Virus record (IMG/VR): IMGVR_UViG_3300042887_005053
Location: 1-64,000 of that record
Strand: one strand, 5' to 3'
DNA from: a virus
Length of the DNA: 64,000 bases
A program made the position numbers and the translations under genes. Below the pieces are notes generated by a model that did no database searches, was not told the origin of the DNA, and saw only the letters and a list, made by a program, of their open reading frames with translations. How positions within the stretch are numbered: position 1 is the first letter of the stretch; each line of letters starts with the position of its first letter. Below are positions 1 through 64,000 of this stretch, piece by piece.

Positions 1-348
1 CTTGAGAGTATCTAATCTTATGCTATTATTCAAGCTATCTTTTGATTCAGATGAAAGATATTGAGAGTTGTTCACACCTGATGATTCGTTATAAGTTGTA
101 TTGGTATCAATAATAATATTTTTATTCAGATTTGTGCTTGAGTGTTCAGTTGTATCTGATTTTAACATTTTAAGATTTAAAAAACTATCGTGATTAGTTT
201 GACTCATAGTATCTCTTTTTAGCTTTGGAATGTTCAAAGATTTATTAAAGATTTTAGAAAAAATAAATTTCTTAGCTAAAGAATCAACTTGACTAAATGA
301 TGTAAATCCAATTAAAAGAAAAGAAAGTAAAATGATAATATGCTTCAC
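1..348 (-). CDS. Putative secreted protein, C-terminus beyond window
   Basis: The frame is open from a GTG at 348 to the window edge (116 codons, no stop). The first 20 or so residues read MKHIIILLSFLLIGFTSFSQ, a lysine-hydrophobic stretch ending in FSQ, which is a typical Bacteroidota signal peptide. The rest seen is rich in Ser, Asn, Asp and Thr with no recognisable domain. The signal peptide at the very start supports the GTG start, because the next in-frame ATG is 47 codons later. Function unknown; export to the periplasm or envelope of the host is inferred. Confidence 0.6.
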   Translation of the reverse strand, partial: MKHIIILLSFLLIGFTSFSQVDSLAKKFIFSKIFNKSLNIPKLKRDTMSQTNHDSFLNLKMLKSDTTEHSSTNLNKNIIIDTNTTYNESSGVNNSQYLSSESKDSLNNSIRLDTLK

Positions 349-393
349 AAGGTATATATTTAATTAGAATAAAAAATTCCAATACATAACCTC

Positions 394-963
394 TTACATA
401 ACCCTAAATTGAAGCATTATTCTGTCAAATCCACGCCAAAAAGACTTTTTCATAATCCATCTAAATTCGATATTAGATTTTTGAACAAAACCGTCTTTGA
501 ATTCAATACCTTCACTGATTGATGTAAGACTGCTTTTTAATTGATTAAATGTATTATCATTTGTCAACGAATCAAATAATTCATTTATGAATTTGTTATA
601 GATTTGTCTACCTAATTCTAGATCACCTGATCCATATTCTTTTCGAATCAATTCTAGATCTGATTTTTTACAGACTTTAACAATTGGTTCTGAATAAAGA
701 GTCCAATCATTAACTTGTGATATTTTATATTTTTTAACTTCTCTTTTTCTACCATCTGGTGTTAAGATATCCCACTTATCAAATGTAGAATTAGAAAGTG
801 GTCTAAATTTAGAACTATCGAATCCTAAACTTTTAATTTTCAATAGGTTTGAACCTTGACCAGTCCATATTATTTTTGGCTTTTTGGCATCAGAAGTATA
901 ACCAAATTTTTCACATAGTTCTTTTTCGAATTTTGAACCACTTAAAGCTCTAGTTTGCATCAT
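394..963 (-). CDS. PD-(D/E)xK nuclease-like protein beside a methyltransferase
   Basis: A 189-residue protein of no family I can name. An N-terminal helix (about residues 11-20, KFEKELCEKF) is followed by Asp65 in KWDI and then Glu75-Val-Lys77 in REVKKYK. This fits the D-x(n)-ExK core of restriction-endonuclease-fold nucleases. The gene lies 49 bases downstream of, and on the same strand as, a DNA methyltransferase, which is the arrangement of a restriction-modification pair. The nuclease reading is an inference from a short motif. A phage protein that only binds DNA, or a structural protein, is possible. ATG occurs twice in a row at the start. Confidence 0.5.
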   Translation of the reverse strand: MMQTRALSGSKFEKELCEKFGYTSDAKKPKIIWTGQGSNLLKIKSLGFDSSKFRPLSNSTFDKWDILTPDGRKREVKKYKISQVNDWTLYSEPIVKVCKKSDLELIRKEYGSGDLELGRQIYNKFINELFDSLTNDNTFNQLKSSLTSISEGIEFKDGFVQKSNIEFRWIMKKSFWRGFDRIMLQFRVM

Positions 964-1012
964 AACATATTATTTAATTAGAACTTAAAAAAGTTCTTAA
1001 ATAAATTGTTCT

Positions 1013-1780
1013 TTATATTTGAAAACTGCTAATTAGCTTTTCATCTATTCTACTAATTGCTATATCATAATGTTCTTTAGTTATTTCACTGCCTATATAG
1101 TCTAATCCATTAACAAGACAACTGAGCTGTGTTGTACCTATACCTGTAAACGGATCGTATATTAAACTTCCTTTTGGAAAGTAAATATTGATTAACTGAT
1201 TACACAAATCTTGAGAGTATGATGCTTTCAACTGACAGGTGTAACCATCATTATTTTTAGCTTCAATAAAATTAACATAGTTCTTATAAAACTTTTGACC
1301 AGTTTTTTCGTTAATCTTACTTACTTCTTTATTTGTCTTAAAAGTATGTAGTTCTGATTTTTTCACAAAAATATAAATCAGTTCGGTTGTTCTACTAAGT
1401 TTTGTTGGAGATGTCTGAAATGGAATTGCGTGTGGTTTTTTCCAAGTGATAATATCAGCGACTGTTAAATCTGTTTCATTGTGAACTTTAGCAACTAATA
1501 GTGTTGGTAATATAGGATTTTCTTTAGCATAAGAAATGTTATAACAAATAACACCTCTTTCCTTCATAACTCTACTAAATTCCTTAAATTCATCAGTCCT
1601 TACTTGAAGATAATCATTCTCACTTAATCCATCTAACTCTGAATATCCATTATTATAATAACAATCACTTCTACTACTGTTAATATTATATGGTGGTGAT
1701 GTGATTATACCATCTATAAAATCATTATTCATTTTTCTAAGTGTAGATAAACACTCTTCGTTAAATATTTTATTAATCAT
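1013..1780 (-). CDS. DNA methyltransferase, TSPPY class (N4-cytosine or N6-adenine)
   Basis: 255 residues. Catalytic motif IV TSPPYN is near residues 27-32. The S-adenosylmethionine motif I, DPFTGIGTT, is near residue 210. The catalytic motif before the SAM motif is the order of beta-type amino methyltransferases. It transfers a methyl group to an exocyclic amine of C or A at a specific site; TSPPY occurs in both N4-C and N6-A enzymes, so the base cannot be told. Length and motif spacing are complete. It sits directly upstream of the PD-(D/E)xK-like gene and may protect phage DNA from that nuclease or from host restriction. Confidence 0.85.
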   Translation of the reverse strand: MINKIFNEECLSTLRKMNNDFIDGIITSPPYNINSSRSDCYYNNGYSELDGLSENDYLQVRTDEFKEFSRVMKERGVICYNISYAKENPILPTLLVAKVHNETDLTVADIITWKKPHAIPFQTSPTKLSRTTELIYIFVKKSELHTFKTNKEVSKINEKTGQKFYKNYVNFIEAKNNDGYTCQLKASYSQDLCNQLINIYFPKGSLIYDPFTGIGTTQLSCLVNGLDYIGSEITKEHYDIAISRIDEKLISSFQI

Positions 1781-1805
1781 ATTTAATTATTTTTTATTTA
1801 TTTTT

Positions 1806-2717
1806 TTAGAGAAACTGACTTCTATATCTTAATAGAGCAAGATCCTTTTGCTTGCATTCTAGTTCAGTATCAAAGTCAAGTCCGAATGTTTCAATTTTTT
1901 CATAGATATAATCAGCATGAGCTGTTACTAATGACTTTTCATCTTCTATTCTTCTAGAAGAACTCATATGTGTTAAGGCTTTTGTATTCCAAGTAGAAAC
2001 TGCTAATTTCAAAGCTTCTTCCATCGTTTGGTCTTGTGGACCAAAGTTAAAATGATGTTGATCAAAAACAATTGGTATATCAATTACTTTATAAACCATA
2101 TCATATAGCATTTTTACTGAATACTGATTTGGTGAATCATCATTCTCAATAGTAAGCCTTTTCTTTAATGAATCTGATAGTAGACTAAAATTATCACAAA
2201 ATCTTTTTGCTGCTAACTCACAAGTTGGTTTAGTAGAGTTAATATGAGTATTAATAGGATAGTAGGTAGACTGCTCTAATCCCATTAGATCCATAATTTG
2301 AGCGTGTCTTTCTAAGTCAACAATTGATTTCTTAACAACTGATTCGTTTTCACTTGCTAAAACTGAGTATGGACCCGGATGCAACGATGCTCTAATGTTA
2401 TTTGATTTGATTTTATCACCAATCTCTTTGAGTAATTTTTCTATAACATTAAAATTTGGTAAATCTTTGAATTCATAAGAAGACATCCAAGGAAAAGAGT
2501 CTGATGATAATCTATAAACAAATATATTATTTTGAATGTTCCAATCTAAGACTCTCAATGTGTCTTTCAAGTTTAGAATAACAAGCTCAGAAACATAAGG
2601 TAAACCTTTTGAATCGAATGTTTTTTTGACCATACCTCTATTGACTTGTATATGGTCTTTCTTTTTCTTACCGATATTACATCCCATAGGAATGCAACAA
2701 TAACCTATATTTCCCAT
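1806..2717 (-). CDS. uvsE: UV damage endonuclease (UvdE/UVDE family)
   Basis: 303 residues, full length for the family. UVDE signatures are present in order: GYCCI at the N-terminus, YRLSSDSFPW, SLHPGPYSVLAS, ENDD, FDQHHFNFGP, THMSSSR, HADYI and, near the end, ECKQKDLAL. These supply the metal-binding His, Glu and Asp residues of the TIM-barrel enzyme, which nicks DNA 5' of pyrimidine dimers and other lesions and so starts excision repair. A TATTTTTG box lies 4 bases before the ATG on the minus strand. The gene would let the phage repair UV damage without host repair proteins. Confidence 0.93.
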   Translation of the reverse strand: MGNIGYCCIPMGCNIGKKKKDHIQVNRGMVKKTFDSKGLPYVSELVILNLKDTLRVLDWNIQNNIFVYRLSSDSFPWMSSYEFKDLPNFNVIEKLLKEIGDKIKSNNIRASLHPGPYSVLASENESVVKKSIVDLERHAQIMDLMGLEQSTYYPINTHINSTKPTCELAAKRFCDNFSLLSDSLKKRLTIENDDSPNQYSVKMLYDMVYKVIDIPIVFDQHHFNFGPQDQTMEEALKLAVSTWNTKALTHMSSSRRIEDEKSLVTAHADYIYEKIETFGLDFDTELECKQKDLALLRYRSQFL

Positions 2718-2821
2718 TTGACAAAAATAAGGATACTTTTTAATATATACAAATAATAAGAGGAAATAGTTTAATGTAGCATTTGAGAAGCATTAACACT
2801 CACGAATTTAATATATATGAT

Positions 2822-3376
2822 ATGAACGATCAAAAAATCTACAAGTATTTTGAATATCTCAAAGAGAATATACAAGATACACCAGAATCTTATGTTGAGT
2901 CTGCTTTGAGAAAGCTGCAAAATAGAATAACTAAAATGTTTTCTTATGATGAAGTTGAAGGTGGTGAAGTAAAAAAGTATGGAGAAGTATCTGATTTATC
3001 CAGAAAAGAAAAAGGTGAAATGAGTTTCAGAGACCTTAATTTGAAGTTAGAAAGTTTAGAGCTATCAAAATATTCAAAAGTTTTTGATAATTTGAAATTG
3101 AAATTCAGTGATGAACAGTTTTTGTATGATATGACATTCACAATAGATTTAAAAGACGCTGTGCCAACTGATCAAACAAAAGATTTTTCAGACAAAGATA
3201 TTGAGAATTGTCAGGTAAAATTTAAGAAATATTCAATAGATAACTTTAATTTAGAAGGCCAAATGATTAAAACTGTCAAAATTGCAGATATAAATGAAGA
3301 AACCATGATTAGTCTAAAAATTGAGTTGGATGAAGACACTGGTTCTGGTGGTGAAGAATTTGAAATCGAATATTAA
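2822..3376 (+). CDS. Unknown acidic phage protein
   Basis: 184 residues from the ATG at 2822. A longer frame begins at a TTG at 2783, but the 2822 ATG has TATATA four bases before it, the spacing found at many starts in this window, so I prefer it. The protein is rich in Asp, Glu and Lys, is predicted soluble, and ends in a Gly-Gly-Glu-rich acidic tail. No domain recognised. It is followed after 3 bases by the next gene, so the two are probably co-transcribed. Confidence 0.7.
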   Translation: MNDQKIYKYFEYLKENIQDTPESYVESALRKLQNRITKMFSYDEVEGGEVKKYGEVSDLSRKEKGEMSFRDLNLKLESLELSKYSKVFDNLKLKFSDEQFLYDMTFTIDLKDAVPTDQTKDFSDKDIENCQVKFKKYSIDNFNLEGQMIKTVKIADINEETMISLKIELDEDTGSGGEEFEIEY

Positions 3377-3379
3377 TTT

Positions 3380-3652
3380 ATGAAATACTTAAAGAAGTTT
3401 AATGAAAATGTTGAAGGTTTAACAAAAGGCGAGATTCGGAAAATAGCAGATCGATTGTTGGACAAATTAGGCACTGCTATACACTTTTATTCTGTTTTAC
3501 CTGAGTCACAAGAAGAGTATAAAATCAAAATTGATAACTGTTTGAAAGAGATTAAAGACTCTGGCATTGATTTTGAAAAGGATGTTGTTAAATCAGTAAG
3601 AGACAGAAAAGATCATATATTTTCAATTTTAGTGAAACACAATTTGATTTAA
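3380..3652 (+). CDS. Small protein with capsid-targeting-like N-terminus
   Basis: 90 residues, mostly helical by composition. The N-terminus MKYLKKFNEN matches the recurrent peptide M-x-(I/L)-K-K-F-x-E seen on about ten other proteins here. It resembles the T4 internal-protein targeting peptide, with a possible prohead-protease site after Glu9. The rest (Asp/Glu/Lys-rich) has no recognised domain. It starts 3 bases after the previous stop. Packaging in the head is inference only. Confidence 0.65.
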   Translation: MKYLKKFNENVEGLTKGEIRKIADRLLDKLGTAIHFYSVLPESQEEYKIKIDNCLKEIKDSGIDFEKDVVKSVRDRKDHIFSILVKHNLI

Positions 3653-3681
3653 GAGAGAATATATTTCTCAATAAATAAGTT

Positions 3682-4191
3682 ATGCAGTATAACATAGTTA
3701 CTAATTATAAAGTAAATCAAATATTTAAATCAAAGAGTAGATACTTCAGAGTTAGTCTTGGATTATCTTCTACTCAAGAAAGTAATAGTGGAGATCGAGT
3801 CTTTTCTCAAAAAGATGATTTTGCTTTTTTTTACAATAGCCAATATCAAACTACAATTTTTGGACAAGGGAATATTGGTAATATTAAGTTCTACACTGAC
3901 CATTACATAAAAGAAGATAAAATAGCTTTTTATTTTGACAAAGAAGAGTTCATTTTCGACTTTGATGAAAAAATAGTTAATGAAAAAGGAGTAGACTTCT
4001 ACTTAGGTCACTTAATTAAAACTATTGAAACTCAATACGCTGATAGAATAAAAGAAAAAGAAGAAGTTAAAGAAGAACAAAAGAAAGAAGTTGGTGATGC
4101 AACTAAAGTATTTGAAAATCCTGGTAATGTAAAGTATGCTGATTTGAAAGCTTATTTAGATAAGGTAAGAACAGAAAGGCTAAAGACTTAA
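3682..4191 (+). CDS. Unknown phage protein
   Basis: 169 residues. The first 110 are beta-rich with many aromatic residues (YFRVSLGLSS, FAFFYNSQYQ). A Lys/Glu-rich linker (about residues 119-135) and a short helical C-terminus follow. No family recognised. It is the last gene of a three-gene plus-strand set, and its stop overlaps the convergent gene by 4 bases. Confidence 0.65.
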   Translation: MQYNIVTNYKVNQIFKSKSRYFRVSLGLSSTQESNSGDRVFSQKDDFAFFYNSQYQTTIFGQGNIGNIKFYTDHYIKEDKIAFYFDKEEFIFDFDEKIVNEKGVDFYLGHLIKTIETQYADRIKEKEEVKEEQKKEVGDATKVFENPGNVKYADLKAYLDKVRTERLKT

Positions 4192-4421
4192 TTATAAAGT
4201 TGTATTGTTAATAGTTGCCAAATATACTTTTGATAAGTTTCATCTAAATCATCAAAGTCTATTTCATAATCTAAGCCACCTACAAATTGGTGTATGTAAA
4301 TTTTATTTCTTTTTCTAAATTCGATTGAGTTAATTACAAAAAATCCAAGATCGATTTCAAGTACTAACTCATTGAGACCGAGACTAACTATTTTGATTAC
4401 ATTTATTATCTCTTTCTTCAT
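4188..4421 (-). CDS. Small unknown protein
   Basis: 77 residues, beta-rich, with an acidic segment (EIDFDDLDE). TATATA lies five bases before the ATG, as at other genes here, which supports both the gene and its start. Overlaps the convergent gene by 4 bases. Function unknown. Confidence 0.6.
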   Translation of the reverse strand: MKKEIINVIKIVSLGLNELVLEIDLGFFVINSIEFRKRNKIYIHQFVGGLDYEIDFDDLDETYQKYIWQLLTIQLYN

Positions 4422-4465
4422 AAAATTATATATTGAGTTAAAGAATAGAGAGATTATCGAAACAA

Positions 4466-4657
4466 TTAATCTGTCAAAAATTCTAACTTTTCTTCACGAA
4501 TAAGTTGAACAATTTCATTATATCTCATTTCAAGACAATCTAAAGTTGTTAAACCTAATTGTATTCTTAGATCAAAGAGTTGATCAGAAGAAATCTTTAA
4601 GTCAACATTTCTATAGAAAATAGAACCTTCAGATAAATATAAGTTTTTAGATTTCAC
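4466..4657 (-). CDS. Small unknown protein, GTG start
   Basis: 63 residues beginning with GTG (MKSKNLYLSEG). A TATATATTAATTA run stands before the start. The C-terminal half looks helical and amphipathic. It is divergent from the gene at 4695 and the two share a 37-base intergenic region with TATATAT motifs usable on both strands. Function unknown. Confidence 0.55.
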   Translation of the reverse strand: MKSKNLYLSEGSIFYRNVDLKISSDQLFDLRIQLGLTTLDCLEMRYNEIVQLIREEKLEFLTD

Positions 4658-4694
4658 TAATTAATATATATGATAAATTAAAATTAGTTTTTTT

Positions 4695-5954
4695 ATGATT
4701 TCAAAATATCAATCATTCAAATTAGATTCAATTTTAGAATCTTTATTACTTGAAAGTAAATTATATTTTTCAGATAGGCTTTTTTCTTTAATTAGTTCAC
4801 TTCCTTCAAATAAAGTAAAAGACTTATTAATAAATCTTCAGAAATCTGGTAAAGACTTAAATCTTAATCAGAATTACTTTGATTTTTCGGATTCTAAAGA
4901 AGAAGTTACTTTTATTCAAGATAGAAGAGCACAATCTATTTTAGGTGACCAACCAATGAAATTTAAAACTAATTCTAATGCTTCAAGTGCTTATCTTACT
5001 TTCAATAAGAAAAATGATGATACCTATACAAATCAATTAATTTTTGATGATTTGAATTTTGATCCAGAGACTTCGAGTAAACAAATACCAGGTTCAGATG
5101 TTGTCGGAGAAATAGTTGCTGAAACACCATCAAGAAAAACACCTGGTAAAATCTATATTTTATTTAAGTGGAAAAATGGTGATTCGGATGATTTTGTAGT
5201 ATTGAATAAAACAGCTGTTTCAAGTTATGACGATAGAATCGATAGAATTTGGCAATTGACTAAAAATCCAATTAGAATTGGAAGGGCTATTAGGTCTGTT
5301 ATCAATGCAGCTGGTGAAACAGTAACAGATGCTGAGATTGAACAATTTGTTAATGACTATAAGTCTGCTTGGGATATTATGAATGATGCATTTTCTAAGT
5401 TTGATATAGTTAACTCTGATAGTATTGCACATTGGTATTCTAATAATCAGTATGAAGGAGGTGGTCGATCTACTTTAGGAAATTCTTGTATGGCTGAGGT
5501 TGATTCAGATTTTTTTGATATCTATGTAGCTAATACTAGGGTTTGTAGTTTAGTTATTCTTTATGGTGATCAAGGTAAGGTAATTGATGGTAAATTCAAA
5601 GGTACTAAAATTAGAGGAAGAGCTTTACTTTGGAAAACTAATGAAGGTGATATGTTTATGGATAGAATCTATTACAATAACGAATCAGATGTTCAGTTAT
5701 TTAAGAGATTTGCTGAAAAGAATGGTTGGTGGTATAAAAGCTCTCAAGATTCAGATACAGATTTTCAAGCATCAAATGGTTCAAATGCTAAATATCCAAC
5801 TTACACAGTAACATTAGAAGAAGTACACTTTGATAATTATCCTTATGTTGATACAATGTGTTATTTAAATAAATCTACTAGAAAAATCAGTAACAATACA
5901 TCTGATATGAGAGAGGAAATGAGAAGTACCTCTGGATATCTTGACGAGATATAA
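4695..5954 (+). CDS. Phage protein, SCM/GRALLW family, copy 1
   Basis: 419 residues. The C-terminal half (about residues 250-390) carries LGNSCM, FDIYVAN, RGRALLWKT, MDRIYY, FAEKNGWWYK and YPYVDT in order. The same series appears in the 401-residue protein at 45586-46791, so the two are diverged paralogues. I recognise the motif set as recurrent in phage proteins but cannot name the fold or activity; the Cys and conserved Arg-Gly-Arg suggest a catalytic or ligand site. The N-terminus MISKYQSF...SILESLLLES resembles the capsid-targeting-like peptide found on other proteins here, which the paralogue lacks. Confidence 0.75.
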   Translation: MISKYQSFKLDSILESLLLESKLYFSDRLFSLISSLPSNKVKDLLINLQKSGKDLNLNQNYFDFSDSKEEVTFIQDRRAQSILGDQPMKFKTNSNASSAYLTFNKKNDDTYTNQLIFDDLNFDPETSSKQIPGSDVVGEIVAETPSRKTPGKIYILFKWKNGDSDDFVVLNKTAVSSYDDRIDRIWQLTKNPIRIGRAIRSVINAAGETVTDAEIEQFVNDYKSAWDIMNDAFSKFDIVNSDSIAHWYSNNQYEGGGRSTLGNSCMAEVDSDFFDIYVANTRVCSLVILYGDQGKVIDGKFKGTKIRGRALLWKTNEGDMFMDRIYYNNESDVQLFKRFAEKNGWWYKSSQDSDTDFQASNGSNAKYPTYTVTLEEVHFDNYPYVDTMCYLNKSTRKISNNTSDMREEMRSTSGYLDEI

Positions 5955-6020
5955 TTTTTTTAATAATTTTAAAACTTTTTAATCTACTGTTCCTATACTA
6001 TTAAGTAAGTGACGAAATAG

Positions 6021-6037
6021 TCTGACAATATGTCAGA
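6021..6037 (+). promoter_or_regulatory. Perfect inverted repeat upstream of dnaK (operator candidate)
   Basis: TCTGACA-ATA-TGTCAGA, a perfect 7-bp inverted repeat with a 3-base centre. It sits 10 bases before a sigma-54-like -24/-12 element and 51 bases before the dnaK start. The symmetry and position suggest a binding site for a dimeric regulator. It has no T-run and is not a terminator. Confidence 0.6.
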
Positions 6038-6046
6038 TTTATTTTT

Positions 6047-6062
6047 TGGCACATCGTTTGAA
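6047..6062 (+). promoter_or_regulatory. Sigma-54-like -24/-12 promoter for dnaK
   Basis: TGGCACATCGTTTGAA compared with the consensus TGGCACGNNNNTTGCW: the GG and TTG blocks and their spacing are kept, and two positions differ. Transcription would start near 6072, leaving a leader of about 17 bases. No other gene in the window has this element. Identification is by consensus only. Confidence 0.5.
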
Positions 6063-6088
6063 ATATTAATTGTAAAAAACAATAAATT

Positions 6089-7972
6089 ATGAACAAAAAA
6101 GAGTATGTAATCGGCGTAGATCTTGGTACTACAAATTCATGTCTAGCAGTAATTCAAAGTGGTGAACCCACAGTAATTGCAAACAACGAAGGTAAAAGAA
6201 CTACACCATCAGTAGTTGGATTCACTGAATCTGATAGAAAGATTGGTGATCCTGCAAAAAGACAAGCAGTAACAAATCCTACTAAAACCGTTTATTCTAT
6301 TAAGCGTTTTATTGGTAAAGATTTTAATGTTTGTAAAGATGAGGTTAGGCGTGTTCCTTACTTAGTTGAAAGTACAGGTAATAATGTTCCTGGTGTTAAA
6401 ATCGATGACAAACACTTCACACCACAAGAGATTTCGGCAATGATTCTTCAGAAATTGAAGAAGACTGCTGAAGAGTATCTTGGACAAGAAGTGAAAAAAG
6501 CAGTTATCACCGTTCCGGCTTATTTCGGTGATGCTGAAAGAACTGCTACTATTGAGGCTGGTAAAATTGCTGGTCTTGAAGTAGAAAGAATTATCAACGA
6601 ACCAACTGCCGCGGCTTTGGCATACGGTCTTGATAAAAAGAATACTGACCAAAAAATCATTGTTTATGATTTAGGTGGTGGTACTTTTGATATTTCAGTT
6701 CTAGAAATTGGTGATGGTGTTTTCGAAGTAAAATCTACTGATGGTGATACTCACTTAGGTGGTGACGACTTTGATAATCAAATCATCACTTGGATGGTTG
6801 AAGAATTCAAATCTGAACATTCAATGGATCTATCAAAAGATCCTATGGCTCTTCAGCGTTTGAAAGATGCAGCTGAGAAAGCTAAGATTGAACTTTCAAG
6901 TTCTTCACAGAGTGAAATCAATCTTCCTTACATCACTGCAAAAGACGGAGTACCTCTTCACTTCGTTAAAACTTTAACTAAGGCTAAATTTGAGCAAATG
7001 ATTTCTGGGTTGATTGATAGAACAATCAATTGTTGTAAGTCGGCTCTTAAAAACGCCAAAATCAAAAATGAGCAAATTGACGAGGTAATTCTTGTAGGTG
7101 GTTCAACAAGAGTACCGGCAGTTCAAGAAGCAGTTGAAAAGTTCTTTGGAAAGAAAGCCAATAAATCAGTTAACCCTGATGAAGTAGTTGCCATTGGAGC
7201 AGCTATCCAAGGAGCAGTTTTAGCAGGTGATATTACAGATGTTCTTCTTTTGGATGTAACACCTTTATCACTTGGTATCGAGACCATGGGTAATGTTATG
7301 ACTCGTTTGATTGAGTCTAACACAACTATCCCAACTCGTAAAACTGAGACTTTCTCAACAGCGGCAGATAATCAATCTTCTGTAGAAATTCATGTTCTAC
7401 AAGGTGAAAGACCAATGGCACGAGACAATCGTTCACTTGGTAGATTTCACTTAGATAGTATTATGCCAGCACCAAGAGGTGTACCTCAAATTGAAGTAAC
7501 ACTTGACATTGATGCAAACGGTATTTTGTCTGTTTCAGCAAAAGACAAAGCTACTGGTAAAGAAAACAAAATCCGAATCGAAGGTGGCTCTCAACTTTCA
7601 AAAGAAGAGATTGAAAGAATGAAAGCAGAGGCTGAAGCAAATGCAGAAGCAGATCGTCAAGAAAAGGAAAAAGTTGATAAATTGAATTTGGCTGATTCAT
7701 TGATTTTCCAAACAGAAAAACAAATGAAAGAATTCGATGAAAAAATGACAGAGGAAAATAAAACTGAATTAAATGAAGCTTTAGAACCACTCAAAAAGGC
7801 TTATTCAGAAAAAAACATCGAAGAAATCGAACCAGCAATGGAGAAATTAAACGAGACTTGGTCAAAAATCTCAACTGAACTATATTCAAAGACTTCCGAG
7901 TCTACGAATGAACCTGTAAGTACTGAGGACGGCGGTGCACAGGACGTTCAGTTTGAAGAAGTAAAAGAGTAA
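6089..7972 (+). CDS. dnaK: Chaperone DnaK (Hsp70), full length
   Basis: 627 residues, the usual length of bacterial DnaK. The ATPase domain (residues 1 to about 385) shows [44 protein letters not shown] and [10 protein letters not shown]. The linker [16 protein letters not shown] and the substrate-binding and lid domains follow, and the C-terminus is acidic (EEVKE). It is an ATP-driven holdase/foldase needing DnaJ and GrpE partners, not seen here, so host partners are likely. In a phage it may help fold virion or replication proteins. It stands alone: its own regulated promoter lies upstream and a strong terminator follows. Its less AT-rich codon choice suggests high expression. Confidence 0.97.
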
Positions 7973-7992
7973 GATTTTTTACTTAAAATCAA

Positions 7993-8023
7993 AACCCTTC
8001 AAGAAATTGAAGGGTTTTTTTAT
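7993..8023. terminator. Bidirectional intrinsic terminator after dnaK
   Basis: Stem AACCCTTCAA / TTGAAGGGTT with a GAAA loop, followed by a T-run on the plus strand and preceded by A's that give a T-run on the minus strand. It lies between convergent genes; the minus-strand gene ends inside it. Confidence 0.92.
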
Positions 8024-8319
8024 TCCTTTGTTTTTTGTGTACCAAAGTAATAAGAAAATATCATAAGTGTTAGAGTCTTGATTAAATCAAACAAAGAAGT
8101 ATTTTGTTCTGCAGATAACAACTGTATTTTGAAAGCAATTACTTTATCAACAATAAATACACCAACCAGTGCTGCAAATACTAATAAAATAAATCTTACT
8201 AATAAATCTTTTGTCTCACCAGCAAAAAGTTTGTTGACATAGTGAACACTAAACATAATAAAAAATAATGCTGAGAAAACTGCTAACAACATTATAAACT
8301 CATTTGATGAACTAAACAT
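8020..8319 (-). CDS. Small membrane protein with three likely TM helices (holin candidate)
   Basis: 99 residues with hydrophobic stretches near residues 8-28, 41-62 and 80-92, ending in YYFGTQKTKE. The size, three membrane passes and charged C-terminus fit a phage holin or a small envelope protein; no lysis gene is adjacent, so holin is only a guess. TATATA lies four bases before the ATG. Confidence 0.6.
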   Translation of the reverse strand: MFSSSNEFIMLLAVFSALFFIMFSVHYVNKLFAGETKDLLVRFILLVFAALVGVFIVDKVIAFKIQLLSAEQNTSLFDLIKTLTLMIFSYYFGTQKTKE

Positions 8320-8382
8320 ATGTTATATATCTAATTAATTTTCTCTTTAAAAGAGAGTCATGACCTCATGATATATACTTTT

Positions 8383-8712
8383 ATGTATAAAGTATATCTT
8401 ATTTCGAGTGGTGATGAAAATAAACAATATAAAATTGGATATACAAGAAGACAAGTTGAACAAAGAGTAAAAGAGTTCAAAACAGGTAACTCAAATGATT
8501 TTTCGATAATTGATGTTTTTGAATCTAAATGGGGTACAAAAATAGAAGCTTATTTTCATAGAAAGTATAAATCAAAAAAAATTAACGGTGAGTGGTTCTT
8601 TTTAGATGAAGAAGAAGTAAAAAACTTCAAAGAAGATTGTAAAAAACAACACGATATTTTAGAACTAATAACAACTACTAACACTTGGTATTTAGAAAAG
8701 AATAACTTTTGA
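8383..8712 (+). CDS. T5orf172/MUG113-type GIY-YIG-like nuclease domain protein
   Basis: 109 residues from the ATG at 8383. An ATG at 8368 is also in frame, but TATATA lies five bases before 8383, as at other starts. The sequence runs VYLISSG, YKIGYTRRQVEQRVKEFKTG, then AYFHRKYKSKKINGEWFFL. This is the pattern of the small T5orf172/MUG113 domain, related to GIY-YIG nucleases: paired VYL/YKIG strands, Arg, then His and Glu. It may cut DNA or bind it during host takeover; the activity of these stand-alone domains is poorly known. Confidence 0.75.
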   Translation: MYKVYLISSGDENKQYKIGYTRRQVEQRVKEFKTGNSNDFSIIDVFESKWGTKIEAYFHRKYKSKKINGEWFFLDEEEVKNFKEDCKKQHDILELITTTNTWYLEKNNF

Positions 8713-8755
8713 ACAAAAGATTTTATTTAATATATAAATAAAAAGTATATTTTTT

Positions 8756-9007
8756 ATGAAAGAAAATGCTGTAAGAGAATTTTTATCAAAAGTAGATTGG
8801 AATAAGAATTGGTCATATCATGTTTTAGAAACTGAAATGCAAAAATTTTTAGGCGAAAGACCTTCACTTGATATTAAATATAAGAAAGATGTTATGATTA
8901 ACGAGGATACTCAAGAAACAGTTGAGTTTCAGAAGCTAGTAAGTGTAGGAGTCATTTTTACTGACGATAAAAACCAAATAAAGAAAATCGAATTTTTAGT
9001 AGACTAA
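8756..9007 (+). CDS. Small unknown protein
   Basis: 83 residues, mixed alpha/beta, predicted soluble. Preceded by TTTAATATATAAATAAAAAG, an example of the AT-rich phage promoter-like motif. No domain recognised. Confidence 0.6.
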   Translation: MKENAVREFLSKVDWNKNWSYHVLETEMQKFLGERPSLDIKYKKDVMINEDTQETVEFQKLVSVGVIFTDDKNQIKKIEFLVD

Positions 9008-9039
9008 TTTTAATTTCATAGCAAAATATATACTTTGTT

Positions 9040-9132
9040 ATGAAAGAAAATAATCTAAAATGGGAAATGAGATGGATAACTCGTTTATCGAAAATAATTA
9101 AAATTTTAAGGAAAATTAAATTTATTTTCTAA
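9040..9132 (+). CDS. 30-residue basic micropeptide
   Basis: Starts MKENNLKWEM and continues with Trp, Arg, Lys and Ile (ending KIKFIF). It begins 7 bases after a TATATA motif, and its stop TAA shares a base with the ATG of the next gene (TAATG), a translational-coupling arrangement. Too short to be sure; it could be a leader peptide for the gene at 9132. Its first residues repeat MKEN of the gene just upstream. Confidence 0.4.
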   Translation: MKENNLKWEMRWITRLSKIIKILRKIKFIF

Positions 9133-9377
9133 TGATAACTCAAGAAATTAATATAACACCTCAAGAACTATCAAATTACATTAACATTTGTGATGAGAAA
9201 AGAGTTTCGATTTATAACCAAAAATACACTAGAGCTGCACAACTAAGAGACTTTCAAAGAGAAATCACAAAAAAGTATCCTTCTTTAGAAGATTTTACTC
9301 TGGAATATTTAAAAAACGAACTTCTTCAAATACAAAGAACACAAAAAATAGATTCAATAATTAATGGCCAAGTTTGA
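9132..9377 (+). CDS. Small protein with UVR-like helix pair
   Basis: 81 residues. The stretch KRVSIYNQKYTRAAQLRDFQREIT resembles the UVR motif (x-x-Y-x-x-A-A-x-L-R-D) of UvrB, UvrC and related proteins, a protein-protein contact helix pair. It overlaps the micropeptide stop by one base and the next gene by 14 bases. The UVR reading is tentative. Confidence 0.55.
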   Translation: MITQEINITPQELSNYINICDEKRVSIYNQKYTRAAQLRDFQREITKKYPSLEDFTLEYLKNELLQIQRTQKIDSIINGQV

Positions 9378-9720
9378 TGTTTCAATATTAGAATATTTAG
9401 GAAAAGTTGAAGGAGGTGTTCTTACCTTAGTTTCAATTGTTTATGAATCAAAATATTATGAAGCAACATTTTTTTACAACGAATCAGATATACTACTTAC
9501 AGTATCAGAAGATTTAGAAAAAGAAGTCGGTGACATAAAACTCCATCCTCAATATAAAGAATTACTAAGAGATTTACTAAAAAAAGTAGTTCCTTTTGAT
9601 CAAATGATTGATAGTATTGATCCAGTAAATTTCTCTAGATGGGTTACAGGAGTAATTGAACTACCAAATGACATTGCTGAAAATGTAGATGAGTCAGAAA
9701 TTAAAAAAGACACTAATTAA
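9364..9720 (+). CDS. Unknown protein
   Basis: 118 residues, acidic, alpha/beta, predicted soluble. Overlaps the previous gene by 14 bases, so likely translated with it. No domain recognised. It ends inside a bidirectional terminator. Confidence 0.6.
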   Translation: MAKFDVSILEYLGKVEGGVLTLVSIVYESKYYEATFFYNESDILLTVSEDLEKEVGDIKLHPQYKELLRDLLKKVVPFDQMIDSIDPVNFSRWVTGVIELPNDIAENVDESEIKKDTN

Positions 9721-9730
9721 GTGTCTTTTA
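9705..9730. terminator. Bidirectional intrinsic terminator
   Basis: AAAAGACACT / AGTGTCTTTT with a 5-base AT loop, between the convergent genes at 9364 and 9728. The A- and T-runs serve both strands. Confidence 0.88.
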
Positions 9731-11065
9731 ATCTACAGATTCTTCACTATCAATAAATACAAAATTACTATCATATTTACTTAAAAACTCTCTTGCTGTA
9801 TTCAATTTTGAAGTATTGTCTCTTATCCATTGTTTAGCCATTTCAAATGGTTCACATCTTAAAAGAGCTTTTTCGTAACTCTCTATACTTTTATAAGCAC
9901 TTAGTATTTCTTCTACACTCATCTTCTTTAATTCTTCTGCTTTAATCATATTCATAACAAATGAAAAATTAGAATTATTTTTAATATAACCTAAAGCATA
10001 ATCTTTTCTGGAAATATTAAGGTCTTTGAAGTGTTTATAAGCTTCATTTATTTCTTCAACTTTGTCGTTAATGGATTTTTTGACAATCTTTATTATCTTA
10101 TCGATCCTTTCGTGAGCTTCTTTTTCATCTTCTGGAATTTGTCCTAAGATATCATCAATTTTATCATCTAAAATATATCCAACTATAATATTCTCTCTAT
10201 GAATATCATCTGTTAATAAACCATGTCTTTCCATATACCATGGTGTTTTGATTTTAAAGAAAAAGTCTTTTCCAGATTTATCTTCAGCTTGAACAATAAC
10301 TCCTTCTTTGTCAACTTGTTTAGCAGTTAACTCAATCAAATTATCCAAATCCTTGAAATCATCTTCAAATGGTGCAATACGAATTGTTCCTATTTTATCT
10401 AAATAGTCTTTAATATCTAAATGTTTTCCAGTTTTGTTATCTCTCATTCTCAAAAGAATGAGGTCTTCTTCTAAGTATCTTAAAACGATTCTATTAGCTG
10501 GTGAAACATACTCAAAAATTGCAGTAATGTTATTATTTAAACACCAATCCACAAATTCTTTGATATCATTTCTTTCGCTATAGATTCTATTAATTCCATC
10601 TGCTTGATCATTATCAAATCCCATTTTAGATTTACCTAATACTTTACCGTTTGGTAACTTAATAAATGATGCTATACTACCATCTTCTTTGTTGTTAACA
10701 TATTTGATCTTATAATCTTTAACAATTGAATACATAGAGTCAGTTACTTGATTCAAGTTGAAGAACTTCTCAAGTAATAAAAATCTATTAAATAAAGATC
10801 CGTCTTTATTGAAAACAAAAGTCAATCCTCTCATCTCATAAGCTTTTACTTCTGGTTTGTTTTCTAAAGGTGAAGCAAAATCTTTATGTTGAGCAAGACG
10901 ATAATTGAATACAGAAATATTATATCCATCAATTACATACTTAGATTCATAGAAGGCAGAGTCTTCCTTAGAGCACATCTCAATGCAATCCTCATAAGTA
11001 GGAAGATAGTAAGATGTAATAGAATTAGATTCTTTTAAGTATTGGTTGAATGTGTAGATTTTCAT
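9728..11065 (-). CDS. rnlA: RNA ligase 1 (T4 RnlA/gp63 family)
   Basis: 445 residues. Family motifs in order: YRLAQHKDF, EMRGLTF, RFLLLEKFFNLNQ, the nucleotidyltransferase motif I KEDGS with catalytic Lys126, FEYVSPANRIVLRY, KEGVIVQ (motif IV) and FFKIKTPWY (motif V). It joins 3'-OH and 5'-phosphate RNA ends with ATP; in T4 this heals tRNAs cut by host anticodon nucleases. The N-terminus MKIYTFNQYLKESNS matches the T4 internal-protein targeting peptide pattern with a possible cleavage site after Glu12, which the core enzyme does not need. Its ATG overlaps the stop of the upstream ART-like gene by 4 bases. Confidence 0.93.
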   Translation of the reverse strand: MKIYTFNQYLKESNSITSYYLPTYEDCIEMCSKEDSAFYESKYVIDGYNISVFNYRLAQHKDFASPLENKPEVKAYEMRGLTFVFNKDGSLFNRFLLLEKFFNLNQVTDSMYSIVKDYKIKYVNNKEDGSIASFIKLPNGKVLGKSKMGFDNDQADGINRIYSERNDIKEFVDWCLNNNITAIFEYVSPANRIVLRYLEEDLILLRMRDNKTGKHLDIKDYLDKIGTIRIAPFEDDFKDLDNLIELTAKQVDKEGVIVQAEDKSGKDFFFKIKTPWYMERHGLLTDDIHRENIIVGYILDDKIDDILGQIPEDEKEAHERIDKIIKIVKKSINDKVEEINEAYKHFKDLNISRKDYALGYIKNNSNFSFVMNMIKAEELKKMSVEEILSAYKSIESYEKALLRCEPFEMAKQWIRDNTSKLNTAREFLSKYDSNFVFIDSEESVD

Positions 11066-11808
11066 ATTTCTTTTTCAAAAATAGATATGTTAGAAGGACT
11101 AATATTATCTAAGGTATAATATCCTTCCTCATATCTTGGATCTTTAAATAATTTCAAGTTTGTGTTGTTGACTTTAAATATTATCCATTTTGTATTTTTA
11201 TTCCATTTTTTATTTCCTAACTCATAATGATTAATATCTCTTTCTTCTGAGTAATGTAGTTTCATTTGAGGTATTAAATTTTTACAGTCTTGTGCACTTT
11301 TACACAAATAAATTCTATCTATATGTGATGATAGTTTTGATTTGCTTTTTGGAAACAATCCCGATTTTAATATTTTTTTCTCATATTCTTGAATACTTAA
11401 ATGATAAAGTTCACCATCATATTTAGATTCTTCATCGAATTTTGAATCATACTCTATTGTTAGATTTGAAATAATTGATTTTTTTAATTTTATTTCTGAT
11501 TCATCATATTTTTTTAATCTGTTAAAACCATTTGACAATTCCAATAATTGAGAAGATGGAAACCACCCAAATTTGTTTGTCATTAAAGATGATAACATAT
11601 CAAATAAATCATCAATTTTTGAACTGTCTATTGATCTAAAGTTTAAAAATTTTATACTTATAATATCATCTTTTATCTGTCCTTCAACTTCAAATTTTAG
11701 TTTCTTTAATGTATCTAAAGTATATCTTAGTGACCTTTCGCCATCATTAGTTCGTATCAGACCTTCATTAATTGATTGTAAATAGTCTATGAAATTTTTT
11801 ATAAACAT
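11062..11808 (-). CDS. ADP-ribosyltransferase/RNA 2'-phosphotransferase-like protein with targeting-like N-terminus
   Basis: 248 residues. The C-terminal half reads GELYHLSIQEY, ILKSGLFPKSKSK, HIDRIYLC, WIIFKVNNTNLKLFKDP and YTLDNISPSNI. This order (Tyr-His, GL-P, RIYL, DP, I-P-I) is that of small ART-fold proteins such as the KptA-like and DarT-like groups. Assignment to a subfamily is not possible by eye. The N-terminus MFIKNFIDYLQSINEG fits the recurrent capsid-targeting-like peptide, with a possible cut after Glu15. T4 also packages an ART (Alt). Translationally coupled to the RNA ligase. Confidence 0.6.
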   Translation of the reverse strand: MFIKNFIDYLQSINEGLIRTNDGERSLRYTLDTLKKLKFEVEGQIKDDIISIKFLNFRSIDSSKIDDLFDMLSSLMTNKFGWFPSSQLLELSNGFNRLKKYDESEIKLKKSIISNLTIEYDSKFDEESKYDGELYHLSIQEYEKKILKSGLFPKSKSKLSSHIDRIYLCKSAQDCKNLIPQMKLHYSEERDINHYELGNKKWNKNTKWIIFKVNNTNLKLFKDPRYEEGYYTLDNISPSNISIFEKEI

Positions 11809-11811
11809 GTT

Positions 11812-12504
11812 TTAAACTTTTATAAAATCACACTTGAGTTTTGCTACAATATGATTAGATAGTTTTGATTTGCTAAGATAAGGATTTTCTTTTTCAGCTT
11901 CTCCTTCTTCATAAGTTTTTATGACACAATCTTTACCAAGAGCCCTTTCAATAGAAACATTAACATCTGACGAAAGTAAGTAATTAAATACATCAAATCT
12001 TTTATCATTAGGTTCAGTCAAAATTTCTCTAGCATAAACAACAATTCCTTCTGTTTCATGATACTCTGGATAGACTACTAAGTTTGAGAAGTCTGTATTA
12101 TTATAGTTGAAATACCTGGTCTTCTCAGTTAAGTCTTTTAAGTTTTTAAATTTCCAAGTTTTTCCTTTGATTGTGATATCAGTATTTTGTGTTTCTCTGA
12201 CTTCTATATTGTCGAATTTATCAGTTATTCTATTAATAGCAGTTCTTAACTCAGATTGATACCACTGGTATTCTTTCCAGTCCAAAGTGTGTTTCTTTTC
12301 AAGTGAAATAAATATTCTATCACCAAATTGATAAACATCATTGTCTCTGACTTTTTTCAATAGATCATATACATTTTTATTGAAGTTTTCAAACGCATTA
12401 TCATTGCAGAAAAAATCTTGATTGATCTGAAATTTATAACCAGCATCCTCAAAGTGAATTAAGGCATCTTCAATTTTATCTTTTAATTCTTGATTAAGAA
12501 GCAT
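11812..12504 (-). CDS. Unknown protein, C-terminal motif shared with the ART-like neighbour
   Basis: 230 residues from the ATG at 12504. An ATG at 12543 is in frame, but the 13 codons it would add lie inside the upstream gene's terminator hairpin, while TATATATA stands four bases before 12504. The protein is alpha/beta and charged. Its C-terminus has LSKSKLSNHIVAKLKC, similar to PKSKSKLSSHIDRIYLC in the next gene, which suggests a related domain or a gene duplication. Function unknown. Confidence 0.65.
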   Translation of the reverse strand: MLLNQELKDKIEDALIHFEDAGYKFQINQDFFCNDNAFENFNKNVYDLLKKVRDNDVYQFGDRIFISLEKKHTLDWKEYQWYQSELRTAINRITDKFDNIEVRETQNTDITIKGKTWKFKNLKDLTEKTRYFNYNNTDFSNLVVYPEYHETEGIVVYAREILTEPNDKRFDVFNYLLSSDVNVSIERALGKDCVIKTYEEGEAEKENPYLSKSKLSNHIVAKLKCDFIKV

Positions 12505-12515
12505 AGAGTATATAT

Positions 12516-12541
12516 AAAAAAAGACTCGATAAAATCGAGTC
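12516..12541 (-). terminator. Intrinsic terminator, minus strand
   Basis: Stem GACTCGAT / ATCGAGTC with a 3-base loop, then seven T's on the minus strand. It ends transcription from the small membrane gene at 12842 and is followed at once by the TATATATA motif of the next gene. Confidence 0.85.
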
Positions 12542-12542
12542 A

Positions 12543-12842
12543 TTAAAATTTTTCAGATGATTTAGCTTTAGTAGTATCTGGTTTCGATTTGAAAACTGTT
12601 TTATAAACTATAACTGTATCATGTTTATTATCATAAAGTAATTTCAACTTTTTATTTTCGTCTTGAAGTGTTTTGATAGTAGAATCTTTTTGATGTAAAA
12701 TACATTCGGTTGATGGTAATTCTGGTTTATCAGATGATTGAACTTTGAAAAATACTGCTGTAGAGAATAATAGAAATGAAATAAACCCTATTGTTGAGAT
12801 TATCATTAAGGTTTTAGACATTGATTTGTTAGTTTTTGACAT
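12543..12842 (-). CDS. Single-pass membrane protein with coiled coil (spanin-like?)
   Basis: 99 residues: a cytoplasmic Lys/Ser/Thr start, a TM helix at about residues 11-32, then a polar coiled-coil region (DSTIKTLQDENKKLKLLYDN) and a Lys/Ser-rich tail. One membrane anchor followed by a short periplasmic coiled coil is the shape of an inner-membrane spanin (Rz-like), but no partner lipoprotein is seen. Preceded by TTTATATTTG and a TATATC motif. Confidence 0.6.
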   Translation of the reverse strand: MSKTNKSMSKTLMIISTIGFISFLLFSTAVFFKVQSSDKPELPSTECILHQKDSTIKTLQDENKKLKLLYDNKHDTVIVYKTVFKSKPDTTKAKSSEKF

Positions 12843-12893
12843 AGTAGATATATTTTTACAAATATAAAAATAAAAAATTAATAATAAAAATTA

Positions 12894-13361
12894 TTATGAA
12901 ATATCACCATCATCCTCAACAGTGTTAACATTTTTCTCTTCAGGTGACAATAAACCTTTTCCATATCTTAAAATCCTGTCGTTGTATCTCTTGACTACTT
13001 CTTTTGAAATTGGTATTGAATTACCATCTTCGTCAATTCTCACGAATTTAATATTAGTATGAGTTACCGTTTCTTGCTCACCAGTATAAACATTATGTTT
13101 TCTTACTTCAATATAGATTGATACAGAAGTTCTACCAAATGATATGACTTTGCCATATATCTTTAACAGATTACCAACTTTAACAGATTTTTTGAAAACA
13201 AGTTCATCAATTTTGATCGTAACAATTCTTGGTGTATCACAAAGTTGTGCCGCATAAGCTGCAGCGGATTCATCAATAAGTGCCATCATATTACCACCAA
13301 ACATATTACCGTGAACGCCAAGTTCAGATGTCTTACAGATATGTGTAGTTATAAGTTCCAT
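12894..13361 (-). CDS. Acyl-CoA thioesterase, hotdog fold (YciA-like)
   Basis: 155 residues from the ATG at 13361, eight bases after the previous stop. The start MELITTHICKTSELGVHGNMFGG matches the N-terminus I know for cellular members; a 7-codon longer start at 13382 would overlap the deaminase gene. The motif GNMFGGNMMALIDESAAAYA holds the catalytic Asn/Asp-type residues of the YciA/ACOT hotdog group, and the strands ending in VTHTNIKFV complete the fold. It hydrolyses acyl-CoA thioesters. A host-derived metabolic gene; why a phage keeps it is unclear, perhaps for membrane lipid changes. Confidence 0.85.
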   Translation of the reverse strand: MELITTHICKTSELGVHGNMFGGNMMALIDESAAAYAAQLCDTPRIVTIKIDELVFKKSVKVGNLLKIYGKVISFGRTSVSIYIEVRKHNVYTGEQETVTHTNIKFVRIDEDGNSIPISKEVVKRYNDRILRYGKGLLSPEEKNVNTVEDDGDIS

Positions 13362-13368
13362 ATTATGA

Positions 13369-13785
13369 TTAAAGCTTAACAATTTCTAATCCTGACTTTT
13401 CTAAAAAATTAAGTCCATCTGAGTCTTTGTAAAACTCACCATAGACTAATCTTTTTATTCCTGATTGAAGAATAAGTTTACTACAATCTTTACAAGGAGA
13501 ATGTGTAATATAAATAGTAGCATCTTTACAAGAATGTCCATTTTTAGCACACTTTAATATAGCATTTGCTTCGGCGTGTATTACATACCAATGAGTTAGA
13601 TTATCAGAATCTTCACAAACATTATCAAAACCAGTTGGTGATCCATTATGACCATCAGAGATAATCATACCATCCTTAACTATAAGTGAACCTACTTGTT
13701 TTCGAACACAATGTGAAAGTGTAGACCACTCTTTGGCCATTTTCAAATAAACTTGATCGTATCTCAGTTGTTTATTTTTTTCCAT
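13369..13785 (-). CDS. Deoxycytidylate (dCMP) deaminase
   Basis: 138 residues. Zinc and catalytic motif H70-A-E72 (IHAEANAIL) and P-C98-K-D-C101 (HSPCKDCSKLIL) are intact, and DGHNGSPTGFDNVCED is typical of dCMP deaminases. It converts dCMP to dUMP for dTMP synthesis, as T4 cd does. It lies in the minus-strand replication operon and overlaps the upstream 63-residue gene by 22 bases. Confidence 0.93.
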   Translation of the reverse strand: MEKNKQLRYDQVYLKMAKEWSTLSHCVRKQVGSLIVKDGMIISDGHNGSPTGFDNVCEDSDNLTHWYVIHAEANAILKCAKNGHSCKDATIYITHSPCKDCSKLILQSGIKRLVYGEFYKDSDGLNFLEKSGLEIVKL

Positions 13786-13955
13786 ATTTTTTCGAGTTTC
13801 ATCAACCGATCAATTCTGTAGAATTGTTTTTTAAGAATTTCACCAAGTTTTTTTGAATCAAAATCAAAATTTCGATCCTTCAAATTAGAAGGAGTTGAAT
13901 TAATTTTTGACTTTAATTCGCCTAGCTTTGAATTAAATTCGTTGGTATTATCCAT
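13764..13955 (-). CDS. Small unknown helical protein
   Basis: 63 residues, Asn/Lys/Ser-rich N-terminus then an amphipathic helix (LGEILKKQFYRIDRLMKLEKIWKK). Overlaps nusG by 8 bases and the deaminase by 22, so translated from the same mRNA. Function unknown. Confidence 0.5.
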   Translation of the reverse strand: MDNTNEFNSKLGELKSKINSTPSNLKDRNFDFDSKKLGEILKKQFYRIDRLMKLEKIWKKINN

Positions 13956-14493
13956 TTGATTTCAGAATATCACCAATAGTTAAATCAACTAAGGTAGACC
14001 TACCGAAAATTAAAACTTCGACTTTTACTTTATTCTTATCCATATCAATCCAATCAACAGTTCCTTTGAACTTAGCAAAAGGTCCAGTTACGATTTCAAC
14101 AGTTTCACCAACGATGAATTGAGTTTCAATAACATTTTTATTACTTTCTTTCTCACCGATCATTCTATCTACTTCACTTTGTTTTAAGATAATTGCTACA
14201 CCTTTATTGTCTCTAAGGATGTTAGTTGCGCCGTTTGTAGATTTAACTAAGTGAGCTACCTTATCGATAGAATTAGTTTGAACAAAAACATATCCAGGAT
14301 AAAGAACTTTTTCTTTTTGAACCTTTTTGCCTTCTTTGATATCAATTGTTAATTGAGTTGGAATTAAAAAGACAACATCTTCACCATACTCTCTTTTCAT
14401 ATCAGACTTTAATCTTTCTGAAACTGATTTTTCTCGATTGTTTTGTACTTTAACTGTGTACCAATTTTTAGCTTTTACTTCTGTTTGAATCAT
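13948..14493 (-). CDS. nusG: Transcription elongation factor NusG homologue
   Basis: 181 residues, full length. The NGN domain (about residues 8-115) shows NWYTVKVQNNREKSVSERL and LYPGYVFVQ, and the KOW domain shows FIVGETVEIVTGPFAKFKGTV and ends with FGRSTLVDL. NusG binds the RNA polymerase clamp and, through KOW, Rho or ribosomal S10. A phage copy could keep host polymerase on phage templates or act against termination, and might replace host NusG. It overlaps its upstream gene by 4 bases in a tight minus-strand operon. Confidence 0.93.
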   Translation of the reverse strand: MIQTEVKAKNWYTVKVQNNREKSVSERLKSDMKREYGEDVVFLIPTQLTIDIKEGKKVQKEKVLYPGYVFVQTNSIDKVAHLVKSTNGATNILRDNKGVAIILKQSEVDRMIGEKESNKNVIETQFIVGETVEIVTGPFAKFKGTVDWIDMDKNKVKVEVLIFGRSTLVDLTIGDILKSNG

Positions 14494-14837
14494 ATTATTT
14501 GATTTATTTTAATATCTCGTATTTTTGATTTAAGTTTATTGAAATCACTAGGATTCCAAACATGTTCTTTCAACTTATTAACATTATCAATCAATTCAGA
14601 TTTGTGAATTGATTTTTTGATTATAGAATTTATTAAATCATTTGTTGTTCCTTTTTTATCATTACTATCTATCATATCAAGCATGATTGAGTCAGCTTCT
14701 TGATTTATTATAAAAATATTTTTTGATGATAAATCTTGAAAAATAATTTTAAGATGATGTGATAAGTACGACAATTCAGTAGAGGTATAAGTACTCCAAA
14801 AAACAATTTCCCAGTTATTTATTTCCTTTTTCACCAT
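14490..14837 (-). CDS. Unknown protein
   Basis: 115 residues, alpha-helical composition with many Ile, Asn, Ser and Lys. No domain recognised. Overlaps both neighbours (23 and 4 bases) in the FEN-NusG operon. Confidence 0.55.
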   Translation of the reverse strand: MVKKEINNWEIVFWSTYTSTELSYLSHHLKIIFQDLSSKNIFIINQEADSIMLDMIDSNDKKGTTNDLINSIIKKSIHKSELIDNVNKLKEHVWNPSDFNKLKSKIRDIKINQII

Positions 14838-15225
14838 CTTTAATATACTTTAATTCCTCTTTAACCTCATCAATATTATACTTAATTAGTAGTTCTAGTT
14901 CTTCTTGCTTGATATTAAATTTTAATAATAACGAATTCATTTCTTTCTCTGTAAAAAGAGAATCATCTTTTGACTTTTCACTTTTACTCCAAAACCATTT
15001 GGGATAAGGCTTACTTTCCATAAAGTAATACCAAAGATCCATACCAATCACCTTATCTTGATTTTTGTCATTTAATAATTGTGCTAATTCTGGAAACTTT
15101 TTAGAGAAATACCTATTGAATATAAAAAAGAACTGTTCTTTCTGAGCTTCGGTAACAAACTTCCAGTTGTTTCGTTCTTGAAACATACATTTCGATATAG
15201 CAAGTACATTATTATCTATAATCAT
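14815..15225 (-). CDS. Unknown replication-operon protein (clamp-loader subunit gp62-like?)
   Basis: 136 residues. The stretch QFFFIFNRYFSKKFPELAQLLN, then a D-x-W-Y-x-F-M element and PYPKWFWSK, resembles the helical pattern of small phage proteins often labelled clamp-loader subunit A (T4 gp62 role). The resemblance is by pattern only. Location beside the FEN nuclease fits a replication role. It overlaps its upstream neighbour by 4 bases. Confidence 0.5.
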   Translation of the reverse strand: MIIDNNVLAISKCMFQERNNWKFVTEAQKEQFFFIFNRYFSKKFPELAQLLNDKNQDKVIGMDLWYYFMESKPYPKWFWSKSEKSKDDSLFTEKEMNSLLLKFNIKQEELELLIKYNIDEVKEELKYIKDGEKGNK

Positions 15226-15731
15226 AAAATTTCATCTATTTTCATATCTCTATATGACTCTAAATCGATAAGTTTAACAAACTCAATAGGAAAAATGGTA
15301 TCATCAAAATCAACTTTTGGAGAAATGACTTTTTCATCAATTTGAATGTAATTACCATCTTCTAGTTCATACTCCATACATCCAGTCTCGTAATTAAATA
15401 CTTTTCTAACTATTGGAGATCTTCTATTCTTAAGCTTTTCAGATATTGAATTTGTTATTTTATCTAATACTCTTTCAAGATTGTCTCCTTGATTGGTTAT
15501 TTTGCTGAGCAGATCATAATAATGCCAACAAAGTTCAAGATAGATAGCAATTTTTAACATTTGTTGATCATCTAACCTAGTTTTTTTGAGTTTAGTCTCA
15601 ATAATTGGATACCATTTAAGGCTAATGGTTTCTTTTTTTGATAAAATCTTTTTCACAAGATCTGATTGACCTTGGATAAACTCTTCAAAAGTAGGTATTG
15701 TGAAAATATATTCAGGTCTTAAAACGTTCAT
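15222..15731 (-). CDS. Unknown replication-operon protein
   Basis: 169 residues from the ATG at 15731 (an in-frame ATG at 15755 overlaps the FEN gene further). A helical N-terminal part is followed by a beta-rich C-terminal part that includes CMEYELEDGNYIQID. No domain recognised. It overlaps the FEN gene by 20 bases and the next gene by 4. Confidence 0.55.
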   Translation of the reverse strand: MNVLRPEYIFTIPTFEEFIQGQSDLVKKILSKKETISLKWYPIIETKLKKTRLDDQQMLKIAIYLELCWHYYDLLSKITNQGDNLERVLDKITNSISEKLKNRRSPIVRKVFNYETGCMEYELEDGNYIQIDEKVISPKVDFDDTIFPIEFVKLIDLESYRDMKIDEIL

Positions 15732-16692
15732 AGACTTGTTCCATTTTATCAACAATTTCAGTTGGCATGTAGTCTGTATTCAAGAGAATAAGCTTCATAT
15801 TTTCTTCGATATTATTCTTAATACCATCAATTGAACTCTTTGATAACTTCTTTTTTTCACAAATTAAATCAGCAATATTTTCAGTTAAATCTGGGTCTTG
15901 TAAATTAGGCTCACCAAAGTGCACTAAATACTCATCAAATATAGATTTAGCTCCTTTATCAGCGATACCTCTTTTTTTACCATTCTTAACAATAGACCAG
16001 GCTGACGCAATATTATCAGATGTATCACCAGAAATTAATTTAATAATTAAAGCCTCAACAGAATCAACTTGATGGCAGTCATATTTACTTATGAAGTTAT
16101 TAAGTAGATTAATAAACTCTTGGTTGTCGTTTAGATTAAAGATATCATCATTATCTAATTTATTTATCGAGTTAAAAAATAACTGATAGTTCTTAGGTAA
16201 GAACAGTTTTTGTTTATTGTGCATTTCATTAGTCATTATATTAATCACTAGTGGGTCAATAGAGAATGTAACTAATTGTTTTATATCATAATCGTTACTA
16301 ACAATTATTGTAGAACGATTGGATCTATTGGCTTTTTCGACTAAAAAAGAAATAAAGTCATCACCTTCGACATGAGGTGCTTCCATTATTTTAATTCCTT
16401 TAGATTTAATTGATTCTTTGAATTCACCATAAGCAGAGAAAACAAATTCCCAGTCAATGTCAGAATCTTTTTTTCGGTTGGCTTTATAGTTTTGATTAAG
16501 CTTTTTTCTCCAAGACTTTTCTTTTGAGTCAGAGACAATATAAATATTAGCAAAAGGATACCATTTTTTATAATTAGTAACAGCAGTTTCAAGACTTTTG
16601 TGAAGCGCACCAAATAAGAGGTTGTTTTTATGTAGAGTGAAAACCATACGATTAAGTATGTAATTTCCATCTATCACTAAATCACAAAGCAT
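15712..16692 (-). CDS. rnh: RNase H / 5'-3' flap exonuclease (T4 Rnh, FEN family)
   Basis: 326 residues. FEN metal-site motifs are in order: DGNYILNR near the N-terminus, SWRKKLNQNYKANRKKD (the helical-arch lysine/arginine set), VEGDDFISFL, SNDYDIKQL and SGDTSDNI. It removes RNA primers and 5' flaps during lagging-strand synthesis, as T4 RNase H does. It heads the operon that also holds NusG, the deaminase and the thioesterase. Start confirmed by LCDLVIDGNY directly after the Met. Confidence 0.92.
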   Translation of the reverse strand: MLCDLVIDGNYILNRMVFTLHKNNLLFGALHKSLETAVTNYKKWYPFANIYIVSDSKEKSWRKKLNQNYKANRKKDSDIDWEFVFSAYGEFKESIKSKGIKIMEAPHVEGDDFISFLVEKANRSNRSTIIVSNDYDIKQLVTFSIDPLVINIMTNEMHNKQKLFLPKNYQLFFNSINKLDNDDIFNLNDNQEFINLLNNFISKYDCHQVDSVEALIIKLISGDTSDNIASAWSIVKNGKKRGIADKGAKSIFDEYLVHFGEPNLQDPDLTENIADLICEKKKLSKSSIDGIKNNIEENMKLILLNTDYMPTEIVDKMEQVYERFKT

Positions 16693-16729
16693 ATAGTTTG
16701 ATTATTTTTTATTTTATATACTCTTAATA

Positions 16730-17044
16730 TTACTTTGTTTCTAAAATGTGATCTAACTTATTTTCTCTGAGATAAACCTTGTATTTTGATTCTAAAATCA
16801 CTTTCAATTCTTCAGTAAATGAAACTTTTTGCTTTCTGATTTCTTCATAGTATTTCCATCCAAGACAATTAATTAAAGCAATAGTTTGTGCAATTTGGAA
16901 ATCACTATAACCTTCAATAGTTATTTCTTCATCCATTAAAACATAAGTTGATTTCTGATATGAAATCGTGTTATGATTTGTTGTTGTTCCTGCAAAAGGA
17001 TAAGTGATATTAGAGTTAGACGGATTATAAAGTTGATTGGCCAT
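16730..17044 (-). CDS. Unknown small protein upstream of rnh
   Basis: 104 residues: a polar, Thr/Asn-rich N-terminus (about 35 residues) then a helical part (DFQIAQTIALINCLGWKYYEEI). No domain recognised. In T4 the genes beside rnh encode late-transcription and DNA-binding factors (dsbA, 33, 59); a similar role is possible but not shown. Confidence 0.55.
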   Translation of the reverse strand: MANQLYNPSNSNITYPFAGTTTNHNTISYQKSTYVLMDEEITIEGYSDFQIAQTIALINCLGWKYYEEIRKQKVSFTEELKVILESKYKVYLRENKLDHILETK

Positions 17045-17084
17045 ATAAAAGTATTTTTTTTTATATGAACAATTATTTGAATGT

Positions 17085-17567
17085 TTAGACTATTCTAATA
17101 TATTTCGGAGAAGTAAATTTATCATTGCTAATAGACATTGCATAATAAAATATACTTTGAATTATATCATTCGCATACATTGGATAATTATACAAAATCT
17201 CTGCAAAAAATAAAGACTGGTACTTTGAAATCATTCTTGATCTATTATAGAATGATTGTTTGTTACCAATAGATTGGCCGAGTTTTCCTATAATTCTATT
17301 TAGTCTTATAATCTCTCTTTTTAACTTTTCATCTGACCAATCTTCTAAGTCATTTTTAGTCAAAATTAAAGGAAGTGATTTTTCATTGATCTGTGCAATT
17401 TTTTCAATCACATGATTAATTCTAGTCAAACCAACCTTTCCGTGTCTAGCAGACTCACCAACTACTTCACCACTAACATCACTTATGGAATCAGGACCTG
17501 AAAATGATCGAATATCCATATATTCTGTTTTATTTTCACTTTCAATCTCACTTATTTGTTTTGCCAT
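17085..17567 (-). CDS. Unknown protein
   Basis: 160 residues. Polar Ser/Gly/Glu-rich N-terminus (about residues 1-45) followed by a helical domain with KLKREIIRLNRIIGKLGQSIG and many aromatic residues near the end. No domain recognised. It follows the 332-residue gene after 33 bases on the same strand. Confidence 0.55.
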   Translation of the reverse strand: MAKQISEIESENKTEYMDIRSFSGPDSISDVSGEVVGESARHGKVGLTRINHVIEKIAQINEKSLPLILTKNDLEDWSDEKLKREIIRLNRIIGKLGQSIGNKQSFYNRSRMISKYQSLFFAEILYNYPMYANDIIQSIFYYAMSISNDKFTSPKYIRIV

Positions 17568-17600
17568 TACTCTGACACCAATAGAACCTAATGGATTTTT

Positions 17601-18599
17601 TTATGTAATTACTTTTTCAAATTCATATTTAGGAACTGGAGTTACCTTATTCAAAACTAATTTAACATCAGATGTTCTTTCAATTTGTTTTAATTTTTTC
17701 AGTGAAATCCCTCTTAGGATCTTTTGATCAAACAGTGAATCTATTAACTCATTGAACTCCTCAATAGTTTTAGTTTCACTAATTCTTGATAGAACTACAC
17801 TATGTTGTGTAGCCTGAACTGCCCAAATGTCAGATGGTGTCCACTTAGCAATTGGTATACCGGTTGTTTCAGGAAAACTTCTGTATTTATCATTAATTAT
17901 TTTGGTTAGTCCTTCTTTGTAGCCGATTTGGTAATAGATATAACTTTTACGTCTACTTAAAGCATTGTCATCTCTAGATTTATCTTTTGTGTAGATTGGT
18001 CTTATTTCAAATAAGGCATTTGCTGTATTTATAAACGACTTAATCCAAGTAACAGAATAATTTTCAATTATATCTCTGTTGATAACGATAGGTAGTCTGA
18101 CTTGTGAAAGTATTTCTGGCTTAATCTCACTTTCTTCATTAAAAAGTTCATCTAGTGATTCTTGTGTTAGACTTACATCACCTTTTGATTGTCTTAAAGA
18201 CAAAAATAAACATTGAATACATTCTACTAATCTAGTATCTGTGCTGCCAAGTGAACTACCGCCACTACTTCCGAATTCTGATGTTTTTTCAATATCATTT
18301 AATTGATAAGTTTGGCCGTTTGCGCCTTTTATTATCTTTTTATATCTAGGTCCGGATTTGAAAAAAGTCTTTGCTTTATCAGGATCATACTTACCATCAT
18401 CGGTTATATTTGGAACGATTTCATCTGGATTAACGACTTTAGTAAGTTTGTTTGAAACTGTGCCTCTAGGTTTGAATGTAAACTCATCTTCGTCATTCAT
18501 TTTACGAACTAAAACATCACCCCTAAGGTCACCAGACTTTGAGGTTTTTTCTAACTCTGATAAGTCAATATTGGCTTCGTAAAATTTTTTTATTTGCAT
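17601..18599 (-). CDS. Unknown protein with capsid-targeting-like N-terminus
   Basis: 332 residues. The N-terminus MQIKKFYEANIDL fits the recurrent peptide, with a possible protease site after Glu8. A Gly/Ser-rich linker (FGSSGGSSLGS, about residues 108-118) separates it from a helical domain with IPIAKWTPSDIWAVQ and, later, EEFNELIDSLFDQKILRGISLKKL. I have an impression of this KWTPSDIW...GISLKK pattern from other phage proteins but cannot name the function. TATATA lies four bases before the ATG. Packaging is inferred only. Confidence 0.65.
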   Translation of the reverse strand: MQIKKFYEANIDLSELEKTSKSGDLRGDVLVRKMNDEDEFTFKPRGTVSNKLTKVVNPDEIVPNITDDGKYDPDKAKTFFKSGPRYKKIIKGANGQTYQLNDIEKTSEFGSSGGSSLGSTDTRLVECIQCLFLSLRQSKGDVSLTQESLDELFNEESEIKPEILSQVRLPIVINRDIIENYSVTWIKSFINTANALFEIRPIYTKDKSRDDNALSRRKSYIYYQIGYKEGLTKIINDKYRSFPETTGIPIAKWTPSDIWAVQATQHSVVLSRISETKTIEEFNELIDSLFDQKILRGISLKKLKQIERTSDVKLVLNKVTPVPKYEFEKVIT

Positions 18600-18624
18600 A
18601 TTGTATATATTTATATTTTTATTC

Positions 18625-18632
18625 TATATTTG
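18625..18632 (+). promoter_or_regulatory. Bacteroidota-type -7 box next to start codon
   Basis: TATATTTG ends one base before an ATG at 18634 and four bases before a second ATG at 18637. The transcript would start at about the first codons. Confidence 0.55.
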
Positions 18633-18633
18633 T

Positions 18634-18975
18634 ATGATGCTTACTCGAGGTCGTGCTTGGCGAAGACATATTGAAGATAAAAAGGTAATCAAAAGACTAA
18701 AATTAATAGCAATAACTAAGAATTGGTGGTCTTTTGAAGATGCTAATAATGCTTGGCTTAAGGATCCTTGTTGGTATGACTTAATATCAACAAGAAGTGC
18801 GACTTTTTTGAAGAACTCAACTACCGATAAATATTCTACTAGAAGAAAAACAAAATGGGGTAAAAAGGGTAAGAAAAATTGGAATTATTCTTTTTCTCCT
18901 TGGACAAGACACAAAGAAAAACAACGAACACAAAAAGAGGTAAAAAATGAACTTGGATTTTTATTTACCCAATAA
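18634..18975 (+). CDS. Small basic protein
   Basis: 113 residues (112 from the second ATG). An upstream in-frame start at 18601 would add a hydrophobic stretch encoded by the promoter region, so it is not used. The N-terminus MLTRGRAWRRHIEDKKVIKRLK and many Trp, Lys and Arg residues make it strongly basic, suggesting nucleic-acid binding. No family named. Overlaps the next gene by 29 bases. Confidence 0.6.
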   Translation: MMLTRGRAWRRHIEDKKVIKRLKLIAITKNWWSFEDANNAWLKDPCWYDLISTRSATFLKNSTTDKYSTRRKTKWGKKGKKNWNYSFSPWTRHKEKQRTQKEVKNELGFLFTQ

Positions 18976-19477
18976 CAGTGAGGACTGGATAATAAAAAAT
19001 AATACTATTTATTATCACAGATTAGTTGATATTCCTATCTTAAAAGAAAGAAAAGGAATAGTTTGGGTTGCTCTCGATCGAAGAGTTAGGAAACAAGTAC
19101 TAAGAATAATAAATCATTTAGTAAGTAACAATGTCAAATTTTATCTAACAACTAGATTCAACATTTCACAAAAAGATATCTTCAAAGAAGATTTAGTTAC
19201 TATAATTGAAAACTATATACTTGCTCTCACTGATGAGTTTTTCTTTGATGCGGTATTTGATAGTAAATTTGATTATGTTAAGAATCTAACCGACTTTATG
19301 ACTGATTATGATTGTCATAGATTATTCAAGTCACCATATGAAAAAATCAAGAAAGCTTATTTAAGTGAAAAAACAGACTGGTATACAATGAGAAAATATT
19401 ATTTAATAAAAAAAGAATATATCAGAGACTCAATACGAACGTTAGAAAGAGAGATAAAAATTAGTCTATTTCTTTAA
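18947..19477 (+). CDS. Unknown protein
   Basis: 176 residues, helical and aromatic-rich, with a basic C-terminal helix (MRKYYLIKKEYIRDSIRTLE). Includes WVALDRRVRKQVLRIINHLV. No domain recognised. Likely co-transcribed with the basic protein before it. A TATATAC motif follows the stop at about 19480. Confidence 0.6.
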   Translation: MNLDFYLPNNSEDWIIKNNTIYYHRLVDIPILKERKGIVWVALDRRVRKQVLRIINHLVSNNVKFYLTTRFNISQKDIFKEDLVTIIENYILALTDEFFFDAVFDSKFDYVKNLTDFMTDYDCHRLFKSPYEKIKKAYLSEKTDWYTMRKYYLIKKEYIRDSIRTLEREIKISLFL

Positions 19478-19578
19478 TATATACTATTAATTATAGTTCA
19501 GGTGTTGTTGGTAAAGAGTTTGAGAGCTATAATCAAAAAATGAGAATTCTATGGATTCCGAAGGTGATAGTATAATAA

Positions 19579-19794
19579 ATGAAAGAAAAAATTTCAACAT
19601 TTTGTCTGATTATAGCGATGTGGTTAAATCCATTTGGCTTCGACGCAGTTCAACTGATGTTAATCAAGTTAACAGGATCCTTATTGACGTCCAACTTAAT
19701 TTTATATTGCCTCTCGGCACTATTTTTTGGTTTTTATTTTTACTTCTCTGGAACTAATCCACTAAATTTCATATCTGGGAAAACTAAGAAATAA
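19579..19794 (+). CDS. Small membrane protein, two TM helices
   Basis: 71 residues: an N-terminal hydrophobic helix broken by WLNPFGFDAVQLM, then a long TM helix (ILYCLSALFFGFYFYF) and a basic tail. The conserved-looking WLNPFGFDA turn and basic end suggest a real inner-membrane protein. An overlapping frame at 19551-19757 is less plausible. It follows a 101-base gap holding a TATATAC motif and an 11-codon frame (19540-19575). Confidence 0.55.
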   Translation: MKEKISTFCLIIAMWLNPFGFDAVQLMLIKLTGSLLTSNLILYCLSALFFGFYFYFSGTNPLNFISGKTKK

Positions 19795-20077
19795 TTGAAT
19801 TAATTCTTTCATCTCTTATCTCATCTGAATCTAGAAAATTTTTTTTGAACTCTTTCTCGTAAATCGGTGACCAAATAAACTCTCTTTCAGTTTGTATATA
19901 ATAATAAATCGGTGGAAACATATCTGTTGTTCCTCCTTTTTCGTGTTCTTCTGGTAGTCTAAATTTATAGTAAGATCCTTTTTTCCATTCAACATAATCT
20001 TCACCATAGTTTTTACCTTTTACTGGATAAAGATTAGTATTTTTTTTAAATACAGTTCGTTTACAATATACCTTCAT
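19784..20077 (-). CDS. Small unknown protein (SH3-like barrel candidate)
   Basis: 97 residues, beta-rich and aromatic (YVEWKKGSYYKFRLP, PPIYYYIQTEREFIWSPIYE). Its spacing of charged turn and aromatic strands recalls the small SH3-like proteins at 23651, 23890 and 42649. Overlaps the gene upstream on the same strand by 17 bases. Function unknown. Confidence 0.5.
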   Translation of the reverse strand: MKVYCKRTVFKKNTNLYPVKGKNYGEDYVEWKKGSYYKFRLPEEHEKGGTTDMFPPIYYYIQTEREFIWSPIYEKEFKKNFLDSDEIRDERINSIIS

Positions 20078-20333
20078 TTACAATATCTGAAATTTTTTGA
20101 TCTCTGAGTTGAATAGATTGCCAATTTTTGAATTCTTCTTCATGAAACACTTTGTTTGCCAATTCCCAGACATGTTCCATTACTGTGTTTGGATCATTCA
20201 TTCCACCAAATTTACCTTCACAAATGTCTTTTTTTTCAATAGAAGTTAGAATAGAAATTGTTGCCAGTAGTAGTTTACCCTCAACTGAATCTGTGGTAAA
20301 GTACCCAAATTTACTATATTCTTCTTTTATCAT
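20061..20333 (-). CDS. Small unknown protein
   Basis: 90 residues, helical, acidic. No domain recognised. Lies 28 bases downstream of the topoisomerase large-subunit gene on the same strand. Confidence 0.5.
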   Translation of the reverse strand: MIKEEYSKFGYFTTDSVEGKLLLATISILTSIEKKDICEGKFGGMNDPNTVMEHVWELANKVFHEEEFKNWQSIQLRDQKISDIVNEGIL

Positions 20334-20361
20334 AATATCTCATCAATTTTTTTATCACGAT

Positions 20362-22197
20362 TTACTTTAACATTTCAATTTTTCTTAGTTCAGACTCTTT
20401 ACCAAACCAAATATTTAAATATTCTTTTGACACATCATCGGATGTTATTTGAGTCAGTCTTGGATTATTAATAATCTCAGAGTATTCTTCATCAACAAGT
20501 GCAGCCAAACCTTTTTTATACTCGATTTCCCAATCTTTTGTGTTAATACTACTTAACCATTTATTATATTCATCCTGAGTATAAAAAGATATTTTCTTTT
20601 TGGTCTTAATATTTTTAGAGACTACGATTGGAGTTTCAGCCTTAAATACCATTGGACTATCAAATAATTCTGGCCAGTATTTGAAAAGAAAATTAATCAA
20701 CAAACCAACAATTGATGATCCATCGTGATCAGCATCACAGTAAAAAAGAATTCTACCATATCTTAATGTACCAGGTATTACTTTTTGACCTAGTTTTAAG
20801 CCAAGTGCTCCCATTAAGTTTACAACTTCATTATTTTGTATGAGTTTCTGAGTATTGATCTCAGCAGCGTTTATAAACTTTCCTCTAAGTGAGAAAGCAC
20901 CTTGTGTTTGTGGATCACGGTATTTTCTAAATGCAGATGAAGCAGAATCTCCCTCAAATAAACTTAGACTACATCTCCATCTTTCTTTACCTTTAGCATC
21001 AATTAACTTATCAACTTTAATTTTGGCTAAATTCTTATTTAGTTCTCTAGCTAATTTATTTTCATCGGCACTTTTCTTTTGTTGAATCCAGTCTAATACA
21101 GAATTCACAATTTCAGATTTTAGTATAGATTTTATAAGTTTATCGGATACTTGATAAGTGAATCCAAAATCTTTTACTTCAGTAATTAGTTTCTCTTTAG
21201 TTTGAGAAGAAAAGCTTGGATTAACTACAGTTGAATTTAGAAATAAACATATATGATTCTTTAATTCAGATGGTTTAACATCAACTTTATGTTTCTTTTG
21301 AAAGAATTCTCTTAGTTGTGATAATATTTGATTTAAGATGTAATCAACATGACTTCCACCATCATAAGTATCAGTTGAATTGACAAATGATATTTGTTGA
21401 AATCCGTCTTCTGAGTTAGTGATAGCTAAAGACCAAGTTTTGTCTTTGTCACTCTCAAAAAAGAATTCTTCTTTGTAGAATCTAACATAATCCTCAAAAG
21501 ATTTGATATTAATTAATTCGTCATTGAAGTAAACTTTAATATTTGGGTTACAACCAGCTATGTCAATAACTCTTTTTTGAATCATCTTAAAGTGTGACTC
21601 ATCAAGATTTTGTAGTCCAAACTTTTCATAATCAGGACTATAAGTAATCTCGGTAAAATTTTTAGTGGATTTTTTTACTTTAGCAACAGTTCTTTCTCTC
21701 ATATTATTTGAAAAAGTCTGGACAAAAAGATTTTTACCATCACAAGTTTCTACTTTGAATTCTTTTGAATAAATATTAGTCAGAGTACTACCAACTCCGT
21801 TGGTCCCTGCTCCAGTACGACTTTCATCATCATTAAAGTTAGAACCAGCCTTTAGATTTGAGAATATCATTTCTGGAATCCATTCATTGTCTTCTTTGTG
21901 TTTCACAACTGGAATTCCACCATTATCCCAAATAGAAATAATACTATCTTTGACACTAACTTTAATTGTATTTAGTTTACTACCTTCTCTTTTGTATTCA
22001 TCAACTGAATTTGTTACTATCTCATCAAATATTTTCAAGAAACCAGGATTATAAGTGATTTCTTCAAGTTGCATCTTACCACTGTTATATAAAAACTTCT
22101 TAGATGTGTGCGGCTTGATAGATCCAATATACATACCAGGTCTAAGTAGTACGTGAGCTACATCATCTAATTTTTTAAACTTCTTTTCAATTGACAT
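20362..22197 (-). CDS. 39: DNA topoisomerase II large subunit (T4 gp39/gp60 type, undivided)
   Basis: 611 residues. The GHKL ATPase domain shows DEIVTNSVDEY, WDNGGIP and TGAGTNGVGSTLTNI, and the TOPRIM domain shows the FEGDSASSAF glutamate and DADHDG metal site. It pairs with the gp52-like subunit to pass one duplex through another and relieve replication stress. In T4 the subunit is split into genes 39 and 60; here one open frame carries both parts. The partner gene is divergent, with 113 bases between them holding an AATATATATTAG motif. Confidence 0.95.
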   Translation of the reverse strand: MSIEKKFKKLDDVAHVLLRPGMYIGSIKPHTSKKFLYNSGKMQLEEITYNPGFLKIFDEIVTNSVDEYKREGSKLNTIKVSVKDSIISIWDNGGIPVVKHKEDNEWIPEMIFSNLKAGSNFNDDESRTGAGTNGVGSTLTNIYSKEFKVETCDGKNLFVQTFSNNMRERTVAKVKKSTKNFTEITYSPDYEKFGLQNLDESHFKMIQKRVIDIAGCNPNIKVYFNDELINIKSFEDYVRFYKEEFFFESDKDKTWSLAITNSEDGFQQISFVNSTDTYDGGSHVDYILNQILSQLREFFQKKHKVDVKPSELKNHICLFLNSTVVNPSFSSQTKEKLITEVKDFGFTYQVSDKLIKSILKSEIVNSVLDWIQQKKSADENKLARELNKNLAKIKVDKLIDAKGKERWRCSLSLFEGDSASSAFRKYRDPQTQGAFSLRGKFINAAEINTQKLIQNNEVVNLMGALGLKLGQKVIPGTLRYGRILFYCDADHDGSSIVGLLINFLFKYWPELFDSPMVFKAETPIVVSKNIKTKKKISFYTQDEYNKWLSSINTKDWEIEYKKGLAALVDEEYSEIINNPRLTQITSDDVSKEYLNIWFGKESELRKIEMLK

Positions 22198-22310
22198 TCT
22201 AAACTTAAAATTTTTCTAATATATATTGTCTCACTAAATTTGTTTTTATAAACTTTAGAAACCTAATAGATAAAAACTTATATATTGATTAAAAATAAAA
22301 GTTCATATTG

Positions 22311-23654
22311 ATGTCGTCTACTAAAACAATTACTCAGTTTCTTTCACAAGAATATAAAGAATTTTCACTCTACACGATTGAGAATAGAGCTATTCCTTCA
22401 GTCATTGATGGTTTCAAACCAACTCACAGAAAAGTCATACACGCTTGTAATAATATTTGGAAAAATGGTTCTGAAAAACCACTTAAAGTTTTTCAATTAG
22501 CTGGAAAAGTAGCATCAGATGTTTTTTATCATCACGGAAACGCATCTTTAGAATCATCAATTATTACTATGGCTCAAGGTTTCAAGAATAATATGGCACT
22601 TCTTGAAGAAATCGGTCAGTTTGGTTCACTTAGATCACCTGAACCAGGTGCTGCAAGATATATTGGCACCAAATTAAATAATAACTTTAGATTACTTTAC
22701 AAAGACTTTGAACTTTTAGAACATAAAGAAGAAGAAGGATTTGAAATAGAACCAAAATACTTTCTACCAATTATACCAACTGTCTTAATCAATGGTTCTT
22801 CTGGTATCGCTGTTGGATTTTCTTCAAACATTCTAAACAGAAATCCAAATGAAATAATAATTGCTTGTGAAAACATAATAAAAGGCAAAAAAATATCTGA
22901 TGTTAAGCCTTTTAATAACTTCTTCAAAGGTGAATATATTCAAGATACAGATAATCATAAAAAGTGGTTTATAAGAGGTAAAGTAGAAAAAATTAACACA
23001 TCAACTGTCAAAATTTCTGAATTACCACCATCGATGACTTATGAGAAATACGAAAACATCTTAGATGCTTTAGTTGAGAATAAAACTATAGTAAGTTACG
23101 ATGATAACTGTAAAGATAGTATTGATTACACTATTAAGTTCACTCGAGAATCATTAGCTCAGTTAGATGATGATAAGTTATTCAAAGTTTTGAAGCTTGA
23201 AGAAACAGAAACAGAAATATTCACAACTTTAGATGAAAACGGAAAGTTAAAAATATTTGATAGTAGTAAAGACATAATTGAATACTTTGTTAATTTCAGA
23301 TTAGAATATTATGTTAAAAGAAAAGACTTTTTACTTAACAAGTTAAGACAAGAGTTAAAGGTCTTAGCTAATAGAGGTAGATTTATTAAGTTTATTTTGG
23401 ATAATAAATTAGAAATAAAAAACAGGAAAAAAGCTGAAATCGTTTATGATTGTGAGAAATTAGGATTAGAAAAAATGGATGATTCATTTGATTATCTTTT
23501 AAGAATGCCAATCTGGTCTCTAACACAAGAATTGTTTGATAAGTTAAAAGATGATTATAGATCTAAGAAAGTAGAAGTAGAAGAACTAGAAAAGATTGAA
23601 CCAAAAGATATGTATCTTCAAGATTTAACTGAATTAAAAAAGAAGCTAAAATGA
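22311..23654 (+). CDS. 52: DNA topoisomerase II medium subunit (T4 gp52 type)
   Basis: 447 residues. ATG at 22311 is preferred to the TTG one codon earlier. The breakage-reunion domain shows RAIPSVIDGFKPTHRKVI, HHGNASLESSI, and the active-site Tyr in EPGAARYIGTKL (about Tyr117). NGSSGIAVGFSSNI and a coiled-coil region near residues 330-360 complete it. It forms the DNA-cutting gate with the large subunit encoded divergently. Overlaps the next small gene by 4 bases. Confidence 0.95.
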   Translation: MSSTKTITQFLSQEYKEFSLYTIENRAIPSVIDGFKPTHRKVIHACNNIWKNGSEKPLKVFQLAGKVASDVFYHHGNASLESSIITMAQGFKNNMALLEEIGQFGSLRSPEPGAARYIGTKLNNNFRLLYKDFELLEHKEEEGFEIEPKYFLPIIPTVLINGSSGIAVGFSSNILNRNPNEIIIACENIIKGKKISDVKPFNNFFKGEYIQDTDNHKKWFIRGKVEKINTSTVKISELPPSMTYEKYENILDALVENKTIVSYDDNCKDSIDYTIKFTRESLAQLDDDKLFKVLKLEETETEIFTTLDENGKLKIFDSSKDIIEYFVNFRLEYYVKRKDFLLNKLRQELKVLANRGRFIKFILDNKLEIKNRKKAEIVYDCEKLGLEKMDDSFDYLLRMPIWSLTQELFDKLKDDYRSKKVEVEELEKIEPKDMYLQDLTELKKKLK

Positions 23655-23893
23655 AAGTAATTTGTGTAAGTAATATAAGTTGGGAGAGATTGCCACTTAC
23701 TGTTGGTGACATGTATGATGTAATTGAAAAAGTTAATATACCATTTTCACCCACTAGATATGATGATCAAAGTGGTCCATTTTACAAAATAAAGTGTGAT
23801 AACGGTGAAGAGAAACACATTGATTCTGATAGATTTCGTGAGTTGACTTTAGATGAAAAAAGAGAATTAAAGCTCAAAGAATTAGATATATGA
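23651..23893 (+). CDS. Small SH3-like protein
   Basis: 80 residues: MKVICVSN, GDMYDVIEKV, PFYKIKCDNGEEKHIDSDRFREL. The alternation of short strands around a GDxYxV turn and a CDNGE turn recalls small SH3-like barrels common in phages. It overlaps topoisomerase by 4 bases and the next gene by 4 bases. Function unknown. Confidence 0.6.
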   Translation: MKVICVSNISWERLPLTVGDMYDVIEKVNIPFSPTRYDDQSGPFYKIKCDNGEEKHIDSDRFRELTLDEKRELKLKELDI

Positions 23894-24153
23894 TATATCC
23901 TTCAAGAGTTAAAGGCAAAGAATATCCGCTCAAAAAAGGAGATATTGTTGTTTGTATAACTCTCTATTTTGAAGAGTTTACTTATGGAAAGCAATACAAA
24001 CTTTATAGTGATACTCTTGGGTCGATTCTTCCGATAGAATCTGACTTTGGAAATCTACCTCTTCCTTCATACTACAGTCCAACTGGTTATTACTTTTTAC
24101 CTCTTGAAATTTGGCGTGAACTTAAAATAAATAAAGTCTTAGAAGTTGATTAG
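23890..24153 (+). CDS. Small SH3-like protein
   Basis: 87 residues: YPLKKGDIVVCITLYFEEFTYGKQYKLYSD, and GYYFLPLEIWRELKINK. The KKGDIVVC start and a Trp-Arg-Glu-Leu end resemble its neighbour at 23651, so the pair may come from duplication. Overlaps it by 4 bases. Confidence 0.6.
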   Translation: MIYPSRVKGKEYPLKKGDIVVCITLYFEEFTYGKQYKLYSDTLGSILPIESDFGNLPLPSYYSPTGYYFLPLEIWRELKINKVLEVD

Positions 24154-24225
24154 TATCTTATAAAGATTTAACATCTTAAATCAAATAAAATAGGTTATTT
24201 TTTGTATATTCGTAATATATACATT

Positions 24226-24708
24226 ATGAGAACTAGTTTATTATATCGTAGTCAAAATTTTACACAATCAGATATTGAAGATATAGTAAATTTTATTGAT
24301 TCATTAAACGAGTCAACATTAAACACTAGAAAAATTTCATTTCTAACAGTAGAAATACTACAAAATATTATCCATCATTCAGATAGTGATAAAAACGGTG
24401 CTACATACGCTTATTTTGAATTGCTAAAAGAAGATAACACTTATGTAATTAAAAGTGGTAATTTAATAACAAAAGAAAATTCTAAATCTTTAGAAAAAAG
24501 TCTAAAGAATCTAACTTCATTAAGTGAAGAAGACATTAGATCACAGATAAAAGAAAAGCTTTCTGAAGAAGGATTCACCGAAAAAGGAGGAGCTGGAATT
24601 GGTCTTTTGTCAATTCACAAAAGAACTAATAAAGGATTAGATTATACTTTAGAGTACTTTGAAGGTGACTATAATTTCATTCATTTTGAATTGGTTATAT
24701 CATTGTAA
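24226..24708 (+). CDS. SiaB-family GHKL-type protein kinase-like
   Basis: 160 residues from ATG 24226, where TATATA lies four bases upstream (an in-frame start at 24202 covers the promoter). Motifs: FLTVEILQNIIHHS, the N-box type helix of GHKL ATPases, YVIKSGN, and GGAGIGLLSIHKRTNKGLDYTLEY, the G-box. Length and order fit the SiaB family, related to anti-sigma kinases of partner-switching systems in Bacteroidota and gamma-proteobacteria. It may phosphorylate an antagonist protein of the host, changing sigma-factor or c-di-GMP signalling. No STAS partner is nearby. Confidence 0.75.
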   Translation: MRTSLLYRSQNFTQSDIEDIVNFIDSLNESTLNTRKISFLTVEILQNIIHHSDSDKNGATYAYFELLKEDNTYVIKSGNLITKENSKSLEKSLKNLTSLSEEDIRSQIKEKLSEEGFTEKGGAGIGLLSIHKRTNKGLDYTLEYFEGDYNFIHFELVISL

Positions 24709-24784
24709 AAATTTTTCAAAAAAATATCTAAATTTTGTAAAAACAGACAGATATTTCTGATATATAACATTAAATTCCTTTATC

Positions 24785-24967
24785 ATGCAATTCTTTTGTT
24801 ATATCTTCGGACATAAGTGGTCTCACTGGAGATTCATTCGTGCAATTGGTAGATATGACGAAAAACTAGATCGTAAATGTTTACGATGTTCTAAAGTTGA
24901 GAATTATGTTGGTTTAACTGAATGGGATAGAACAGGTAAAGTTCCTTTTTTAATTAAATCAAAATGA
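24785..24967 (+). CDS. Small zinc-ribbon-like protein (DUF1660-like)
   Basis: 60 residues: CYIFGHKWSHW ... RKCLRCSKVE. The GHKW start and the Cys-x-x-Cys knuckle fit the small DUF1660-type phage/host proteins. It may bind zinc. Overlaps the rhomboid gene by 4 bases (ATGA). Confidence 0.55.
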   Translation: MQFFCYIFGHKWSHWRFIRAIGRYDEKLDRKCLRCSKVENYVGLTEWDRTGKVPFLIKSK

Positions 24968-25542
24968 TAACCAAAAATACCAAAAGAATAATCATAATAA
25001 ACTTATTGGTTTATTTATTAGTTGAGCTTTCTGTTAAATTCAATATTTATACACTTGGTCTTTGGTTTTTTTATATGATTGGATGGCCGCCAAGTTCTGA
25101 GTTTTTCTTACCATTTCAGTCAGTAAGTTATCAGTTTATACATAGTGGTTTTTATCACTTACTTATGAATATGTTATCTTTATTTTATTTTGGTTCACAA
25201 GTAGAGAAAAAAATTGGTTCAAATAAATTTTTAATATTCTATATAGTATGTGGAATAGTTTCAGAATTTTTTCATTTTCAATTCAGTGACTCACCAATAG
25301 TTGGTGCTTCTGGTTCGATATGGGGTATGTTAATACTTTATTGGTATTTCTATAAAAATGATTTTCTTTCTATAGTTTTTTTTGAAGTAAGAGTAAACAC
25401 ATTATTTACACTTCTTCTTCTTTCTGAAATACTTTCGGTGATATTTATTTTAGATTCTAATGTTTCACACATAGCTCATTTAGGAGGAGCTTTCGCTGGA
25501 TTATGTTTGCTCTTAATAAATAAATTTTTGGTGAAGAATTAA
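24964..25542 (+). CDS. Rhomboid-family intramembrane serine protease
   Basis: 192 residues with about six TM helices. Hallmarks: FIHSGFYHLLMNMLSLFYFG (residues about 58-77, oxyanion His/Asn), VGASGSIWG with catalytic Ser116, and HIAHLGGAFAGL with His172. It cuts membrane proteins within the bilayer. Rhomboids are common in Bacteroidota but unusual in phages; it could process a host envelope protein or a phage membrane protein. Coupled by a 4-base overlap to a zinc-ribbon-like gene. Confidence 0.93.
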   Translation: MITKNTKRIIIINLLVYLLVELSVKFNIYTLGLWFFYMIGWPPSSEFFLPFQSVSYQFIHSGFYHLLMNMLSLFYFGSQVEKKIGSNKFLIFYIVCGIVSEFFHFQFSDSPIVGASGSIWGMLILYWYFYKNDFLSIVFFEVRVNTLFTLLLLSEILSVIFILDSNVSHIAHLGGAFAGLCLLLINKFLVKN

Positions 25543-25557
25543 TTTTTATTATCTTTG
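25527..25557 (+). promoter_or_regulatory. Bacteroidota-type promoter
   Basis: TTTG (25527-25530), 19 bases, TATCTTTG (25550-25557), an exact -33/-7 match. Drives the gene at 25573. Confidence 0.75.
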
Positions 25558-25572
25558 TAAAAATTAAATTTC

Positions 25573-25923
25573 ATGACTATTCAAAAATTCGATAAAACTG
25601 AAACTGTATTAAATCACTGCGACCGTCAAATTCACAAAGCAATCGCTGAAGGAAAAAGCTTTGATTTTATAATTGCTGATTTGAAAGACAAATACAAGAA
25701 ATTTCAAAAAGTCAGACAAAACTGTGATTCAGATCAAGTAAGATATAAATATCTTTATACTCTTACTAGAGTCTATAAAAAAAGAATTAAAGACTTATAT
25801 GACGCAAAAGGCTTATCGAGAAGATTTGAAGAATATTCTAACTATTCACAGAAAAAATTATTTAATCTAATACAGTTTAGAGACAAATTATCACCTAAAA
25901 AGTTTAGTGTTACAATCTCCTGA
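25573..25923 (+). CDS. Unknown helical protein
   Basis: 116 residues, basic, almost entirely helical by composition (KAIAEGKSFDFIIADLKDKYKKF, TRVYKKRIKDLYDAKG). Its own promoter lies upstream. No domain recognised. Overlaps the convergent gene by 14 bases. Confidence 0.6.
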   Translation: MTIQKFDKTETVLNHCDRQIHKAIAEGKSFDFIIADLKDKYKKFQKVRQNCDSDQVRYKYLYTLTRVYKKRIKDLYDAKGLSRRFEEYSNYSQKKLFNLIQFRDKLSPKKFSVTIS

Positions 25924-26623
25924 TAATGTTTTCAAATAAACTAACATCAAAACCTTGATTTCTGATATTATTCATAGCATCATTTAAGGCATTTCTGTCA
26001 ATGTAATTTGAAAGATTGGCCTCTTTTTCTGCTAAAGTGATGCTTCTTTCATCAATTGATGTCTTAAAGAATTGTAAAGAATCAGATCTTTCTTGAAGTT
26101 CCACTTGAAGTGAATTCAACTGTGACTCTCTATCATTGATGCTCTTTTCTTTGATTTCTAGTTCATTTTGTCTATCACTTAAAGACTTTAATTGATCCTC
26201 TAAATATTGTTCAGTAACAGCAACCTTTCTTAGTTTTGAATCTAGTTCTAATTCCTTTTTGATAACTTCTTCATTAGAAGTATTTTCGACTTTAACTTCT
26301 TTCACTACTTCTTTAACAACCTCCTTAACTACTTCTTGTGTTTTGTTCAAGAACATTGTTTCTATAAAAGGAACAAGTTTTTTTGTAACAATTGCAGGTT
26401 GAGCTACTTTCTGAAGTTTAAGATGTGTATTCAATTCTTCTTTCCAGTCTATAAAGGAAAAATAATCTTGGTTATTATCGATTATTTCTTTTTCAACTTT
26501 AACAGTCTCTCCTTTACTTTTATAAGTAAAGTCTTCGATGATGGTTTTAGCTTTTAGTGTTATAATTTTTTTATCTGATGTGACTAATTGAAAGTCTTTC
26601 AAAACCTTATGTTTTACTGACAT
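25910..26623 (-). CDS. Coiled-coil protein
   Basis: 237 residues. Residues 1-85 are mixed; residues 94-107 hold three VVKE repeats (VVKEVVKEVVKEV); residues about 115-205 form a long coiled coil rich in Glu, Leu and Lys (EIKEKSINDRESQLNSLQ). The C-terminus is a short helix. A structural, scaffold or tail-sheath-associated role is possible; no family named. Confidence 0.65.
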   Translation of the reverse strand: MSVKHKVLKDFQLVTSDKKIITLKAKTIIEDFTYKSKGETVKVEKEIIDNNQDYFSFIDWKEELNTHLKLQKVAQPAIVTKKLVPFIETMFLNKTQEVVKEVVKEVVKEVKVENTSNEEVIKKELELDSKLRKVAVTEQYLEDQLKSLSDRQNELEIKEKSINDRESQLNSLQVELQERSDSLQFFKTSIDERSITLAEKEANLSNYIDRNALNDAMNNIRNQGFDVSLFENIIRRL

Positions 26624-26691
26624 TTGTAAAAAGTTTTTATTTTATATATTGGTTTTTTTTATTTTTGTTTATATTTTCATATCTTTGTTTC

Positions 26692-27159
26692 ATGAATGTC
26701 GCAAACTCACCTGAGATGAATAAATTGTTGAATCTAATTAGATTCAACTGTAACTTCTCTGATTACTGTGATAATAAGTTGATAGATCAGTCACCAGATT
26801 ACTTGATTGAAAAGTATAGTCATTGGATTTCATTTGATCCTGTTACAAGGTTTCCTTATTATACTCCTGATTCTTGTAGTAACTTCATAACGAAATATTA
26901 CAAAAGATGGGGATCTGAAAGAAGTGAGTTAGTCAGAAGAGAGTTACTTTATTTAGAGCAGTCTAAACATCTTAATTTATTAACAATGGTTAGATTATTT
27001 GAAACTTATTTTGGTCCAATTCATAAGATTAGTCCTAATCCTAAGAAAGGTTTACATGTCAACATTGAAAATGAATTTATACCACATGTAATAGAGAAAA
27101 ATAAAAATAATTTGAATGTAATTTTGAGAGACTTACAAATAGAACAACTCATAAAATGA
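26692..27159 (+). CDS. Unknown protein
   Basis: 155 residues from ATG 26692, four bases after a TATCTTTG box (26680-26687). The longer frame from 26665 covers the promoter. Contains PYYTPDSCSNFITKYYKRWG and a basic helical C-terminus. No domain recognised. Overlaps the next gene by 4 bases. Confidence 0.6.
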   Translation: MNVANSPEMNKLLNLIRFNCNFSDYCDNKLIDQSPDYLIEKYSHWISFDPVTRFPYYTPDSCSNFITKYYKRWGSERSELVRRELLYLEQSKHLNLLTMVRLFETYFGPIHKISPNPKKGLHVNIENEFIPHVIEKNKNNLNVILRDLQIEQLIK

Positions 27160-27542
27160 ATAAAGATAGTAAAATAATAGTCTCTGACGAATTTGTAAAA
27201 GCTTATAAGCTTTTTAATGTAATTAAACTTGATTTATCTAATCTATCAAGACAAGAACTACTCTTACTTTTAGTAGTAGCGGTAGATGTTTTCAGTGAAG
27301 AAAACTCAGTAGTAATCGACAATTTTAGACCATTTCAATCTGAAATTAATATTATCTTAGATTTATTATCAGATAAAGACATTGATGATCCAGATTTACT
27401 TAATCTTGCTAATTTAACTAATGAGAAGTATATAGATACCTCTAAAATAGAAGATAGCTTAGGAAACGATCTACCAAAGCCACTGACTAATAATGAAGCT
27501 ATTGAAATGAGGAGAACTATTGGAATTGACAAATTAATTTGA
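27156..27542 (+). CDS. Unknown protein
   Basis: 128 residues, acidic, helical, Leu-rich (SNLSRQELLLLLVVAVDVFSEE). No domain recognised. Second gene of a two-gene unit (4-base overlap). Confidence 0.55.
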   Translation: MNKDSKIIVSDEFVKAYKLFNVIKLDLSNLSRQELLLLLVVAVDVFSEENSVVIDNFRPFQSEINIILDLLSDKDIDDPDLLNLANLTNEKYIDTSKIEDSLGNDLPKPLTNNEAIEMRRTIGIDKLI

Positions 27543-27570
27543 TTAATTTTTTATTATTAATTTTTTTACT

Positions 27571-27578
27571 TATATTTG
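27571..27578 (+). promoter_or_regulatory. Bacteroidota-type -7 box, leaderless spacing
   Basis: TATATTTG four bases before the ATG at 27583; a TTTT run lies about 19 bases upstream in place of TTTG. Confidence 0.6.
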
Positions 27579-27582
27579 TATT

Positions 27583-28764
27583 ATGAAAGAAGAAAGCACT
27601 CAACCAGTAATTGGTGAATTCAAAACAAAAGAAAAATTCGTCGAGTTTATTGGTGTTAAAGGTAATATTAACTTTATATCTAATGAAGCAACAATAGATG
27701 GTAAATACTTGTCTGGTTTAGAACTTGATGGTATAATTTTCAAATTGACTATTTGTGATGAAAACACTGTTAACTTTGAGGAAGTAAACACCTCTAAGAC
27801 AACGGTTGAACAAAGACAAAGGTTACTTGATATAATTTCAGAAAAAACAATATCTCCTATTCGTAAAAGAATGGTTGTATCTGAATTGCCATTTATATCA
27901 GTTCAGAAAATCAAAGATAAAAATATAGATCTTTATCTATCAGTAGACTATCAAAGACCAATTGACAAATTAGCCAGTATTTTCTTTGATGATGAAGATA
28001 CCTCACAAGATAACTTACAAAACATGAATATTAATAAAGAACAAGTCTCTAAAATTGATACATTATTTTCTCTATTTGAAGATGATGATACAACTACTGA
28101 TGTAGAAGTAGAAAAAATTGAAGAAGTTGAAGTTGTAGCAACTGAGCCTATTTACGATTACAATAGACAAATTCAAGAGTCTTTTGCTAAAGTAAAGCAA
28201 GAAAAGATTGATGAACTAGAGTCAAGACTTTCAAACAAAAACAAAGAACTTAAAAGATTCACTCAAGACTTAAATCTATCTACGAAGAAAGTAGAAGAAT
28301 GTAAAGATGAAATCGAACTTTTACAAGACAGATTAGATGATCTAAAACCACAAGCCGATTTTAATGGATATTACTTCAATGTATCTGAAATGCTCAACGA
28401 AAAAGTAATTTTAGAGCCAGAAGTCGAAGAGATCATCAAATCCAAGGTTTCAAAAATCAAAAGTATAAATCTAGAAGCATTTATGAAGTTATTCGAACAA
28501 GGCGAATACAAAATCAAACTAGGTGTATCTCAAGAAGATAATATTGTTGAAGTTGAAGACTATAATAAACTACCAGAGTCCATACTTAAATCACTTTCTG
28601 AAATTAATCTACAATTGGTTGATAATGAACTATCTTTTGTAGGTGAACTAACTTGGGGTGAAATTGTAAATAAAATGGTCAAGCTAGGGTTTGGACAAGA
28701 CTCTAATTTTGATAAAAACTGTGGTTCAAATTCTTATAAAACAAATAATAACGAAATTATATAA
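27583..28764 (+). CDS. Coiled-coil protein of unknown function
   Basis: 393 residues. A beta-rich N-terminal part (to about residue 130), an acidic linker, a coiled coil (about residues 205-265, KVKQEKIDELESRLSNKNKEL and following heptads), and a C-terminal globular part. The shape suggests a structural or scaffold role. No family recognised. Confidence 0.65.
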   Translation: MKEESTQPVIGEFKTKEKFVEFIGVKGNINFISNEATIDGKYLSGLELDGIIFKLTICDENTVNFEEVNTSKTTVEQRQRLLDIISEKTISPIRKRMVVSELPFISVQKIKDKNIDLYLSVDYQRPIDKLASIFFDDEDTSQDNLQNMNINKEQVSKIDTLFSLFEDDDTTTDVEVEKIEEVEVVATEPIYDYNRQIQESFAKVKQEKIDELESRLSNKNKELKRFTQDLNLSTKKVEECKDEIELLQDRLDDLKPQADFNGYYFNVSEMLNEKVILEPEVEEIIKSKVSKIKSINLEAFMKLFEQGEYKIKLGVSQEDNIVEVEDYNKLPESILKSLSEINLQLVDNELSFVGELTWGEIVNKMVKLGFGQDSNFDKNCGSNSYKTNNNEII

Positions 28765-28771
28765 TTAATCT

Positions 28772-29401
28772 ATGGCAAAACTAATACTCACAACAGTAAT
28801 TTTCATCTTCAGTATTATTCTATCAGGGTTAGCAATTTTAATTGATTTGCATCAAATGACTGGTATATCTTTTTCACTTTGGCTAATAATTTTCGGAGTT
28901 TTAGGGTATTCTTATTACAAGTATAAATTCAAGAAAATTAGTTTTTTCAGAATGTTTATCTTTAGAGAGTATTTGAAAGTCAATAATTTCTTTCAAAAGA
29001 TTGATAAATCTGTTACCTATGAAAATAAGGATCAAAAAGTCAACCCAATCGAAGAAAAAGCCATCAAACTCTGGAAGATTTATCTTAAAGACAAAGACAG
29101 TTATCTTTCTTGTTCTATCTCAAAGGGAACTCGTCAAATAGAAAAAGATAATCTTTTGTTATTACTTAGTCCACAAGAATACGATGATTATTTAATGACG
29201 ATCATTGAAGCTGAATATGATAAAAGTCATTTATACGAAGTAGTTATTTCAAGAAGAAATACTAGTGTGGTGATGAGTTCATTTGACAATGAGAATGAGA
29301 AAAGAATGAAAGGTTCTGAAGATGATAAAAGAAATTCAATTCATACTGAACTTGATAGTCTGCTTGAAATAGCGATGAACAAAAAACCTCAGAAAGTCTG
29401 A
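28772..29401 (+). CDS. Membrane-anchored protein, two N-terminal TM helices
   Basis: 209 residues: two TM helices (about residues 4-24 and 32-50) in a hairpin, then a 155-residue cytoplasmic helical and charged part (KAIKLWKIYLKDKDSYLSCSI). Starts 7 bases after the coiled-coil gene and ends in an intrinsic terminator. Function unknown. Confidence 0.6.
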   Translation: MAKLILTTVIFIFSIILSGLAILIDLHQMTGISFSLWLIIFGVLGYSYYKYKFKKISFFRMFIFREYLKVNNFFQKIDKSVTYENKDQKVNPIEEKAIKLWKIYLKDKDSYLSCSISKGTRQIEKDNLLLLLSPQEYDDYLMTIIEAEYDKSHLYEVVISRRNTSVVMSSFDNENEKRMKGSEDDKRNSIHTELDSLLEIAMNKKPQKV

Positions 29402-29409
29402 GGTTTTTT
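29381..29409 (+). terminator. Intrinsic terminator
   Basis: AACCTCAGA / TCTGAGGTT with a 3-base loop followed by T's; overlaps the end of the membrane-protein gene. Confidence 0.88.
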
Positions 29410-29442
29410 TATTTATGAGAATATTTTTTTAATATATATTTT

Positions 29443-29688
29443 ATGAACATTAAAAAATTTAATCAATTCTCATTAGTTATGGAATCTGAAACTATTAGTT
29501 TTCTCAAAGGCTTAAAAAAGCCCGAGATAAACAGTGATTTGAATGATCTTTTTAGAAGTAATGACTTCTTGGAAAGAAAAGAGTTAATTGAAGACATCCT
29601 ATTAGAAATAGGTGATATAGTAGATGATGAACAATATCACAAAATTGAAGATGAATTAAATTCAGAATTTTTACAAAAAAATAACTAA
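29443..29688 (+). CDS. Small protein with capsid-targeting-like N-terminus
   Basis: 81 residues. N-terminus MNIKKFNQFSLVMES fits the recurrent peptide (I-K-K-F-x-x-F ... V-M-E then Ser), with a possible prohead-protease site after Glu14. The rest is acidic and helical. TATATA lies four bases before the ATG. Function unknown; packaging is inferred. Confidence 0.65.
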   Translation: MNIKKFNQFSLVMESETISFLKGLKKPEINSDLNDLFRSNDFLERKELIEDILLEIGDIVDDEQYHKIEDELNSEFLQKNN

Positions 29689-29692
29689 ATAT

Positions 29693-30313
29693 ATGATTAC
29701 GCAAGATATTAGAACTAATATTAACAAAATCGATTTCGATTTGAAAAACTTATTTGAAAGTGTTAAGATCGAAGAAAAAACATCTGGTAATCAGTTTTAT
29801 TTTGAAATAATAGCAAATTCAACATTTGTAAATGAATCAAATGAGTGTAAAAGAGCTCAAGTAATCGTGAATATCGACAAAAGAGATTTGTCAAGTAATT
29901 TTATTACTTGGTCTTACAAGTCTAATCCATTGCTTGAATCGTCATATATTGTGGAGAGAGTTTCTAAAATTGATACTATTGCTAATGATATACATAATGT
30001 CATTGTTGAAAAAAGAATGGATAAAGACTATCTAAATTCATTAGAAGTCATACAAGAGACTATAAATGAGTCAACAGTCGAAGTAAAAGAAGAAACATTA
30101 GTAGAAAAACTTCAGAGTGTTCTAAATCAATTTGGAATAGAAACTACTAAAGTTGAAAATGAAATAACTGAAAACTCAAAAACTGTTAGGTTATTTTTAG
30201 AGAAAAGCTTAAAGTTCTCAGAAATGTTTCAAATTGAGAGTTCTTTCAATAGTAAACCAGGAGTTGACTGGACAGTTTTCAAAGAAGGTTTTATTGAGGT
30301 AAAATATCAATAA
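29693..30313 (+). CDS. Unknown protein
   Basis: 206 residues. Beta-rich N-terminal half and a Glu/Val-rich linker (about residues 125-140), then a helical C-terminal part ending in WTVFKEGFIEVKYQ. No domain recognised. Begins 4 bases after the preceding gene. Confidence 0.6.
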   Translation: MITQDIRTNINKIDFDLKNLFESVKIEEKTSGNQFYFEIIANSTFVNESNECKRAQVIVNIDKRDLSSNFITWSYKSNPLLESSYIVERVSKIDTIANDIHNVIVEKRMDKDYLNSLEVIQETINESTVEVKEETLVEKLQSVLNQFGIETTKVENEITENSKTVRLFLEKSLKFSEMFQIESSFNSKPGVDWTVFKEGFIEVKYQ

Positions 30314-30317
30314 AAAA

Positions 30318-30349
30318 TTTGTTTTTTCGGAATTATTAACTTATATTTG
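30318..30349 (+). promoter_or_regulatory. Bacteroidota-type promoter
   Basis: TTTG (30318-30321), 20 bases, TATATTTG (30342-30349). Leader of about 20 A/T-rich bases before the VWA gene. Confidence 0.75.
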
Positions 30350-30372
30350 TATCTAATAATAAAAATTATTCT

Positions 30373-31848
30373 ATGATACTAAAGAAAGGCATTCACGAAA
30401 AACTAATGGAATCAATTCAACAAATGTTGATTGACACGAAGGTTAATTTACCGTATTACGGAAATTTCAATCTTTTCATAAACTTCCACGAAAGAAAAGA
30501 CATCGGTACTTGTGCAGTAAACATGACTAGCAAAGGAATGCAGTTCTATTACTCACCAGAATTCTTAAATCGAATTTCACAAAAAGAAGTTAATTTCATA
30601 ACTCTTCACGAAGATTTTCACTTACTTTGGAATCACCCTAAAAGAACTATTACTGGTCAGTACGATCATAAATTGTCTAATATCGCTCAAGACATGATTA
30701 TCAATCACGTCATTTGGGAAGATATTCCTTCCAACTATGTTGAGATTCCTAAAGACGAAAAAGGTCGTAACATGGCGTTATTCGTACCGAAAGAATATAC
30801 TGGTAAACTTATCTTTGAAGAACTTTACGAATGGTTGAGAGACGAAAAAGAAAAGCGTGACAGTCAGAAGAAAGAGTGTCAAAGTTGTAAAGGTACCGGT
30901 AAGAAACAAGATCAAAACGGTCAAGAACAAGATGATAAACAAGACCAAAATGGTCAAGGTCAAGACAAACAGGATCAGAACGGTCAAGGTCAAGATAAAC
31001 AAGATCAGAATGGTCACAATCACGGCGATTCAAATGAGTCTTGTCCAGATTGTCAAGGTTCTGGTAAAGAAAAAGGTCAAGGTGGTTCTGAATACGGACC
31101 TTTCGGTAAAGATCCTAAAAATGGTAAAGGCGAAATCGATACCTATTCTTTAGATCACATTTTAGATAATCTTGACACAAATCAAGGTGAATACTTAGAT
31201 GCTCACTTAGGTGACGAAGTACCAGAAGAAATGAGAGAGTCAATGGTGAAAGATGCTATGGATAGACTACAAGCTCGTGGTTTACAAGCTGGTAACATTG
31301 AACAAACTTTGAACAAACTTCGTAAACAAAGAAAAGATTACCTTCGTGAAATTAAACGTAGTGTTTCAAATATGATTTTTGGTACTGTTAAGCAAAAAAC
31401 TATTACTAAACCTAATCGTCGACAACTTAGTGGACTTAAAGGTAATCGTAAAATTAAGACCGCAATTAATGTGATTTTAGACACCTCTGGTTCAATGGGA
31501 AATACTTTTGAAAAAGTACTATCATATATTTATAGAAGTGATATTGAAGTAAACATGATTCAAGCTGACACACAAGTAAATTGGGTAGAAAAATTTATGA
31601 ATAAGAAAAAGATTGAAAGGATGAAAATTTCTGGTCTTGGTGGTACAGTTTTGAGTCCAGCAGTCGATTTTGTAGCTGATAACTTCAACCAATACAACAC
31701 TTGTATTTTGACTGATGGATATTGTGATAGTCTAGACCTCTCCAAGTTAAAGGGAAAAGTTTTGATTATATCAATTGGAGTCTCAGTACCGATCTCAAAA
31801 TCAAATGGTAAACTCAAACAAATTTGTGTTGATATAAATGATAAATAA
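30373..31848 (+). CDS. VWA-domain/metallopeptidase-like protein (DUF2201 type) with zinc knuckles
   Basis: 491 residues. N-terminal metallopeptidase-like domain with H79-E-D-F-H83 (LHEDFHLLWNHP) and IAQDMIINHVIW. In the middle, two DnaJ-like C-x-x-C-x-G-x-G knuckles (CQSCKGTG and CPDCQGSG) flank four 10-residue Gln/Asp/Asn/Gly repeats. The C-terminal VWA domain has the metal-site motif DTSGSMG and a late LTDGY. Such proteins pair with MoxR-type ATPases; one lies at 39041 behind a near-identical promoter and leader. Likely role: remodelling or assembly of a complex. Codon use is less AT-rich, suggesting high expression. Confidence 0.85.
   Translation: MILKKGIHEKLMESIQQMLIDTKVNLPYYGNFNLFINFHERKDIGTCAVNMTSKGMQFYYSPEFLNRISQKEVNFITLHEDFHLLWNHPKRTITGQYDHKLSNIAQDMIINHVIWEDIPSNYVEIPKDEKGRNMALFVPKEYTGKLIFEELYEWLRDEKEKRDSQKKECQSCKGTGKKQDQNGQEQDDKQDQNGQGQDKQDQNGQGQDKQDQNGHNHGDSNESCPDCQGSGKEKGQGGSEYGPFGKDPKNGKGEIDTYSLDHILDNLDTNQGEYLDAHLGDEVPEEMRESMVKDAMDRLQARGLQAGNIEQTLNKLRKQRKDYLREIKRSVSNMIFGTVKQKTITKPNRRQLSGLKGNRKIKTAINVILDTSGSMGNTFEKVLSYIYRSDIEVNMIQADTQVNWVEKFMNKKKIERMKISGLGGTVLSPAVDFVADNFNQYNTCILTDGYCDSLDLSKLKGKVLIISIGVSVPISKSNGKLKQICVDINDK
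30901..31020 (+). repeat. Four 30-bp tandem repeats inside the VWA gene
   Basis: Four in-frame units of 30 bases (30901, 30931, 30961, 30991) related to CAAGAYAAACARGATCARAA then YGGTCARGGT. Each encodes about Q-D-K-Q-D-Q-N-G-Q-G. Copy number could vary without breaking the frame. They form a flexible spacer between two zinc knuckles. Confidence 0.85.
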
Positions 31849-31874
31849 AAAAGTCCAGTTTAACTGGACTTTTC
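31849..31874. terminator. Bidirectional intrinsic terminator
   Basis: AAAAGTCCAGT / ACTGGACTTTT with a 3-base loop between convergent genes; the minus-strand gene's stop is within it. Confidence 0.9.
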
Positions 31875-32846
31875 CAACATTTTTAGAAATTCATCATAAT
31901 TTTTATTAATTATGAAAATAAAATTATATCCCTGATGTAAACATGATTGCTGTTTACATAGATTTTTCTCCAAGTATAAATTATAATAATATTCAGATTT
32001 AACTTCAACTATCAAATTTAAATCTTCAATATAGAAATCTGGGTGGTATGTCTTATATGAATCACCTAAGAGATACTTAATAGATGATGGTTTGGATACT
32101 TTATTTAATAATTTATTGATTTCACAAAAAACAAGAAAGTCTAATTCATAAGTTCCTTGGTAGCTTAAATTCTTGTATATTTTTGATTTGAGTTGAGACT
32201 TCTGTATTTTATTAAATATTTCTGAGTTTTGAGCAGGAAACTCATGTCCATATTTCAATAAATTAGTTTGTTTAAATTTATCATATATTTCTTTTGACTT
32301 CATACAATTATCCACACCAAATCTATCAATTAGAGTATTCATTCTTTTCGTCTTAGATTCTAATTTAGTTGATGATTTAATTGCCTTATTATGTGTTTCT
32401 GGTAGTATTATGTTGGTTTTAACACCAAACCTCTCTAACATTGTAGTTTCTCTACTATCACAAACCTCTTTTACCTTCGATGGGTTGTCGACTCCGAATT
32501 TTTCTAAAAAATATTTCTTCAGTTCAACAACTTTTTCAGTTGATTGTAGAGGGTATTTCGTACCATATTTTTCTAAATTTGTTGATTCGACTTTATCTTT
32601 AGCACAAAAATTACTACAACAATAATATCCACCGTGTGATATATTTTTATTATATTTTTTATACTGAAGTGTTTTTATTCTACCACAAACATCACACTGA
32701 GCTTCAATTCTTAGTGTAGAATTAAGACCAATATCTTTAATATCAATCATTAAATATTCTTTATTCTCTGTTTGATATCCTAACTTTCTATATCTGTGTG
32801 AATTAAATTGATTTATCTTGATCCTCAATTCCTTCGTTATTATCAT
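31860..32846 (-). CDS. Homing-type endonuclease: repeated FGVxN modules plus PD-(D/E)xK domain
   Basis: 328 residues. After an N-terminal part with Cys pairs (CDVCG, CCSNFC), about five short modules repeat a (K/R)(F/Y)G-V-x-N/Y pattern: EKYGTKYPLQ, EKFGVDNPSK, ERFGVKTNI, DRFGVDNCMK, LKYGHEFPAQ. These are DNA-binding repeats typical of free-standing phage endonucleases. The C-terminal HPDFYIEDLNLIVEVKS is a Vsr-like PD-(D/E)xK site. Such genes cut unmarked alleles and spread by repair. It overlaps the RHH gene by 44 bases. Confidence 0.8.
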   Translation of the reverse strand: MIITKELRIKINQFNSHRYRKLGYQTENKEYLMIDIKDIGLNSTLRIEAQCDVCGRIKTLQYKKYNKNISHGGYYCCSNFCAKDKVESTNLEKYGTKYPLQSTEKVVELKKYFLEKFGVDNPSKVKEVCDSRETTMLERFGVKTNIILPETHNKAIKSSTKLESKTKRMNTLIDRFGVDNCMKSKEIYDKFKQTNLLKYGHEFPAQNSEIFNKIQKSQLKSKIYKNLSYQGTYELDFLVFCEINKLLNKVSKPSSIKYLLGDSYKTYHPDFYIEDLNLIVEVKSEYYYNLYLEKNLCKQQSCLHQGYNFIFIINKNYDEFLKMLEKSS

Positions 32847-32964
32847 ATCTTTTTAAAGTTTTTAGTAATTCTTTTTCAACCCAGTCGTTCATTTTGATAC
32901 CGTTTGTCGCACAAAATATTTTTACTTTTTTGTGGAGGTTTTCTGATATTTTAAGTGTTTTCAT
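32803..32964 (-). CDS. Small ribbon-helix-helix DNA-binding protein
   Basis: 53 residues. The sequence MKTLKISENLHKKVKIFCATNG then IKMNDWVEKELLKTLKRY has the strand-helix-helix pattern of RHH regulators (K-x-L-K-I-S-E-x-L-H-x-K, then N-x-W-V-E). TATATATA lies exactly four bases before the ATG, supporting a real gene. It overlaps the endonuclease start by 44 bases and may regulate that gene. Assignment by pattern. Confidence 0.75.
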   Translation of the reverse strand: MKTLKISENLHKKVKIFCATNGIKMNDWVEKELLKTLKRYDNNEGIEDQDKSI

Positions 32965-33060
32965 ACAGTATATATAAAAGTTTCTTTTTCTACTTTTACA
33001 CTTTCAAATAGATTACAGGTATGAGATGACACAACGATGAAGAAAGAATTTTATTTAGTT

Positions 33061-34251
33061 TTATTTGAAATCTTTATATCTAATAACACTTTCGAACTGA
33101 CCACTCAATATTTTTTCTTGTTCATCTTGTCCTTGATGACAAAGACTTACAAAGTTATCTAATATTTTGTGTGAGTTCTCAACATCTTCTGGATGAAATA
33201 AAACGCCATATCTTTCATTCTTATCATCAGCTATAGCAGCAATCATATTATCAAGCTTACCAACTACTTTATATCCTGATGGACAAGATTCTGGATAATC
33301 ATTAAACGAGAAACTTAATTTCATATTTTTAATGTCTAACCCGTTGAATAACTTACAGTTTGAATATTCGGTTAGGGTTTTGTGATCTAAAGTTAATTTG
33401 TCATTTTCTAAAATTCTAACACCTGCATTCTTACACATTGATTGTAGACCAAAACAAATACCTAAAATTGGGTTCTTAGCGACTCTAATAGCTTGTTTAG
33501 ATAGTTTATCATCAAACTGATTAATTCTGTACTCTGAACCAGTCAAAATAGTTCCTACTACTTTTTTTGTTTCGAAAGCTTTGTTTAATTCAGTTATATC
33601 AGAAACAACAAGATGTTCGATTCCTCTGGTTCTACAATATTTCAGTAGATTTTTTAAGAATCGATTTTTTTGAGGTTCAGTGTTATTTACTATTAGTAAA
33701 ACTTGATTTTGGCTCAGTGGTGTTATTTTTGCACTTTCTACGACTTGATATGAATCAGGATACTTATCCATGAAAGTAAAGTCTTTTCTTGATAATTCAA
33801 AATTAGTATTGAAACTACTAAACACCTTAATCATTGCATCTAACGATTCATCTGATAATCCAAAATGTGTATCTTCATCTGATTTAGAACCAATTCCGTC
33901 ATAAAAGTGAACTTTAACGATATTTGGTGCTTCAATTGTGAATTCATAAATAACACGATCACCGTGAGTCATATCAACATTTAATTTAATCTCATTAGTT
34001 CTGGTATCAGTAATTACATGAATATCAAAAGTCATCAAATCTGGATCACCATCAGCTAAAACATCACCACCAGTCTCATCTGGTGTATTAACGAAATAAG
34101 TAACTCTTAAAATACTGTTTTCTCTTGTGATATCAGATAAAACATAGTCATGTGTACCATAACTAGTATATAGTTGTAAATTTTTAGGAAAGTGATCTCT
34201 AATATCATCTTTCATGTAATCTAAGTTTTCGTTAAATCTTTTAATTCTCAT
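33061..34251 (-). CDS. Class I glutamine-amidotransferase-like protein with targeting-like N-terminus
   Basis: 396 residues. ATG at 34251 follows the upstream stop directly (TAATATG); an in-frame ATG 4 codons earlier overlaps that gene. N-terminus MRIKRFNENLDYM fits the recurrent peptide. The first 190 residues are an unknown beta-rich domain; the C-terminal part is a GATase-1 fold: GTILTGSEYRIN, the nucleophile in GICFGLQSM, and HPED. This resembles GMP-synthase or HisH glutaminase domains more than CarA. The acceptor reaction is unknown. It is coupled to a ppGpp-hydrolase-like gene. Confidence 0.75.
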   Translation of the reverse strand: MRIKRFNENLDYMKDDIRDHFPKNLQLYTSYGTHDYVLSDITRENSILRVTYFVNTPDETGGDVLADGDPDLMTFDIHVITDTRTNEIKLNVDMTHGDRVIYEFTIEAPNIVKVHFYDGIGSKSDEDTHFGLSDESLDAMIKVFSSFNTNFELSRKDFTFMDKYPDSYQVVESAKITPLSQNQVLLIVNNTEPQKNRFLKNLLKYCRTRGIEHLVVSDITELNKAFETKKVVGTILTGSEYRINQFDDKLSKQAIRVAKNPILGICFGLQSMCKNAGVRILENDKLTLDHKTLTEYSNCKLFNGLDIKNMKLSFSFNDYPESCPSGYKVVGKLDNMIAAIADDKNERYGVLFHPEDVENSHKILDNFVSLCHQGQDEQEKILSGQFESVIRYKDFK

Positions 34252-34252
34252 A

Positions 34253-35056
34253 TTAATACTCAATTCTTTCTACATTCTTTAGTTTCACATCATAATACTC
34301 ATTATCATATTGAACTGTTATGTTGTCAAATTCGTCAATACTAACTGGTTTTAGTGGTTCTTTTGGATCATTATCTGGTAAATCTTCAACAACTGTTGCA
34401 TAAATAATTCCATTATCATCTATACACTTGATTATATCTTCTTGTGTTATGTTATTCACTTTGAAATCTTCAAATAACATAATATATTTAAGTGATGCTT
34501 TCTCAACGATTTTGTGTCTATTTTTAATATTATCAAGTAAAGACTCGATTTCTCTAACAATTTTATTGTGTGTATTGGTTAGTCTACGATTTGATTTCAA
34601 GTTAGTGATGATGAAATTAGTTTCGATATAATATCTACTTCTAAATCCAGCTGAAGCGGCGTACATATCTGATATATTTTGAAGTCTATCACAAAGTTTA
34701 ATAGTTAAGGCATCATCACTCATATAAGTCATTTTGTTGAGTAAATAATTTGCTTTTCCTTGTTTAGTTATTTCACTTTCATCTGATGTTAGTTCTTGTA
34801 CAAGTTTTGCTACTCTACCACCAAACTTAGATTTTATTAGGTCAAATGTCACAAAGTCAACATCTTCTAAAGTATCGTGAAGAATTGCAGCTGTTCCTAA
34901 GGTTGCTCTAGTATCGAATCTTTTGAGAATACTAAATACCTTAACAACATGACCTTCGAAGTATGTAGTTGATGTGAATCTTCTTCTCATACCTTTGTGA
35001 GCATCTTTTGAGAACTTCCAAGCTTTCTGTTCTAAAGGTGTTAAAGTTATTGGCAT
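34253..35056 (-). CDS. HD-domain ppGpp hydrolase-like protein (MESH1/SpoT type)
   Basis: 267 residues. Metal-binding HD motifs in order: H in FEGHVVKV, AAILHDTLEDV, and KLCDRLQNISD, with KLVQELTSDE between. These match the hydrolase half of RelA/SpoT and small alarmone hydrolases. A C-terminal extension of about 75 residues begins IMLFEDFKVNN. It would remove the 3'-pyrophosphate of (p)ppGpp or related nucleotides. TATATA lies four bases before the ATG. It is translationally coupled to the amidotransferase-like gene. Confidence 0.85.
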   Translation of the reverse strand: MPITLTPLEQKAWKFSKDAHKGMRRRFTSTTYFEGHVVKVFSILKRFDTRATLGTAAILHDTLEDVDFVTFDLIKSKFGGRVAKLVQELTSDESEITKQGKANYLLNKMTYMSDDALTIKLCDRLQNISDMYAASAGFRSRYYIETNFIITNLKSNRRLTNTHNKIVREIESLLDNIKNRHKIVEKASLKYIMLFEDFKVNNITQEDIIKCIDDNGIIYATVVEDLPDNDPKEPLKPVSIDEFDNITVQYDNEYYDVKLKNVERIEY

Positions 35057-35153
35057 AGGTTATATATTAAATTACTTACTAAGAAAGTTAATAATACTGT
35101 ATCGTAATCATTATTTCAGTTTTATATATAGTGTATATATAAAAAATATAGCT

Positions 35154-35161
35154 TATTTTTG
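35154..35161 (+). promoter_or_regulatory. Bacteroidota-type -7 box, leaderless spacing
   Basis: TATTTTTG four bases before the ATG at 35166. The upstream 110 bases also carry TATATATA motifs that could serve the divergent gene. Confidence 0.6.
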
Positions 35162-35165
35162 TAGT

Positions 35166-36344
35166 ATGAAAATTAAAGATTATCAAGGTTTTCTTGAAGA
35201 GTTAAGTAATAAAGATATGTATGAAATTATTCCTAATTCAGTTAAAGAATTGAATAACATTTTCAAAAAATCTGGAAAGAAACTTTATGTAGTTGGTGGT
35301 GCAGTCCGTGATTTTCTAACAGGAGAAAAACCAAAAGACTTTGATCTTGCTACAGACGCACTTCCAGATGAAGTGCTAGAAATTCTTGGTCACAAATATA
35401 GAACTAACTTACAGGGTAAGGCTTTTGGTGTGGTAGTTGTTTATACTGAAGATGAACCAGCAGGAATGGAAATTGCAACTTTTAGATCAGATGTTACAAA
35501 AGGTAGAAATCCAGAAGTTAAATTAGGAGTTACAATAGAAGATGATGTCAAAAGAAGAGATCTAACTTATAACTCACTTTTTTATGACTTAGATAAAAAA
35601 GAAATTGTAGATTTAGTTGGTGGTGTTAAAGACTTAGAAGATAAAATAACTAGAATGGTTGGAGATCCGTTGGAAAGAATTGAAGAAGATTCTTTGAGGA
35701 TTTTAAGAGCATTCCGTTTTTCTGCTAGATACGGAACACCTTTGGATGAATCTTTAATTGAATCTATAAAAAAGAGAAAGCAGTTACAGAATGTCGATCC
35801 GGAATCTGGTGAAATGAAAAGAATTTCACAAGAAAGAATTTGGGAAGAAATGAAAAAAGCTTACTATCAAGCTAAGTCTTATGTTCACTACTTGGAATTT
35901 TTTAATTACTTTGACATGTGGGAAGAAGTTTTCCCAGGAGCTATTATTAATAGAGATATTGTAGAATGTCATGAACTTGTTACTTATATAGCTAACTTAT
36001 TCAAATTTGATAATAAGTCAGATTTAGAAAGCAGATTAGTAATAAACTATAAAATTGAAAGTGATATTGCTTCAAAAGTTGTTTTCTTGATAAATCTACT
36101 TGATCTAAGAACTGACAATGCTTTTGACTTATATAAACAAAAAACAAGGTCTAACTGTCAAACATCTACCATAATTGATTGGTTAGATGCTAATAACATT
36201 CATAGAAAAATATTTATAAGATTTATTGATTATGCTCCGAGTGTTTCTGCTGAAGAATTAATGAGTCAAGGCTTCAAAGGTAAAGAACTTGGTCAAAAGA
36301 TTAAAGATTTAGAGATTAAAAAATTCAAAGATTTATTAAGATGA
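35166..36344 (+). CDS. cca: CCA-adding tRNA nucleotidyltransferase (class II) with targeting-like N-terminus
   Basis: 392 residues. Class II motifs: LYVVGGAVRDFLTG, KDFDLATDALP, KRRDLTYNSLFYDL, EEDSLRILRAFRFSARYG and a helical tail. It adds or repairs the 3' CCA of tRNAs with CTP and ATP. The N-terminus MKIKDYQGFLEELSN strongly resembles the T4 internal-protein targeting peptide, with a possible site after Glu12, and is not needed by the enzyme core, which starts near residue 25. Together with RNA ligase and a 2H phosphoesterase it suggests tRNA repair. Overlaps the next gene by 4 bases. Confidence 0.92.
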   Translation: MKIKDYQGFLEELSNKDMYEIIPNSVKELNNIFKKSGKKLYVVGGAVRDFLTGEKPKDFDLATDALPDEVLEILGHKYRTNLQGKAFGVVVVYTEDEPAGMEIATFRSDVTKGRNPEVKLGVTIEDDVKRRDLTYNSLFYDLDKKEIVDLVGGVKDLEDKITRMVGDPLERIEEDSLRILRAFRFSARYGTPLDESLIESIKKRKQLQNVDPESGEMKRISQERIWEEMKKAYYQAKSYVHYLEFFNYFDMWEEVFPGAIINRDIVECHELVTYIANLFKFDNKSDLESRLVINYKIESDIASKVVFLINLLDLRTDNAFDLYKQKTRSNCQTSTIIDWLDANNIHRKIFIRFIDYAPSVSAEELMSQGFKGKELGQKIKDLEIKKFKDLLR

Positions 36345-36601
36345 AAAAATTCACAGAGTCAGTAGACGACTCCGGTACAAGAGATATTGATGGAACTTGG
36401 CTACCAGAAACGCCACATGCTAAGCTTAGAAACAAGTTAGGTACTTTTTGGACTTTATCTCAGTTGATTTCGGATAAACAAAGATTTCAAACACTTATTT
36501 CATCTGATACTGGAAAAGATTTGATTGTTGATACTGCTAATCAGTGTGAGTTGAACAAAGAAAGTATTTTAGAACTAATCAAAATAATCGAAGAATTATG
36601 A
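36341..36601 (+). CDS. Small protein with short targeting-like N-terminus
   Basis: 86 residues. MKKFTESVDD is a shortened form of the recurrent peptide (K-K-F-x-E-S). The rest contains GTWLPETPHAKLRNKLG and is helical. Sits between the CCA enzyme and the 2H protein with 4-base overlaps on both sides, so the three are one translational unit. Function unknown. Confidence 0.6.
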   Translation: MKKFTESVDDSGTRDIDGTWLPETPHAKLRNKLGTFWTLSQLISDKQRFQTLISSDTGKDLIVDTANQCELNKESILELIKIIEEL

Positions 36602-37338
36602 TTCATAGAGTTGAGTATTTAAAAGATATTTTAGGTAGTAATTATATTGGAATTAATGTACCGATTCAAATTGTGAGTCCATTTCTAGATAGACTTAAAA
36701 ATGTTTTAGGTGATGAATATGATGTTTATGTTAAGAATCAACAAAACAGAGATAATGGTCACTATCATATAACTGTTATCAATGTAATGGATTATAATCG
36801 ACTTTCGAAAGAAATGGGTATAGATAAATTTATTAACTCACTAGAGTCAGTTTTTGATTTTGATTTTGATGATGTTCAGTTTTTAGGACTTGGTAAAGCA
36901 CAAAAACAAGACAATAAATCGTATTTTATTGTAGTTCGTTCTGAAAAGTTACAAGAAGTCAGAAGAAAATATGGATTAAGTGAACAAGATTTTCATGTTA
37001 CTTTAGGTTTCAAGTGGAAAGATGTCTTTGGAGTAAGGAAAAATGAAATTATTAAAGAAAGTGAACCTTTCTTAAAACTTTTAAAAAAGTCATATTATAA
37101 CAATCACGAAACTTTTGATTTTGTGAAAGAAATTGAAAATTTTGAAGGTGATTCTGAGCAAGAAATTGAACCAATAGAAATCAGAGAAACTACTGCTACA
37201 TTTCGTAATGGCAAAAATGACTACATAACAGTTTCTTTGATCGATAATGAATTTAGAATCACTAATAAGTATCAAGATTTTAGTAATAAACCAATTCTAT
37301 CACATACATTAATTTCGAAAAAATTTTTAGATATATAA
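36598..37338 (+). CDS. 2H phosphoesterase superfamily protein
   Basis: 246 residues. Two H-x-T motifs, H57-I-T59 (GHYHITVI) and H133-V-T135 (FHVTLGFK), lie 76 residues apart, as in LigT/2',3'-cyclic phosphodiesterases and the anti-CBASS nuclease Acb1. It could open cyclic phosphates left by RNases or hydrolyse cyclic oligonucleotide signals. The C-terminal 80 residues are a separate beta-rich part. Its operon with a CCA-adding enzyme favours an RNA role; the specific activity is not determined. Confidence 0.8.
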   Translation: MIHRVEYLKDILGSNYIGINVPIQIVSPFLDRLKNVLGDEYDVYVKNQQNRDNGHYHITVINVMDYNRLSKEMGIDKFINSLESVFDFDFDDVQFLGLGKAQKQDNKSYFIVVRSEKLQEVRRKYGLSEQDFHVTLGFKWKDVFGVRKNEIIKESEPFLKLLKKSYYNNHETFDFVKEIENFEGDSEQEIEPIEIRETTATFRNGKNDYITVSLIDNEFRITNKYQDFSNKPILSHTLISKKFLDI

Positions 37339-37356
37339 GAAAAAAATATTTAATTT

Positions 37357-37650
37357 ATGTTAGGTAAATTTTATAGTCTTGACGAATGTTCAAATAAAGA
37401 CAATGTATTTGAATATTTAGAAGAATTATCAGCTGATAGCAAAATTTCATTTCAAACAGTTGATTATGATGTAATTAAAATTAAAGACTTATCTCTTTCA
37501 GTAAAAGATCAAAAAGAACTTCTAAACTTCTTTGATAAAAATGATGTAATAGAATACGCCGATTACGAGAGTTATTCTTCTGAAGAAGATATTGACGAAG
37601 ACGATGAATACGGTGACTTTGACGATTATGATGAAGATGAAGACTATTAA
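37357..37650 (+). CDS. Acidic-tailed small protein
   Basis: 97 residues. The first 65 are mixed alpha/beta; the last 25 consist almost only of Asp, Glu and Tyr. DNA-mimic or chaperone-contact tails look like this. Function unknown. Follows the 2H gene after 18 bases and precedes the IscA gene by 3 bases. Confidence 0.6.
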   Translation: MLGKFYSLDECSNKDNVFEYLEELSADSKISFQTVDYDVIKIKDLSLSVKDQKELLNFFDKNDVIEYADYESYSSEEDIDEDDEYGDFDDYDEDEDY

Positions 37651-37653
37651 TCT

Positions 37654-37980
37654 ATGATAACAATAACAGAACCAGCTAAGGTAAAGCTTGAAGAATTAAT
37701 AAAAGAACAAAATCTTGATACTACTTACTTTTTAAGAGTTGGTGTCAAGGGTGGTGGGTGTGCTGGCTTAAGTTATGTTATGGATTTCGAGAATGAACTC
37801 CAAGAAGGTGATCAAGAGTTTGAAGATAGAGGAATAAAAATAGTTTGTAATAAAAAAAGCTTACTTTACTTAGTTGGAACAGAGTTACAATACTCTGGTG
37901 GATTAAATGGTAAAGGATTTGAATGGCATAACCCACAATCTTCTAGAACTTGTGGATGTGGACAATCTTTTTCAATATAA
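37654..37980 (+). CDS. iscA: A-type iron-sulfur carrier, IscA/HesB family
   Basis: 108 residues, full length. Cluster ligands C36 (GGGCAGL), C100 and C102 (TCGCGQSF) are intact, with GTELQYSGGLNGKGFEWHNP as in bacterial IscA. It delivers or stores Fe-S clusters. A cellular-type gene of Bacteroidota form inside a phage small-gene operon. Shares its stop base with the next start (TAATG). Confidence 0.93.
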   Translation: MITITEPAKVKLEELIKEQNLDTTYFLRVGVKGGGCAGLSYVMDFENELQEGDQEFEDRGIKIVCNKKSLLYLVGTELQYSGGLNGKGFEWHNPQSSRTCGCGQSFSI

Positions 37981-38195
37981 TGGACTTGAATAATATACCA
38001 ATTTGTATTGGCGGAATCGATTACGAAGTTCATTCCAGTTTTTTTAATAGGTTTAAAGTAGTAGAAGAACGTCTTATCACAGATACTTACTTTATAAAAG
38101 GTGAGGATTCTACTGGATTTTTTTATTTGTCTGTTCATAAAAACTTCTACGACCTAGTAAAAAGAGACTCAAAAATATCTAAAATTTTAGAGTAA
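37980..38195 (+). CDS. Small unknown protein
   Basis: 71 residues from the ATG overlapping the iscA stop. Beta-rich with IGGIDYEVHSSFFNRFKVV. It may be an SH3-like fold. Function unknown. Confidence 0.55.
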   Translation: MDLNNIPICIGGIDYEVHSSFFNRFKVVEERLITDTYFIKGEDSTGFFYLSVHKNFYDLVKRDSKISKILE

Positions 38196-38198
38196 AAA

Positions 38199-38229
38199 TT
38201 TGTTATTTCAATAATTTTTCTTATATTTG
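38199..38229 (+). promoter_or_regulatory. Bacteroidota-type promoter P1
   Basis: TTTG (38199-38202), 19 bases, TATATTTG (38222-38229). First of two tandem promoters before the 38337 gene. Confidence 0.75.
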
Positions 38230-38231
38230 TA

Positions 38232-38269
38232 TTAAGTAATTGAACTGGAAACAGTTAAAGATTACTTAA
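38232..38269 (+). promoter_or_regulatory. Leader stem-loop with GAAA tetraloop
   Basis: Outer arms TTAAGTAAT / ATTACTTAA (9 bp) enclose an inner hairpin AACTG-GAAA-CAGTT. It begins three bases after P1, so it would be the 5' end of the P1 transcript. No T-run follows, so it is not a terminator. A 5' mRNA stabiliser or regulatory leader is likely. Confidence 0.6.
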
Positions 38270-38275
38270 AATAAA

Positions 38276-38307
38276 TTTGGAATATTGGAAAGTATTCCTT
38301 ATCTTTG
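38276..38307 (+). promoter_or_regulatory. Bacteroidota-type promoter P2 with internal inverted repeat
   Basis: TTTG (38276-38279), 20 bases, TATCTTTG (38300-38307). The spacer carries GGAATA / TATTCC, a possible operator. Confidence 0.7.
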
Positions 38308-38336
38308 TAAAACAATAACACTAAAACTCTAAAAAT

Positions 38337-38960
38337 ATGGCAGGTAACTTATTTTCAAAGGCAAAACAAAAAGCAGCAACAGCTAAACCAAAAGCTAAAG
38401 ACGAAAAAGTTCGTGTAACTGTTAAAGATCCAGATTTCTTCTCAAAGGTTCAAATTCTTGAGCAATTACAAGAAAACATGAAGCGTGATAAGGCTAAAGC
38501 TGATATGTTGGCTGATGAAATCAAAGAAACCTCTAAATCTGAGTGGGTTCGTTTGTATGAGAAAACTGGTAAGAATCCAGGTTCAATTATGATTGAGGCC
38601 AAGAATGGTTTAGATATCGCACAAACAATGTTCGTACCTTCTGATAAATACATTTCAATCAGTGCTGACAGAGCCGAGTCTCTTATTGATAAGTATGGTG
38701 ATTCAATTGTTGAAGAAAAGACTACCTTTTCATTTGACAACGATATGATTGAGAAGTACGGTGAAGTTATCTCTTCTATGATTGAGTCTTGTGATGAAAT
38801 TGACGAAGATGATAAAGCAAAGATCATCAAAGCCGTGGCAGTATTTTCAATCGCTAAAGGCACTATTGATAAAATGCCAACTTTCGGTTCCGTGACTGAA
38901 ATTATGGAAGAAGTAAAACCAGTTGTAGCACTTAAAAATGTTGAGGTTATCAAAGGATAA
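38337..38960 (+). CDS. Abundant phage protein of unknown function
   Basis: 207 residues. Basic Ala/Lys-rich N-terminus (SKAKQKAATAKPKAK), a central mixed domain (EWVRLYEKTGKNPGSIMIEAKNG), and a helical acidic C-terminus. Codon use is less AT-rich and two strong promoters lie upstream, so expression is probably high. It precedes the MoxR-type ATPase, whose promoter and leader are nearly the same as P2. A partner or substrate of that ATPase is a reasonable guess. Confidence 0.7.
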   Translation: MAGNLFSKAKQKAATAKPKAKDEKVRVTVKDPDFFSKVQILEQLQENMKRDKAKADMLADEIKETSKSEWVRLYEKTGKNPGSIMIEAKNGLDIAQTMFVPSDKYISISADRAESLIDKYGDSIVEEKTTFSFDNDMIEKYGEVISSMIESCDEIDEDDKAKIIKAVAVFSIAKGTIDKMPTFGSVTEIMEEVKPVVALKNVEVIKG

Positions 38961-38980
38961 TCTCCTTTTTTTCTGTAAAA

Positions 38981-39012
38981 TTTGGAAAATTAAAAATCAT
39001 TACTTATATTTG
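38981..39012 (+). promoter_or_regulatory. Bacteroidota-type promoter
   Basis: TTTG (38981-38984), 20 bases, TATATTTG (39005-39012). The leader TAAAACAATAA... resembles that of the 38337 gene. Confidence 0.75.
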
Positions 39013-39040
39013 TAAAACAATAATACTTAAAAAAGAAAAT

Positions 39041-40183
39041 ATGACAAAATTTATTGATCTCTCTCACATTTCTGATTTCAAAACAATGCCAAATGAAATT
39101 CGAGAAAAAATGGAAACACTTACTGATCGTGAGCGTAAGTATTTTATGACTATGTGGCCAAAGTCTGGTGTGATGTATATCACTTCTAAACCTGGTATCG
39201 CTAAGTCAGCGATGGCTCGTGAAATCGCTAGTAAGATGGGTTTCCGTTATCTTGATGTTCGTTTGTCAATGGTAGACGAAACTGATGTTGGTTTGTATCC
39301 TAATGTGTCAAGTATTGACGGTGTTAAATGTCTTGACTTCGTTGTACCTCGTTGGGCAATTGAGGCTAACAAACAACCCACCATCATTCACTTCGAAGAG
39401 TTGAACCGAGCTCAATTACCTGTTCGTAATGCGGCTCTCCAGATTCTACTTGATCGTCAAATCGGTACAGATTTCAAATTCAACGACACAGTTTTGATGA
39501 TGGCCTCTGGTAACCTTGGTGACGAAGATGGTACTGATGTAGAAGAATTCGATAACGCACTTAACAACCGATTGATTCACTTCTCTCATACACTTGGTGT
39601 TGATGAATGGATTAACTCTTTCGCTAAAGAGAACTGTCATAGTACAATCGTTAGTTATATCAGAGCTTATCCTGAGAAACTTTACCAAAATCCAACCGAG
39701 AACACTAAAGCTTTTGCTACACCTCGTTCTTGGGAGTTTTTGAGTAACTTCATCGTCTACAACTTCGGTAAAGATGCTTCTCCAAAGCAGTTCTTACCTT
39801 ACCTACAAGAAGTAGCACACGGATACATTGGAAACGGAGCTCAAAGCTTTATGAAGTATTGTCAAGAAATGATTAATATCAGTATCCAAGATATTATCAA
39901 CAACTATGACAAGATTGAAAAAGAGTTGGATAAATACAACCGAGACAAAAACTCAGAGTTGATCCAATCTTTGAAAGAGTTTGAAGTGTCTAAGTTCACT
40001 GATGATCAAATTCAGAATGTCACTAAGTTCTTGAAGCGTGTTGGTGATGATGAATTGACGGCTTACTTACTACACATTCTCGACTCTGGAGTTGATGTGT
40101 CAAATCCGAAAGTGAAGAAGTTCATGCAGACATTCAAAGATGTCTTAGTAAGAATCAAAGAGATCAATAAGCCTCAAAAGTAA
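39041..40183 (+). CDS. MoxR-type AAA+ ATPase
   Basis: 380 residues. Walker A SKPGIAKSA (one Gly replaced by Ala compared with GxPGxGKS), Walker B IIHFEELNRA, sensor region ASGNLGDEDGTD and arginine-rich NALNNRLIHF, as in MoxR/CoxD ATPases. These drive maturation of metal-enzyme or VWA complexes; a VWA partner gene is at 30373. Codon use is less AT-rich and the gene has its own promoter and terminator. Confidence 0.88.
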   Translation: MTKFIDLSHISDFKTMPNEIREKMETLTDRERKYFMTMWPKSGVMYITSKPGIAKSAMAREIASKMGFRYLDVRLSMVDETDVGLYPNVSSIDGVKCLDFVVPRWAIEANKQPTIIHFEELNRAQLPVRNAALQILLDRQIGTDFKFNDTVLMMASGNLGDEDGTDVEEFDNALNNRLIHFSHTLGVDEWINSFAKENCHSTIVSYIRAYPEKLYQNPTENTKAFATPRSWEFLSNFIVYNFGKDASPKQFLPYLQEVAHGYIGNGAQSFMKYCQEMINISIQDIINNYDKIEKELDKYNRDKNSELIQSLKEFEVSKFTDDQIQNVTKFLKRVGDDELTAYLLHILDSGVDVSNPKVKKFMQTFKDVLVRIKEINKPQK

Positions 40184-40198
40184 TTTTGAGAAGATTGA

Positions 40199-40226
40199 AC
40201 CCCTCACTTGAGGGGTCTTTCTTTTT
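40199..40226 (+). terminator. Intrinsic terminator
   Basis: ACCCCTC / GAGGGGT with an ACTT loop, then TCTTTCTTTTT. Ends the ATPase transcript. Confidence 0.85.
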
Positions 40227-40265
40227 GATGAAACTTTTACTTTCAAAAAAAGTATATTAAAAGAA

Positions 40266-40472
40266 ATGGAAATTATTTTCAAAATAAAAAACGATTTAGG
40301 TGAGTTTACTTCAGAACCACTCGAAGTAAATGAAGAACAATACATAAACTTTATAGAAGTGTCTAAGACATTCTATAACGGTACTTATCAGATGAATACC
40401 CCAGATGGTTTTGTTGTTATTCCACCAGACATCTTGTCTAAATCAGTTTTAATAGTAGAAAAAATAAAATGA
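40266..40472 (+). CDS. Small unknown protein
   Basis: 68 residues: EIIFKIKNDLGEFTSEPLEV and GFVVIPPDILSKSVLIVEKIK. Beta-rich, of the type often found as small phage accessory proteins. Overlaps the DUF458 gene by 4 bases. Confidence 0.6.
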   Translation: MEIIFKIKNDLGEFTSEPLEVNEEQYINFIEVSKTFYNGTYQMNTPDGFVVIPPDILSKSVLIVEKIK

Positions 40473-41128
40473 ACGTAAGAAATAAATTTAAGAAATTTGG
40501 TGGTGAATTCATTCCAGATATTATTGAATATCTTAGAGAATGTATTGATAGAGATCCTGATATCACTATTAGTTTAGGCTGTGATTCTGTACAAAGAAGA
40601 AGAAAAACAGTCTACGCAATTACTCTAATGATTTATAATACTGACATCAGAAATGGTGCGCATGTTGTTTTCTTTAGAGAAAATATCTTAAAGGTAAGAG
40701 ATAATTTTGAAAGACTTCACAAAGAAGCTGATTATGTTCATCAAATTGGTGAATTCTTAGAGGAAGAGTTGAGTAAGTTCTATGTCAGAAAAGACCTTTC
40801 TGACTATGAAAGAAAAAGATATAAGTACCATGTTGCCAAGTGTAATGGTGAGTATTCACATGTTTCTCATTTCAATGAAGATGGATTCATAGATAGAAAT
40901 ATTGTAATAACTCAAGCTGATTTATCTATGCCAACTAAACTTGTTGATATTCATGTGGACTTTAATCCATTTGAAGGATCAAAAGATCAAAAAGGAAATG
41001 TTAAAAACAGATCTAACCTGTCTTATAAAGCTTATGTACCATGGCTAAGAGGTATGGGTTTTAGAGTGTGGGCCAAGCCGCTTAGTTATGCAGCTACATC
41101 AGCGGCTGATTTATTATTAAAAGATTAA
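40469..41128 (+). CDS. DUF458/YkuK-like RNase H-fold protein
   Basis: 219 residues. ISLGCDSVQRRRKTVYAITL near the N-terminus gives the acidic first strand of an RNase H fold. ERLHKEADYVHQIGEFL and a C-terminal LVDIHVDFNP ... WAKPLSYAATSAADLLL fit the DUF458 (YkuK) family. Its biochemical role is not settled; nuclease activity is suggested by the fold. Confidence 0.7.
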   Translation: MNVRNKFKKFGGEFIPDIIEYLRECIDRDPDITISLGCDSVQRRRKTVYAITLMIYNTDIRNGAHVVFFRENILKVRDNFERLHKEADYVHQIGEFLEEELSKFYVRKDLSDYERKRYKYHVAKCNGEYSHVSHFNEDGFIDRNIVITQADLSMPTKLVDIHVDFNPFEGSKDQKGNVKNRSNLSYKAYVPWLRGMGFRVWAKPLSYAATSAADLLLKD

Positions 41129-41137
41129 AAAAAAGAT

Positions 41138-41719
41138 ATGAAAAAAGTTGAATTAAAAATTATTGGTTTATCATACAGTCAAACACAAGCTGGTTCTTAT
41201 GTTCTAGTTTTAGGTGAAAAAAAAGGCAGTCTAAAACTGCCAATTATCATCAAACATCACGATGCTCAGTTTATCGCAATGAAGATTGAAAAGTTAAAAA
41301 CTCCAAGACCTTTAGTTCATGACTTATTCAAACAGTTTGCTGATAACCTTAATGCTGATCTTCAACAAATTTACATTTCACATGTTTTAGAAGGTATTTT
41401 TTATTGTAGTCTTGTTTTTTCAAACTCAGTTGAAGAGTTCGAAATTGAATGTAGTGTTGGTGATGCTATCTGTTTAGCTCTATCATTCAAGTGTCCTATC
41501 ATGTGTTCAAAAGAAGTTTTGAAGATTTCTGGAATCGAAATGGATGATGAAGGAAATATCACAGATGAACAAGATGAAACAAATCATCAAGAAAGAGATT
41601 ACTCTGGTGGAGTGAGTGTTGAGAATTTAGAACAGATGCTTCAAAAGGCAATTGAAAATGAAGAGTATGAGATTGCATCACAGCTAAGAGATAGGATTGA
41701 AGAACTTAAAAAACAATAA
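41138..41719 (+). CDS. Bifunctional nuclease (BFN/DUF151) with UVR domain
   Basis: 193 residues. The DUF151 domain (residues 1 to about 135) shows LPIIIKHHDAQFIAMKIE, RPLVHDLFKQF and SVGDAICLALSFKCPI; after a Gln/Glu-rich linker the C-terminus EQMLQKAIENEEYEIASQLRDRI is a UVR motif. This two-domain form is the one found in Bacteroidota chromosomes. Members have DNase/RNase activity or modulate stress responses. A host-derived gene kept by the phage. Confidence 0.88.
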   Translation: MKKVELKIIGLSYSQTQAGSYVLVLGEKKGSLKLPIIIKHHDAQFIAMKIEKLKTPRPLVHDLFKQFADNLNADLQQIYISHVLEGIFYCSLVFSNSVEEFEIECSVGDAICLALSFKCPIMCSKEVLKISGIEMDDEGNITDEQDETNHQERDYSGGVSVENLEQMLQKAIENEEYEIASQLRDRIEELKKQ

Positions 41720-41774
41720 CTTCAACTTTTTTCTTTATTTTACCTATAAAAATTACAAAAAATAATTGAATTAG

Positions 41775-42641
41775 ATGATAAGTTACATGGGTGCCAAAGG
41801 TGGTGCGATGGGTAAATGGATCGAAGATTTTATTCCAAAAGATATAAAAGTATTTTCTGAACCATTCAGTGGTATGTTTAATGTTTATCTAACTATGGAT
41901 TTAGATAAATATACAAATTTAGAAAAAGTAGTTTACAATGATTTTAATGTTTTAAATGCAAACATATTTGCTTGTGCTAGAAAATATAAAGAGTTCTATA
42001 CATTCTTACAGAATCAAGAATGTCAACAAAAAAGAAACGACGGATCACCAACAGATCCGAAATTCAAAAAATGGTTTGATGAATATCAAAAAGATATATT
42101 TGTAAATCAACCAAAATTAGATATGGATAATCCAGATTATGAAAATGGTGTCAAATATTCATATGTATTATCACAGGTTTTTTCTGGGTCTAAGCCAGAA
42201 ACTAGTTCTTTTATAGATTTAAAAGGTAAGTACAACTGTAAGTTTGATTCATTTAGAAAAAAAATGAATGGTTCTAATCATGGCAAGAGTATATTAAATC
42301 ACTTAGATAAAATTACAAATGTTGAGAGTATGGACTTTGAAGATTTAATGTTAAAATATGATAGTCCAGAAACATATTTTTATTTAGATCCACCATACTA
42401 TAATTGTGAAAAATATTACAGTAATCATGAGTTCGGATTAGAAACACATAAGAGATTGGCAGAGTGTATTAAAAAACTGGAAGCAAAATGGTCATTGTCG
42501 TATTACTATTTTCCAGAGTTAGAGAAATGGTTTCCAAGAGATCAATATAATTGGCAAGAAAAAGAGTTTAATAAGATATCAGGCGCTAAGAAAGGTCAAG
42601 AAACTACAAAAGGCACAGAACTTTTGATTATGAATTATTAA
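41775..42641 (+). CDS. dam: DNA adenine methyltransferase, D12 class (Dam-like)
   Basis: 288 residues. Motif I-type FSEPFSGMFNVYL after MISYMGAKGG, VVYNDFNVLNANIF, and the catalytic DPPYYNCEKYY. It methylates N6 of adenine at a short site, as T4 Dam. No endonuclease partner is adjacent. Likely protects phage DNA against restriction. Confidence 0.92.
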   Translation: MISYMGAKGGAMGKWIEDFIPKDIKVFSEPFSGMFNVYLTMDLDKYTNLEKVVYNDFNVLNANIFACARKYKEFYTFLQNQECQQKRNDGSPTDPKFKKWFDEYQKDIFVNQPKLDMDNPDYENGVKYSYVLSQVFSGSKPETSSFIDLKGKYNCKFDSFRKKMNGSNHGKSILNHLDKITNVESMDFEDLMLKYDSPETYFYLDPPYYNCEKYYSNHEFGLETHKRLAECIKKLEAKWSLSYYYFPELEKWFPRDQYNWQEKEFNKISGAKKGQETTKGTELLIMNY

Positions 42642-42648
42642 TTCAGAA

Positions 42649-42927
42649 ATGAATAAGTCTAAAGTTTGGGTAACAGATAGAGTAAATAATTTTTCTTTCG
42701 AAAAAGGCGATGTTGTTTATTTAGCCAGAAAGAAGATCAATGGATACCCTAAATTTTTAGATTTTGAGACTAGTTATGTAGTTTATGAAGTAGCTGGTGA
42801 TAAAATAGTAATTCACGAATCCTCTAAAGTGGCTAACATAAGAAACAATCATAAAATACATCATAGTTATTTAATAAGTCGGCAAGTTTTAAGAGATGAA
42901 ACTATCAAAGATTTACTCTCAGATTAG
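42649..42927 (+). CDS. Small SH3-like protein
   Basis: 92 residues: FSFEKGDVVYLARKKING and YVVYEVAGDKIVIHE. Same general form as the small proteins at 23651 and 23890. Overlaps the next gene by 32 bases. Function unknown. Confidence 0.55.
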   Translation: MNKSKVWVTDRVNNFSFEKGDVVYLARKKINGYPKFLDFETSYVVYEVAGDKIVIHESSKVANIRNNHKIHHSYLISRQVLRDETIKDLLSD

Positions 42928-43156
42928 TTGTCTTGTTGGTAGACACGATTGGCAATATTCAAGTACCACAGATCATAAAAAGATTACTTATGATGGTCTT
43001 GAACCTCATGAATTTTCAAGGATTTGTTCAAAATGTTTTAAAAAGCAAAAAAGAAAAATATTTGATTTAGGTCGAAACATGATTTGGATTGACACAAGTG
43101 AATATTCAATTTCAGAATTAAGAAAAATAAACTTAAACAAACTGCTGGAAGATTAG
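42896..43156 (+). CDS. Small Cys-containing protein
   Basis: 86 residues: CLVGRHDWQYS, then RICSKCFKKQKRK. The GRHDW start and C-S-K-C knuckle resemble the zinc-ribbon-like protein at 24785. Possibly zinc-binding. Confidence 0.55.
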   Translation: MKLSKIYSQISCLVGRHDWQYSSTTDHKKITYDGLEPHEFSRICSKCFKKQKRKIFDLGRNMIWIDTSEYSISELRKINLNKLLED

Positions 43157-43176
43157 AATTTTATATAAATAGTTAT

Positions 43177-43395
43177 ATGAAATTCAAACCAGGTGATTTA
43201 GTTATTAAAAATACCGGTGGTAATAAGATGAGAATCTTATCACTTGAGAATAACCAAATACAGTGTGGATGGTTCACAGAGAGTTACCACGAGTCTATAT
43301 TTGACGAAAAAGAACTCTTACCATATAGTCAGTATGAAAAGGTCAGAATTACTGCTAAAAGAGACGATTTAATCAACCAAATACTTTTCAAATAA
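43177..43395 (+). CDS. YodC-like DUF2158 protein
   Basis: 72 residues: MKFKPGDLVIKNTGGNKMRILSL, then CGWF ... IFDEKELLP. The FKPGDLV-x-x-x-(S/T)GG-x-x-M start and C-x-WF are DUF2158 hallmarks. A small SH3-like protein of unknown role. Confidence 0.65.
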   Translation: MKFKPGDLVIKNTGGNKMRILSLENNQIQCGWFTESYHESIFDEKELLPYSQYEKVRITAKRDDLINQILFK

Positions 43396-43427
43396 TTTGT
43401 TTTTTTGAAATTTTATCCTTATCTTTG
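43396..43427 (+). promoter_or_regulatory. Bacteroidota-type promoter
   Basis: TTTG (43396-43399), 20 bases, TATCTTTG (43420-43427); five bases before the ATG at 43433, predicting a leaderless mRNA. Confidence 0.75.
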
Positions 43428-43432
43428 TATTT

Positions 43433-43813
43433 ATGAGAGAAACTACCAAAATAGAAGTGGCGCAGAAGTGTTTTAATTGGTGTAAAAAGAAGTTTGGCAG
43501 TCCAATATCAGAAACATCAAAAAAGGATTATCCAAGTCTTATATTAGTACCAGACAGAAGAAGAAAGAGATTATACGGTGAATATTCACCGTCTGAAATA
43601 AAGATTTTTTTGAATGTTTGTCAAACTAAAAAGGATATTGTGTCAACAATAATACACGAATACACTCATTTTCTACAAATGCCAAAAAGTATTAAACCTT
43701 ATCACAAGATTCAAAAAGATTTTGAATATTCTGACAATCCTTTTGAAAAAGAAGCTGTGTTAGCAGAATCAAAATTTACTAAAAAATGTTTAAAACAAAT
43801 TAAGAAAAAATGA
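43433..43813 (+). CDS. Small zinc metalloprotease-like protein
   Basis: 126 residues. H75-E-Y-T-H79 (STIIHEYTHFLQMP) is an HExxH zinc site, and EKEAVLAE some 30 residues later could give the third ligand. A basic C-terminus follows. It may be a protease of the SprT/gluzincin kind. The stop is followed directly by the candidate structured RNA. Confidence 0.7.
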   Translation: MRETTKIEVAQKCFNWCKKKFGSPISETSKKDYPSLILVPDRRRKRLYGEYSPSEIKIFLNVCQTKKDIVSTIIHEYTHFLQMPKSIKPYHKIQKDFEYSDNPFEKEAVLAESKFTKKCLKQIKKK

Positions 43814-43821
43814 TAAGATTA

Positions 43822-43965
43822 AAAATCAATCGATAGTGTAAAATTTAGTCCTTAGGTGACTGCCATAAAGCACACACTATACGCCCTGGCAATAGAGCAT
43901 ACATCAAGCTTGTATGAGTAGTGTAGTTGAGGTAAAATGGTTAATCCTCAAAAGATTGATTTAAT
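43822..43965 (+). ncRNA. Candidate structured RNA with pseudoknot
   Basis: About 145 non-coding bases between a gene and its terminator. Pairings: closing stem 43823-43831 (AAATCAATC) with 43954-43962 (GATTGATTT); ATAGTGT 43833-43839 with ACACTAT 43874-43880; TGCCA 43861-43865 with TGGCA 43887-43891, which crosses the previous stem; hairpins CATACA/TGTATG (43898-43916) and TTGAGG/CCTCAA (43927-43950). TAGTGT at 43919-43924 can compete for ACACTA. No known RNA family recognised and no own promoter found, so it may be processed from the mRNA of the metalloprotease gene. Confidence 0.6.
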
Positions 43966-43993
43966 ACCGATAGTTTAACTATCGGTTTTTTTT
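43966..43993 (+). terminator. Intrinsic terminator
   Basis: ACCGATAGT / ACTATCGGT with a TTA loop and eight T's. It follows the candidate structured RNA by a few bases. Confidence 0.9.
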
Positions 43994-44002
43994 ATTTAAA
44001 AA

Positions 44003-44034
44003 TTTGTTTATTCGGAATTTTATAACTATTTTTG
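44003..44034 (+). promoter_or_regulatory. Bacteroidota-type promoter
   Basis: TTTG (44003-44006), 20 bases, TATTTTTG (44027-44034). Drives the gene at 44053 with an 18-base leader. Confidence 0.7.
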
Positions 44035-44052
44035 TTATCTAAAATAATATCT

Positions 44053-44913
44053 ATGAAAAATTATAAAGACTACAACAAACAAGAAATCTTTAATGTACTT
44101 GATAACATAACAATTGAAAAGGTGGCTAACCAAGTTATCACTAAATACAGAGATACTGTTATTAACATCACAAATGTATCTAATCGATATGAAGTCTTTG
44201 ACATAGTTAAATATTTGAAAAACAAAATTGAACTGATTGAGAAAAACTTTAATATACAAAAATATTCTTTACATCTAACCAGAGGTAAACAATATCTTCA
44301 ACTTATTTCAGACAAAATAGAAGTTGGTGGTGTTGAATTCTACAAGTCATTCTATATTCTAAATTCAACAGACAAGTCAAGACGACTTAGTTTTAATGTT
44401 GGTCTTTACTCAGAGTCTAAAAACTTTTATATAATTAGTGCAAATAACGCTAGTTTAACTAAAAAACATCTAACAGGAGTAACACAAGCTGCTGAAGAAG
44501 CCTCTGAAGGATTAAATGGTGAAACATTCGATCAACAAATCGAATCACTAAACTCACTTGTTGGTCATAACATATTGTTTTCGAATCTACGAAAAGTAAT
44601 ACTTGGTGACAAAGAAGAGATCCCACAAGTTAATCATAGAAAGTTCGACGCATTCAAAAACTCTATTAGATTCGCTAATTCCGATGGTAGAATTTCACTC
44701 ACTAATGAACAAAGAGAGCAACTCTTAGTTGATTCAGAGAAGTTAACATCTGTTACTCACGACTTTTATATCAGTGCATTTTGGGCTTTTCAAGTTTACT
44801 TGAGTTTGTTCAGAAAACAAGACTCACATGTTATTAAAAATGAATCTGAAAGAATTATGAAGATTACACAATGGGCAGTTCGTAATTCAGTGTTAGAAGA
44901 ACTTGGAATCTAA
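44053..44913 (+). CDS. Unknown protein
   Basis: 286 residues from the ATG at 44053 (an in-frame TTG at 44032 falls in the promoter). Mixed alpha/beta; GVTQAAEEASEGLNGETFDQQIESLN in the middle and a helical C-terminus. The first residues MKNYKDYNKQEIF only loosely resemble the recurrent targeting-like peptide. No domain recognised. Confidence 0.65.
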   Translation: MKNYKDYNKQEIFNVLDNITIEKVANQVITKYRDTVINITNVSNRYEVFDIVKYLKNKIELIEKNFNIQKYSLHLTRGKQYLQLISDKIEVGGVEFYKSFYILNSTDKSRRLSFNVGLYSESKNFYIISANNASLTKKHLTGVTQAAEEASEGLNGETFDQQIESLNSLVGHNILFSNLRKVILGDKEEIPQVNHRKFDAFKNSIRFANSDGRISLTNEQREQLLVDSEKLTSVTHDFYISAFWAFQVYLSLFRKQDSHVIKNESERIMKITQWAVRNSVLEELGI

Positions 44914-44934
44914 AAATTAATAAAAATATTATAG

Positions 44935-45069
44935 ATGTTAAATAAATGTACTGATTACGATAGTATGGGAGACTATAGCAGGTTTACTCAACCAAAGGTT
45001 GTTAAAGGTGGTATTTTCAACCGAATAGTTAAATCAATTAATAATTTTTTCTATGTTAAAAGAAGATAA
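44935..45069 (+). CDS. 44-residue basic micropeptide overlapping next gene
   Basis: MLNKCTDYDSMGDYSRFTQP then KVVKGGIFNRIVKSINNFFY and a VKRR end. It fills the 139-base gap and overlaps the start of the next gene by 17 bases. Basic amphipathic C-terminus. Short, so only a candidate. Confidence 0.4.
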   Translation: MLNKCTDYDSMGDYSRFTQPKVVKGGIFNRIVKSINNFFYVKRR

Positions 45070-45538
45070 CTCTGGATTTATTCTTTTCCCACATCCTAAC
45101 AATCAAATTGTTACTGGAGTAAATGTTGGGAAAACACTAGTTTATTTAGTGGCATTTGAGTCGAACTCAGATGTTCTTTCAAATGTTACAATATCATCAC
45201 CTGGATCATTTCTATGTGATGATATGAATGATAAGCCAGACTTTACTATTGATAGTAGTATTGATCAAATGATTGAGAATCAAGAAAAAATTACTGATTA
45301 TGATAAATTTTATTTTCCTGATATTTCTTCATTAGAAGATTTAAAAAGTAAAAAATCAATTAACTTGGTTAGTGCTATTTGTATTGGTTGGAATAATCTA
45401 ACTTATCAATATAGAGACGATAGACAGTGGTTTGCTTCATTTAGAGATTTAACAAATGAAGGTAGACGACTTTACTATTCAATAAAAAAACTTCACAACA
45501 CAAAAGAAGTAAGAATTTTGACTTTTAATCATATTTAA
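45053..45538 (+). CDS. Unknown protein
   Basis: 161 residues, alpha/beta, with FPHPNNQIVTGVNVGKTLVYLV near the start and CIGWNNLTYQYRDDRQWFASF near the end. No domain recognised. Confidence 0.6.
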   Translation: MLKEDNSGFILFPHPNNQIVTGVNVGKTLVYLVAFESNSDVLSNVTISSPGSFLCDDMNDKPDFTIDSSIDQMIENQEKITDYDKFYFPDISSLEDLKSKKSINLVSAICIGWNNLTYQYRDDRQWFASFRDLTNEGRRLYYSIKKLHNTKEVRILTFNHI

Positions 45539-45585
45539 TTTTTTTATTTAAAATATTTAACTTATATTTGTAAAAATCTAAATTT

Positions 45586-46791
45586 ATGGCATATTCAAGA
45601 AAAACTGGTGATTTATTTATTTCAGAGGAGATCAAGGAAATTTTAGTTCAAATTGAAAAAGAATCAGTAGTGGCAAAAGCTCTTTTGAAGCAAAGACACT
45701 CATTGGATAGCCTTTGTGAAGATTATGTTAATTACATATCAATCTCTGTACAAGATAGATTTCGTATTTCCTATTTAACTCCAGAAAGAATCGAGTCAAT
45801 CCCTGATCAAGAACTTTGGACTTCTTCTAAAAGATTTAATGCAAAAGCTGGTTCAGTCATTAAAAAGATTTTTCCAAATTTCACTGAAAGAGAAATAGAT
45901 AATTTTATAACATTATACAGATCTATTATATCTAAGCCTGACTTCAAATTCAAAGTAGTTAAAGGTGAAGATATTAAAAAGTATTATCATTATTCACAAT
46001 ATTTTGATAATTCTTCATCACTTGGTGCTTCTTGTATGAAGCATGATTCTTGTCAAGATTTTCTAGATATTTACACAGAAAACTCAGATAAAGTTAGTTT
46101 ACTGATAATGGTTAATCCTTCTGATAAAATCTTAGGAAGAGCTTTGCTTTGGAATTTACCAGATATTAAATTGATGGATCGTATATACACAATTGATGAT
46201 AATGATCTTACTTTTCATTTCAAAAAATGGGCACAAGATAATGGATTCTTTTACAAAAAAGAACAAAAATGGAATAACACATTATTCTTTATTCGACCAG
46301 ATGGAAAATCAGTTCAATTGGAATTGTCTGTTGAAATTGAGAATATCAGAAATTTTGAAAGATTCCCTTACTTTGATACCTTCAAATTCTACTCACCATC
46401 GAAAAAACGACTTTATAACTTTATGCCACAATCTGGTTTCGATTATATCTTATCATCACCAGATGGATATAAACAAGAGTCAGATCATTTGGCACAGTGT
46501 TCTAAAAGTAAACTCTTCTATTATAAAGGTGACACTCAATATTTAGATTATCTGAATTCAAGAGTGTTTAGTGGAGACTTACACTTTTCAGATGTAAATG
46601 ATTGTTATATCTATAAAGATGATTGTATTTGGGATGAAGATTTAAGAGATTATATTTTCTCTGACTCAAGTATGAATAATGAAAAGTCTATTCAAAGAAG
46701 AAAAGATTGGTTAGAAAGAAGAAGAAAAGAAAGAGATGAAGAAGAGTCTCGACTAAGAAACTCTTTGTCAGATTATCTTGAATTCAACTGA
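45586..46791 (+). CDS. Phage protein, SCM/GRALLW family, copy 2
   Basis: 401 residues. LGASCMKH, FLDIYTEN, LGRALLWNL, MDRIYT, FKKWAQDNGFFYKK and FPYFDTF follow the same order as in the 419-residue protein at 4695, so the two are paralogues. This copy lacks the targeting-like N-terminus but has an extra C-terminal region (about residues 280-401) ending in an Arg/Glu-rich helix. A TATATTTG box (45563-45570) lies 15 bases upstream. Function unknown. Confidence 0.75.
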   Translation: MAYSRKTGDLFISEEIKEILVQIEKESVVAKALLKQRHSLDSLCEDYVNYISISVQDRFRISYLTPERIESIPDQELWTSSKRFNAKAGSVIKKIFPNFTEREIDNFITLYRSIISKPDFKFKVVKGEDIKKYYHYSQYFDNSSSLGASCMKHDSCQDFLDIYTENSDKVSLLIMVNPSDKILGRALLWNLPDIKLMDRIYTIDDNDLTFHFKKWAQDNGFFYKKEQKWNNTLFFIRPDGKSVQLELSVEIENIRNFERFPYFDTFKFYSPSKKRLYNFMPQSGFDYILSSPDGYKQESDHLAQCSKSKLFYYKGDTQYLDYLNSRVFSGDLHFSDVNDCYIYKDDCIWDEDLRDYIFSDSSMNNEKSIQRRKDWLERRRKERDEEESRLRNSLSDYLEFN

Positions 46792-46826
46792 TAATAAACA
46801 AAAACAAAATCTCTCATATATAGTGT

Positions 46827-47549
46827 ATGAGGGATTTTGTTTTAGATAAGTTAAAAGCATTTGATGATACAGAATTTAAGTTTGATTCGATCAAACATAA
46901 ATATACCTATGAAGGTGAACATTTTATTTCTGTAACTCAATTTATATCTCGTTTTCACAAAAAATTTGATTCTGATTTTTGGTCTCAAAAAAAGGCTGAA
47001 GAAAGAGGAGTTGATCAACAAGAGATTCTAAATGAATGGAAGTCTCTAAATGATAGAGCTAACTTTATTGGTACATCTACACATAATTGGATTGAAAATT
47101 ATTTTAATCGTATTTATCAAGAATTACCCTCTGACTTAGATGTTATCGACAGAATAAATAAGTTCAATAAGGTTTTTGGAACACATCTATTTAAATTGAC
47201 ACCACTTAAATTTGAACAGCGAATATTTTCTAAAAAGTGGAAGATAGCTGGAATGATTGATTCTTTATTTTTATACAAAGACAAACTAATAATTCTAGAC
47301 TGGAAAACCAACAAAAAGTACGATATCAAAAATAATTATGGTGAAAAACTATTAGAACCATTCAATGATTACGATAAGTGTCATTTAAGTGAATATTCGA
47401 TACAATTATCACTTTATTCTTTGATTCTTAAAGAAATAGATTTAGATGTAAAAGCTTGTTACACAGTTTACATAGGTCCTGATGATGTTAATGTTTACAA
47501 GTGTTATGATTTCACTGAGATATTAAATAATTATTTAATATCTCAGTGA
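46827..47549 (+). CDS. RecB-like PD-(D/E)xK exonuclease
   Basis: 240 residues. GTSTHNWIE gives the N-terminal His-helix; AGMIDSLFLYKDKLIILDWKTNKKY gives the D...D-x-K catalytic site; YSIQLSLYSLIL is the conserved Gln-x-x-x-Tyr motif of RecB/Cas4-type nucleases. It likely degrades DNA ends in recombination or host DNA breakdown. TATATA lies four bases before the ATG. The last codons form a long hairpin with the next intergenic bases. Confidence 0.88.
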   Translation: MRDFVLDKLKAFDDTEFKFDSIKHKYTYEGEHFISVTQFISRFHKKFDSDFWSQKKAEERGVDQQEILNEWKSLNDRANFIGTSTHNWIENYFNRIYQELPSDLDVIDRINKFNKVFGTHLFKLTPLKFEQRIFSKKWKIAGMIDSLFLYKDKLIILDWKTNKKYDIKNNYGEKLLEPFNDYDKCHLSEYSIQLSLYSLILKEIDLDVKACYTVYIGPDDVNVYKCYDFTEILNNYLISQ

Positions 47550-47551
47550 AA
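47510..47551. terminator. 19-bp perfect hairpin between convergent genes
   Basis: TTTCACTGAGATATTAAAT and its exact complement at 47533-47551 with an AATT loop. It covers the last codons of the RecB-like gene. It lacks a clear T-run, so termination is likely but not typical. Confidence 0.6.
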
Positions 47552-47562
47552 TTGAGTTAAAT

Positions 47563-50500
47563 TTATACTTTAGTTAAATGATAACTAATCGTTAAGTTAA
47601 AAGAAGCATTTAATCCACTACCAACTGAACTTGGTAGTGTTGGATTTCCATAAGTTATTTGTGAAGAAAACACCTGAGCCGTTCCACTTCTAATTACTGG
47701 ACTTTGGCCTTTCACGAGTGTTGATCTTGGATCATTTGGTGAGAACTCACCAAATCGAACAGCTTTATAAACTCTACTCTGTGTAGAGGTTAACATAAAA
47801 TCTACAATTTGTGGTTTATTACTTACACCATCCCCAATCATTATTTGTTCATTAGTTGAGTAACCAGTTGCTCCAGCTCCAAATACCTCTACTATACACT
47901 CGTCTATAACAACAACTGAATCTATTGGAACATCAATATCAAGACTTACTGGATTATCTCCTAAATTTTGAATTATTGTATCATCTAAATATTTTGTTAC
48001 TATTTTTTTCTCGTTGAACTGATCTAAATTAATTTTGCTAACATCTTTTTTAATTAACGGTTTAGCATTTGTGATAACATAACCAGTATTAGGTGAACCT
48101 TTTATAGGTGTTATTTCTTGTGTTATTGGGACTGATACTCCATCAACATTACAATCAACTGCCAACCACTCAAAACCAAGGAAATTATATTCTTCGACAC
48201 TCTCTACTACTCCTCCAATTTCACTACACTTTTCAATGGTCTCTTCCCATTCATCTTGTGATATAAAGCCAGAATAATCTTCATTCGGATTATAACCAGT
48301 GTTTGTGCCAATTAATAATTTAGCTTCTGATACTTTTGCTTTTGGTTGATATTTTTTGAATTTTGTATTAAATTCAGTTGGTTCACCTTTTGAGCCTTTA
48401 GTTTGAAGTTTCGTAAACTGAAACTCCCAAACTCTTTGTGGTTGTGCAGATAAAGATAAGCTTTGTGTAGATCCACCTTCATATCTTGCGATAAATGTTG
48501 GATTTTCAGCTGTGTAATCCATTCCAGCATATACTCTTTGAAAAGATCTAGATGATGTGTATCCTACATATATCACTGGTGATTTTAGTTTGTTAGGTGT
48601 ACCAAAAGTTATATAACTATCAGAGTGTAGATACATTCTATCATAATAAAGATCGTCATATTTAATTAATATCGGTAATCTCATACTACTATTTTCACCA
48701 AAATAAGAGAAATTTTGTTCCTTATCACCAGTGTTTAACATACCAACACCATTAACTGGTTGTGAGTCAATAGAACTTATACGACCAATCACCATGATAC
48801 TTTGAGTACCGCCTTCTCCATGAACAGATCTAGTTAAATTAACAGTTAAAGCTTTAGCAAAATCACCTTCAGCATTAATTAAGAAATTAGAATCTAATGA
48901 CCAGTCTTGAGAAATACTAGTTCTATCGTTTAATATTACAATTTCTCTCTTACCTAATCTTGTTAGATCTCCGGTTTTTCTAATTGATACATTGTTATAA
49001 GTAGTAAAGTCTCCAGTGACTAATATTCTGTTTTCAAAAATTCCAGTTCCACTTGGAGCTTTAGTTATATCAAAAACATTTCCATTAAATCCATCTCCAA
49101 AATTTTGACTATGTGGAGTATCATAATCACCTTCTAATCTAATTATACGATTATAAGTAACTCCGTTATATTGAGTGAAATTGCCACCGATTATTAAAGT
49201 ATTGTTTAGTGTGTCTTCATAAATAGTATTTACTCTACCATTAAATCCACTTGCTGTAGTGTTTAATGTTCCATCAACATTAAGAACAATAAATTTATCA
49301 CAAGAGATTCCATCAAATGATGTAAAGTCACCACCAACAAATATCTTTGTTTTATCCTCACTTAACTTAATAGTAAATACTTTATTATTGAAACCAGTAC
49401 CAATATTAGTAAGAAAAGTACTATCAATTGCTCCGGTTGAGTTGACTCTAACAATTCTATTTACAGTTGTAAAAGATAAATCATTAGGTGATTGTTTCCA
49501 TCCAGTAAATTCACCAGCTATGATATAATCGTCAGGATCAGGTGAGTTATTCAAAACAACTATTGATCTAACTGGTCCATTCACTCTCATTTCAAATGTG
49601 TTATCTATAGTTCCACTATCATTAGAGTTATTGATTCTTATTAAATAAGGTATATTCTCTTCATCGTACTGTTCAAATAATCCACCAACTAAAATTCTAC
49701 CACTGTTATCTGTAACTACAGTATGAATAATTTGACCAGGTAAATCATTTACATCACTACTAAATGATTCCGATACAAAGTAATCAGAGTAAAAATTAAT
49801 ATTTCTTGTGCCATCGTTAAGTAGCTTTGATAAAAACCCAACACTAAATGTTGTTCCTCCGTTAGCAGTCACACCTGGATACCCACCACCTAAAATTACT
49901 TCACTGTTGAACTCAGTTATTACTGATAGATGATAATCTTCACCTTCATCCCAACCAGTATGTAGTTCAACGCCACCTGGACCTTCATAAATTGGGTATC
50001 CACCTGGTTTATAACCAATAACAGTCCAAAGACCAGATTCCAAGTCAGGTACACATTGATAATTACTACAAACAAAACCGTTAGGACATAAATCATTCTC
50101 TAGTGAACAACCAAGTCCAGATACTAATGCAGAAGTTATAACTTCTCTTATGCAGTACCCATCAACACAAACATATCCAACAGGACACTCATCGTCTGCA
50201 TTACAGCTTAACACTTCATAGTCTTCACCTTCATCCCAACCAGTATGTAGTTCAACACCACCTGGACCTTGATAAATAGGATAACCACCTGGCTTTTGAC
50301 CGATTTCTACCCATAATCCGGATGCTAAGTCAGGTATACACTCACCATCTAAACAATAAAAACCTTCTGGACAACCGCCATCGATTTGACAAGCAAGGCC
50401 TGAACTCAAATTAGAAGTAATAATTTGTAGAACACAGTATCCACCAACACATACATATCCACTTGGACAATCTGAATTAATCTCACATTCTAAAATTGTT

Positions 50501-52275
50501 AGATCATCTTCTCCGTCATCCCAACCAGTATGAAATTGTGTTCCACCTGGTCCTGCGTAGTAAGGCATACCACCTGGTTTTTCACCAATCAATGTCCACA
50601 GACCCGATTGTAAGTCTGGTACACAAAGACCATCTTGACAAATAAATCCATCTGGACAATATCCATCTATTGTGCAACCTAAGCCTGTGTCTAAACCAGA
50701 ATTGATAATTTGTGAAATACAATATCCATCAACACAAATCATACCTGGAGGACATTCAGCAGTCATATCACAAGTGTTACACGGATAATTCATAGCGTTG
50801 TTATTAGAATCACCAATATCCGGAACGGTATTAACTTCAGTTTTTGGACTAACATACAATTGCATGTTGTTAGGACCAATATAAACACCTTGTCCATTAA
50901 TCTTTGATCCGACTTTGGTCCACTCACCAGTAGATAGGTTTGGAATACACTCACCGTTAACACACATAAATCCAATTGGACAATCTGCATCAATATTACA
51001 AGTAGATACTGCGTAGTCTTGATTTAGATAATTAACATCTGAGTTTGTAGGTAGTTCTAAAATATCAAAGCCAGGAGGATTATTTGCACCAGTCGAAATA
51101 CCACCACCGAATGTTTCGTCCCAAACAGAATTGAATTGATCGCGAGCGTTTGGATTATTGAAATCATCACCTAAAACTAAATACATTATCCACTGTCTCC
51201 AAGGAATACTAGAAACTTCAGGCATTGGTGGTTTCCAACCATTCGTATTAAGTATACCAAATCCAGGATATATTGTACTCATAGTCAATGATCTTACGGT
51301 TGGAATACTATATGACGGATTGAAATATTTACTTACTTTAGTAGTGTTTGATTTAGATAAAAGTTTCTTTCCTGTTTCATTTACAATTGAAAAAGAATAA
51401 GTACCAATTAATGATACTCCTAATGTTCTGCTAGCGGTAAATAAATTTTGAGTAAATAAATTCTGTGATCTGAATCTTTCATAACCTTTTTCGGTAATAA
51501 AAGGTGCATAACATTTATTGTTCATCGAAATACCACCAATAAAACTACAAGCAGTCGCACTTAAAGCAGAAGTTGGAACAACTGTTCCATTGTGACCAGT
51601 TATTTTAATTGAAGCATCTATAATTGGTGATATATTAAAGAATCGATCGATTGAACCTTGTCTGAATCTTGATGAGTAGCTTGCAAATATAATTTCTACA
51701 TAACTTCCGGTTGCAGAGCCTTGATGAACTAGTGTCAAACTTGATGTTCCATAAAGACTACTTGAAGTTGCTACAATATTTTCTGTTGAAACATTTAACC
51801 TTGGAGTAGACCACTCTAAAGTGTTTTTACCAGTGTAATTTAAGACTTGATTAGGCCTTGGTTTGACATTTGGTAAGCTATATTTATTATTTACATTTAA
51901 TCCACCACCAACAACTTTGAAATTACCTCTTTTTGTTTCAACTGCAACATCTTGATAATTACTAGTCGATTTAATAGTTTGATTAGTAAAATTTAGATTT
52001 GCCTGTATAGAACCTGTTGGACCTTGAAGACCCTGAAATCCCTGAAATCCTCTTGGTCCTTGAGAACCTGCTAACCCTTGAAATCCCTGAAAACCTCTTG
52101 GTCCTTGTGTTCCATTGGTACCTGGTCGTCCGTCAGGTCCTTGTGGACCTTGTGAACCTTGTGGTCCAGAACTTGATAAAGAGATGTCTTCCAGGTAAAG
52201 CAAATTATTATCCATTTCAGTGGCAGTTAATTTACTGCCTTTTTGGTTTCTAAGTACTAAAGAGTATGTTGGCAT
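47563..52275 (-). CDS. Giant tail adhesin: collagen-like, Cys-knot and delta-60 repeats
   Basis: 1570 residues. A short N-terminal region is followed by collagen Gly-x-y repeats (about residues 37-89; GPQGSQGPQG, GPRGFQGFQG). A beta-rich part follows to residue 420. Residues about 426-782 hold Cys-rich modules of the form C-x5-CP-x-G-x-x-C-x-x-G-x-C, arranged as roughly 110-residue tandem repeats with GEKPGGxPxYxGPGG. Residues about 785-1190 carry delta-60-like beta-propeller repeats (ILVGGLF, IFVGGDFTSF, LIIGGNFTQY), then a long beta-rich tail. This is a virion fibre for receptor binding; its closing strand STLVK...QVFSSQITYGNP may anchor a trimer. Confidence 0.85.
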   Translation of the reverse strand: MPTYSLVLRNQKGSKLTATEMDNNLLYLEDISLSSSGPQGSQGPQGPDGRPGTNGTQGPRGFQGFQGLAGSQGPRGFQGFQGLQGPTGSIQANLNFTNQTIKSTSNYQDVAVETKRGNFKVVGGGLNVNNKYSLPNVKPRPNQVLNYTGKNTLEWSTPRLNVSTENIVATSSSLYGTSSLTLVHQGSATGSYVEIIFASYSSRFRQGSIDRFFNISPIIDASIKITGHNGTVVPTSALSATACSFIGGISMNNKCYAPFITEKGYERFRSQNLFTQNLFTASRTLGVSLIGTYSFSIVNETGKKLLSKSNTTKVSKYFNPSYSIPTVRSLTMSTIYPGFGILNTNGWKPPMPEVSSIPWRQWIMYLVLGDDFNNPNARDQFNSVWDETFGGGISTGANNPPGFDILELPTNSDVNYLNQDYAVSTCNIDADCPIGFMCVNGECIPNLSTGEWTKVGSKINGQGVYIGPNNMQLYVSPKTEVNTVPDIGDSNNNAMNYPCNTCDMTAECPPGMICVDGYCISQIINSGLDTGLGCTIDGYCPDGFICQDGLCVPDLQSGLWTLIGEKPGGMPYYAGPGGTQFHTGWDDGEDDLTILECEINSDCPSGYVCVGGYCVLQIITSNLSSGLACQIDGGCPEGFYCLDGECIPDLASGLWVEIGQKPGGYPIYQGPGGVELHTGWDEGEDYEVLSCNADDECPVGYVCVDGYCIREVITSALVSGLGCSLENDLCPNGFVCSNYQCVPDLESGLWTVIGYKPGGYPIYEGPGGVELHTGWDEGEDYHLSVITEFNSEVILGGGYPGVTANGGTTFSVGFLSKLLNDGTRNINFYSDYFVSESFSSDVNDLPGQIIHTVVTDNSGRILVGGLFEQYDEENIPYLIRINNSNDSGTIDNTFEMRVNGPVRSIVVLNNSPDPDDYIIAGEFTGWKQSPNDLSFTTVNRIVRVNSTGAIDSTFLTNIGTGFNNKVFTIKLSEDKTKIFVGGDFTSFDGISCDKFIVLNVDGTLNTTASGFNGRVNTIYEDTLNNTLIIGGNFTQYNGVTYNRIIRLEGDYDTPHSQNFGDGFNGNVFDITKAPSGTGIFENRILVTGDFTTYNNVSIRKTGDLTRLGKREIVILNDRTSISQDWSLDSNFLINAEGDFAKALTVNLTRSVHGEGGTQSIMVIGRISSIDSQPVNGVGMLNTGDKEQNFSYFGENSSMRLPILIKYDDLYYDRMYLHSDSYITFGTPNKLKSPVIYVGYTSSRSFQRVYAGMDYTAENPTFIARYEGGSTQSLSLSAQPQRVWEFQFTKLQTKGSKGEPTEFNTKFKKYQPKAKVSEAKLLIGTNTGYNPNEDYSGFISQDEWEETIEKCSEIGGVVESVEEYNFLGFEWLAVDCNVDGVSVPITQEITPIKGSPNTGYVITNAKPLIKKDVSKINLDQFNEKKIVTKYLDDTIIQNLGDNPVSLDIDVPIDSVVVIDECIVEVFGAGATGYSTNEQIMIGDGVSNKPQIVDFMLTSTQSRVYKAVRFGEFSPNDPRSTLVKGQSPVIRSGTAQVFSSQITYGNPTLPSSVGSGLNASFNLTISYHLTKV
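49930..51000 (-). repeat. Tandem Cys-rich repeats in the adhesin
   Basis: Three roughly 290-base units visible in the DNA (near 49942, 50241 and 50518), each with the same GGxPxYxGPGG block and two Cys motifs, plus two further Cys modules before them. The unit similarity at DNA level suggests recent duplication or recombination within the gene. Confidence 0.8.
52009..52167 (-). repeat. Collagen-like Gly-x-y coding repeats
   Basis: Coding for about 53 residues of Gly-x-y triplets with Pro, Gln, Arg and Phe. The bases are clearly GC-richer than the surroundings. Copy number may vary in frame. Confidence 0.8.
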
Positions 52276-52290
52276 GTTTCTATATATTAT

Positions 52291-53070
52291 TTATTCAAAG
52301 TAATCATCAATGTAATTAGCGTCTACCGTATCATTTAGTGATGGATTAGAATATATAAATGATTTAACAATCAATATTGCTTGCTTATATTTATCAATTA
52401 ATTTAGTAGAATCATCATCTATTAAAGTAAGCGAATAAGTTGGCGAGAATATCTGCATCCAATAGTCTCCATTAGTAGGTAGAATTTGGTTATCATAGTC
52501 ATAAGTATAAGGTATAAAACACTCATAAATGTTACTGTTGTATCTCACATAATCTTCTTTTGCGAATGGTATAACTTGAGTTGGATCTTCCTCAAATGTT
52601 GGTATAGCGTTTAATACAGAGTCAGGTAGACCACTTGTTACTTCTAAATTAATAATTCTATCTTGATCTTGTTTTTCAACTAGTTTAGGGTCTTTGTATA
52701 AAATATAAGGTTCAATTTGCTCTACTTCTTTAATGTCTCCTAAATAATGATTAGTTGGTGTATCATAGAAACTAAATCCAATTGGATAAAGTTGATTATC
52801 ATCAAATAGTTTCTTTAATTTAATTTGAAAAAGAGAGTTAGTTACTTGTCTTACTTTATCATAGGTTTGTCTCTTAAAATCACTTATACTGAGATATCTT
52901 TTAATATTGATTTTAAATTTAGTGTTCATTACATCTTCAAGTAATGAATACTTACCACTATCTATTAGTTCATCAATATATTCAAAATATTCAAACTTGC
53001 CGTCCTGTCCTTTTTGTGCTATTTGTGATATCTTAATTGAGACTTTATTAAACTCACGTCTGTAACTCAT
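52291..53070 (-). CDS. Putative baseplate/tail protein
   Basis: 259 residues. Helical start with SYRREFNKVSIKISQIAQ; a middle with FYDTPTNHYLGDIKEVEQIEPYILY; and NIYECFIPYTYDYDNQ resembling short carbohydrate-binding or beta-sandwich modules. Its place between the adhesin and the internal-protein candidate, with a one-base overlap to the latter, argues for a virion role. Exact homology not recognised. Confidence 0.6.
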   Translation of the reverse strand: MSYRREFNKVSIKISQIAQKGQDGKFEYFEYIDELIDSGKYSLLEDVMNTKFKINIKRYLSISDFKRQTYDKVRQVTNSLFQIKLKKLFDDNQLYPIGFSFYDTPTNHYLGDIKEVEQIEPYILYKDPKLVEKQDQDRIINLEVTSGLPDSVLNAIPTFEEDPTQVIPFAKEDYVRYNSNIYECFIPYTYDYDNQILPTNGDYWMQIFSPTYSLTLIDDDSTKLIDKYKQAILIVKSFIYSNPSLNDTVDANYIDDYFE

Positions 53071-54122
53071 TATTGATTTAGTATTTTTTGAATCTCGGCA
53101 ACTTTGTCTTTGTTTTTATCATCTTGAATAAATTCGGCGAATTTTACAACTTGTCCCATTTTACCTTCATCCTGCTTTATTTTTCCAAGAACTTCTTTTG
53201 CCTTTGCTGCATTTTCACCAGGCTCTTCAGCAGGTCCTATTATTTCAGCATAACTCTTTTTAATAGTTGGTTTTCCATCTTTATCTAAAAGCACCACACT
53301 ATCTGGTCTATCTTGATCGTTCAACGAATCAATTGTCTTAACACCAACTATATTTGCTTGATCTTCTGGTTTTTTCTTAGGGTCATAATCAGACTTCTCT
53401 TTGTCTTTTAACAAGTAAATTACAGGTGTTTTTTTATCAAAAAGCTCCTTTAATTTATCATAGTTCATTGAGTCATCTTTTTGACCACTTTTCTTCTTTG
53501 CTTCATCAAATGCCTTTTTTACTTCTTCTTCTGTGAAATTCTTGTCAACATCAATTTGTAAAGACTTTTGTAGATCATCAAAGAATTTATTAGCAACTGC
53601 TTTCTTTGCCTTTAGATCTTTTGCCTTATTAACTTGATCAATATAGTTTTTCTTTGAAAATTTGTAGTTAATATCCTTTTTAAGTATACCTCTTTGTGGG
53701 TCTAAAACACCTACTAGTCCTACCCAATCAGCTGCTTTATTTCCCAGTAATAAAGCTTTAGCTATTTCTTTGATTGCAGCAGATTTATCTTTACCAAATG
53801 CTGATTCAACGTCTTTTCCGATATTTTCAGCAAGTTGTACTAGAGTGTTAATCATATTATCCATAACTCCAATAACTGAAGTTTCATCTTGAAGATTATT
53901 AACTTCTTTTTGTGCAGCATCAATAGCTTGATTGATATTAGACATCAAAACATCTTTTATCGAGTCTGGATCGTCTTCCTTGAACATTTTTTTGAAGTCA
54001 TTGACTAAATCTTTGAATGGTGCAGAAAAAACACCAGCTAATTTTCCTAAAGCGCCTTTAATTATACCACCTATGAATTCTTCGTTAATTTGTTGGTATT
54101 CTTTAAATTTTTGTACATCCAT
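53070..54122 (-). CDS. Probable internal head protein with targeting-like N-terminus
   Basis: 350 residues. N-terminus MDVQKFKEYQQINEEFIGG fits the recurrent peptide (Q-K-F-x-x-Y ... I-N-E), with a possible site after Glu14. A Gly-rich, membrane-active-like stretch follows (GGIIKGALGKLAGVF), then a long Lys/Asp-rich helical body without recognised domain. This is the composition of internal proteins delivered with DNA. Located in the virion gene block. Confidence 0.6.
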   Translation of the reverse strand: MDVQKFKEYQQINEEFIGGIIKGALGKLAGVFSAPFKDLVNDFKKMFKEDDPDSIKDVLMSNINQAIDAAQKEVNNLQDETSVIGVMDNMINTLVQLAENIGKDVESAFGKDKSAAIKEIAKALLLGNKAADWVGLVGVLDPQRGILKKDINYKFSKKNYIDQVNKAKDLKAKKAVANKFFDDLQKSLQIDVDKNFTEEEVKKAFDEAKKKSGQKDDSMNYDKLKELFDKKTPVIYLLKDKEKSDYDPKKKPEDQANIVGVKTIDSLNDQDRPDSVVLLDKDGKPTIKKSYAEIIGPAEEPGENAAKAKEVLGKIKQDEGKMGQVVKFAEFIQDDKNKDKVAEIQKILNQ

Positions 54123-54218
54123 CTTGAAAAATATATTTAATCTATATATTATTTATTGTGGATCAATATTCAAAACAAAAAAGAGAAGTATCAATATAAT
54201 AATTAAAATATTTTTTTT

Positions 54219-54788
54219 ATGACTTGGCAAGAATATTTACCACTAGCTGAAAAAACCTTATCAACACAGTTTAATTGTGATGACTTATTTCATCAAAAAA
54301 TACTTCATTCTGTAATTGGATCTCTAACAGAAGTTGAAGAAATACTTGAAAACTATGTTAACGGAGAATTAATTACAGATGTTAACAAACAAGGTTCAAT
54401 TGCAGAAGAAACGGCTGATATATTTTGGTACATTTCTATTTTATACAGAGAACTTGAAATAACAGATCATCAGTATAATATTGAAAAGAAAAACCCATTT
54501 GAGATTCTTTTAGACTTTACTAAAGTTTCATTAAAATTTTTAGATTTGTTAAAAAAGAAAATCTATTATAACAAAGACATCGATAATTCCTTGATGATTG
54601 ATTTGTCATCTAAAATGTATTGTTTAATGGTAAACTTTTGTTATCAATACAATACAGATATATCAAATATTCTTGATAAGAATATAGATAAATTAAGAGC
54701 AAGATATGGAGATAAGTTTTCTTCCGAAAAAGCAATTAATAGAAACTTAGAAGTTGAAAAACAAATTTTAGAAAATGGAAAATCTTAA
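54219..54788 (+). CDS. MazG-like nucleotide pyrophosphohydrolase
   Basis: 189 residues. SVIGSLTEVEEILENY and IAEETADIFWYISILY give the E-x-x-E and E-E-x-x-D metal sites of the MazG/all-alpha NTP pyrophosphatase fold. The C-terminus NIDKLRARYGDKFSSEKAINRNLEVE is a common end of phage members. It cleaves (d)NTP to (d)NMP and pyrophosphate. Overlaps the next gene by 14 bases. Confidence 0.8.
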   Translation: MTWQEYLPLAEKTLSTQFNCDDLFHQKILHSVIGSLTEVEEILENYVNGELITDVNKQGSIAEETADIFWYISILYRELEITDHQYNIEKKNPFEILLDFTKVSLKFLDLLKKKIYYNKDIDNSLMIDLSSKMYCLMVNFCYQYNTDISNILDKNIDKLRARYGDKFSSEKAINRNLEVEKQILENGKS

Positions 54789-55128
54789 ACATTATTTTAG
54801 AAATATTCAGTTAAGAAACAAAATGCTTACTCCTGATCTTAAAAAACTTCAAGCTCAGTTAGAAATGGCATTTGAGAGTAATATACAAGAAGCTGGTGTA
54901 ATTAATCCTGGGTATTTTTCATATTTTACACCAATTCTTGAGGAGTTCAAAAACGCAAAAGTCATTTCAACCTATCATATTTCAGAAGAACAATTTAGTG
55001 ATTCTTATAGTGGTAAACTTGTTAAAGTACCAGTTGTAGATTTATTTTCAAGTGATAGGTCTTCAAATCATAGAATTTTTGTTTTACCAGCTTCTCTTTT
55101 GAGAACTTTCAACATCGATAATTTGTAA
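54775..55128 (+). CDS. Unknown protein
   Basis: 117 residues, mixed alpha/beta, with LVKVPVVDLFSSDRSSNHRIFVLPASLL near the end. No domain recognised. Probably co-translated with the MazG-like gene. Confidence 0.55.
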   Translation: MENLKHYFRNIQLRNKMLTPDLKKLQAQLEMAFESNIQEAGVINPGYFSYFTPILEEFKNAKVISTYHISEEQFSDSYSGKLVKVPVVDLFSSDRSSNHRIFVLPASLLRTFNIDNL

Positions 55129-55157
55129 TATTAGATTATTTGATTTATATTTGTAAT

Positions 55158-55415
55158 ATGAAGAATCTGTCAAATAAAGAGAAAAACAGAAGAAAGTTTC
55201 AAAAGATGTACAAATCACTTGAAAATAAACTTCATGATTCTAATTTAATTTGGTGGAATTCATTATCAATGAAAGCAAGATATTCTTTCTTATTTAAATG
55301 GATTTCTGCTAAGAGTAATATGAAGTTCAAGCATTTTCTTAAAGAGAATCAGTTTAGATATCAACCAAGTATTTCCAACTTTAGAGAAGCATCAATCGAA
55401 CATTTATTAAAATAA
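55158..55415 (+). CDS. Small basic helical protein
   Basis: 85 residues from the ATG four bases after TATATTTG (55146-55153). Lys/Arg/Phe-rich, helical (EKNRRKFQKMYKSLENKL). An in-frame start at 55140 lies within the promoter. Function unknown. Ends 1 base before the PRPP-synthetase-like gene. Confidence 0.55.
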   Translation: MKNLSNKEKNRRKFQKMYKSLENKLHDSNLIWWNSLSMKARYSFLFKWISAKSNMKFKHFLKENQFRYQPSISNFREASIEHLLK

Positions 55416-55416
55416 T

Positions 55417-56370
55417 ATGAATATAAAAATTTTTTCTGGTTCCAATTATAAAGATTTAGGTAAGCAAATCAGTGAACATTTAGGTATCGAAATGGGTAGT
55501 CTGAGAATTGATAAATTCAAAGACGGTGAGATACTACCTTGTTTTTTAGAATCAATCAGAGATTTAGACATATTCTTTGTTAACAGTACGGACTCTTCTG
55601 AGTCTATTATGGAGACTCTTTTAGTAACTGATGCCGCAAAAAGAGCTGGTTGTAAATCATTTACCTTGGTCTCACCGTATTCTGGTTATTCAAGGCAGGA
55701 CAAAACAGATCATTTGAGATCTTCAATTGGAAGTAAGCTTTTAGCCGATATACTTGAAAAAGCCGGTGTCTCAAGATTAATAACTATAGACTTACACGCT
55801 AGTGCAATTCAAGGATTTTATAACATACCAGTGATTCACTTAAATGGAAACAAGGTATCGAGTAACTATATTAAATCTCTTAATTTAGATAATCTCTGTA
55901 TAGTTGCACCAGATCAAGGTGCTGTCAAAAGAGCTTCTGATTTTTGCAAAGCTTTTCCAGAGTCTTCTTTTGCTATGATTAATAAAAGAAGGCTTAAACC
56001 AAATGAAATTCATTCAATGGAGCTTGTTGGAGATGTTACTAATAAGAATGTAATAATTGTAGATGATATGGCTGATACTTTAGGTACTATGGTAAAAGCA
56101 TCAGACTTACTTTTATCTAAAGGTGCTACATCTGTAAGATGTGTAGCGACTCACGGAATATTGAGTGGTGAAGCACTAAATAATCTTGAAAACTCACAGA
56201 TAACAGAGTTAGTTGTTTCTGATACTATTAACTCAACTCTTGATAAAGAAGTAGCAATGAGTAATTCTATACACAGAATTAAAGTAATAAGTTGTTCATA
56301 TCTATTAGCTAAATCAATTTCGGCTCTTTATCAAAAGAGGAGTATTCACGAAATAAATGTAATTGAATAA
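55417..56370 (+). CDS. prs: Ribose-phosphate pyrophosphokinase family (Prs or ADP-ribose-type homologue)
   Basis: 317 residues. YSGYSRQDKTDHLRSSIGSK, IDLHASAIQGFYN and the PRPP loop VIIVDDMADTLGTM are present; the loop in cellular enzymes is usually VDDMIDTAGT, so it differs here. It makes PRPP from ribose-5-phosphate and ATP. Some phage homologues instead act on ADP-ribose to rebuild NAD+ against NAD-depleting defence. Context is nucleotide and kinase genes. Which substrate is used cannot be told from the sequence. Confidence 0.88.
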   Translation: MNIKIFSGSNYKDLGKQISEHLGIEMGSLRIDKFKDGEILPCFLESIRDLDIFFVNSTDSSESIMETLLVTDAAKRAGCKSFTLVSPYSGYSRQDKTDHLRSSIGSKLLADILEKAGVSRLITIDLHASAIQGFYNIPVIHLNGNKVSSNYIKSLNLDNLCIVAPDQGAVKRASDFCKAFPESSFAMINKRRLKPNEIHSMELVGDVTNKNVIIVDDMADTLGTMVKASDLLLSKGATSVRCVATHGILSGEALNNLENSQITELVVSDTINSTLDKEVAMSNSIHRIKVISCSYLLAKSISALYQKRSIHEINVIE

Positions 56371-56419
56371 TTAAACTTATTATTATAATCAGATATAAAA
56401 TAAAAAATAAATTTTTTTA

Positions 56420-57580
56420 ATGAGCAAACCTTATAAATTAGCACTTTCTCAGATCGTGAAGAACGAAGCACACGTTGTAGAAAGAATGTTAAACACGATT
56501 AAACCCATTATTGATTGTGTTGTTGTAGTTGATACTGGTTCAACTGACGGAACACAAGATGTAATTCGTAAATGGGGAGAAACAAACAATATTGCATGTT
56601 TTGTTTATGATAGACCATTCGATAATTTTGAGAATTCAAGAAATTATGCAATGGAAATGGTAAAAGATAAGTCTGAATATGCTTTTTGGCTTGATGCAGA
56701 TGAAATGCTTGAAATTGACCCTAAGGTTTTTGATAAAAACAAGTTAGACAAAGATCTTTATATGTTCAACACATTCATTGGAAGTATGAAATATACTCGT
56801 AATGAGTGTTGGAAAACTGATAAACCTTTTAGATGGTATGGACCTGTTCATGAATTTATTGTTTGTGATCAACAAAATATCACATCTGGTCTTATGGAAG
56901 GTCTATCTGTAAAAGTATTTATGGATGGTGGTTCTTGGAAAGGAAATATCGCTGATAAATACAAAAAACATTCGGCTATTTTAGAAGATTATATTGACAA
57001 CAAAGACAGAAATGCTCGTTGGGTATTCTATACAGCTCAATCATATCACGATTCTGCTTCACTTCCAGATAATAAAGTTGAAAATGAAGAGAGACTTAGA
57101 AGAGCTTTGAAATACTATAGAGAAAGAGTAGGTCGAAGTGATGGTTATGAAGAAGAAAGATTCTACTCACAGTTTCGTGTTGGAACTATTATGAGAGTAT
57201 TAGAAGAACCTTGGGCTTTAACACATCAAGAGTTGTTAAAAGCTTATACAATGGATCCACTTAGAGCTGAGCCAATTAAAGCTATTGTTGACTATTACTT
57301 GTCAGTAGGTGAATGGAATATGGCATTCTTATACACTAAGTTTGCTAAAGCTAACTTCCATGGTAAAAATCCATATCCTACTAGACTTCTATTTGTTGAT
57401 GAAAGTCTTTACATCTGGAGATTCTTAGAAGTACACGCAGCAGCTTGTTTCTATACTAATAGAAAAGAAGAAGCATCTGCTAACTACAGAGAATTACAAG
57501 ATGTGATCAGAAGAGCACCACAATACTTCACACAAGAAGATATTGCAAAAATCAATTCGAACGCTCAGTTCTTTAAGTAA
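56420..57580 (+). CDS. Family-2 glycosyltransferase
   Basis: 386 residues. GT-A fold motifs: ALSQIVKNEAHVVERML, VVDTGSTDGTQDVI and WLDADEML (the D-x-D metal site), with a C-terminal helical repeat part (about residues 200-380). It likely transfers a sugar to phage DNA, a virion protein or a host surface glycan. Codon use is less AT-rich. A terminator follows. Confidence 0.88.
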   Translation: MSKPYKLALSQIVKNEAHVVERMLNTIKPIIDCVVVVDTGSTDGTQDVIRKWGETNNIACFVYDRPFDNFENSRNYAMEMVKDKSEYAFWLDADEMLEIDPKVFDKNKLDKDLYMFNTFIGSMKYTRNECWKTDKPFRWYGPVHEFIVCDQQNITSGLMEGLSVKVFMDGGSWKGNIADKYKKHSAILEDYIDNKDRNARWVFYTAQSYHDSASLPDNKVENEERLRRALKYYRERVGRSDGYEEERFYSQFRVGTIMRVLEEPWALTHQELLKAYTMDPLRAEPIKAIVDYYLSVGEWNMAFLYTKFAKANFHGKNPYPTRLLFVDESLYIWRFLEVHAAACFYTNRKEEASANYRELQDVIRRAPQYFTQEDIAKINSNAQFFK

Positions 57581-57611
57581 AAAAAGAGAGATTAATTTCT
57601 CTCTTTTTTTT
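57581..57611 (+). terminator. Intrinsic terminator
   Basis: AAAAAGAGAGA / TCTCTCTTTTT with a TTAATT loop and a long T-run, between the glycosyltransferase and kinase genes. Confidence 0.88.
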
Positions 57612-57615
57612 TATT

Positions 57616-58173
57616 ATGAAATCAAAACTAATAACTATTATAGGTTCTCCAGCTAGTGGAAAATCCACTCTTGCGTCTGATGTTCATACAGAACTCAAGA
57701 AGTTAGGAAAGAACTCTATTTTCATAACAGAAGCCGCTACAGACTATATTGCTGAGTTTGGTATACCAAACACTCCTGTAGATCAACTTGTAATTTTCTA
57801 TAAACAACTTAATAGAGAAAGAATGTATATAGATTCAAAAGATTACATTGTTTGTGATTCTTCTGGTATACTTAACTACTTCTACTTTAGAACATTATTT
57901 GAGAACAAATTATCTAATAAAGACATAGCAGTAATCAATCACCTACAAAAAGAAATTCTTAAAACGATAAATCAGTGGTCTCATATTTTCTATGTACCAG
58001 CAATGATTGAAAACACTGAAGATAATATCAGATATCATGACAAAGAAGATATTATTAAAATAGACAGGTGGATTAAGTCTTATTTAGAGTTAGAAAATAT
58101 TAATCATACAGATTTATCTAAAATAGATTTGCAAAAGAGGAAAGACTTTATAATTAAAGAGATATTAAAATAA
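57616..58173 (+). CDS. P-loop kinase, AAA_28/NadR-like
   Basis: 185 residues. Walker A GSPASGKSTLAS (residues about 10-21), then TEAATDYIAEFGI and a FYVPAMIE region with D-x-x-R like those of NadR-type ribosylnicotinamide kinases and phage nucleoside kinases. Substrate uncertain: NAD salvage is possible beside the PRPP-synthetase-like gene. Followed by a strong terminator. Confidence 0.75.
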   Translation: MKSKLITIIGSPASGKSTLASDVHTELKKLGKNSIFITEAATDYIAEFGIPNTPVDQLVIFYKQLNRERMYIDSKDYIVCDSSGILNYFYFRTLFENKLSNKDIAVINHLQKEILKTINQWSHIFYVPAMIENTEDNIRYHDKEDIIKIDRWIKSYLELENINHTDLSKIDLQKRKDFIIKEILK

Positions 58174-58200
58174 AAAAGAGACTTTTAAGTCTCTTTTTTT
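58172..58200. terminator. Bidirectional intrinsic terminator
   Basis: AAAAAAGAGACTT / AAGTCTCTTTTTT, tight loop, between the convergent kinase and the 58200 gene. Confidence 0.9.
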
Positions 58201-58850
58201 TATTTACTTAATAATTTTATCAAGTCTTCAGTAATGATGGAAATCATTTTTCTTCCATCTACTTCAACTAAAGGTATATCTTTCACCCAAGAATACTTAT
58301 CATTACCATCGATTGAAATTCCTTCAATCATTTTTACGATTTTTTCATTGTCTGAGTATTTTGAACAGTAATATTCTTTTAAATCTGTAACAAATTTAAC
58401 TAAGTCAACGCCCTTTTTATAGTTATACTTAACCATTTGAAGTTCGTTGTCTTGTCTTTCAACCATGATGTACCAAATTGATGACTTAGAAACTTTTACA
58501 TTTTCTAAGAAGTTAAACCCTTTAGATGCTTTGACTCCTTTTGGTAGTTTTGCAACTTTACCATAGAATTTAACATCTTCATTTTTAGCTTTATCTGATG
58601 ATTCGTCTTCTTCAGAATCAACTGTTTGGCCACTTGGCATCATGTAATTAGTTGACATAAACTGTTCACCTTTTGACTTCTTATAAGGAAGATTTGGAAC
58701 AGCAGGTCTATCACCTTCAGTTTCAGGTAATGCCGAAGAGTGTGGATCTTCTTGAACTTCTTGTTTTTTAGATCCAGATAATTCAGAGAATTTTTTAAAA
58801 GATGAAATCTTAGTTGATTCTTTTCCTGTTTCTTCGTTCTTTTTAATCAT
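58200..58850 (-). CDS. Unknown protein with embedded targeting-like motif
   Basis: 216 residues. After a polar lead of about 13 residues it reads KISSFKKFSELSGSK, related to the recurrent peptide with a site after Glu23. A Pro/Ser/Glu-rich disordered part follows (to about residue 90), then a globular C-terminal part with YIMVERQDNELQMVKY and a helical end. A virion role is possible. Preceded by a TAATATATAAG motif. Confidence 0.55.
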   Translation of the reverse strand: MIKKNEETGKESTKISSFKKFSELSGSKKQEVQEDPHSSALPETEGDRPAVPNLPYKKSKGEQFMSTNYMMPSGQTVDSEEDESSDKAKNEDVKFYGKVAKLPKGVKASKGFNFLENVKVSKSSIWYIMVERQDNELQMVKYNYKKGVDLVKFVTDLKEYYCSKYSDNEKIVKMIEGISIDGNDKYSWVKDIPLVEVDGRKMISIITEDLIKLLSK

Positions 58851-58904
58851 TTACCTTTAATAGTTTTTGTTATTACTTATATATTAATAAAATTTAATGG
58901 TTTT

Positions 58905-59159
58905 TTAATTTTTATGTTTATAATAATATTTATCGACCGTGTAATTTTTGAAATTTTTGATAATATTTACATTATCGAATAAAATTGACACCGGTCTCTG
59001 TAATAGCTTGAGAAATGTATTCATTATATCATTATTATATAGGTAAGGAGTTGTAGTAGAATCTAATATTCTTTTTTCATAATCTATGAAATTCGTATCG
59101 TCATCATATCGATGTTTCATATAATGTAACTCTGGTAGGTCTTTTTCTTCGTAATACAT
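58905..59159 (-). CDS. Small unknown protein (baseplate region)
   Basis: 84 residues, Tyr/Asp-rich, with YEEKDLPELHYMKHRYDDDTN and a basic end. Starts 7 bases after the gp6-like stop on the same strand. Probably a small virion protein. Confidence 0.5.
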   Translation of the reverse strand: MYYEEKDLPELHYMKHRYDDDTNFIDYEKRILDSTTTPYLYNNDIMNTFLKLLQRPVSILFDNVNIIKNFKNYTVDKYYYKHKN

Positions 59160-59166
59160 ATTTCAA

Positions 59167-60885
59167 TTAGATTTGTTGTCTGTTACTTGGATCTATACTA
59201 CTCTTCTTAATTATATTAATTGATCTTAATCCTTTATCTTCGATGTTATCTGAATAATAAACAGTATTTCTATCATACCAACCACCTCTTACAATTGGGA
59301 TTTCACTTGGTTCAAATATAATATCACCTAAAACTGGATCTAAACCTAATTGAGCATTTGGATCATATGTTGAACTTGGTTTGTTGGTTTTTAAGGCTGC
59401 TTTAGAAGCAAACCTATTTCTTTTATTTTGTTCGTTGATCAATTGTTGTCTATGATAATCCTCATTCTTTTTTGATACAAAATTAATATCAACTGAGTGA
59501 ATCTCATAAATAGAAGCTATTTGTGCCACTAAATCACTTTTAGGTACTCTATCTAATCTAGTGAAATTTAGAAAATATTCAGAAACCTTATCGTAGATCT
59601 GAGCATTGACACTATCATCTTGTGCATCAGAATAGGTTATGATAAATACATTCATCACATAATATGATAATGTTGGTGAAGTGATCTGATATCTTTTAGT
59701 CAGTTGTATGTTTCCACCGGTTCTTAAATAAATATCTATCTTACTTTTTTCATAACTATCTAATTCGAAAGCTCTAATATCAATATCAAAATAATTAGCA
59801 TTTTGATTCTTGAAAAGTTTAATGTTCGGAGTTGCAACTATGTAAATAGTACCAAATCTTTCATAAGCATTAACATGAGAAAATACCCCTAATTTCTTAA
59901 TCTGATATGCATATTGTTGAGGTAAACCTAATACGAAATTATTACTTACAATTGGTAAAATATTCTTTGTAAAAGTAGTTGATTCTTTATCTGCACCAAA
60001 GTTTATATCTGTGTAAATTGAAACATCAAATAAATCTGCTATGTCAATCGTATTACCGAATCCATCAAGTGCAGGTTCAATAAATGTCCAATCATTTTGT
60101 GTTCTTCTGAATATAGAACCAGTTGATCCATCACTTACTAAGTAGTTCACTTCGATAACTGAACCAATTCTTGGTATCATACCAAAACCACCATTACCAA
60201 ATATTATATCTATACCACTATTGAAACCAGTTCTAACAACACAAGCTTTCTCATCTGGTAGAAGATCGTATATATGTCTTTTAGTTGACCAGTATTCCCC
60301 ATTTACTAATATTTCATAGTTAAAGTTTTCTACATCTTTGGTGTTTCCTCTGATTGTAACTTGATATGTTTGGTTTTCTTCTCCAGTGCCAGTAAAAAAT
60401 CTTTTTTCCCACTTACCCTGTATTATTGGTAAAAAGAATTGTGAGTTAGGCGTAATTTTGAATGTTGATTTCTCAGCTCCTAAATTTATTGAATACTCTA
60501 AACCATTTGTTTTATTTTTAATCGCTTGTCTATTTGTAAAACTCACTCTACTTCCTGGTACATCCTTAGCTATATCAGCTGATGTTTTGATACTTACCTT
60601 TAATGTTCCAGTAGCGCTAATATTTCGACCAGGTAAATGTCCTGCAAAAATTGCAGCATTTCTAATAATTCTAGAGTTGTTGGCATTTACATCAGATAAG
60701 TCAAATTGTCTAATACTATTCTTCATGTAGAGCATAGACAATTGATACAAATTCTCAAGAACTGACAAGATTTGACCATAAGGTGATGCATTAGAAAAAA
60801 GAATGTTCGCTTTGGAATATTCCTTTTTTAGAAAGTCATCGATTTCAGCTTTTACTTTATCAAAAGTAATCTCAGTTAAATTCAT
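59167..60885 (-). CDS. 6: Baseplate wedge protein, T4 gp6-like (baseplate J superfamily)
   Basis: 572 residues from ATG 60885 (MNLTEITFDKVKAEID); a longer frame to 60987 covers a promoter-like TTTAATATATAAAC region. The signature FGNGGFGMIPRIGSVIEVNYLVSDGSTG is the conserved core of T4 gp6/J proteins. Gp6 forms the wedge ring of contractile-tail baseplates, so this phage is a myovirus. The C-terminal part after about residue 500 is polar and may contact neighbours. Confidence 0.85.
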   Translation of the reverse strand: MNLTEITFDKVKAEIDDFLKKEYSKANILFSNASPYGQILSVLENLYQLSMLYMKNSIRQFDLSDVNANNSRIIRNAAIFAGHLPGRNISATGTLKVSIKTSADIAKDVPGSRVSFTNRQAIKNKTNGLEYSINLGAEKSTFKITPNSQFFLPIIQGKWEKRFFTGTGEENQTYQVTIRGNTKDVENFNYEILVNGEYWSTKRHIYDLLPDEKACVVRTGFNSGIDIIFGNGGFGMIPRIGSVIEVNYLVSDGSTGSIFRRTQNDWTFIEPALDGFGNTIDIADLFDVSIYTDINFGADKESTTFTKNILPIVSNNFVLGLPQQYAYQIKKLGVFSHVNAYERFGTIYIVATPNIKLFKNQNANYFDIDIRAFELDSYEKSKIDIYLRTGGNIQLTKRYQITSPTLSYYVMNVFIITYSDAQDDSVNAQIYDKVSEYFLNFTRLDRVPKSDLVAQIASIYEIHSVDINFVSKKNEDYHRQQLINEQNKRNRFASKAALKTNKPSSTYDPNAQLGLDPVLGDIIFEPSEIPIVRGGWYDRNTVYYSDNIEDKGLRSINIIKKSSIDPSNRQQI

Positions 60886-60989
60886 GTAATTTGTTATCTT
60901 TGTTTGTTTATATATTAAATATTTAATTTCTTCAATTAAATAACATCTTGTTTTAATATATAAAGAACAATAAAATTTTATAATCAAAA

Positions 60990-61718
60990 ATGGATTTTTC
61001 AGAATTAATAAGTTTATTAAACCAATATGGATTCGGAGGAACAGTAGTTGGAGTAATTCTGATAGTTCTTTGGCTAATAGTTAAATCTAGTTGGTTTTCA
61101 AGTATAATAAGTAAAATCACTGAATATTTATTAGATGTTATTATTAAAAATAAATCTAATAGTCAATCTAAAGTTAAGTCAATAACTGAAGGTGATATTT
61201 TAAATCATGATATCTTTAATTATATTGACTTTTGGATGTACTCAAAGGTTCCAACTTTTCAATTTTCTACCGAATATCGAACTGTAATATTCAGAAGATA
61301 TCTGCAGATATTCTTGAAGAAACACAAAGAAAATCTAAAAATTTATGTTGATAAAAAAGATTTTGAAAAGATGGAAGATTCTGAACTTTGGACTAGTCTT
61401 TTATCACTTATCAATAATATTATTTATGATTATGAAAGAGAGATGGAACAATCTGGTATTCCAAAAGTAGTTATTGAAAAGATGAAAGTTAAAAACAATG
61501 ATACAATTTCACTTACAATAGATCTAATCGAAGGAGTTTGTAATTCACAATTCTATGAAAGTGAAGGAAATCTTTTGAAGATATATTCGATTTTAAATAT
61601 AATGCTTTCTATACTTGAAAATACTATTTCTAACTCTGATACAATTTGTAATTCAATAAATGGTCAACTAAAAGGTATGAAGTTCTATGATGGTGGTCAA
61701 GAATTTACAGAGCCTTAA
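60990..61718 (+). CDS. Membrane-anchored protein, one N-terminal TM helix
   Basis: 242 residues: TM helix at about residues 16-35 (GGTVVGVILIVLWLIV), then a mostly helical soluble domain. Its start is preceded by TTTAATATATAAAG. No domain recognised. Stop overlaps the convergent guanylate kinase gene by 4 bases. Confidence 0.6.
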   Translation: MDFSELISLLNQYGFGGTVVGVILIVLWLIVKSSWFSSIISKITEYLLDVIIKNKSNSQSKVKSITEGDILNHDIFNYIDFWMYSKVPTFQFSTEYRTVIFRRYLQIFLKKHKENLKIYVDKKDFEKMEDSELWTSLLSLINNIIYDYEREMEQSGIPKVVIEKMKVKNNDTISLTIDLIEGVCNSQFYESEGNLLKIYSILNIMLSILENTISNSDTICNSINGQLKGMKFYDGGQEFTEP

Positions 61719-62254
61719 TTTATCAAATCATAGACCCAATCAGCTTCGAATTCTGGATCTGTTATTTTCAAATCGTACTTATTGAAATTATGAAAGTCTA
61801 ACAAATCAGCTTGTAGTCTTCTATCTATTGAGTCGTTATTATCATTTCTTCTGTTTAGTCTACTTCTTCTTATTTCAATATCTATATCTAAATAGACAAC
61901 AAAACACTTCTTCAAATCATCTTCTGTTAGTTGATTTATTTCAAAAGGAGTCATAATAAATAGTTGATTATTGTCGAAATTCTCTTTTGTTATACCATAG
62001 TGCCAAATTTGATCTTTGATATTGAATGTTTGAAAAACTTTTATTAATCCTTCATTGTTTAATTGATCAAAATTTTGATTATCTATGAAGTTGTAGTCTA
62101 TCCCGTCATTTTCAAGTTGTCGTTTTGGACGAGTTGTAAATTTAGGAGAATATCTTAACTCTTTTTTAATTAAACCTCTTAGCAAAAAGTCTTTGCCTGA
62201 TCCAGACGGACCAACTAAAATTGTTTTTTCTTGTTTAGTATTAGGTGCTTTCAA
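61715..62254 (-). CDS. gmk: Guanylate kinase-like
   Basis: 179 residues. Walker A GPSGSGKDFL (residues about 15-24), then TTRPKRQLENDGIDYNFI, the GMP-binding Arg and Tyr segment of guanylate kinases, and SRLNRRNDN near the lid. It phosphorylates (d)GMP to (d)GDP. It lies 31 bases downstream of CarB on the same strand; both serve nucleotide supply. Confidence 0.85.
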   Translation of the reverse strand: MKAPNTKQEKTILVGPSGSGKDFLLRGLIKKELRYSPKFTTRPKRQLENDGIDYNFIDNQNFDQLNNEGLIKVFQTFNIKDQIWHYGITKENFDNNQLFIMTPFEINQLTEDDLKKCFVVYLDIDIEIRRSRLNRRNDNNDSIDRRLQADLLDFHNFNKYDLKITDPEFEADWVYDLIN

Positions 62255-62285
62255 CTTTTATTATAAATATAATTTTTATTAAAGT

Positions 62286-64000
62286 TTAATATTCGTTCTC
62301 AAAGATAATTCTTTCACCAGTTGATTTCATCTCTGGTCCTAATTCGATTTCAACTCCGAACTTATGTGTTGAGAATACTGGTTCTTTAAGTGCCCATCCT
62401 TTTAGTTTAGATTCTGGAAATATAAAATCCTTTAATTTCAAGTCTCCAAGAATTACCTGAGTCGCTATTTTAATATAAGGTATTTCATTTGCCTTCGAAA
62501 TAAATGGAACTGTTCGAGAAGAACGAGGGTTCGCCTCTATTACCCATAGATTATTTTCCTTTACAACAAATTGTATATTAATAAGACCTTTAATTCCTAA
62601 ACTAATACTAATCAGTTTAGACCATTCTTTAATTCTATTTAGTATTGTATTATCTAAGTTTTTGGTCGGAAGATAAGAGTATGAATCACCAGAATGAACT
62701 CCTGCTCTGTCAACATGTTCCATTATTCCAATAATATGTATATCATCTCCATCACAAATTAAATCAACTTCAGCTTCGATAGCATTTTCTATAAACTGAT
62801 CAATAATAATCGTATTATTAGGAAAAAATTCAATCAACTCTTCACATTGTGTGAGTAATTCTTCTTGTGTATTTATGATTTTCATTCTTTGTCCACCAAT
62901 TACATAAGACGGTCTTATCAAGACCGGAAATTCAAAGTTAATATTATTGATTTCCTCAATTTTATTTATGACATGATACTTAGGATAAAGTATGTTGTGT
63001 TTATCTAATATCGAATAGAACCTATCTCTATCTTCTGCCATATCAATACCTTCAAAAGAAGTTCCAAGTATATTAACACCTAACTTATCTAATTCACCTG
63101 CTAGTTTCAGTGCAGTCTGTCCACCTAATTGAACTACAACACCGTATGGTTTTTCAAGTCTAACTATGTCTAAAACATGTTCAAGCGTAACTGGCTCAAA
63201 GTATAACTTGTCTGGTAGATTAAAGTCAGTAGATACTGTTTCTGGATTATTGTTAATCATAATTGTTTCCCAACCTGATTCTTTAGCTGAAAGAACTCCA
63301 TGTACACATGCATAATCAAATTCAATACCTTGACCAATTCTGTTTGGTCCAGATCCTAAGAATATTACTTTCTTTTTATTGTTTGTAGAGTGACTTTCAT
63401 TTTGTGAAGTTAATGAAGAAATAGGTCTCTCAAAGGTTGAATAGTAGTAAGGCGTTTGTGCTTTGAATTCAGCTGAACAAGTGTCAATACTTTTATAAAT
63501 TCTGTTGATTTTCCAACTTTGTCTCATAGAATAAATATCCACTTCTGATACACCAGTTATTTTAGAAATTTGTTCATCACTAAATCCGTTTTGTTTAGCA
63601 ACAAGTAGTGACTCTTTATTAATTTTTCTTTTTAATTCAATTTCAATTTTACAAATAAGCTCAATTTGTTCTAACAACCACATATCTATACCAGTAACCT
63701 TTTGTATTGATTCAAGTGAAATACCTTTTTCAATTGCTGATTTTACTTGATAAATTCTCTTTGGTGTTGGGTTAGATAATTCTTCTAAGTTTTTAAAGTC
63801 TATCGAAATTAGTCCACATTTTGATTCTTCAAGACCTTGGATGGCTTTTTGAAGAGCTTCGGTGAGTGATCTACCAATAGCCATTGACTCACCAACACTT
63901 CTCATTTGAAGACCTAATGTTGAATTGGATTTAGGAAATTTCTCAAAATTCCACTTTGGTACTTTTACAACTACATAGTCTAAACTTGGTTCAAACATTG
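62286..64000 (-). CDS. carB: Carbamoyl-phosphate synthase large chain, 5' cut by window, no C-terminal allosteric domain
   Basis: The frame is open to the window edge (571 codons; the visible Met corresponds to about residue 290 of cellular CarB). Seen are FEPSLDYVVVKVPKWNFEKF, SVGESMAIGR, the middle helical domain, and the second ATP-grasp half (GSGPNRIGQGIEFDY, NNNPETVSTDF, VIEANPRSSRTVPFISK). It ends at LGPEMKSTGE plus a few residues, where the cellular enzyme continues about 130 residues into the MGS regulatory domain. It would make carbamoyl phosphate for pyrimidines without UMP feedback control. Confidence 0.9.
   Translation of the reverse strand, partial: MFEPSLDYVVVKVPKWNFEKFPKSNSTLGLQMRSVGESMAIGRSLTEALQKAIQGLEESKCGLISIDFKNLEELSNPTPKRIYQVKSAIEKGISLESIQKVTGIDMWLLEQIELICKIEIELKRKINKESLLVAKQNGFSDEQISKITGVSEVDIYSMRQSWKINRIYKSIDTCSAEFKAQTPYYYSTFERPISSLTSQNESHSTNNKKKVIFLGSGPNRIGQGIEFDYACVHGVLSAKESGWETIMINNNPETVSTDFNLPDKLYFEPVTLEHVLDIVRLEKPYGVVVQLGGQTALKLAGELDKLGVNILGTSFEGIDMAEDRDRFYSILDKHNILYPKYHVINKIEEINNINFEFPVLIRPSYVIGGQRMKIINTQEELLTQCEELIEFFPNNTIIIDQFIENAIEAEVDLICDGDDIHIIGIMEHVDRAGVHSGDSYSYLPTKNLDNTILNRIKEWSKLISISLGIKGLINIQFVVKENNLWVIEANPRSSRTVPFISKANEIPYIKIATQVILGDLKLKDFIFPESKLKGWALKEPVFSTHKFGVEIELGPEMKSTGERIIFENEY

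Follow-up and report, generated by a model that had tools for sequence, protein, structure and literature searches.

A short N-terminal peptide (hereafter the tag) carried by many otherwise unrelated proteins very probably marks a greatly expanded capsid-targeting system of the T4 type, in the virus from which our window derives (64,000 nt; positions 1 to 64,000 of IMG/VR record IMGVR_UViG_3300042887_005053) and in its relatives. In silico, the tag is enriched at N-termini, its cargo is unrelated and its pattern conserved, and it is accompanied by a prohead protease, scaffold repeats, a candidate site in the capsid protein and a shared promoter. The cargo is best read as including RNA ligase 1, a CCA-adding enzyme and polyphosphate kinase, which suggests that a large set of enzymes, RNA-repair enzymes included, may enter the cell with the DNA.

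Our window belongs to a 204 kb fragment with 215 ORFs, 130 and 133 of which have reciprocal best hits in genomes of 635 and 642 kb, respectively. By this measure, the closest relatives of the fragment appear to be these complete Mahaphage-type genomes (W01 and W02; 919 and 932 ORFs compared). The Mahaphage clade comprises Bacteroidetes-associated genomes of >634 kb (PMC7162821).

The tag is present on 156 of the 919 and 175 of the 932 ORFs of the two relatives. It follows the pattern [FY]xx[FY][LI]xE, then S/N/A/G, with MK[YH]LKxFNES as the dominant form and a candidate Glu after ~6–16 residues. A sequence-only model, learnt by unsupervised EM from W01 and W02 and applied at a score of at least 8, finds it at 115/919 and 141/932 N-termini (12–15%), compared with 0.06–0.10% of internal Met sites and 0.14–0.18% of shuffled N-termini. 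In the motif-rate check against shuffled controls suggested in the earlier note, the tag exceeds chance, with rates in the relatives ~100 times higher at real N-termini than in the controls (~0.1%). The same model finds 16 of 215 N-termini and none of 881 internal Mets in the 204 kb fragment. Some tagged calls are false, among them the ribonucleotide reductase large subunit of W02. A strict expression, [FY]xx[FY][LIVMF]xE, composed with the T4 sequence in mind, occurs 7, 25 and 23 times in the fragment, W01 and W02 (~0.6–2.2 expected; 1.3–2.2 for the relatives), while the MK[YH]LKxF(x)E form occurs 12, 60 and 60 times, where 0–0.3 are expected (~0.1 in the fragment). Around the Glu, I/F/L/Y are preferred at P3, and S (4.8x), A (2.7x) and N (1.7x) at P1′, preferences that are absent in untagged N-termini.

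Past the tag, the 155 tagged proteins of W01 fall into 143 sequence clusters and the 172 of W02 into 150, and paralogy as the source of the shared starts is rejected. Orthologues at 39–65% identity keep the pattern with changed letters, and in one W01/W02 protein pair (83.5% identical) one tag form has been swapped for the other. In the window, the earlier note had listed about eleven unrelated proteins with such a peptide. All 11 are present as written, at the genes given, and at least one more had been missed (gene 2822, with orthologues beginning MKIRKYIEFITED and MKIRKFTEFINEE). The observation holds, and with the relatives included it is larger than was claimed. The features are collected in the table.

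Predicted tags, promoters and adjoining features in the window (a slash marks the candidate cleavage site; promoter distances are relative to the gene start)
Position	Strand	Feature	Remark
2822..2866	+	Tag MNDQKIYKYFEYLKE/N of 2822-3376 protein	Overlooked earlier; peptide MNDQKIYKYFEYLKEN
3380..3406	+	Tag MKYLKKFNE/N of 3380-3652 protein	MK[YH]LKxF(x)E form; in 2822 operon
4661..4670	+	Promoter TTAATATATA of tagged gene 4695	
4695..4739	+	Tag MISKYQSFKLDSILE/S of 4695-5954 protein	Own promoter at -38
11030..11065	-	Tag MKIYTFNQYLKE/S of RNA ligase 1 (9728-11065)	
11764..11808	-	Tag MFIKNFIDYLQSINE/G of 11062-11808 protein	Operon with 11812 promoter
12507..12522	-	Promoter TTTTTTTATATATACT of operon 11812-11062-9728	Tagged 11062 and RNA ligase
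18576..18599	-	Tag-like start MQIKKFYE/A of 17601-18599 protein (weak)	Promoter at -18
29443..29484	+	Tag MNIKKFNQFSLVME/S of 29443-29688 protein	F-x-x-F geometry; promoter at -18
34228..34251	-	Tag MRIKRFNE/N of GATase-like protein 33061-34251	Operon behind 34253 promoter
35061..35070	-	Promoter TTAATATATA of operon 34253-33061	Untagged HD phosphohydrolase, tagged GATase
35166..35201	+	Tag MKIKDYQGFLEE/L of CCA-adding-type enzyme 35166-36344	
36341..36358	+	Tag-like start MKKFTE/S of 36341-36601 protein (weak)	
36598..37338	+	Untagged 2H phosphoesterase adjoining tagged CCA enzyme	2H-SAK PF22547 3.8e-24
54081..54122	-	Tag MDVQKFKEYQQINE/E of 53070-54122 protein	Promoter at -34
58782..58811	-	Internal KISSFKKFSE of 58200-58850 protein (doubtful)	Gene with promoter at -41
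60907..60922	-	Same promoter class ahead of baseplate wedge protein 59167-60885	PHROG baseplate wedge 3.9e-11

The predicted tags at 4695, 9728, 35166 and 11062 are graded strong because their orthologues retain the pattern. Those of 4695 begin MILLKYNEYITEK and MNIKKYDDYISEK, those of the CCA enzyme (PolyA_pol 2.9e-32, residues 40–161) begin MILKKYKMFLES and MIITKYAKFLES, and those of the RNA ligase keep [FY]xx[FY][LI]xE in different letters. The ligase (Pfam RNA_lig_T4_1, 2.2e-21, from residue 78) also bears out the claim that the peptide lies outside the enzyme core: residue 6 of T4 Rnl1 aligns with its residue 24, so the tag forms an N-terminal extension of ~18 extra residues. The 11062 homologue in W02 begins MIYSFGKFINLLNEG. 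The former label of this protein as ART-like finds no support: no Pfam family matched, and its single-sequence AlphaFold model (pLDDT 47) is too poor for use or fold search. An IMG/VR scan found no relatives of the protein. Good candidates are 3380, 29443, 33061 and 53070. The 33061 gene starts with the ATG at 34251 and encodes a GATase domain (PF00117, 4.8e-14, residues 198–367), and its partial homologues begin MKHIKRFLEH and MKYLRKFNESS; the best W01 match of 53070 begins MKYVRTFESFRNKKTEPVNEELLGG, and the two tags are alike, with an alignment that spans the C-terminal part only. The calls at 17601 and 36341, for neither of which a homologue was found in W01 or W02, are weak. The peptide of 58200 is doubtful as a tag, since it is internal and its orthologues read GFKKFSD, lacking the Glu. 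The 2H phosphoesterase at 36598 starts without a tag in its orthologues as well.

A gp21-like prohead protease, which the earlier note had proposed to look for outside the window, is encoded just beyond it, at record positions 202752-204336, and is cut short by the end of the contig. Its protease domain matches Peptidase_S80 with 25.2 bits (cut-off 23.4), and S77 stays at 19.6, below the cut-off of 27. The protease is fused to a scaffold of ~11 tandem YSEYLAEN or YSEYIAEN repeats, each of which resembles the tag; folded alone, the fragment's repeat sequence is predicted to form one long helix. In the relatives, the protease gene adjoins the capsid gene, and the major capsid proteins are of the gp23 type with candidate cleavage sites INE/N, MNE/N, IHE/N and LYE/N. 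The residue preferences of the tag and the candidate site in the capsid protein agree, fitting a predicted cleavage after hydrophobic-x-Glu.

The tagged genes and the portal, sheath and tail genes also have a promoter in common, TTAATATATA, and replication genes are without it. Exact TTAATATATA occurs 46 times in the fragment (11 expected) and lies no more than 100 nt upstream of 41 genes. Counted by operon with a motif trained on W01/W02 tagged genes only, the promoter precedes 36 of 40 tagged, 7 of 7 structural and 1 of 20 metabolic genes. The form at gene 2822, GAATTTAATATATATG, begins at -18, and no promoter was detectable for 36341 and the CCA gene 35166. The T4 late promoter TATAAATA shows no enrichment upstream of tagged genes, in contrast to TTAATATATA. 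This arrangement fits late expression of the tagged genes together with the head genes. The likening of the peptide to the T4 capsid-targeting sequence in the earlier note is well supported in silico, by its geometry, the protease and scaffold, the capsid candidate site, the shared promoter and the position of the tag ahead of the RNA ligase 1 core; the internal example at 58200 finds no support.

Based on these features, we infer a route of docking, cleavage, packaging and injection. Tagged proteins would be made late, alongside head and tail proteins. The tag would form a short helix, in which two aromatic or hydrophobic positions are spaced by three residues, and dock on the prohead core; as the scaffold consists of protease-fused tandem tag-like repeats, a tagged protein probably joins the core by mimicking one of them. 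The prohead protease would then cut the tag after hydrophobic-x-Glu, and the freed cargo would remain in the shell during DNA packing and exit with the DNA at infection. To a farther-reaching version we give a little less than an even chance: that each head of the largest known phages takes up well over 100 different proteins (~15% of genes) through one repeat-mimicking tag, with a cargo of ready-made RNA-repair enzymes (RNA ligase 1, CCA-adding enzyme and, in W01, a 2H-phosphoesterase/exonuclease) plus polyphosphate kinase that meets host defences before phage gene expression. Capsid targeting predicts that RNA ligase 1 and the CCA-adding enzyme, thought to act mid-infection, arrive with the DNA. 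The tag would also offer a sequence-only route to a catalogue of predicted virion cargo for uncultivated megaphages, in which most genes lack an assigned function, and its recognition as one copy of the scaffold repeat would address a point left unexplained for T4 in the literature compared.

To our knowledge, the packaging of 100 or more different proteins has no precedent, which counts against such an expanded system, and other origins of the shared starts have to be weighed. Starts of genes that are AT- and lysine-rich could be favoured for translation initiation and yield MKxxKxF by composition; the genomes have only 29–31% GC, and genes of such phages often begin with A-rich codons. This we consider scarcely credible and largely refuted: shuffled N-termini and internal Mets give about a hundredth of the matches, other equally AT-rich phages score 0–3%, the Glu and the next residue are specifically constrained, and codons inside the tag roughly follow genome-wide usage, which indicates that mainly the peptide itself is conserved. 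Tagged genes also cluster (60 adjacent pairs in W01, 26 by chance), and together with their common upstream promoter this means that promoter and tag could be copied as a unit, forming a 5′ module of duplicated gene starts that spreads selfishly or by recombination and has no targeting role. Such a module is very improbable given that the pattern persists at 39–65% identity, changing form yet staying a tag, and that many tagged genes sit within operons, with no promoter of their own.

The tag might instead be an address elsewhere, directing proteins to a membrane, to a phage compartment or to a replication complex, or marking them for degradation. The N-terminus would resemble a short amphipathic helix, and packaging is argued from indirect evidence. 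However, the tag is absent from all 20 of the replication and metabolism genes examined, expression follows that of the structural genes, the hydrophobic-x-Glu end matches the capsid protein sites and scaffold repeats, and the same geometry serves head targeting in T4. We thus regard another address as unlikely, although less so than the two preceding explanations, and prefer targeting to the capsid.

Several known systems resemble the predicted one in part. Head-packaged enzymes, ART and 2H domains included, have been proposed for polyvalent and MuF-fused effectors (PMC9503650), which are carried by head-protein fusions and not by a short cleavable tag. The giant phages phiKZ and SPN3US have head cargo processed by a protease (ejection proteins with propeptides), but these propeptides are mostly >100 residues, without a single short common motif, and are not matched by the tags. 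Agrobacterium phage Atu_ph07 has a shared M[KR]WxQL[TNI]E start on gp53-gp63, several with a YRGM motif, within a range (CDS 31-76) with 29 virion-detected proteins; its tagged set is mostly one paralogous family, unlike the cargo here. Sphingomonas phage PAU, a relative by its capsid protein, has MK[ST][LI]xxLYE (MKTLTxLYE-type) starts on the annotated scaffolding gp152, the 'internal capsid' proteins gp142 and gp154 and many neighbours, in other letters and with separate protease and annotated scaffolding genes. Chryseobacterium phage MA9V-2 is a further cultivated relative with such tags. Head regions of Lak-A1, MaF61 and PTm1 have no or almost no such tags, so the tag form differs by clade. 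In the distant relative CBB, 9 of 43 virion proteins detected by mass spectrometry and 20 of 298 others fit a generic rule ([LIVMFY]xE[SANGTD], Glu at 5–12; p=0.005 with the tighter of two position windows tried), a modest enrichment that lends weak outside support. The closest parallel is T4 itself. In IPIII (MKTYQEFIAE), residues 4 and 7 are the main determinants of targeting and residues 8 and 10 those of processing (PMC9026906), the same spacing as in the tag. IPI-IPIII likewise have N-terminal stretches of ~10–15 residues with an aromatic or hydrophobic pair three apart and a hydrophobic-x-Glu end, unrelated mature parts and a gp21-like protease in the genome. T4 has ~8 internal proteins, compared with ~150 candidates per genome here, large enzymes included, called from sequence alone. 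These candidates are best read as a variant of T4 capsid targeting, in which the dominant form, MK[YH]LKxFNES, is shorter and the scaffold of tag-like repeats is fused to the protease.

The short N-terminal peptide shared by unrelated proteins of this phage (the tag) is very probably a capsid-targeting system of the T4 type, deployed at an unusual scale and together with a protease-scaffold fusion. All eleven peptides listed in the earlier note were recovered from the sequence (11/11), and the gene at 2822 is tagged in addition to these. Our analysis covered the remainder of the 204,336-base virus record whose bases 1-64000 form the window, as well as two complete genomes, LR745206 (W01, 634,780 bases) and LR756502 (W02, 642,428 bases); genes were called with a simple codon-score caller, so gene starts are predicted. 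The window's RNA ligase shares 62-63% identity with proteins from both relatives, in which 130 (W01) and 133 (W02) of the record's 215 ORFs have reciprocal best matches. Given these matches, and because genomes >634 kb have been placed in the Mahaphage clade, for which Bacteroidetes hosts are predicted (PMC7162821), the record is most likely a fragment of a Mahaphage-kind phage.

A motif learned without supervision on the W01 and W02 N-termini gave log-likelihood gains of 628 and 638, versus 143 and 148 for shuffled N-termini; the gain for the record alone was modest (231 vs 154 shuffled). At a score threshold of 8, it selected 115/919 and 141/932 N-termini in the relatives and 16/215 in the record, compared with 0.00-0.10% at internal methionines and 0.14-0.18% among shuffled N-termini. 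Two sub-forms can be distinguished, a T4-like [FY]xx[FY][LIVMF]xE and a shorter MK[YH]LKxF(x)E, which together yield 156 and 175 tagged ORFs in the relatives and 23 in the record (about 40 when counted by eye); some calls are false, such as the W02 ribonucleotide reductase large subunit. Around the first Glu of the tags, I, F, L or Y occupies the third position before the predicted cut and S (4.8x), A or N follows it, preferences that are absent around the first Glu of untagged N-termini.

The sequence properties of the tag indicate a signal at the peptide level, as opposed to one in the DNA or a mark of common gene ancestry. When the 155 tagged W01 proteins are compared past residue 20, they fall into 143 clusters, and codon choice within the tag is roughly that of the whole genome. 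Among orthologues the pattern is kept while the letters change, both in RNA ligases (MKIYTFNQYLKES, MKLFKYIEFINEN, MKKLHRYNSFIKES) and in CCA enzymes (MKIKDYQGFLEE, MILKKYKMFLES, MIITKYAKFLES), and one pair of 83.5% identical proteins carries tags of different form (MIIKKYIKFINEEFDHL vs MKYLRTYEGFDHL). In the RNA ligase, the tag is an extra stretch ahead of the enzyme: residue 6 of T4 RNA ligase 1 aligns with residue 24 of the window's protein.

Both relatives encode a gp23-type capsid protein (95.9 bits in W02 and 88.7 in W01; cut-off 24.4) and, directly upstream, a protein of ~700 residues with a prohead protease as its first part. The same protease gene lies at 202752-204336 of the record, which stops inside it; the protein matches Peptidase_S80 above and S77 below the cut-off. 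Residues H72 (GEFDHP) and S127-S128 (VSSRAAG) are invariant in 4/4 phages. The second part of the fusion consists of 14-residue repeats in series (e.g. NISYSEYLAENLDK; ~11 in the record), which are also present in genomes of 735 kb and 636 kb. Helix is predicted over most of residues 235-434 (low confidence for the model as a whole; 70-86 across much of the repeat region). The repeat YSEYIAE/N (slash, predicted cut after Glu) has the same spacing as T4 YQEFIAE/A and the window tags FNQYLKE/S and YQGFLEE, and the scaffold repeats hint at the way in which the tag is recognized. In T4 IPIII, targeting depends mostly on positions 4 and 7 and processing on positions 8 and 10 (PMC9026906). Candidate propeptide ends in the capsid proteins of four phages are FHSINE/NAY, HQMNE/NVGY, HQIHE/NVGY and HELYE/NAY. 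The record breaks off shortly after the tandem repeats end, within a short acidic repeat (EEGDKYEEEGDKY); repeats may have halted the assembly at this point. A small W01 ORF (460435, 66 aa, start MNYEDYIAESLEKNISYSEYISENLN), ~260 kb from the scaffold gene, is composed of scaffold-type repeats.

Tagged enzymes include RNA ligase 1, a CCA-adding-type enzyme and a GATase, an AAA protein (weak match) and, in the relatives, a DHH-type protein (match below cut-off); the majority of tagged proteins have no family. Polyphosphate kinase 2 is tagged in 3/3 phages (MKLKPFNTFLNEE, MPVYNFHKFINEE, MINNFIKFINEE), with the family match obtained for the record and W01 and the W02 protein assigned as their orthologue; it is possibly a nucleotide-supply enzyme carried in the head. 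A W01 fusion, which matches anti-CBASS Acb1 weakly (6.7e-5, under the cut-off), is a candidate injected counter-defence protein. Together with RNA ligase 1 at 9728, the RNA end-repair cluster resembles a set for tRNA repair. Topoisomerase, helicase, primase, polymerase, clamp loader, DnaK, carbamoyl-phosphate synthase (the large subunit gene extends beyond the window), and tail and baseplate proteins are untagged.

Coordinates of tagged cargo, untagged genes and promoter examples (record positions unless a relative is named)
Feature	Position	Remarks
Tagged polyphosphate kinase 2	119840-121000; W01 143761; W02 140679	N-terminal extension of about 140 residues
2H phosphoesterase/RNase T-type exonuclease fusion	W01 448257 (locus L041:8257-9573)	Tagged
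RNA end-repair cluster	35166-37338	Adjoining: tagged CCA-adding-type enzyme, small tagged protein, 2H phosphoesterase
Untagged nucleotide-synthesis genes	62286-66097 and 55417-56370	Carbamoyl-phosphate synthase large and small subunits, PRPP synthetase
TTAATATATA promoter examples	2808-2817; 29429-29438	

Upstream of the W01 and W02 tagged genes, a single motif was found, TTAATATATA, scoring at least 10 for 48-49% of tagged and 13% of untagged genes. In the record, which was left out of training, its exact form occurs 46 times (11 expected) and lies within 100 bases upstream of 41 genes; it precedes portal, sheath, tail-fibre and baseplate genes as well as tagged genes. Counting own or operon promoters, it serves 36/40 tagged genes (a set completed by eye; the automatic W01 and W02 sets point in the same direction), 7/7 structural genes, 57/148 of all others and 1/20 replication or metabolism genes, the one being an HD phosphohydrolase gene (34253) co-transcribed with the tagged GATase. 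Since this promoter is common to tagged and structural genes and rare in metabolic ones, tagged genes are probably late genes. Across the record and its relatives, the motif most commonly starts 14-16 bases before the ATG, or else about 29-35. The short spacing suggests leaderless late mRNAs, because it would set transcription starts at or beside the ATG.

The tag also occurs beyond these three genomes: when IMG/VR was scanned for exact DNA encoding MKYLKxFNE, 98 stretches matched, many of them located on contigs of 100-480 kb. For jumbo phages, RNA repair has already been discussed, as have ART and 2H proteins packaged in the head (PMC7824862, PMC9503650), and a literature search of limited coverage found no prior description of the tag in megaphages. 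That targeting would lead to injection of the tagged proteins rests on T4 precedent. Within 50 kb of T4 (65 ORFs), the tag rules match IPII and IPIII and no others, which shows specificity and not independence, because the strict rule was devised with T4 in mind. For Pectobacterium phage CBB, whose virion proteins have been catalogued (PMC5259590), a generic rule gave a modest enrichment in the tighter of two windows (9/43 virion proteins vs 20/298, p=0.005). Agrobacterium phage Atu_ph07 encodes a series of proteins starting with M[KR]WxQL[TNI]E within a cluster of which 29/46 proteins were detected in virions (PMC6102473). At 39484-50592 of that genome (loci L084 and L100), ~eleven tagged paralogues lie in series, and several of them contain a YRGM motif that hints at ADP-ribosyltransferases. 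In Sphingomonas phage PAU, the start MK[ST][LI]xxLYE is common to annotated scaffolding and internal capsid proteins, clustered near the head genes.

Follow-up and report, generated by a model that had tools for sequence, protein, structure and literature searches.

What is encoded between a metalloprotease-like gene and the next gene of the virus record IMGVR_UViG_3300042887_005053 (204,336 bases), and if it is an RNA, what might this RNA do? We analysed positions 1 to 64,000 of the record; this stretch of 64,000 nucleotides is called the window. According to its ORF list there is no open reading frame of at least 40 amino acids within 43814–44031. The window also has host-like genes for Hsp70 (DnaK), the B and A subunits of gyrase/topo IV, NusG and a PRPP synthetase-like protein (6089–7972, 20362–23654, 13948–14493 and 55417–56370). 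The features around the gap are the following:

43396..43427, + strand: Bacteroidota-type promoter TTTG-N20-TATCTTTG, putative start of a transcript of the metalloprotease gene and the RNA (pattern scan)
43433..43813, + strand: metalloprotease-like ORF of 126 amino acids with a HEYTH motif, directly upstream of the RNA (ORF list, DUF6782)
43823..43962, + strand: structured RNA core of 140 nt (homologues and covariation)
43966..43993, + strand: intrinsic terminator, perfect 9-bp stem and T run; a related stem is found in the homologous locus L008
44003..44034, + strand: predicted promoter of the next gene, 3′ of the RNA terminator (pattern scan); likewise in L041, L042, L043 and L045
44053..44913, + strand: next gene, 286 amino acids, predicted fold like phage DUF932/TIGR03299 proteins

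A folded non-coding RNA

The original prediction proposed a new structured RNA, possibly a regulatory RNA, with a pseudoknot and its own terminator, and our results support this with a likely pseudoknot. All its elements are found in the sequence: the 9-bp stem (43823–43831/43954–43962), ATAGTGT (43833–43839) and ACACTAT (43874–43880), the strings TGCCA (43861–43865) and TGGCA (43887–43891), a second TAGTGT (43919–43924), the two hairpins (43898–43916 and 43927–43951) and the terminator, whose perfect 9-bp stem spans 43966–43986 and whose T run extends to 43993. In agreement with its reading by eye, in which no tRNA, tmRNA or named ribozyme core was recognised, ARAGORN recognises no tRNA or tmRNA in the 64 kb window or in the homologue loci fetched, and the Rfam search which it had proposed gave no family at or above the gathering cut-off (Rfam 15, window and five homologue loci). 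At a relaxed E-value the sub-threshold Rfam matches were due to chance or to the terminator only.

The folding energy of the RNA beats 200 of 200 dinucleotide shuffles (z = −2.83), which by itself is suggestive of a real structured RNA. A stem descriptor taken by itself is unspecific, and like sets of stems arise many times by chance across the window; therefore homologues are needed to judge whether the RNA is real. We take it as real because its homologues carry compensatory changes. Judged by this comparison, the stretch encodes a real and hitherto undescribed folded non-coding RNA of ∼145 bases, and we found no description of it in open-access papers.

Homologues in large phage contigs

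The RNA is present on 10 contigs in nine distinct sequences which are 64–93% identical, with one copy per record, and the carriers are large uncultured phage contigs, that is environmental giant-phage sequences. BLAST of loci fetched via neighbouring genes yielded the copy in L008 (78% over 176 columns, E 3e-30). The similarity between the window and L008 starts and stops with the RNA and its terminator, the related terminator stem in L008 being CCAATAGTTT/AAACTATTGG at the same place. A third copy, on a 476-kb phage contig, was found with model R1, which was built on the window sequence alone (E 1.1e-9). The motif CTGGCNATAGANNNNNCATCANGCTTG, taken from the first three copies, led in IMG/VR to L041, L042, L043, L044 and L045, all five of which R1 confirmed, and a search with the second model, R2, added L068 and L069, two further contigs with mutually identical copies. 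E-values of the homologues with R1 and R2 range from 1e-9 to 1e-40.

BLASTN against INPHARED gave no match to the RNA, the GTDB genomes, searched with one exact motif only, gave 0 matches, and searching IMG/VR with an exact 18-mer and with a pattern of the P6 loop revealed no additional true homologue. Two matches of a second P6 pattern, L074 and L075, are due to chance. Weak R1/R2 matches (LR756502, LR756504, L011, L033, G007 and extra sites in G001 and the window; E 0.04–0.8) score at chance level, and the conserved loops are missing in those inspected.

With R2 no copy was detected in three complete huge phages of 634–642 kb. Two of these, LR745206 and LR756502, do have syntenic proteins, and reading the sequence upstream of their DUF932-like gene showed no RNA there. 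Since there are complete huge phages that lack it, two of them with the same neighbouring genes, the RNA is not essential to the clade.

Secondary structure and covariation

The comparison of the homologues suggests a compact fold with a closing stem P1, the helices P2/P3 and P4/P5 and the hairpin P6, followed by the intrinsic terminator:

43823..43831/43954..43962, + strand: closing stem P1 (own-sequence pairing against strand swap)
43833..43843, + strand: near-invariant ATAGTGTAAAA, which holds the first TAGTGT; its GTGT at 43836–43839 is the 5′ strand of P2 (alignments)
43836..43839/43870..43873, + strand: P2, GTGT/GCAC, invariant in nine sequences
43847..43861, + strand: P3 hairpin AGUC/GACU, with variants in homologues
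43862..43866, + strand: candidate pseudoknot strand GCCAU in the segment joining P3 and P2, pairs with 43937–43941
43874..43880/43918..43924, + strand: P4, ACACTAT and the strand containing the second TAGTGT (compensatory changes)
43884..43896, + strand: near-invariant internal loop CCCUGGCAAUAGA, putative partner-binding site (alignments)
43898..43916, + strand: P5 hairpin CAUACA/UGUAUG with the conserved loop UCA[A/U]GCU (compensatory changes)
43927..43951, + strand: P6 hairpin UUGAGG/CCUCAA, inner 5 bp paired in nine of nine sequences
43937..43941, + strand: candidate pseudoknot strand AUGGU in the P6 loop, pairs with 43862–43866

In the covariance-model alignment A11, which was fitted to the R2 structure and hence leans towards it, 90% of the cells pair and both partners have changed in 17 of 37 pairs; none of 500 shuffles reaches any of five measures, and no slide comes near. 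Covariation is therefore present in the homologues, whose lack of it the original prediction had named as one finding that would speak against the RNA. It is these compensatory base-pair changes that place the RNA among the conserved structured non-coding RNAs in the general sense.

The single helices were compared by permutation of the distinct strands, with registers set by hand and strands selected manually for pairing inside each sequence, a choice that favours the own-sequence value. This applies most to P1, which is 93% paired within its own sequence versus 37% with strands swapped (p=5e-5). P4 shows compensatory changes in five of its six core pairs (p=3e-4) and P5 at three pairs (p=0.001). 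Thus, the sequence comparison demonstrates pairing of the predicted helices P1, P4 and P5. P3 varies as AGUU/AACU, GGUC/GGCU and AGCU/GGCU, is 100% paired and has two pairs with compensatory changes; its permutation by itself is not significant (p=0.17), and we consider this hairpin moderately well supported by the alignment. P2 is invariant and P6 nearly so (four of its inner five pairs do not vary and the fifth varies on one side only), and therefore covariation is uninformative for these two helices. RNAalifold on A11 predicts P1 (in part), P2, P3, P5 and P6, P2 thus being predicted independently, but not P4. P4 and the pseudoknot do not belong to the thermodynamically optimal structure of several homologues, and both rest on the comparison.

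Two parts of the original prediction have to be revised. The proposed TGCCA/TGGCA pseudoknot forms five of five pairs in the window and only 62% across the homologues, which is the level found across sequences, and it shows no compensatory change. GCCAU/AUGGU is the likelier pseudoknot, with moderate support from the comparison: it shows C-G/G-C and A-U/G-C exchanges between groups (permutation p about 0.04–0.05), and in the majority of relatives it reads CGG(U)/(A)CCG, a double exchange at two positions that represents few independent events. The second revision concerns ACACTA, for which the two TAGTGT copies had been thought to compete in a switch with two folds. Covariation links ACACTA to the second copy (P4), and the first copy is nearly constant while its supposed partner varies. 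Its pairing is equalled by 410 of 500 shuffles (permutation p=0.84), and the probability of this stem is at most 0.21 in the window, L008 and L068 and 0.00 in six other sequences.

The longest invariant segments are CCCUGGC-AUAGA in the internal loop between P4 and P5, UCA[A/U]GCU in the P5 loop and UAGUGUAAA. CUGGC and AUAGA are kept in nine of nine sequences. These segments are located in loops and in the joining regions; P1, P4 and P5, in contrast, vary but stay paired. Within the window, near-complements of CCCTGGCAATAGA, as antisense targets, are no commoner than expected by chance.

Promoters and neighbouring genes

The pattern TTTG-N18-21-TAnnTTTG is the promoter consensus of Bacteroidota (PMC7366714). 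The window has 12 such sites on its + strand and a single one on the − strand, compared with one to two in reversed-sequence controls, which points to a Bacteroidota host and to the probable use of host-type promoters. One such site precedes the metalloprotease-like gene, whose DUF6782 match is slightly below the curated cut-off (E 6.6e-6), and the RNA apparently forms the 3′ end of this gene's transcript in the window. Directly before the RNA a TAnnTTTG-type consensus is found in none of the members. L041–L043 and L045 have by eye an AAACTT...TATAAT-like stretch before the RNA which could conceivably be its own promoter there.

The upstream neighbour differs from genome to genome. In L008 it is an SPFH-like gene (read from the protein) rather than the metalloprotease, and the RNA overlaps its end; in L040/L046 the stop of a 171-aa gene and in L044 a 65-aa ORF is found. 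In L042 a same-strand 311-aa ORF ends ∼30 bp before the RNA. L041, L043 and L045 carry the RNA in a gap between divergent genes, the upstream one being encoded on the opposite strand. Downstream of the RNA, the homologues have hairpins with T-rich tails (by eye).

The RNA is located directly upstream of the DUF932-like gene in the window, L041, L042 and L043. The 286-aa protein has no Pfam or PHROG match; its AlphaFold2 model has a mean pLDDT of 85.5 and matches DUF932/TIGR03299 phage proteins in BFVD by Foldseek with prob 1.00 and a TM of about 0.5. Large phage contigs encode homologues of this protein at 14 loci. The relationships of G000 to LR745206, LR756502, G001 and L008 are mosaic: for the 44053 protein the nearest counterpart is in G001 (71–72%), for the RNA and also for the 43177 gene in L008, and for the 46827 exonuclease in L030/L031. 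In G001 the RNA is ∼47 kb away from the homologue of the 44053 protein. Further downstream, 45586–46791 and, elsewhere in the window, 4695–5954 apparently encode two members of one uncharacterised family. An L028 relative of the 45586–46791 protein also matches 5247–5894 at 30%, and proteins similar to this family flank the RNA in L041 (by eye).

Possible role of the RNA

We suggest that the RNA is probably a stand-alone, trans-acting structured RNA of ∼145 nt plus terminator encoded by the phage. A folded RNA which acts in trans with a partner is favoured because the loops are invariant, the neighbouring genes change and some copies lie in divergent gaps. We infer that in the window the RNA would be the 3′ end of the upstream mRNA, released by processing or simply proximal to the terminator. 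In L041, L043 and L045 it would be its own transcript from the divergent gap, and probably an own transcript also in L042. It would form a compact junction of P1, P2/P3, P4/P5 and P6, probably locked by a loop–loop pseudoknot between joining segment 3/2 and the P6 loop. During infection the near-invariant CCCUGGC-AUAGA, UCA[A/U]GCU and UAGUGUAAA may then be presented in trans to a protein or another macromolecular partner. If the RNA is indeed stand-alone and trans-acting, we lean slightly towards a partner-binding or RNP RNA; a base-pairing sRNA would be possible but not likely, and a ribozyme or other function rather unlikely. It is likewise rather unlikely that this single-copy independent unit among changing neighbours represents a new complex functional class of giant-phage RNA with a catalytic or a host-takeover/RNP role.

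Alternatively, fold and terminator could be a cis-acting 3′-UTR element that stabilises or ends the upstream mRNA without any role in trans. In the window, L008, L044, L046 and L068 a same-strand stop codon lies within ∼45 nt before the RNA, a terminator-like hairpin follows and no consensus promoter is found immediately upstream of the RNA, an arrangement that would fit such an element and would also fit a 3′ UTR-derived sRNA. This arrangement is not matched in L041, L043 and L045, where the divergent upstream gene leaves no mRNA to serve. In addition, the upstream gene varies between genomes, and a plain terminator needs no invariant loops. We regard this explanation as improbable. Less probable still is a self-cleaving ribozyme, for which the RNA is a candidate by its compact fold, its probable pseudoknot and the length of its invariant internal loops, but which finds no Rfam ribozyme match.

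Slightly more improbable is a leader, that is a riboswitch or attenuator of the DUF932-like gene, even though RNA and terminator directly precede this gene in the four genomes named above and the complex fold is aptamer-like. In five genomes (window, L041, L042, L043 and L045) a separate predicted promoter, a consensus match rather than a mapped start, lies 3′ of the terminator. Because this promoter comes after its terminator the RNA is not an attenuator in these genomes, and the downstream gene therefore need not depend on read-through. Moreover, the RNA is not directly before the DUF932-like gene in L008, L044, L046 and L068/L069, and no anti-terminator pairing was noticed. A two-state switch by competing TAGTGT copies has the least to recommend it, since the 7-bp alternative stem, ∼1.3 kcal/mol above the best fold with a probability of ∼0.2 in the window alone, pairs at shuffle level among the homologues while P4 covaries instead.

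Comparison with known RNAs

Few non-coding RNAs of giant phages have been described in the papers searched, and the RNA presented here suggests that giant phages carry complex RNAs which are invisible to current libraries. The comparative structure, the near-invariant segments and the nine divergent sequences suffice to build a covariance model, to prepare an Rfam entry and to test the RNA directly.

Leaders of the riboswitch or attenuator type resemble the stand-alone RNA proposed here in their complex, conserved structure with a terminator at its end. They differ in that in five genomes the terminator of this RNA has a separate promoter behind it, and in that no downstream gene is common to all members. 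UTR-derived sRNA candidates have been reported in Bacteroides thetaiotaomicron (PMC7366714). Like 3′ UTR-derived bacterial sRNAs, the RNA of the window seems to have its promoter and its terminator in common with the upstream gene; in contrast to these, the upstream gene is not conserved and copies in divergent gaps exist. A typical antisense sRNA has a less elaborate conserved fold than the new RNA.

GOLLD and ROOL are structured RNAs of phages and prophages which are elaborate and conserved and have no known function; many GOLLD members are longer than 800 nt, both RNAs are usually found near tRNA islands, and their covariance profiles are included in Rfam (PMC12286853). The Rfam scan of the window and five homologue loci gave no covariance match to either. 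The new RNA is much smaller (∼145 nt), and no tRNA is present in the window or in the loci fetched. Nevertheless, it shares with GOLLD and ROOL that it is phage-encoded and has a conserved structure found via covariance analysis. GOLLD and ROOL are thus its nearest kind, though a different family, and the RNA described here forms a new family within a broad kind of RNA that is already known.
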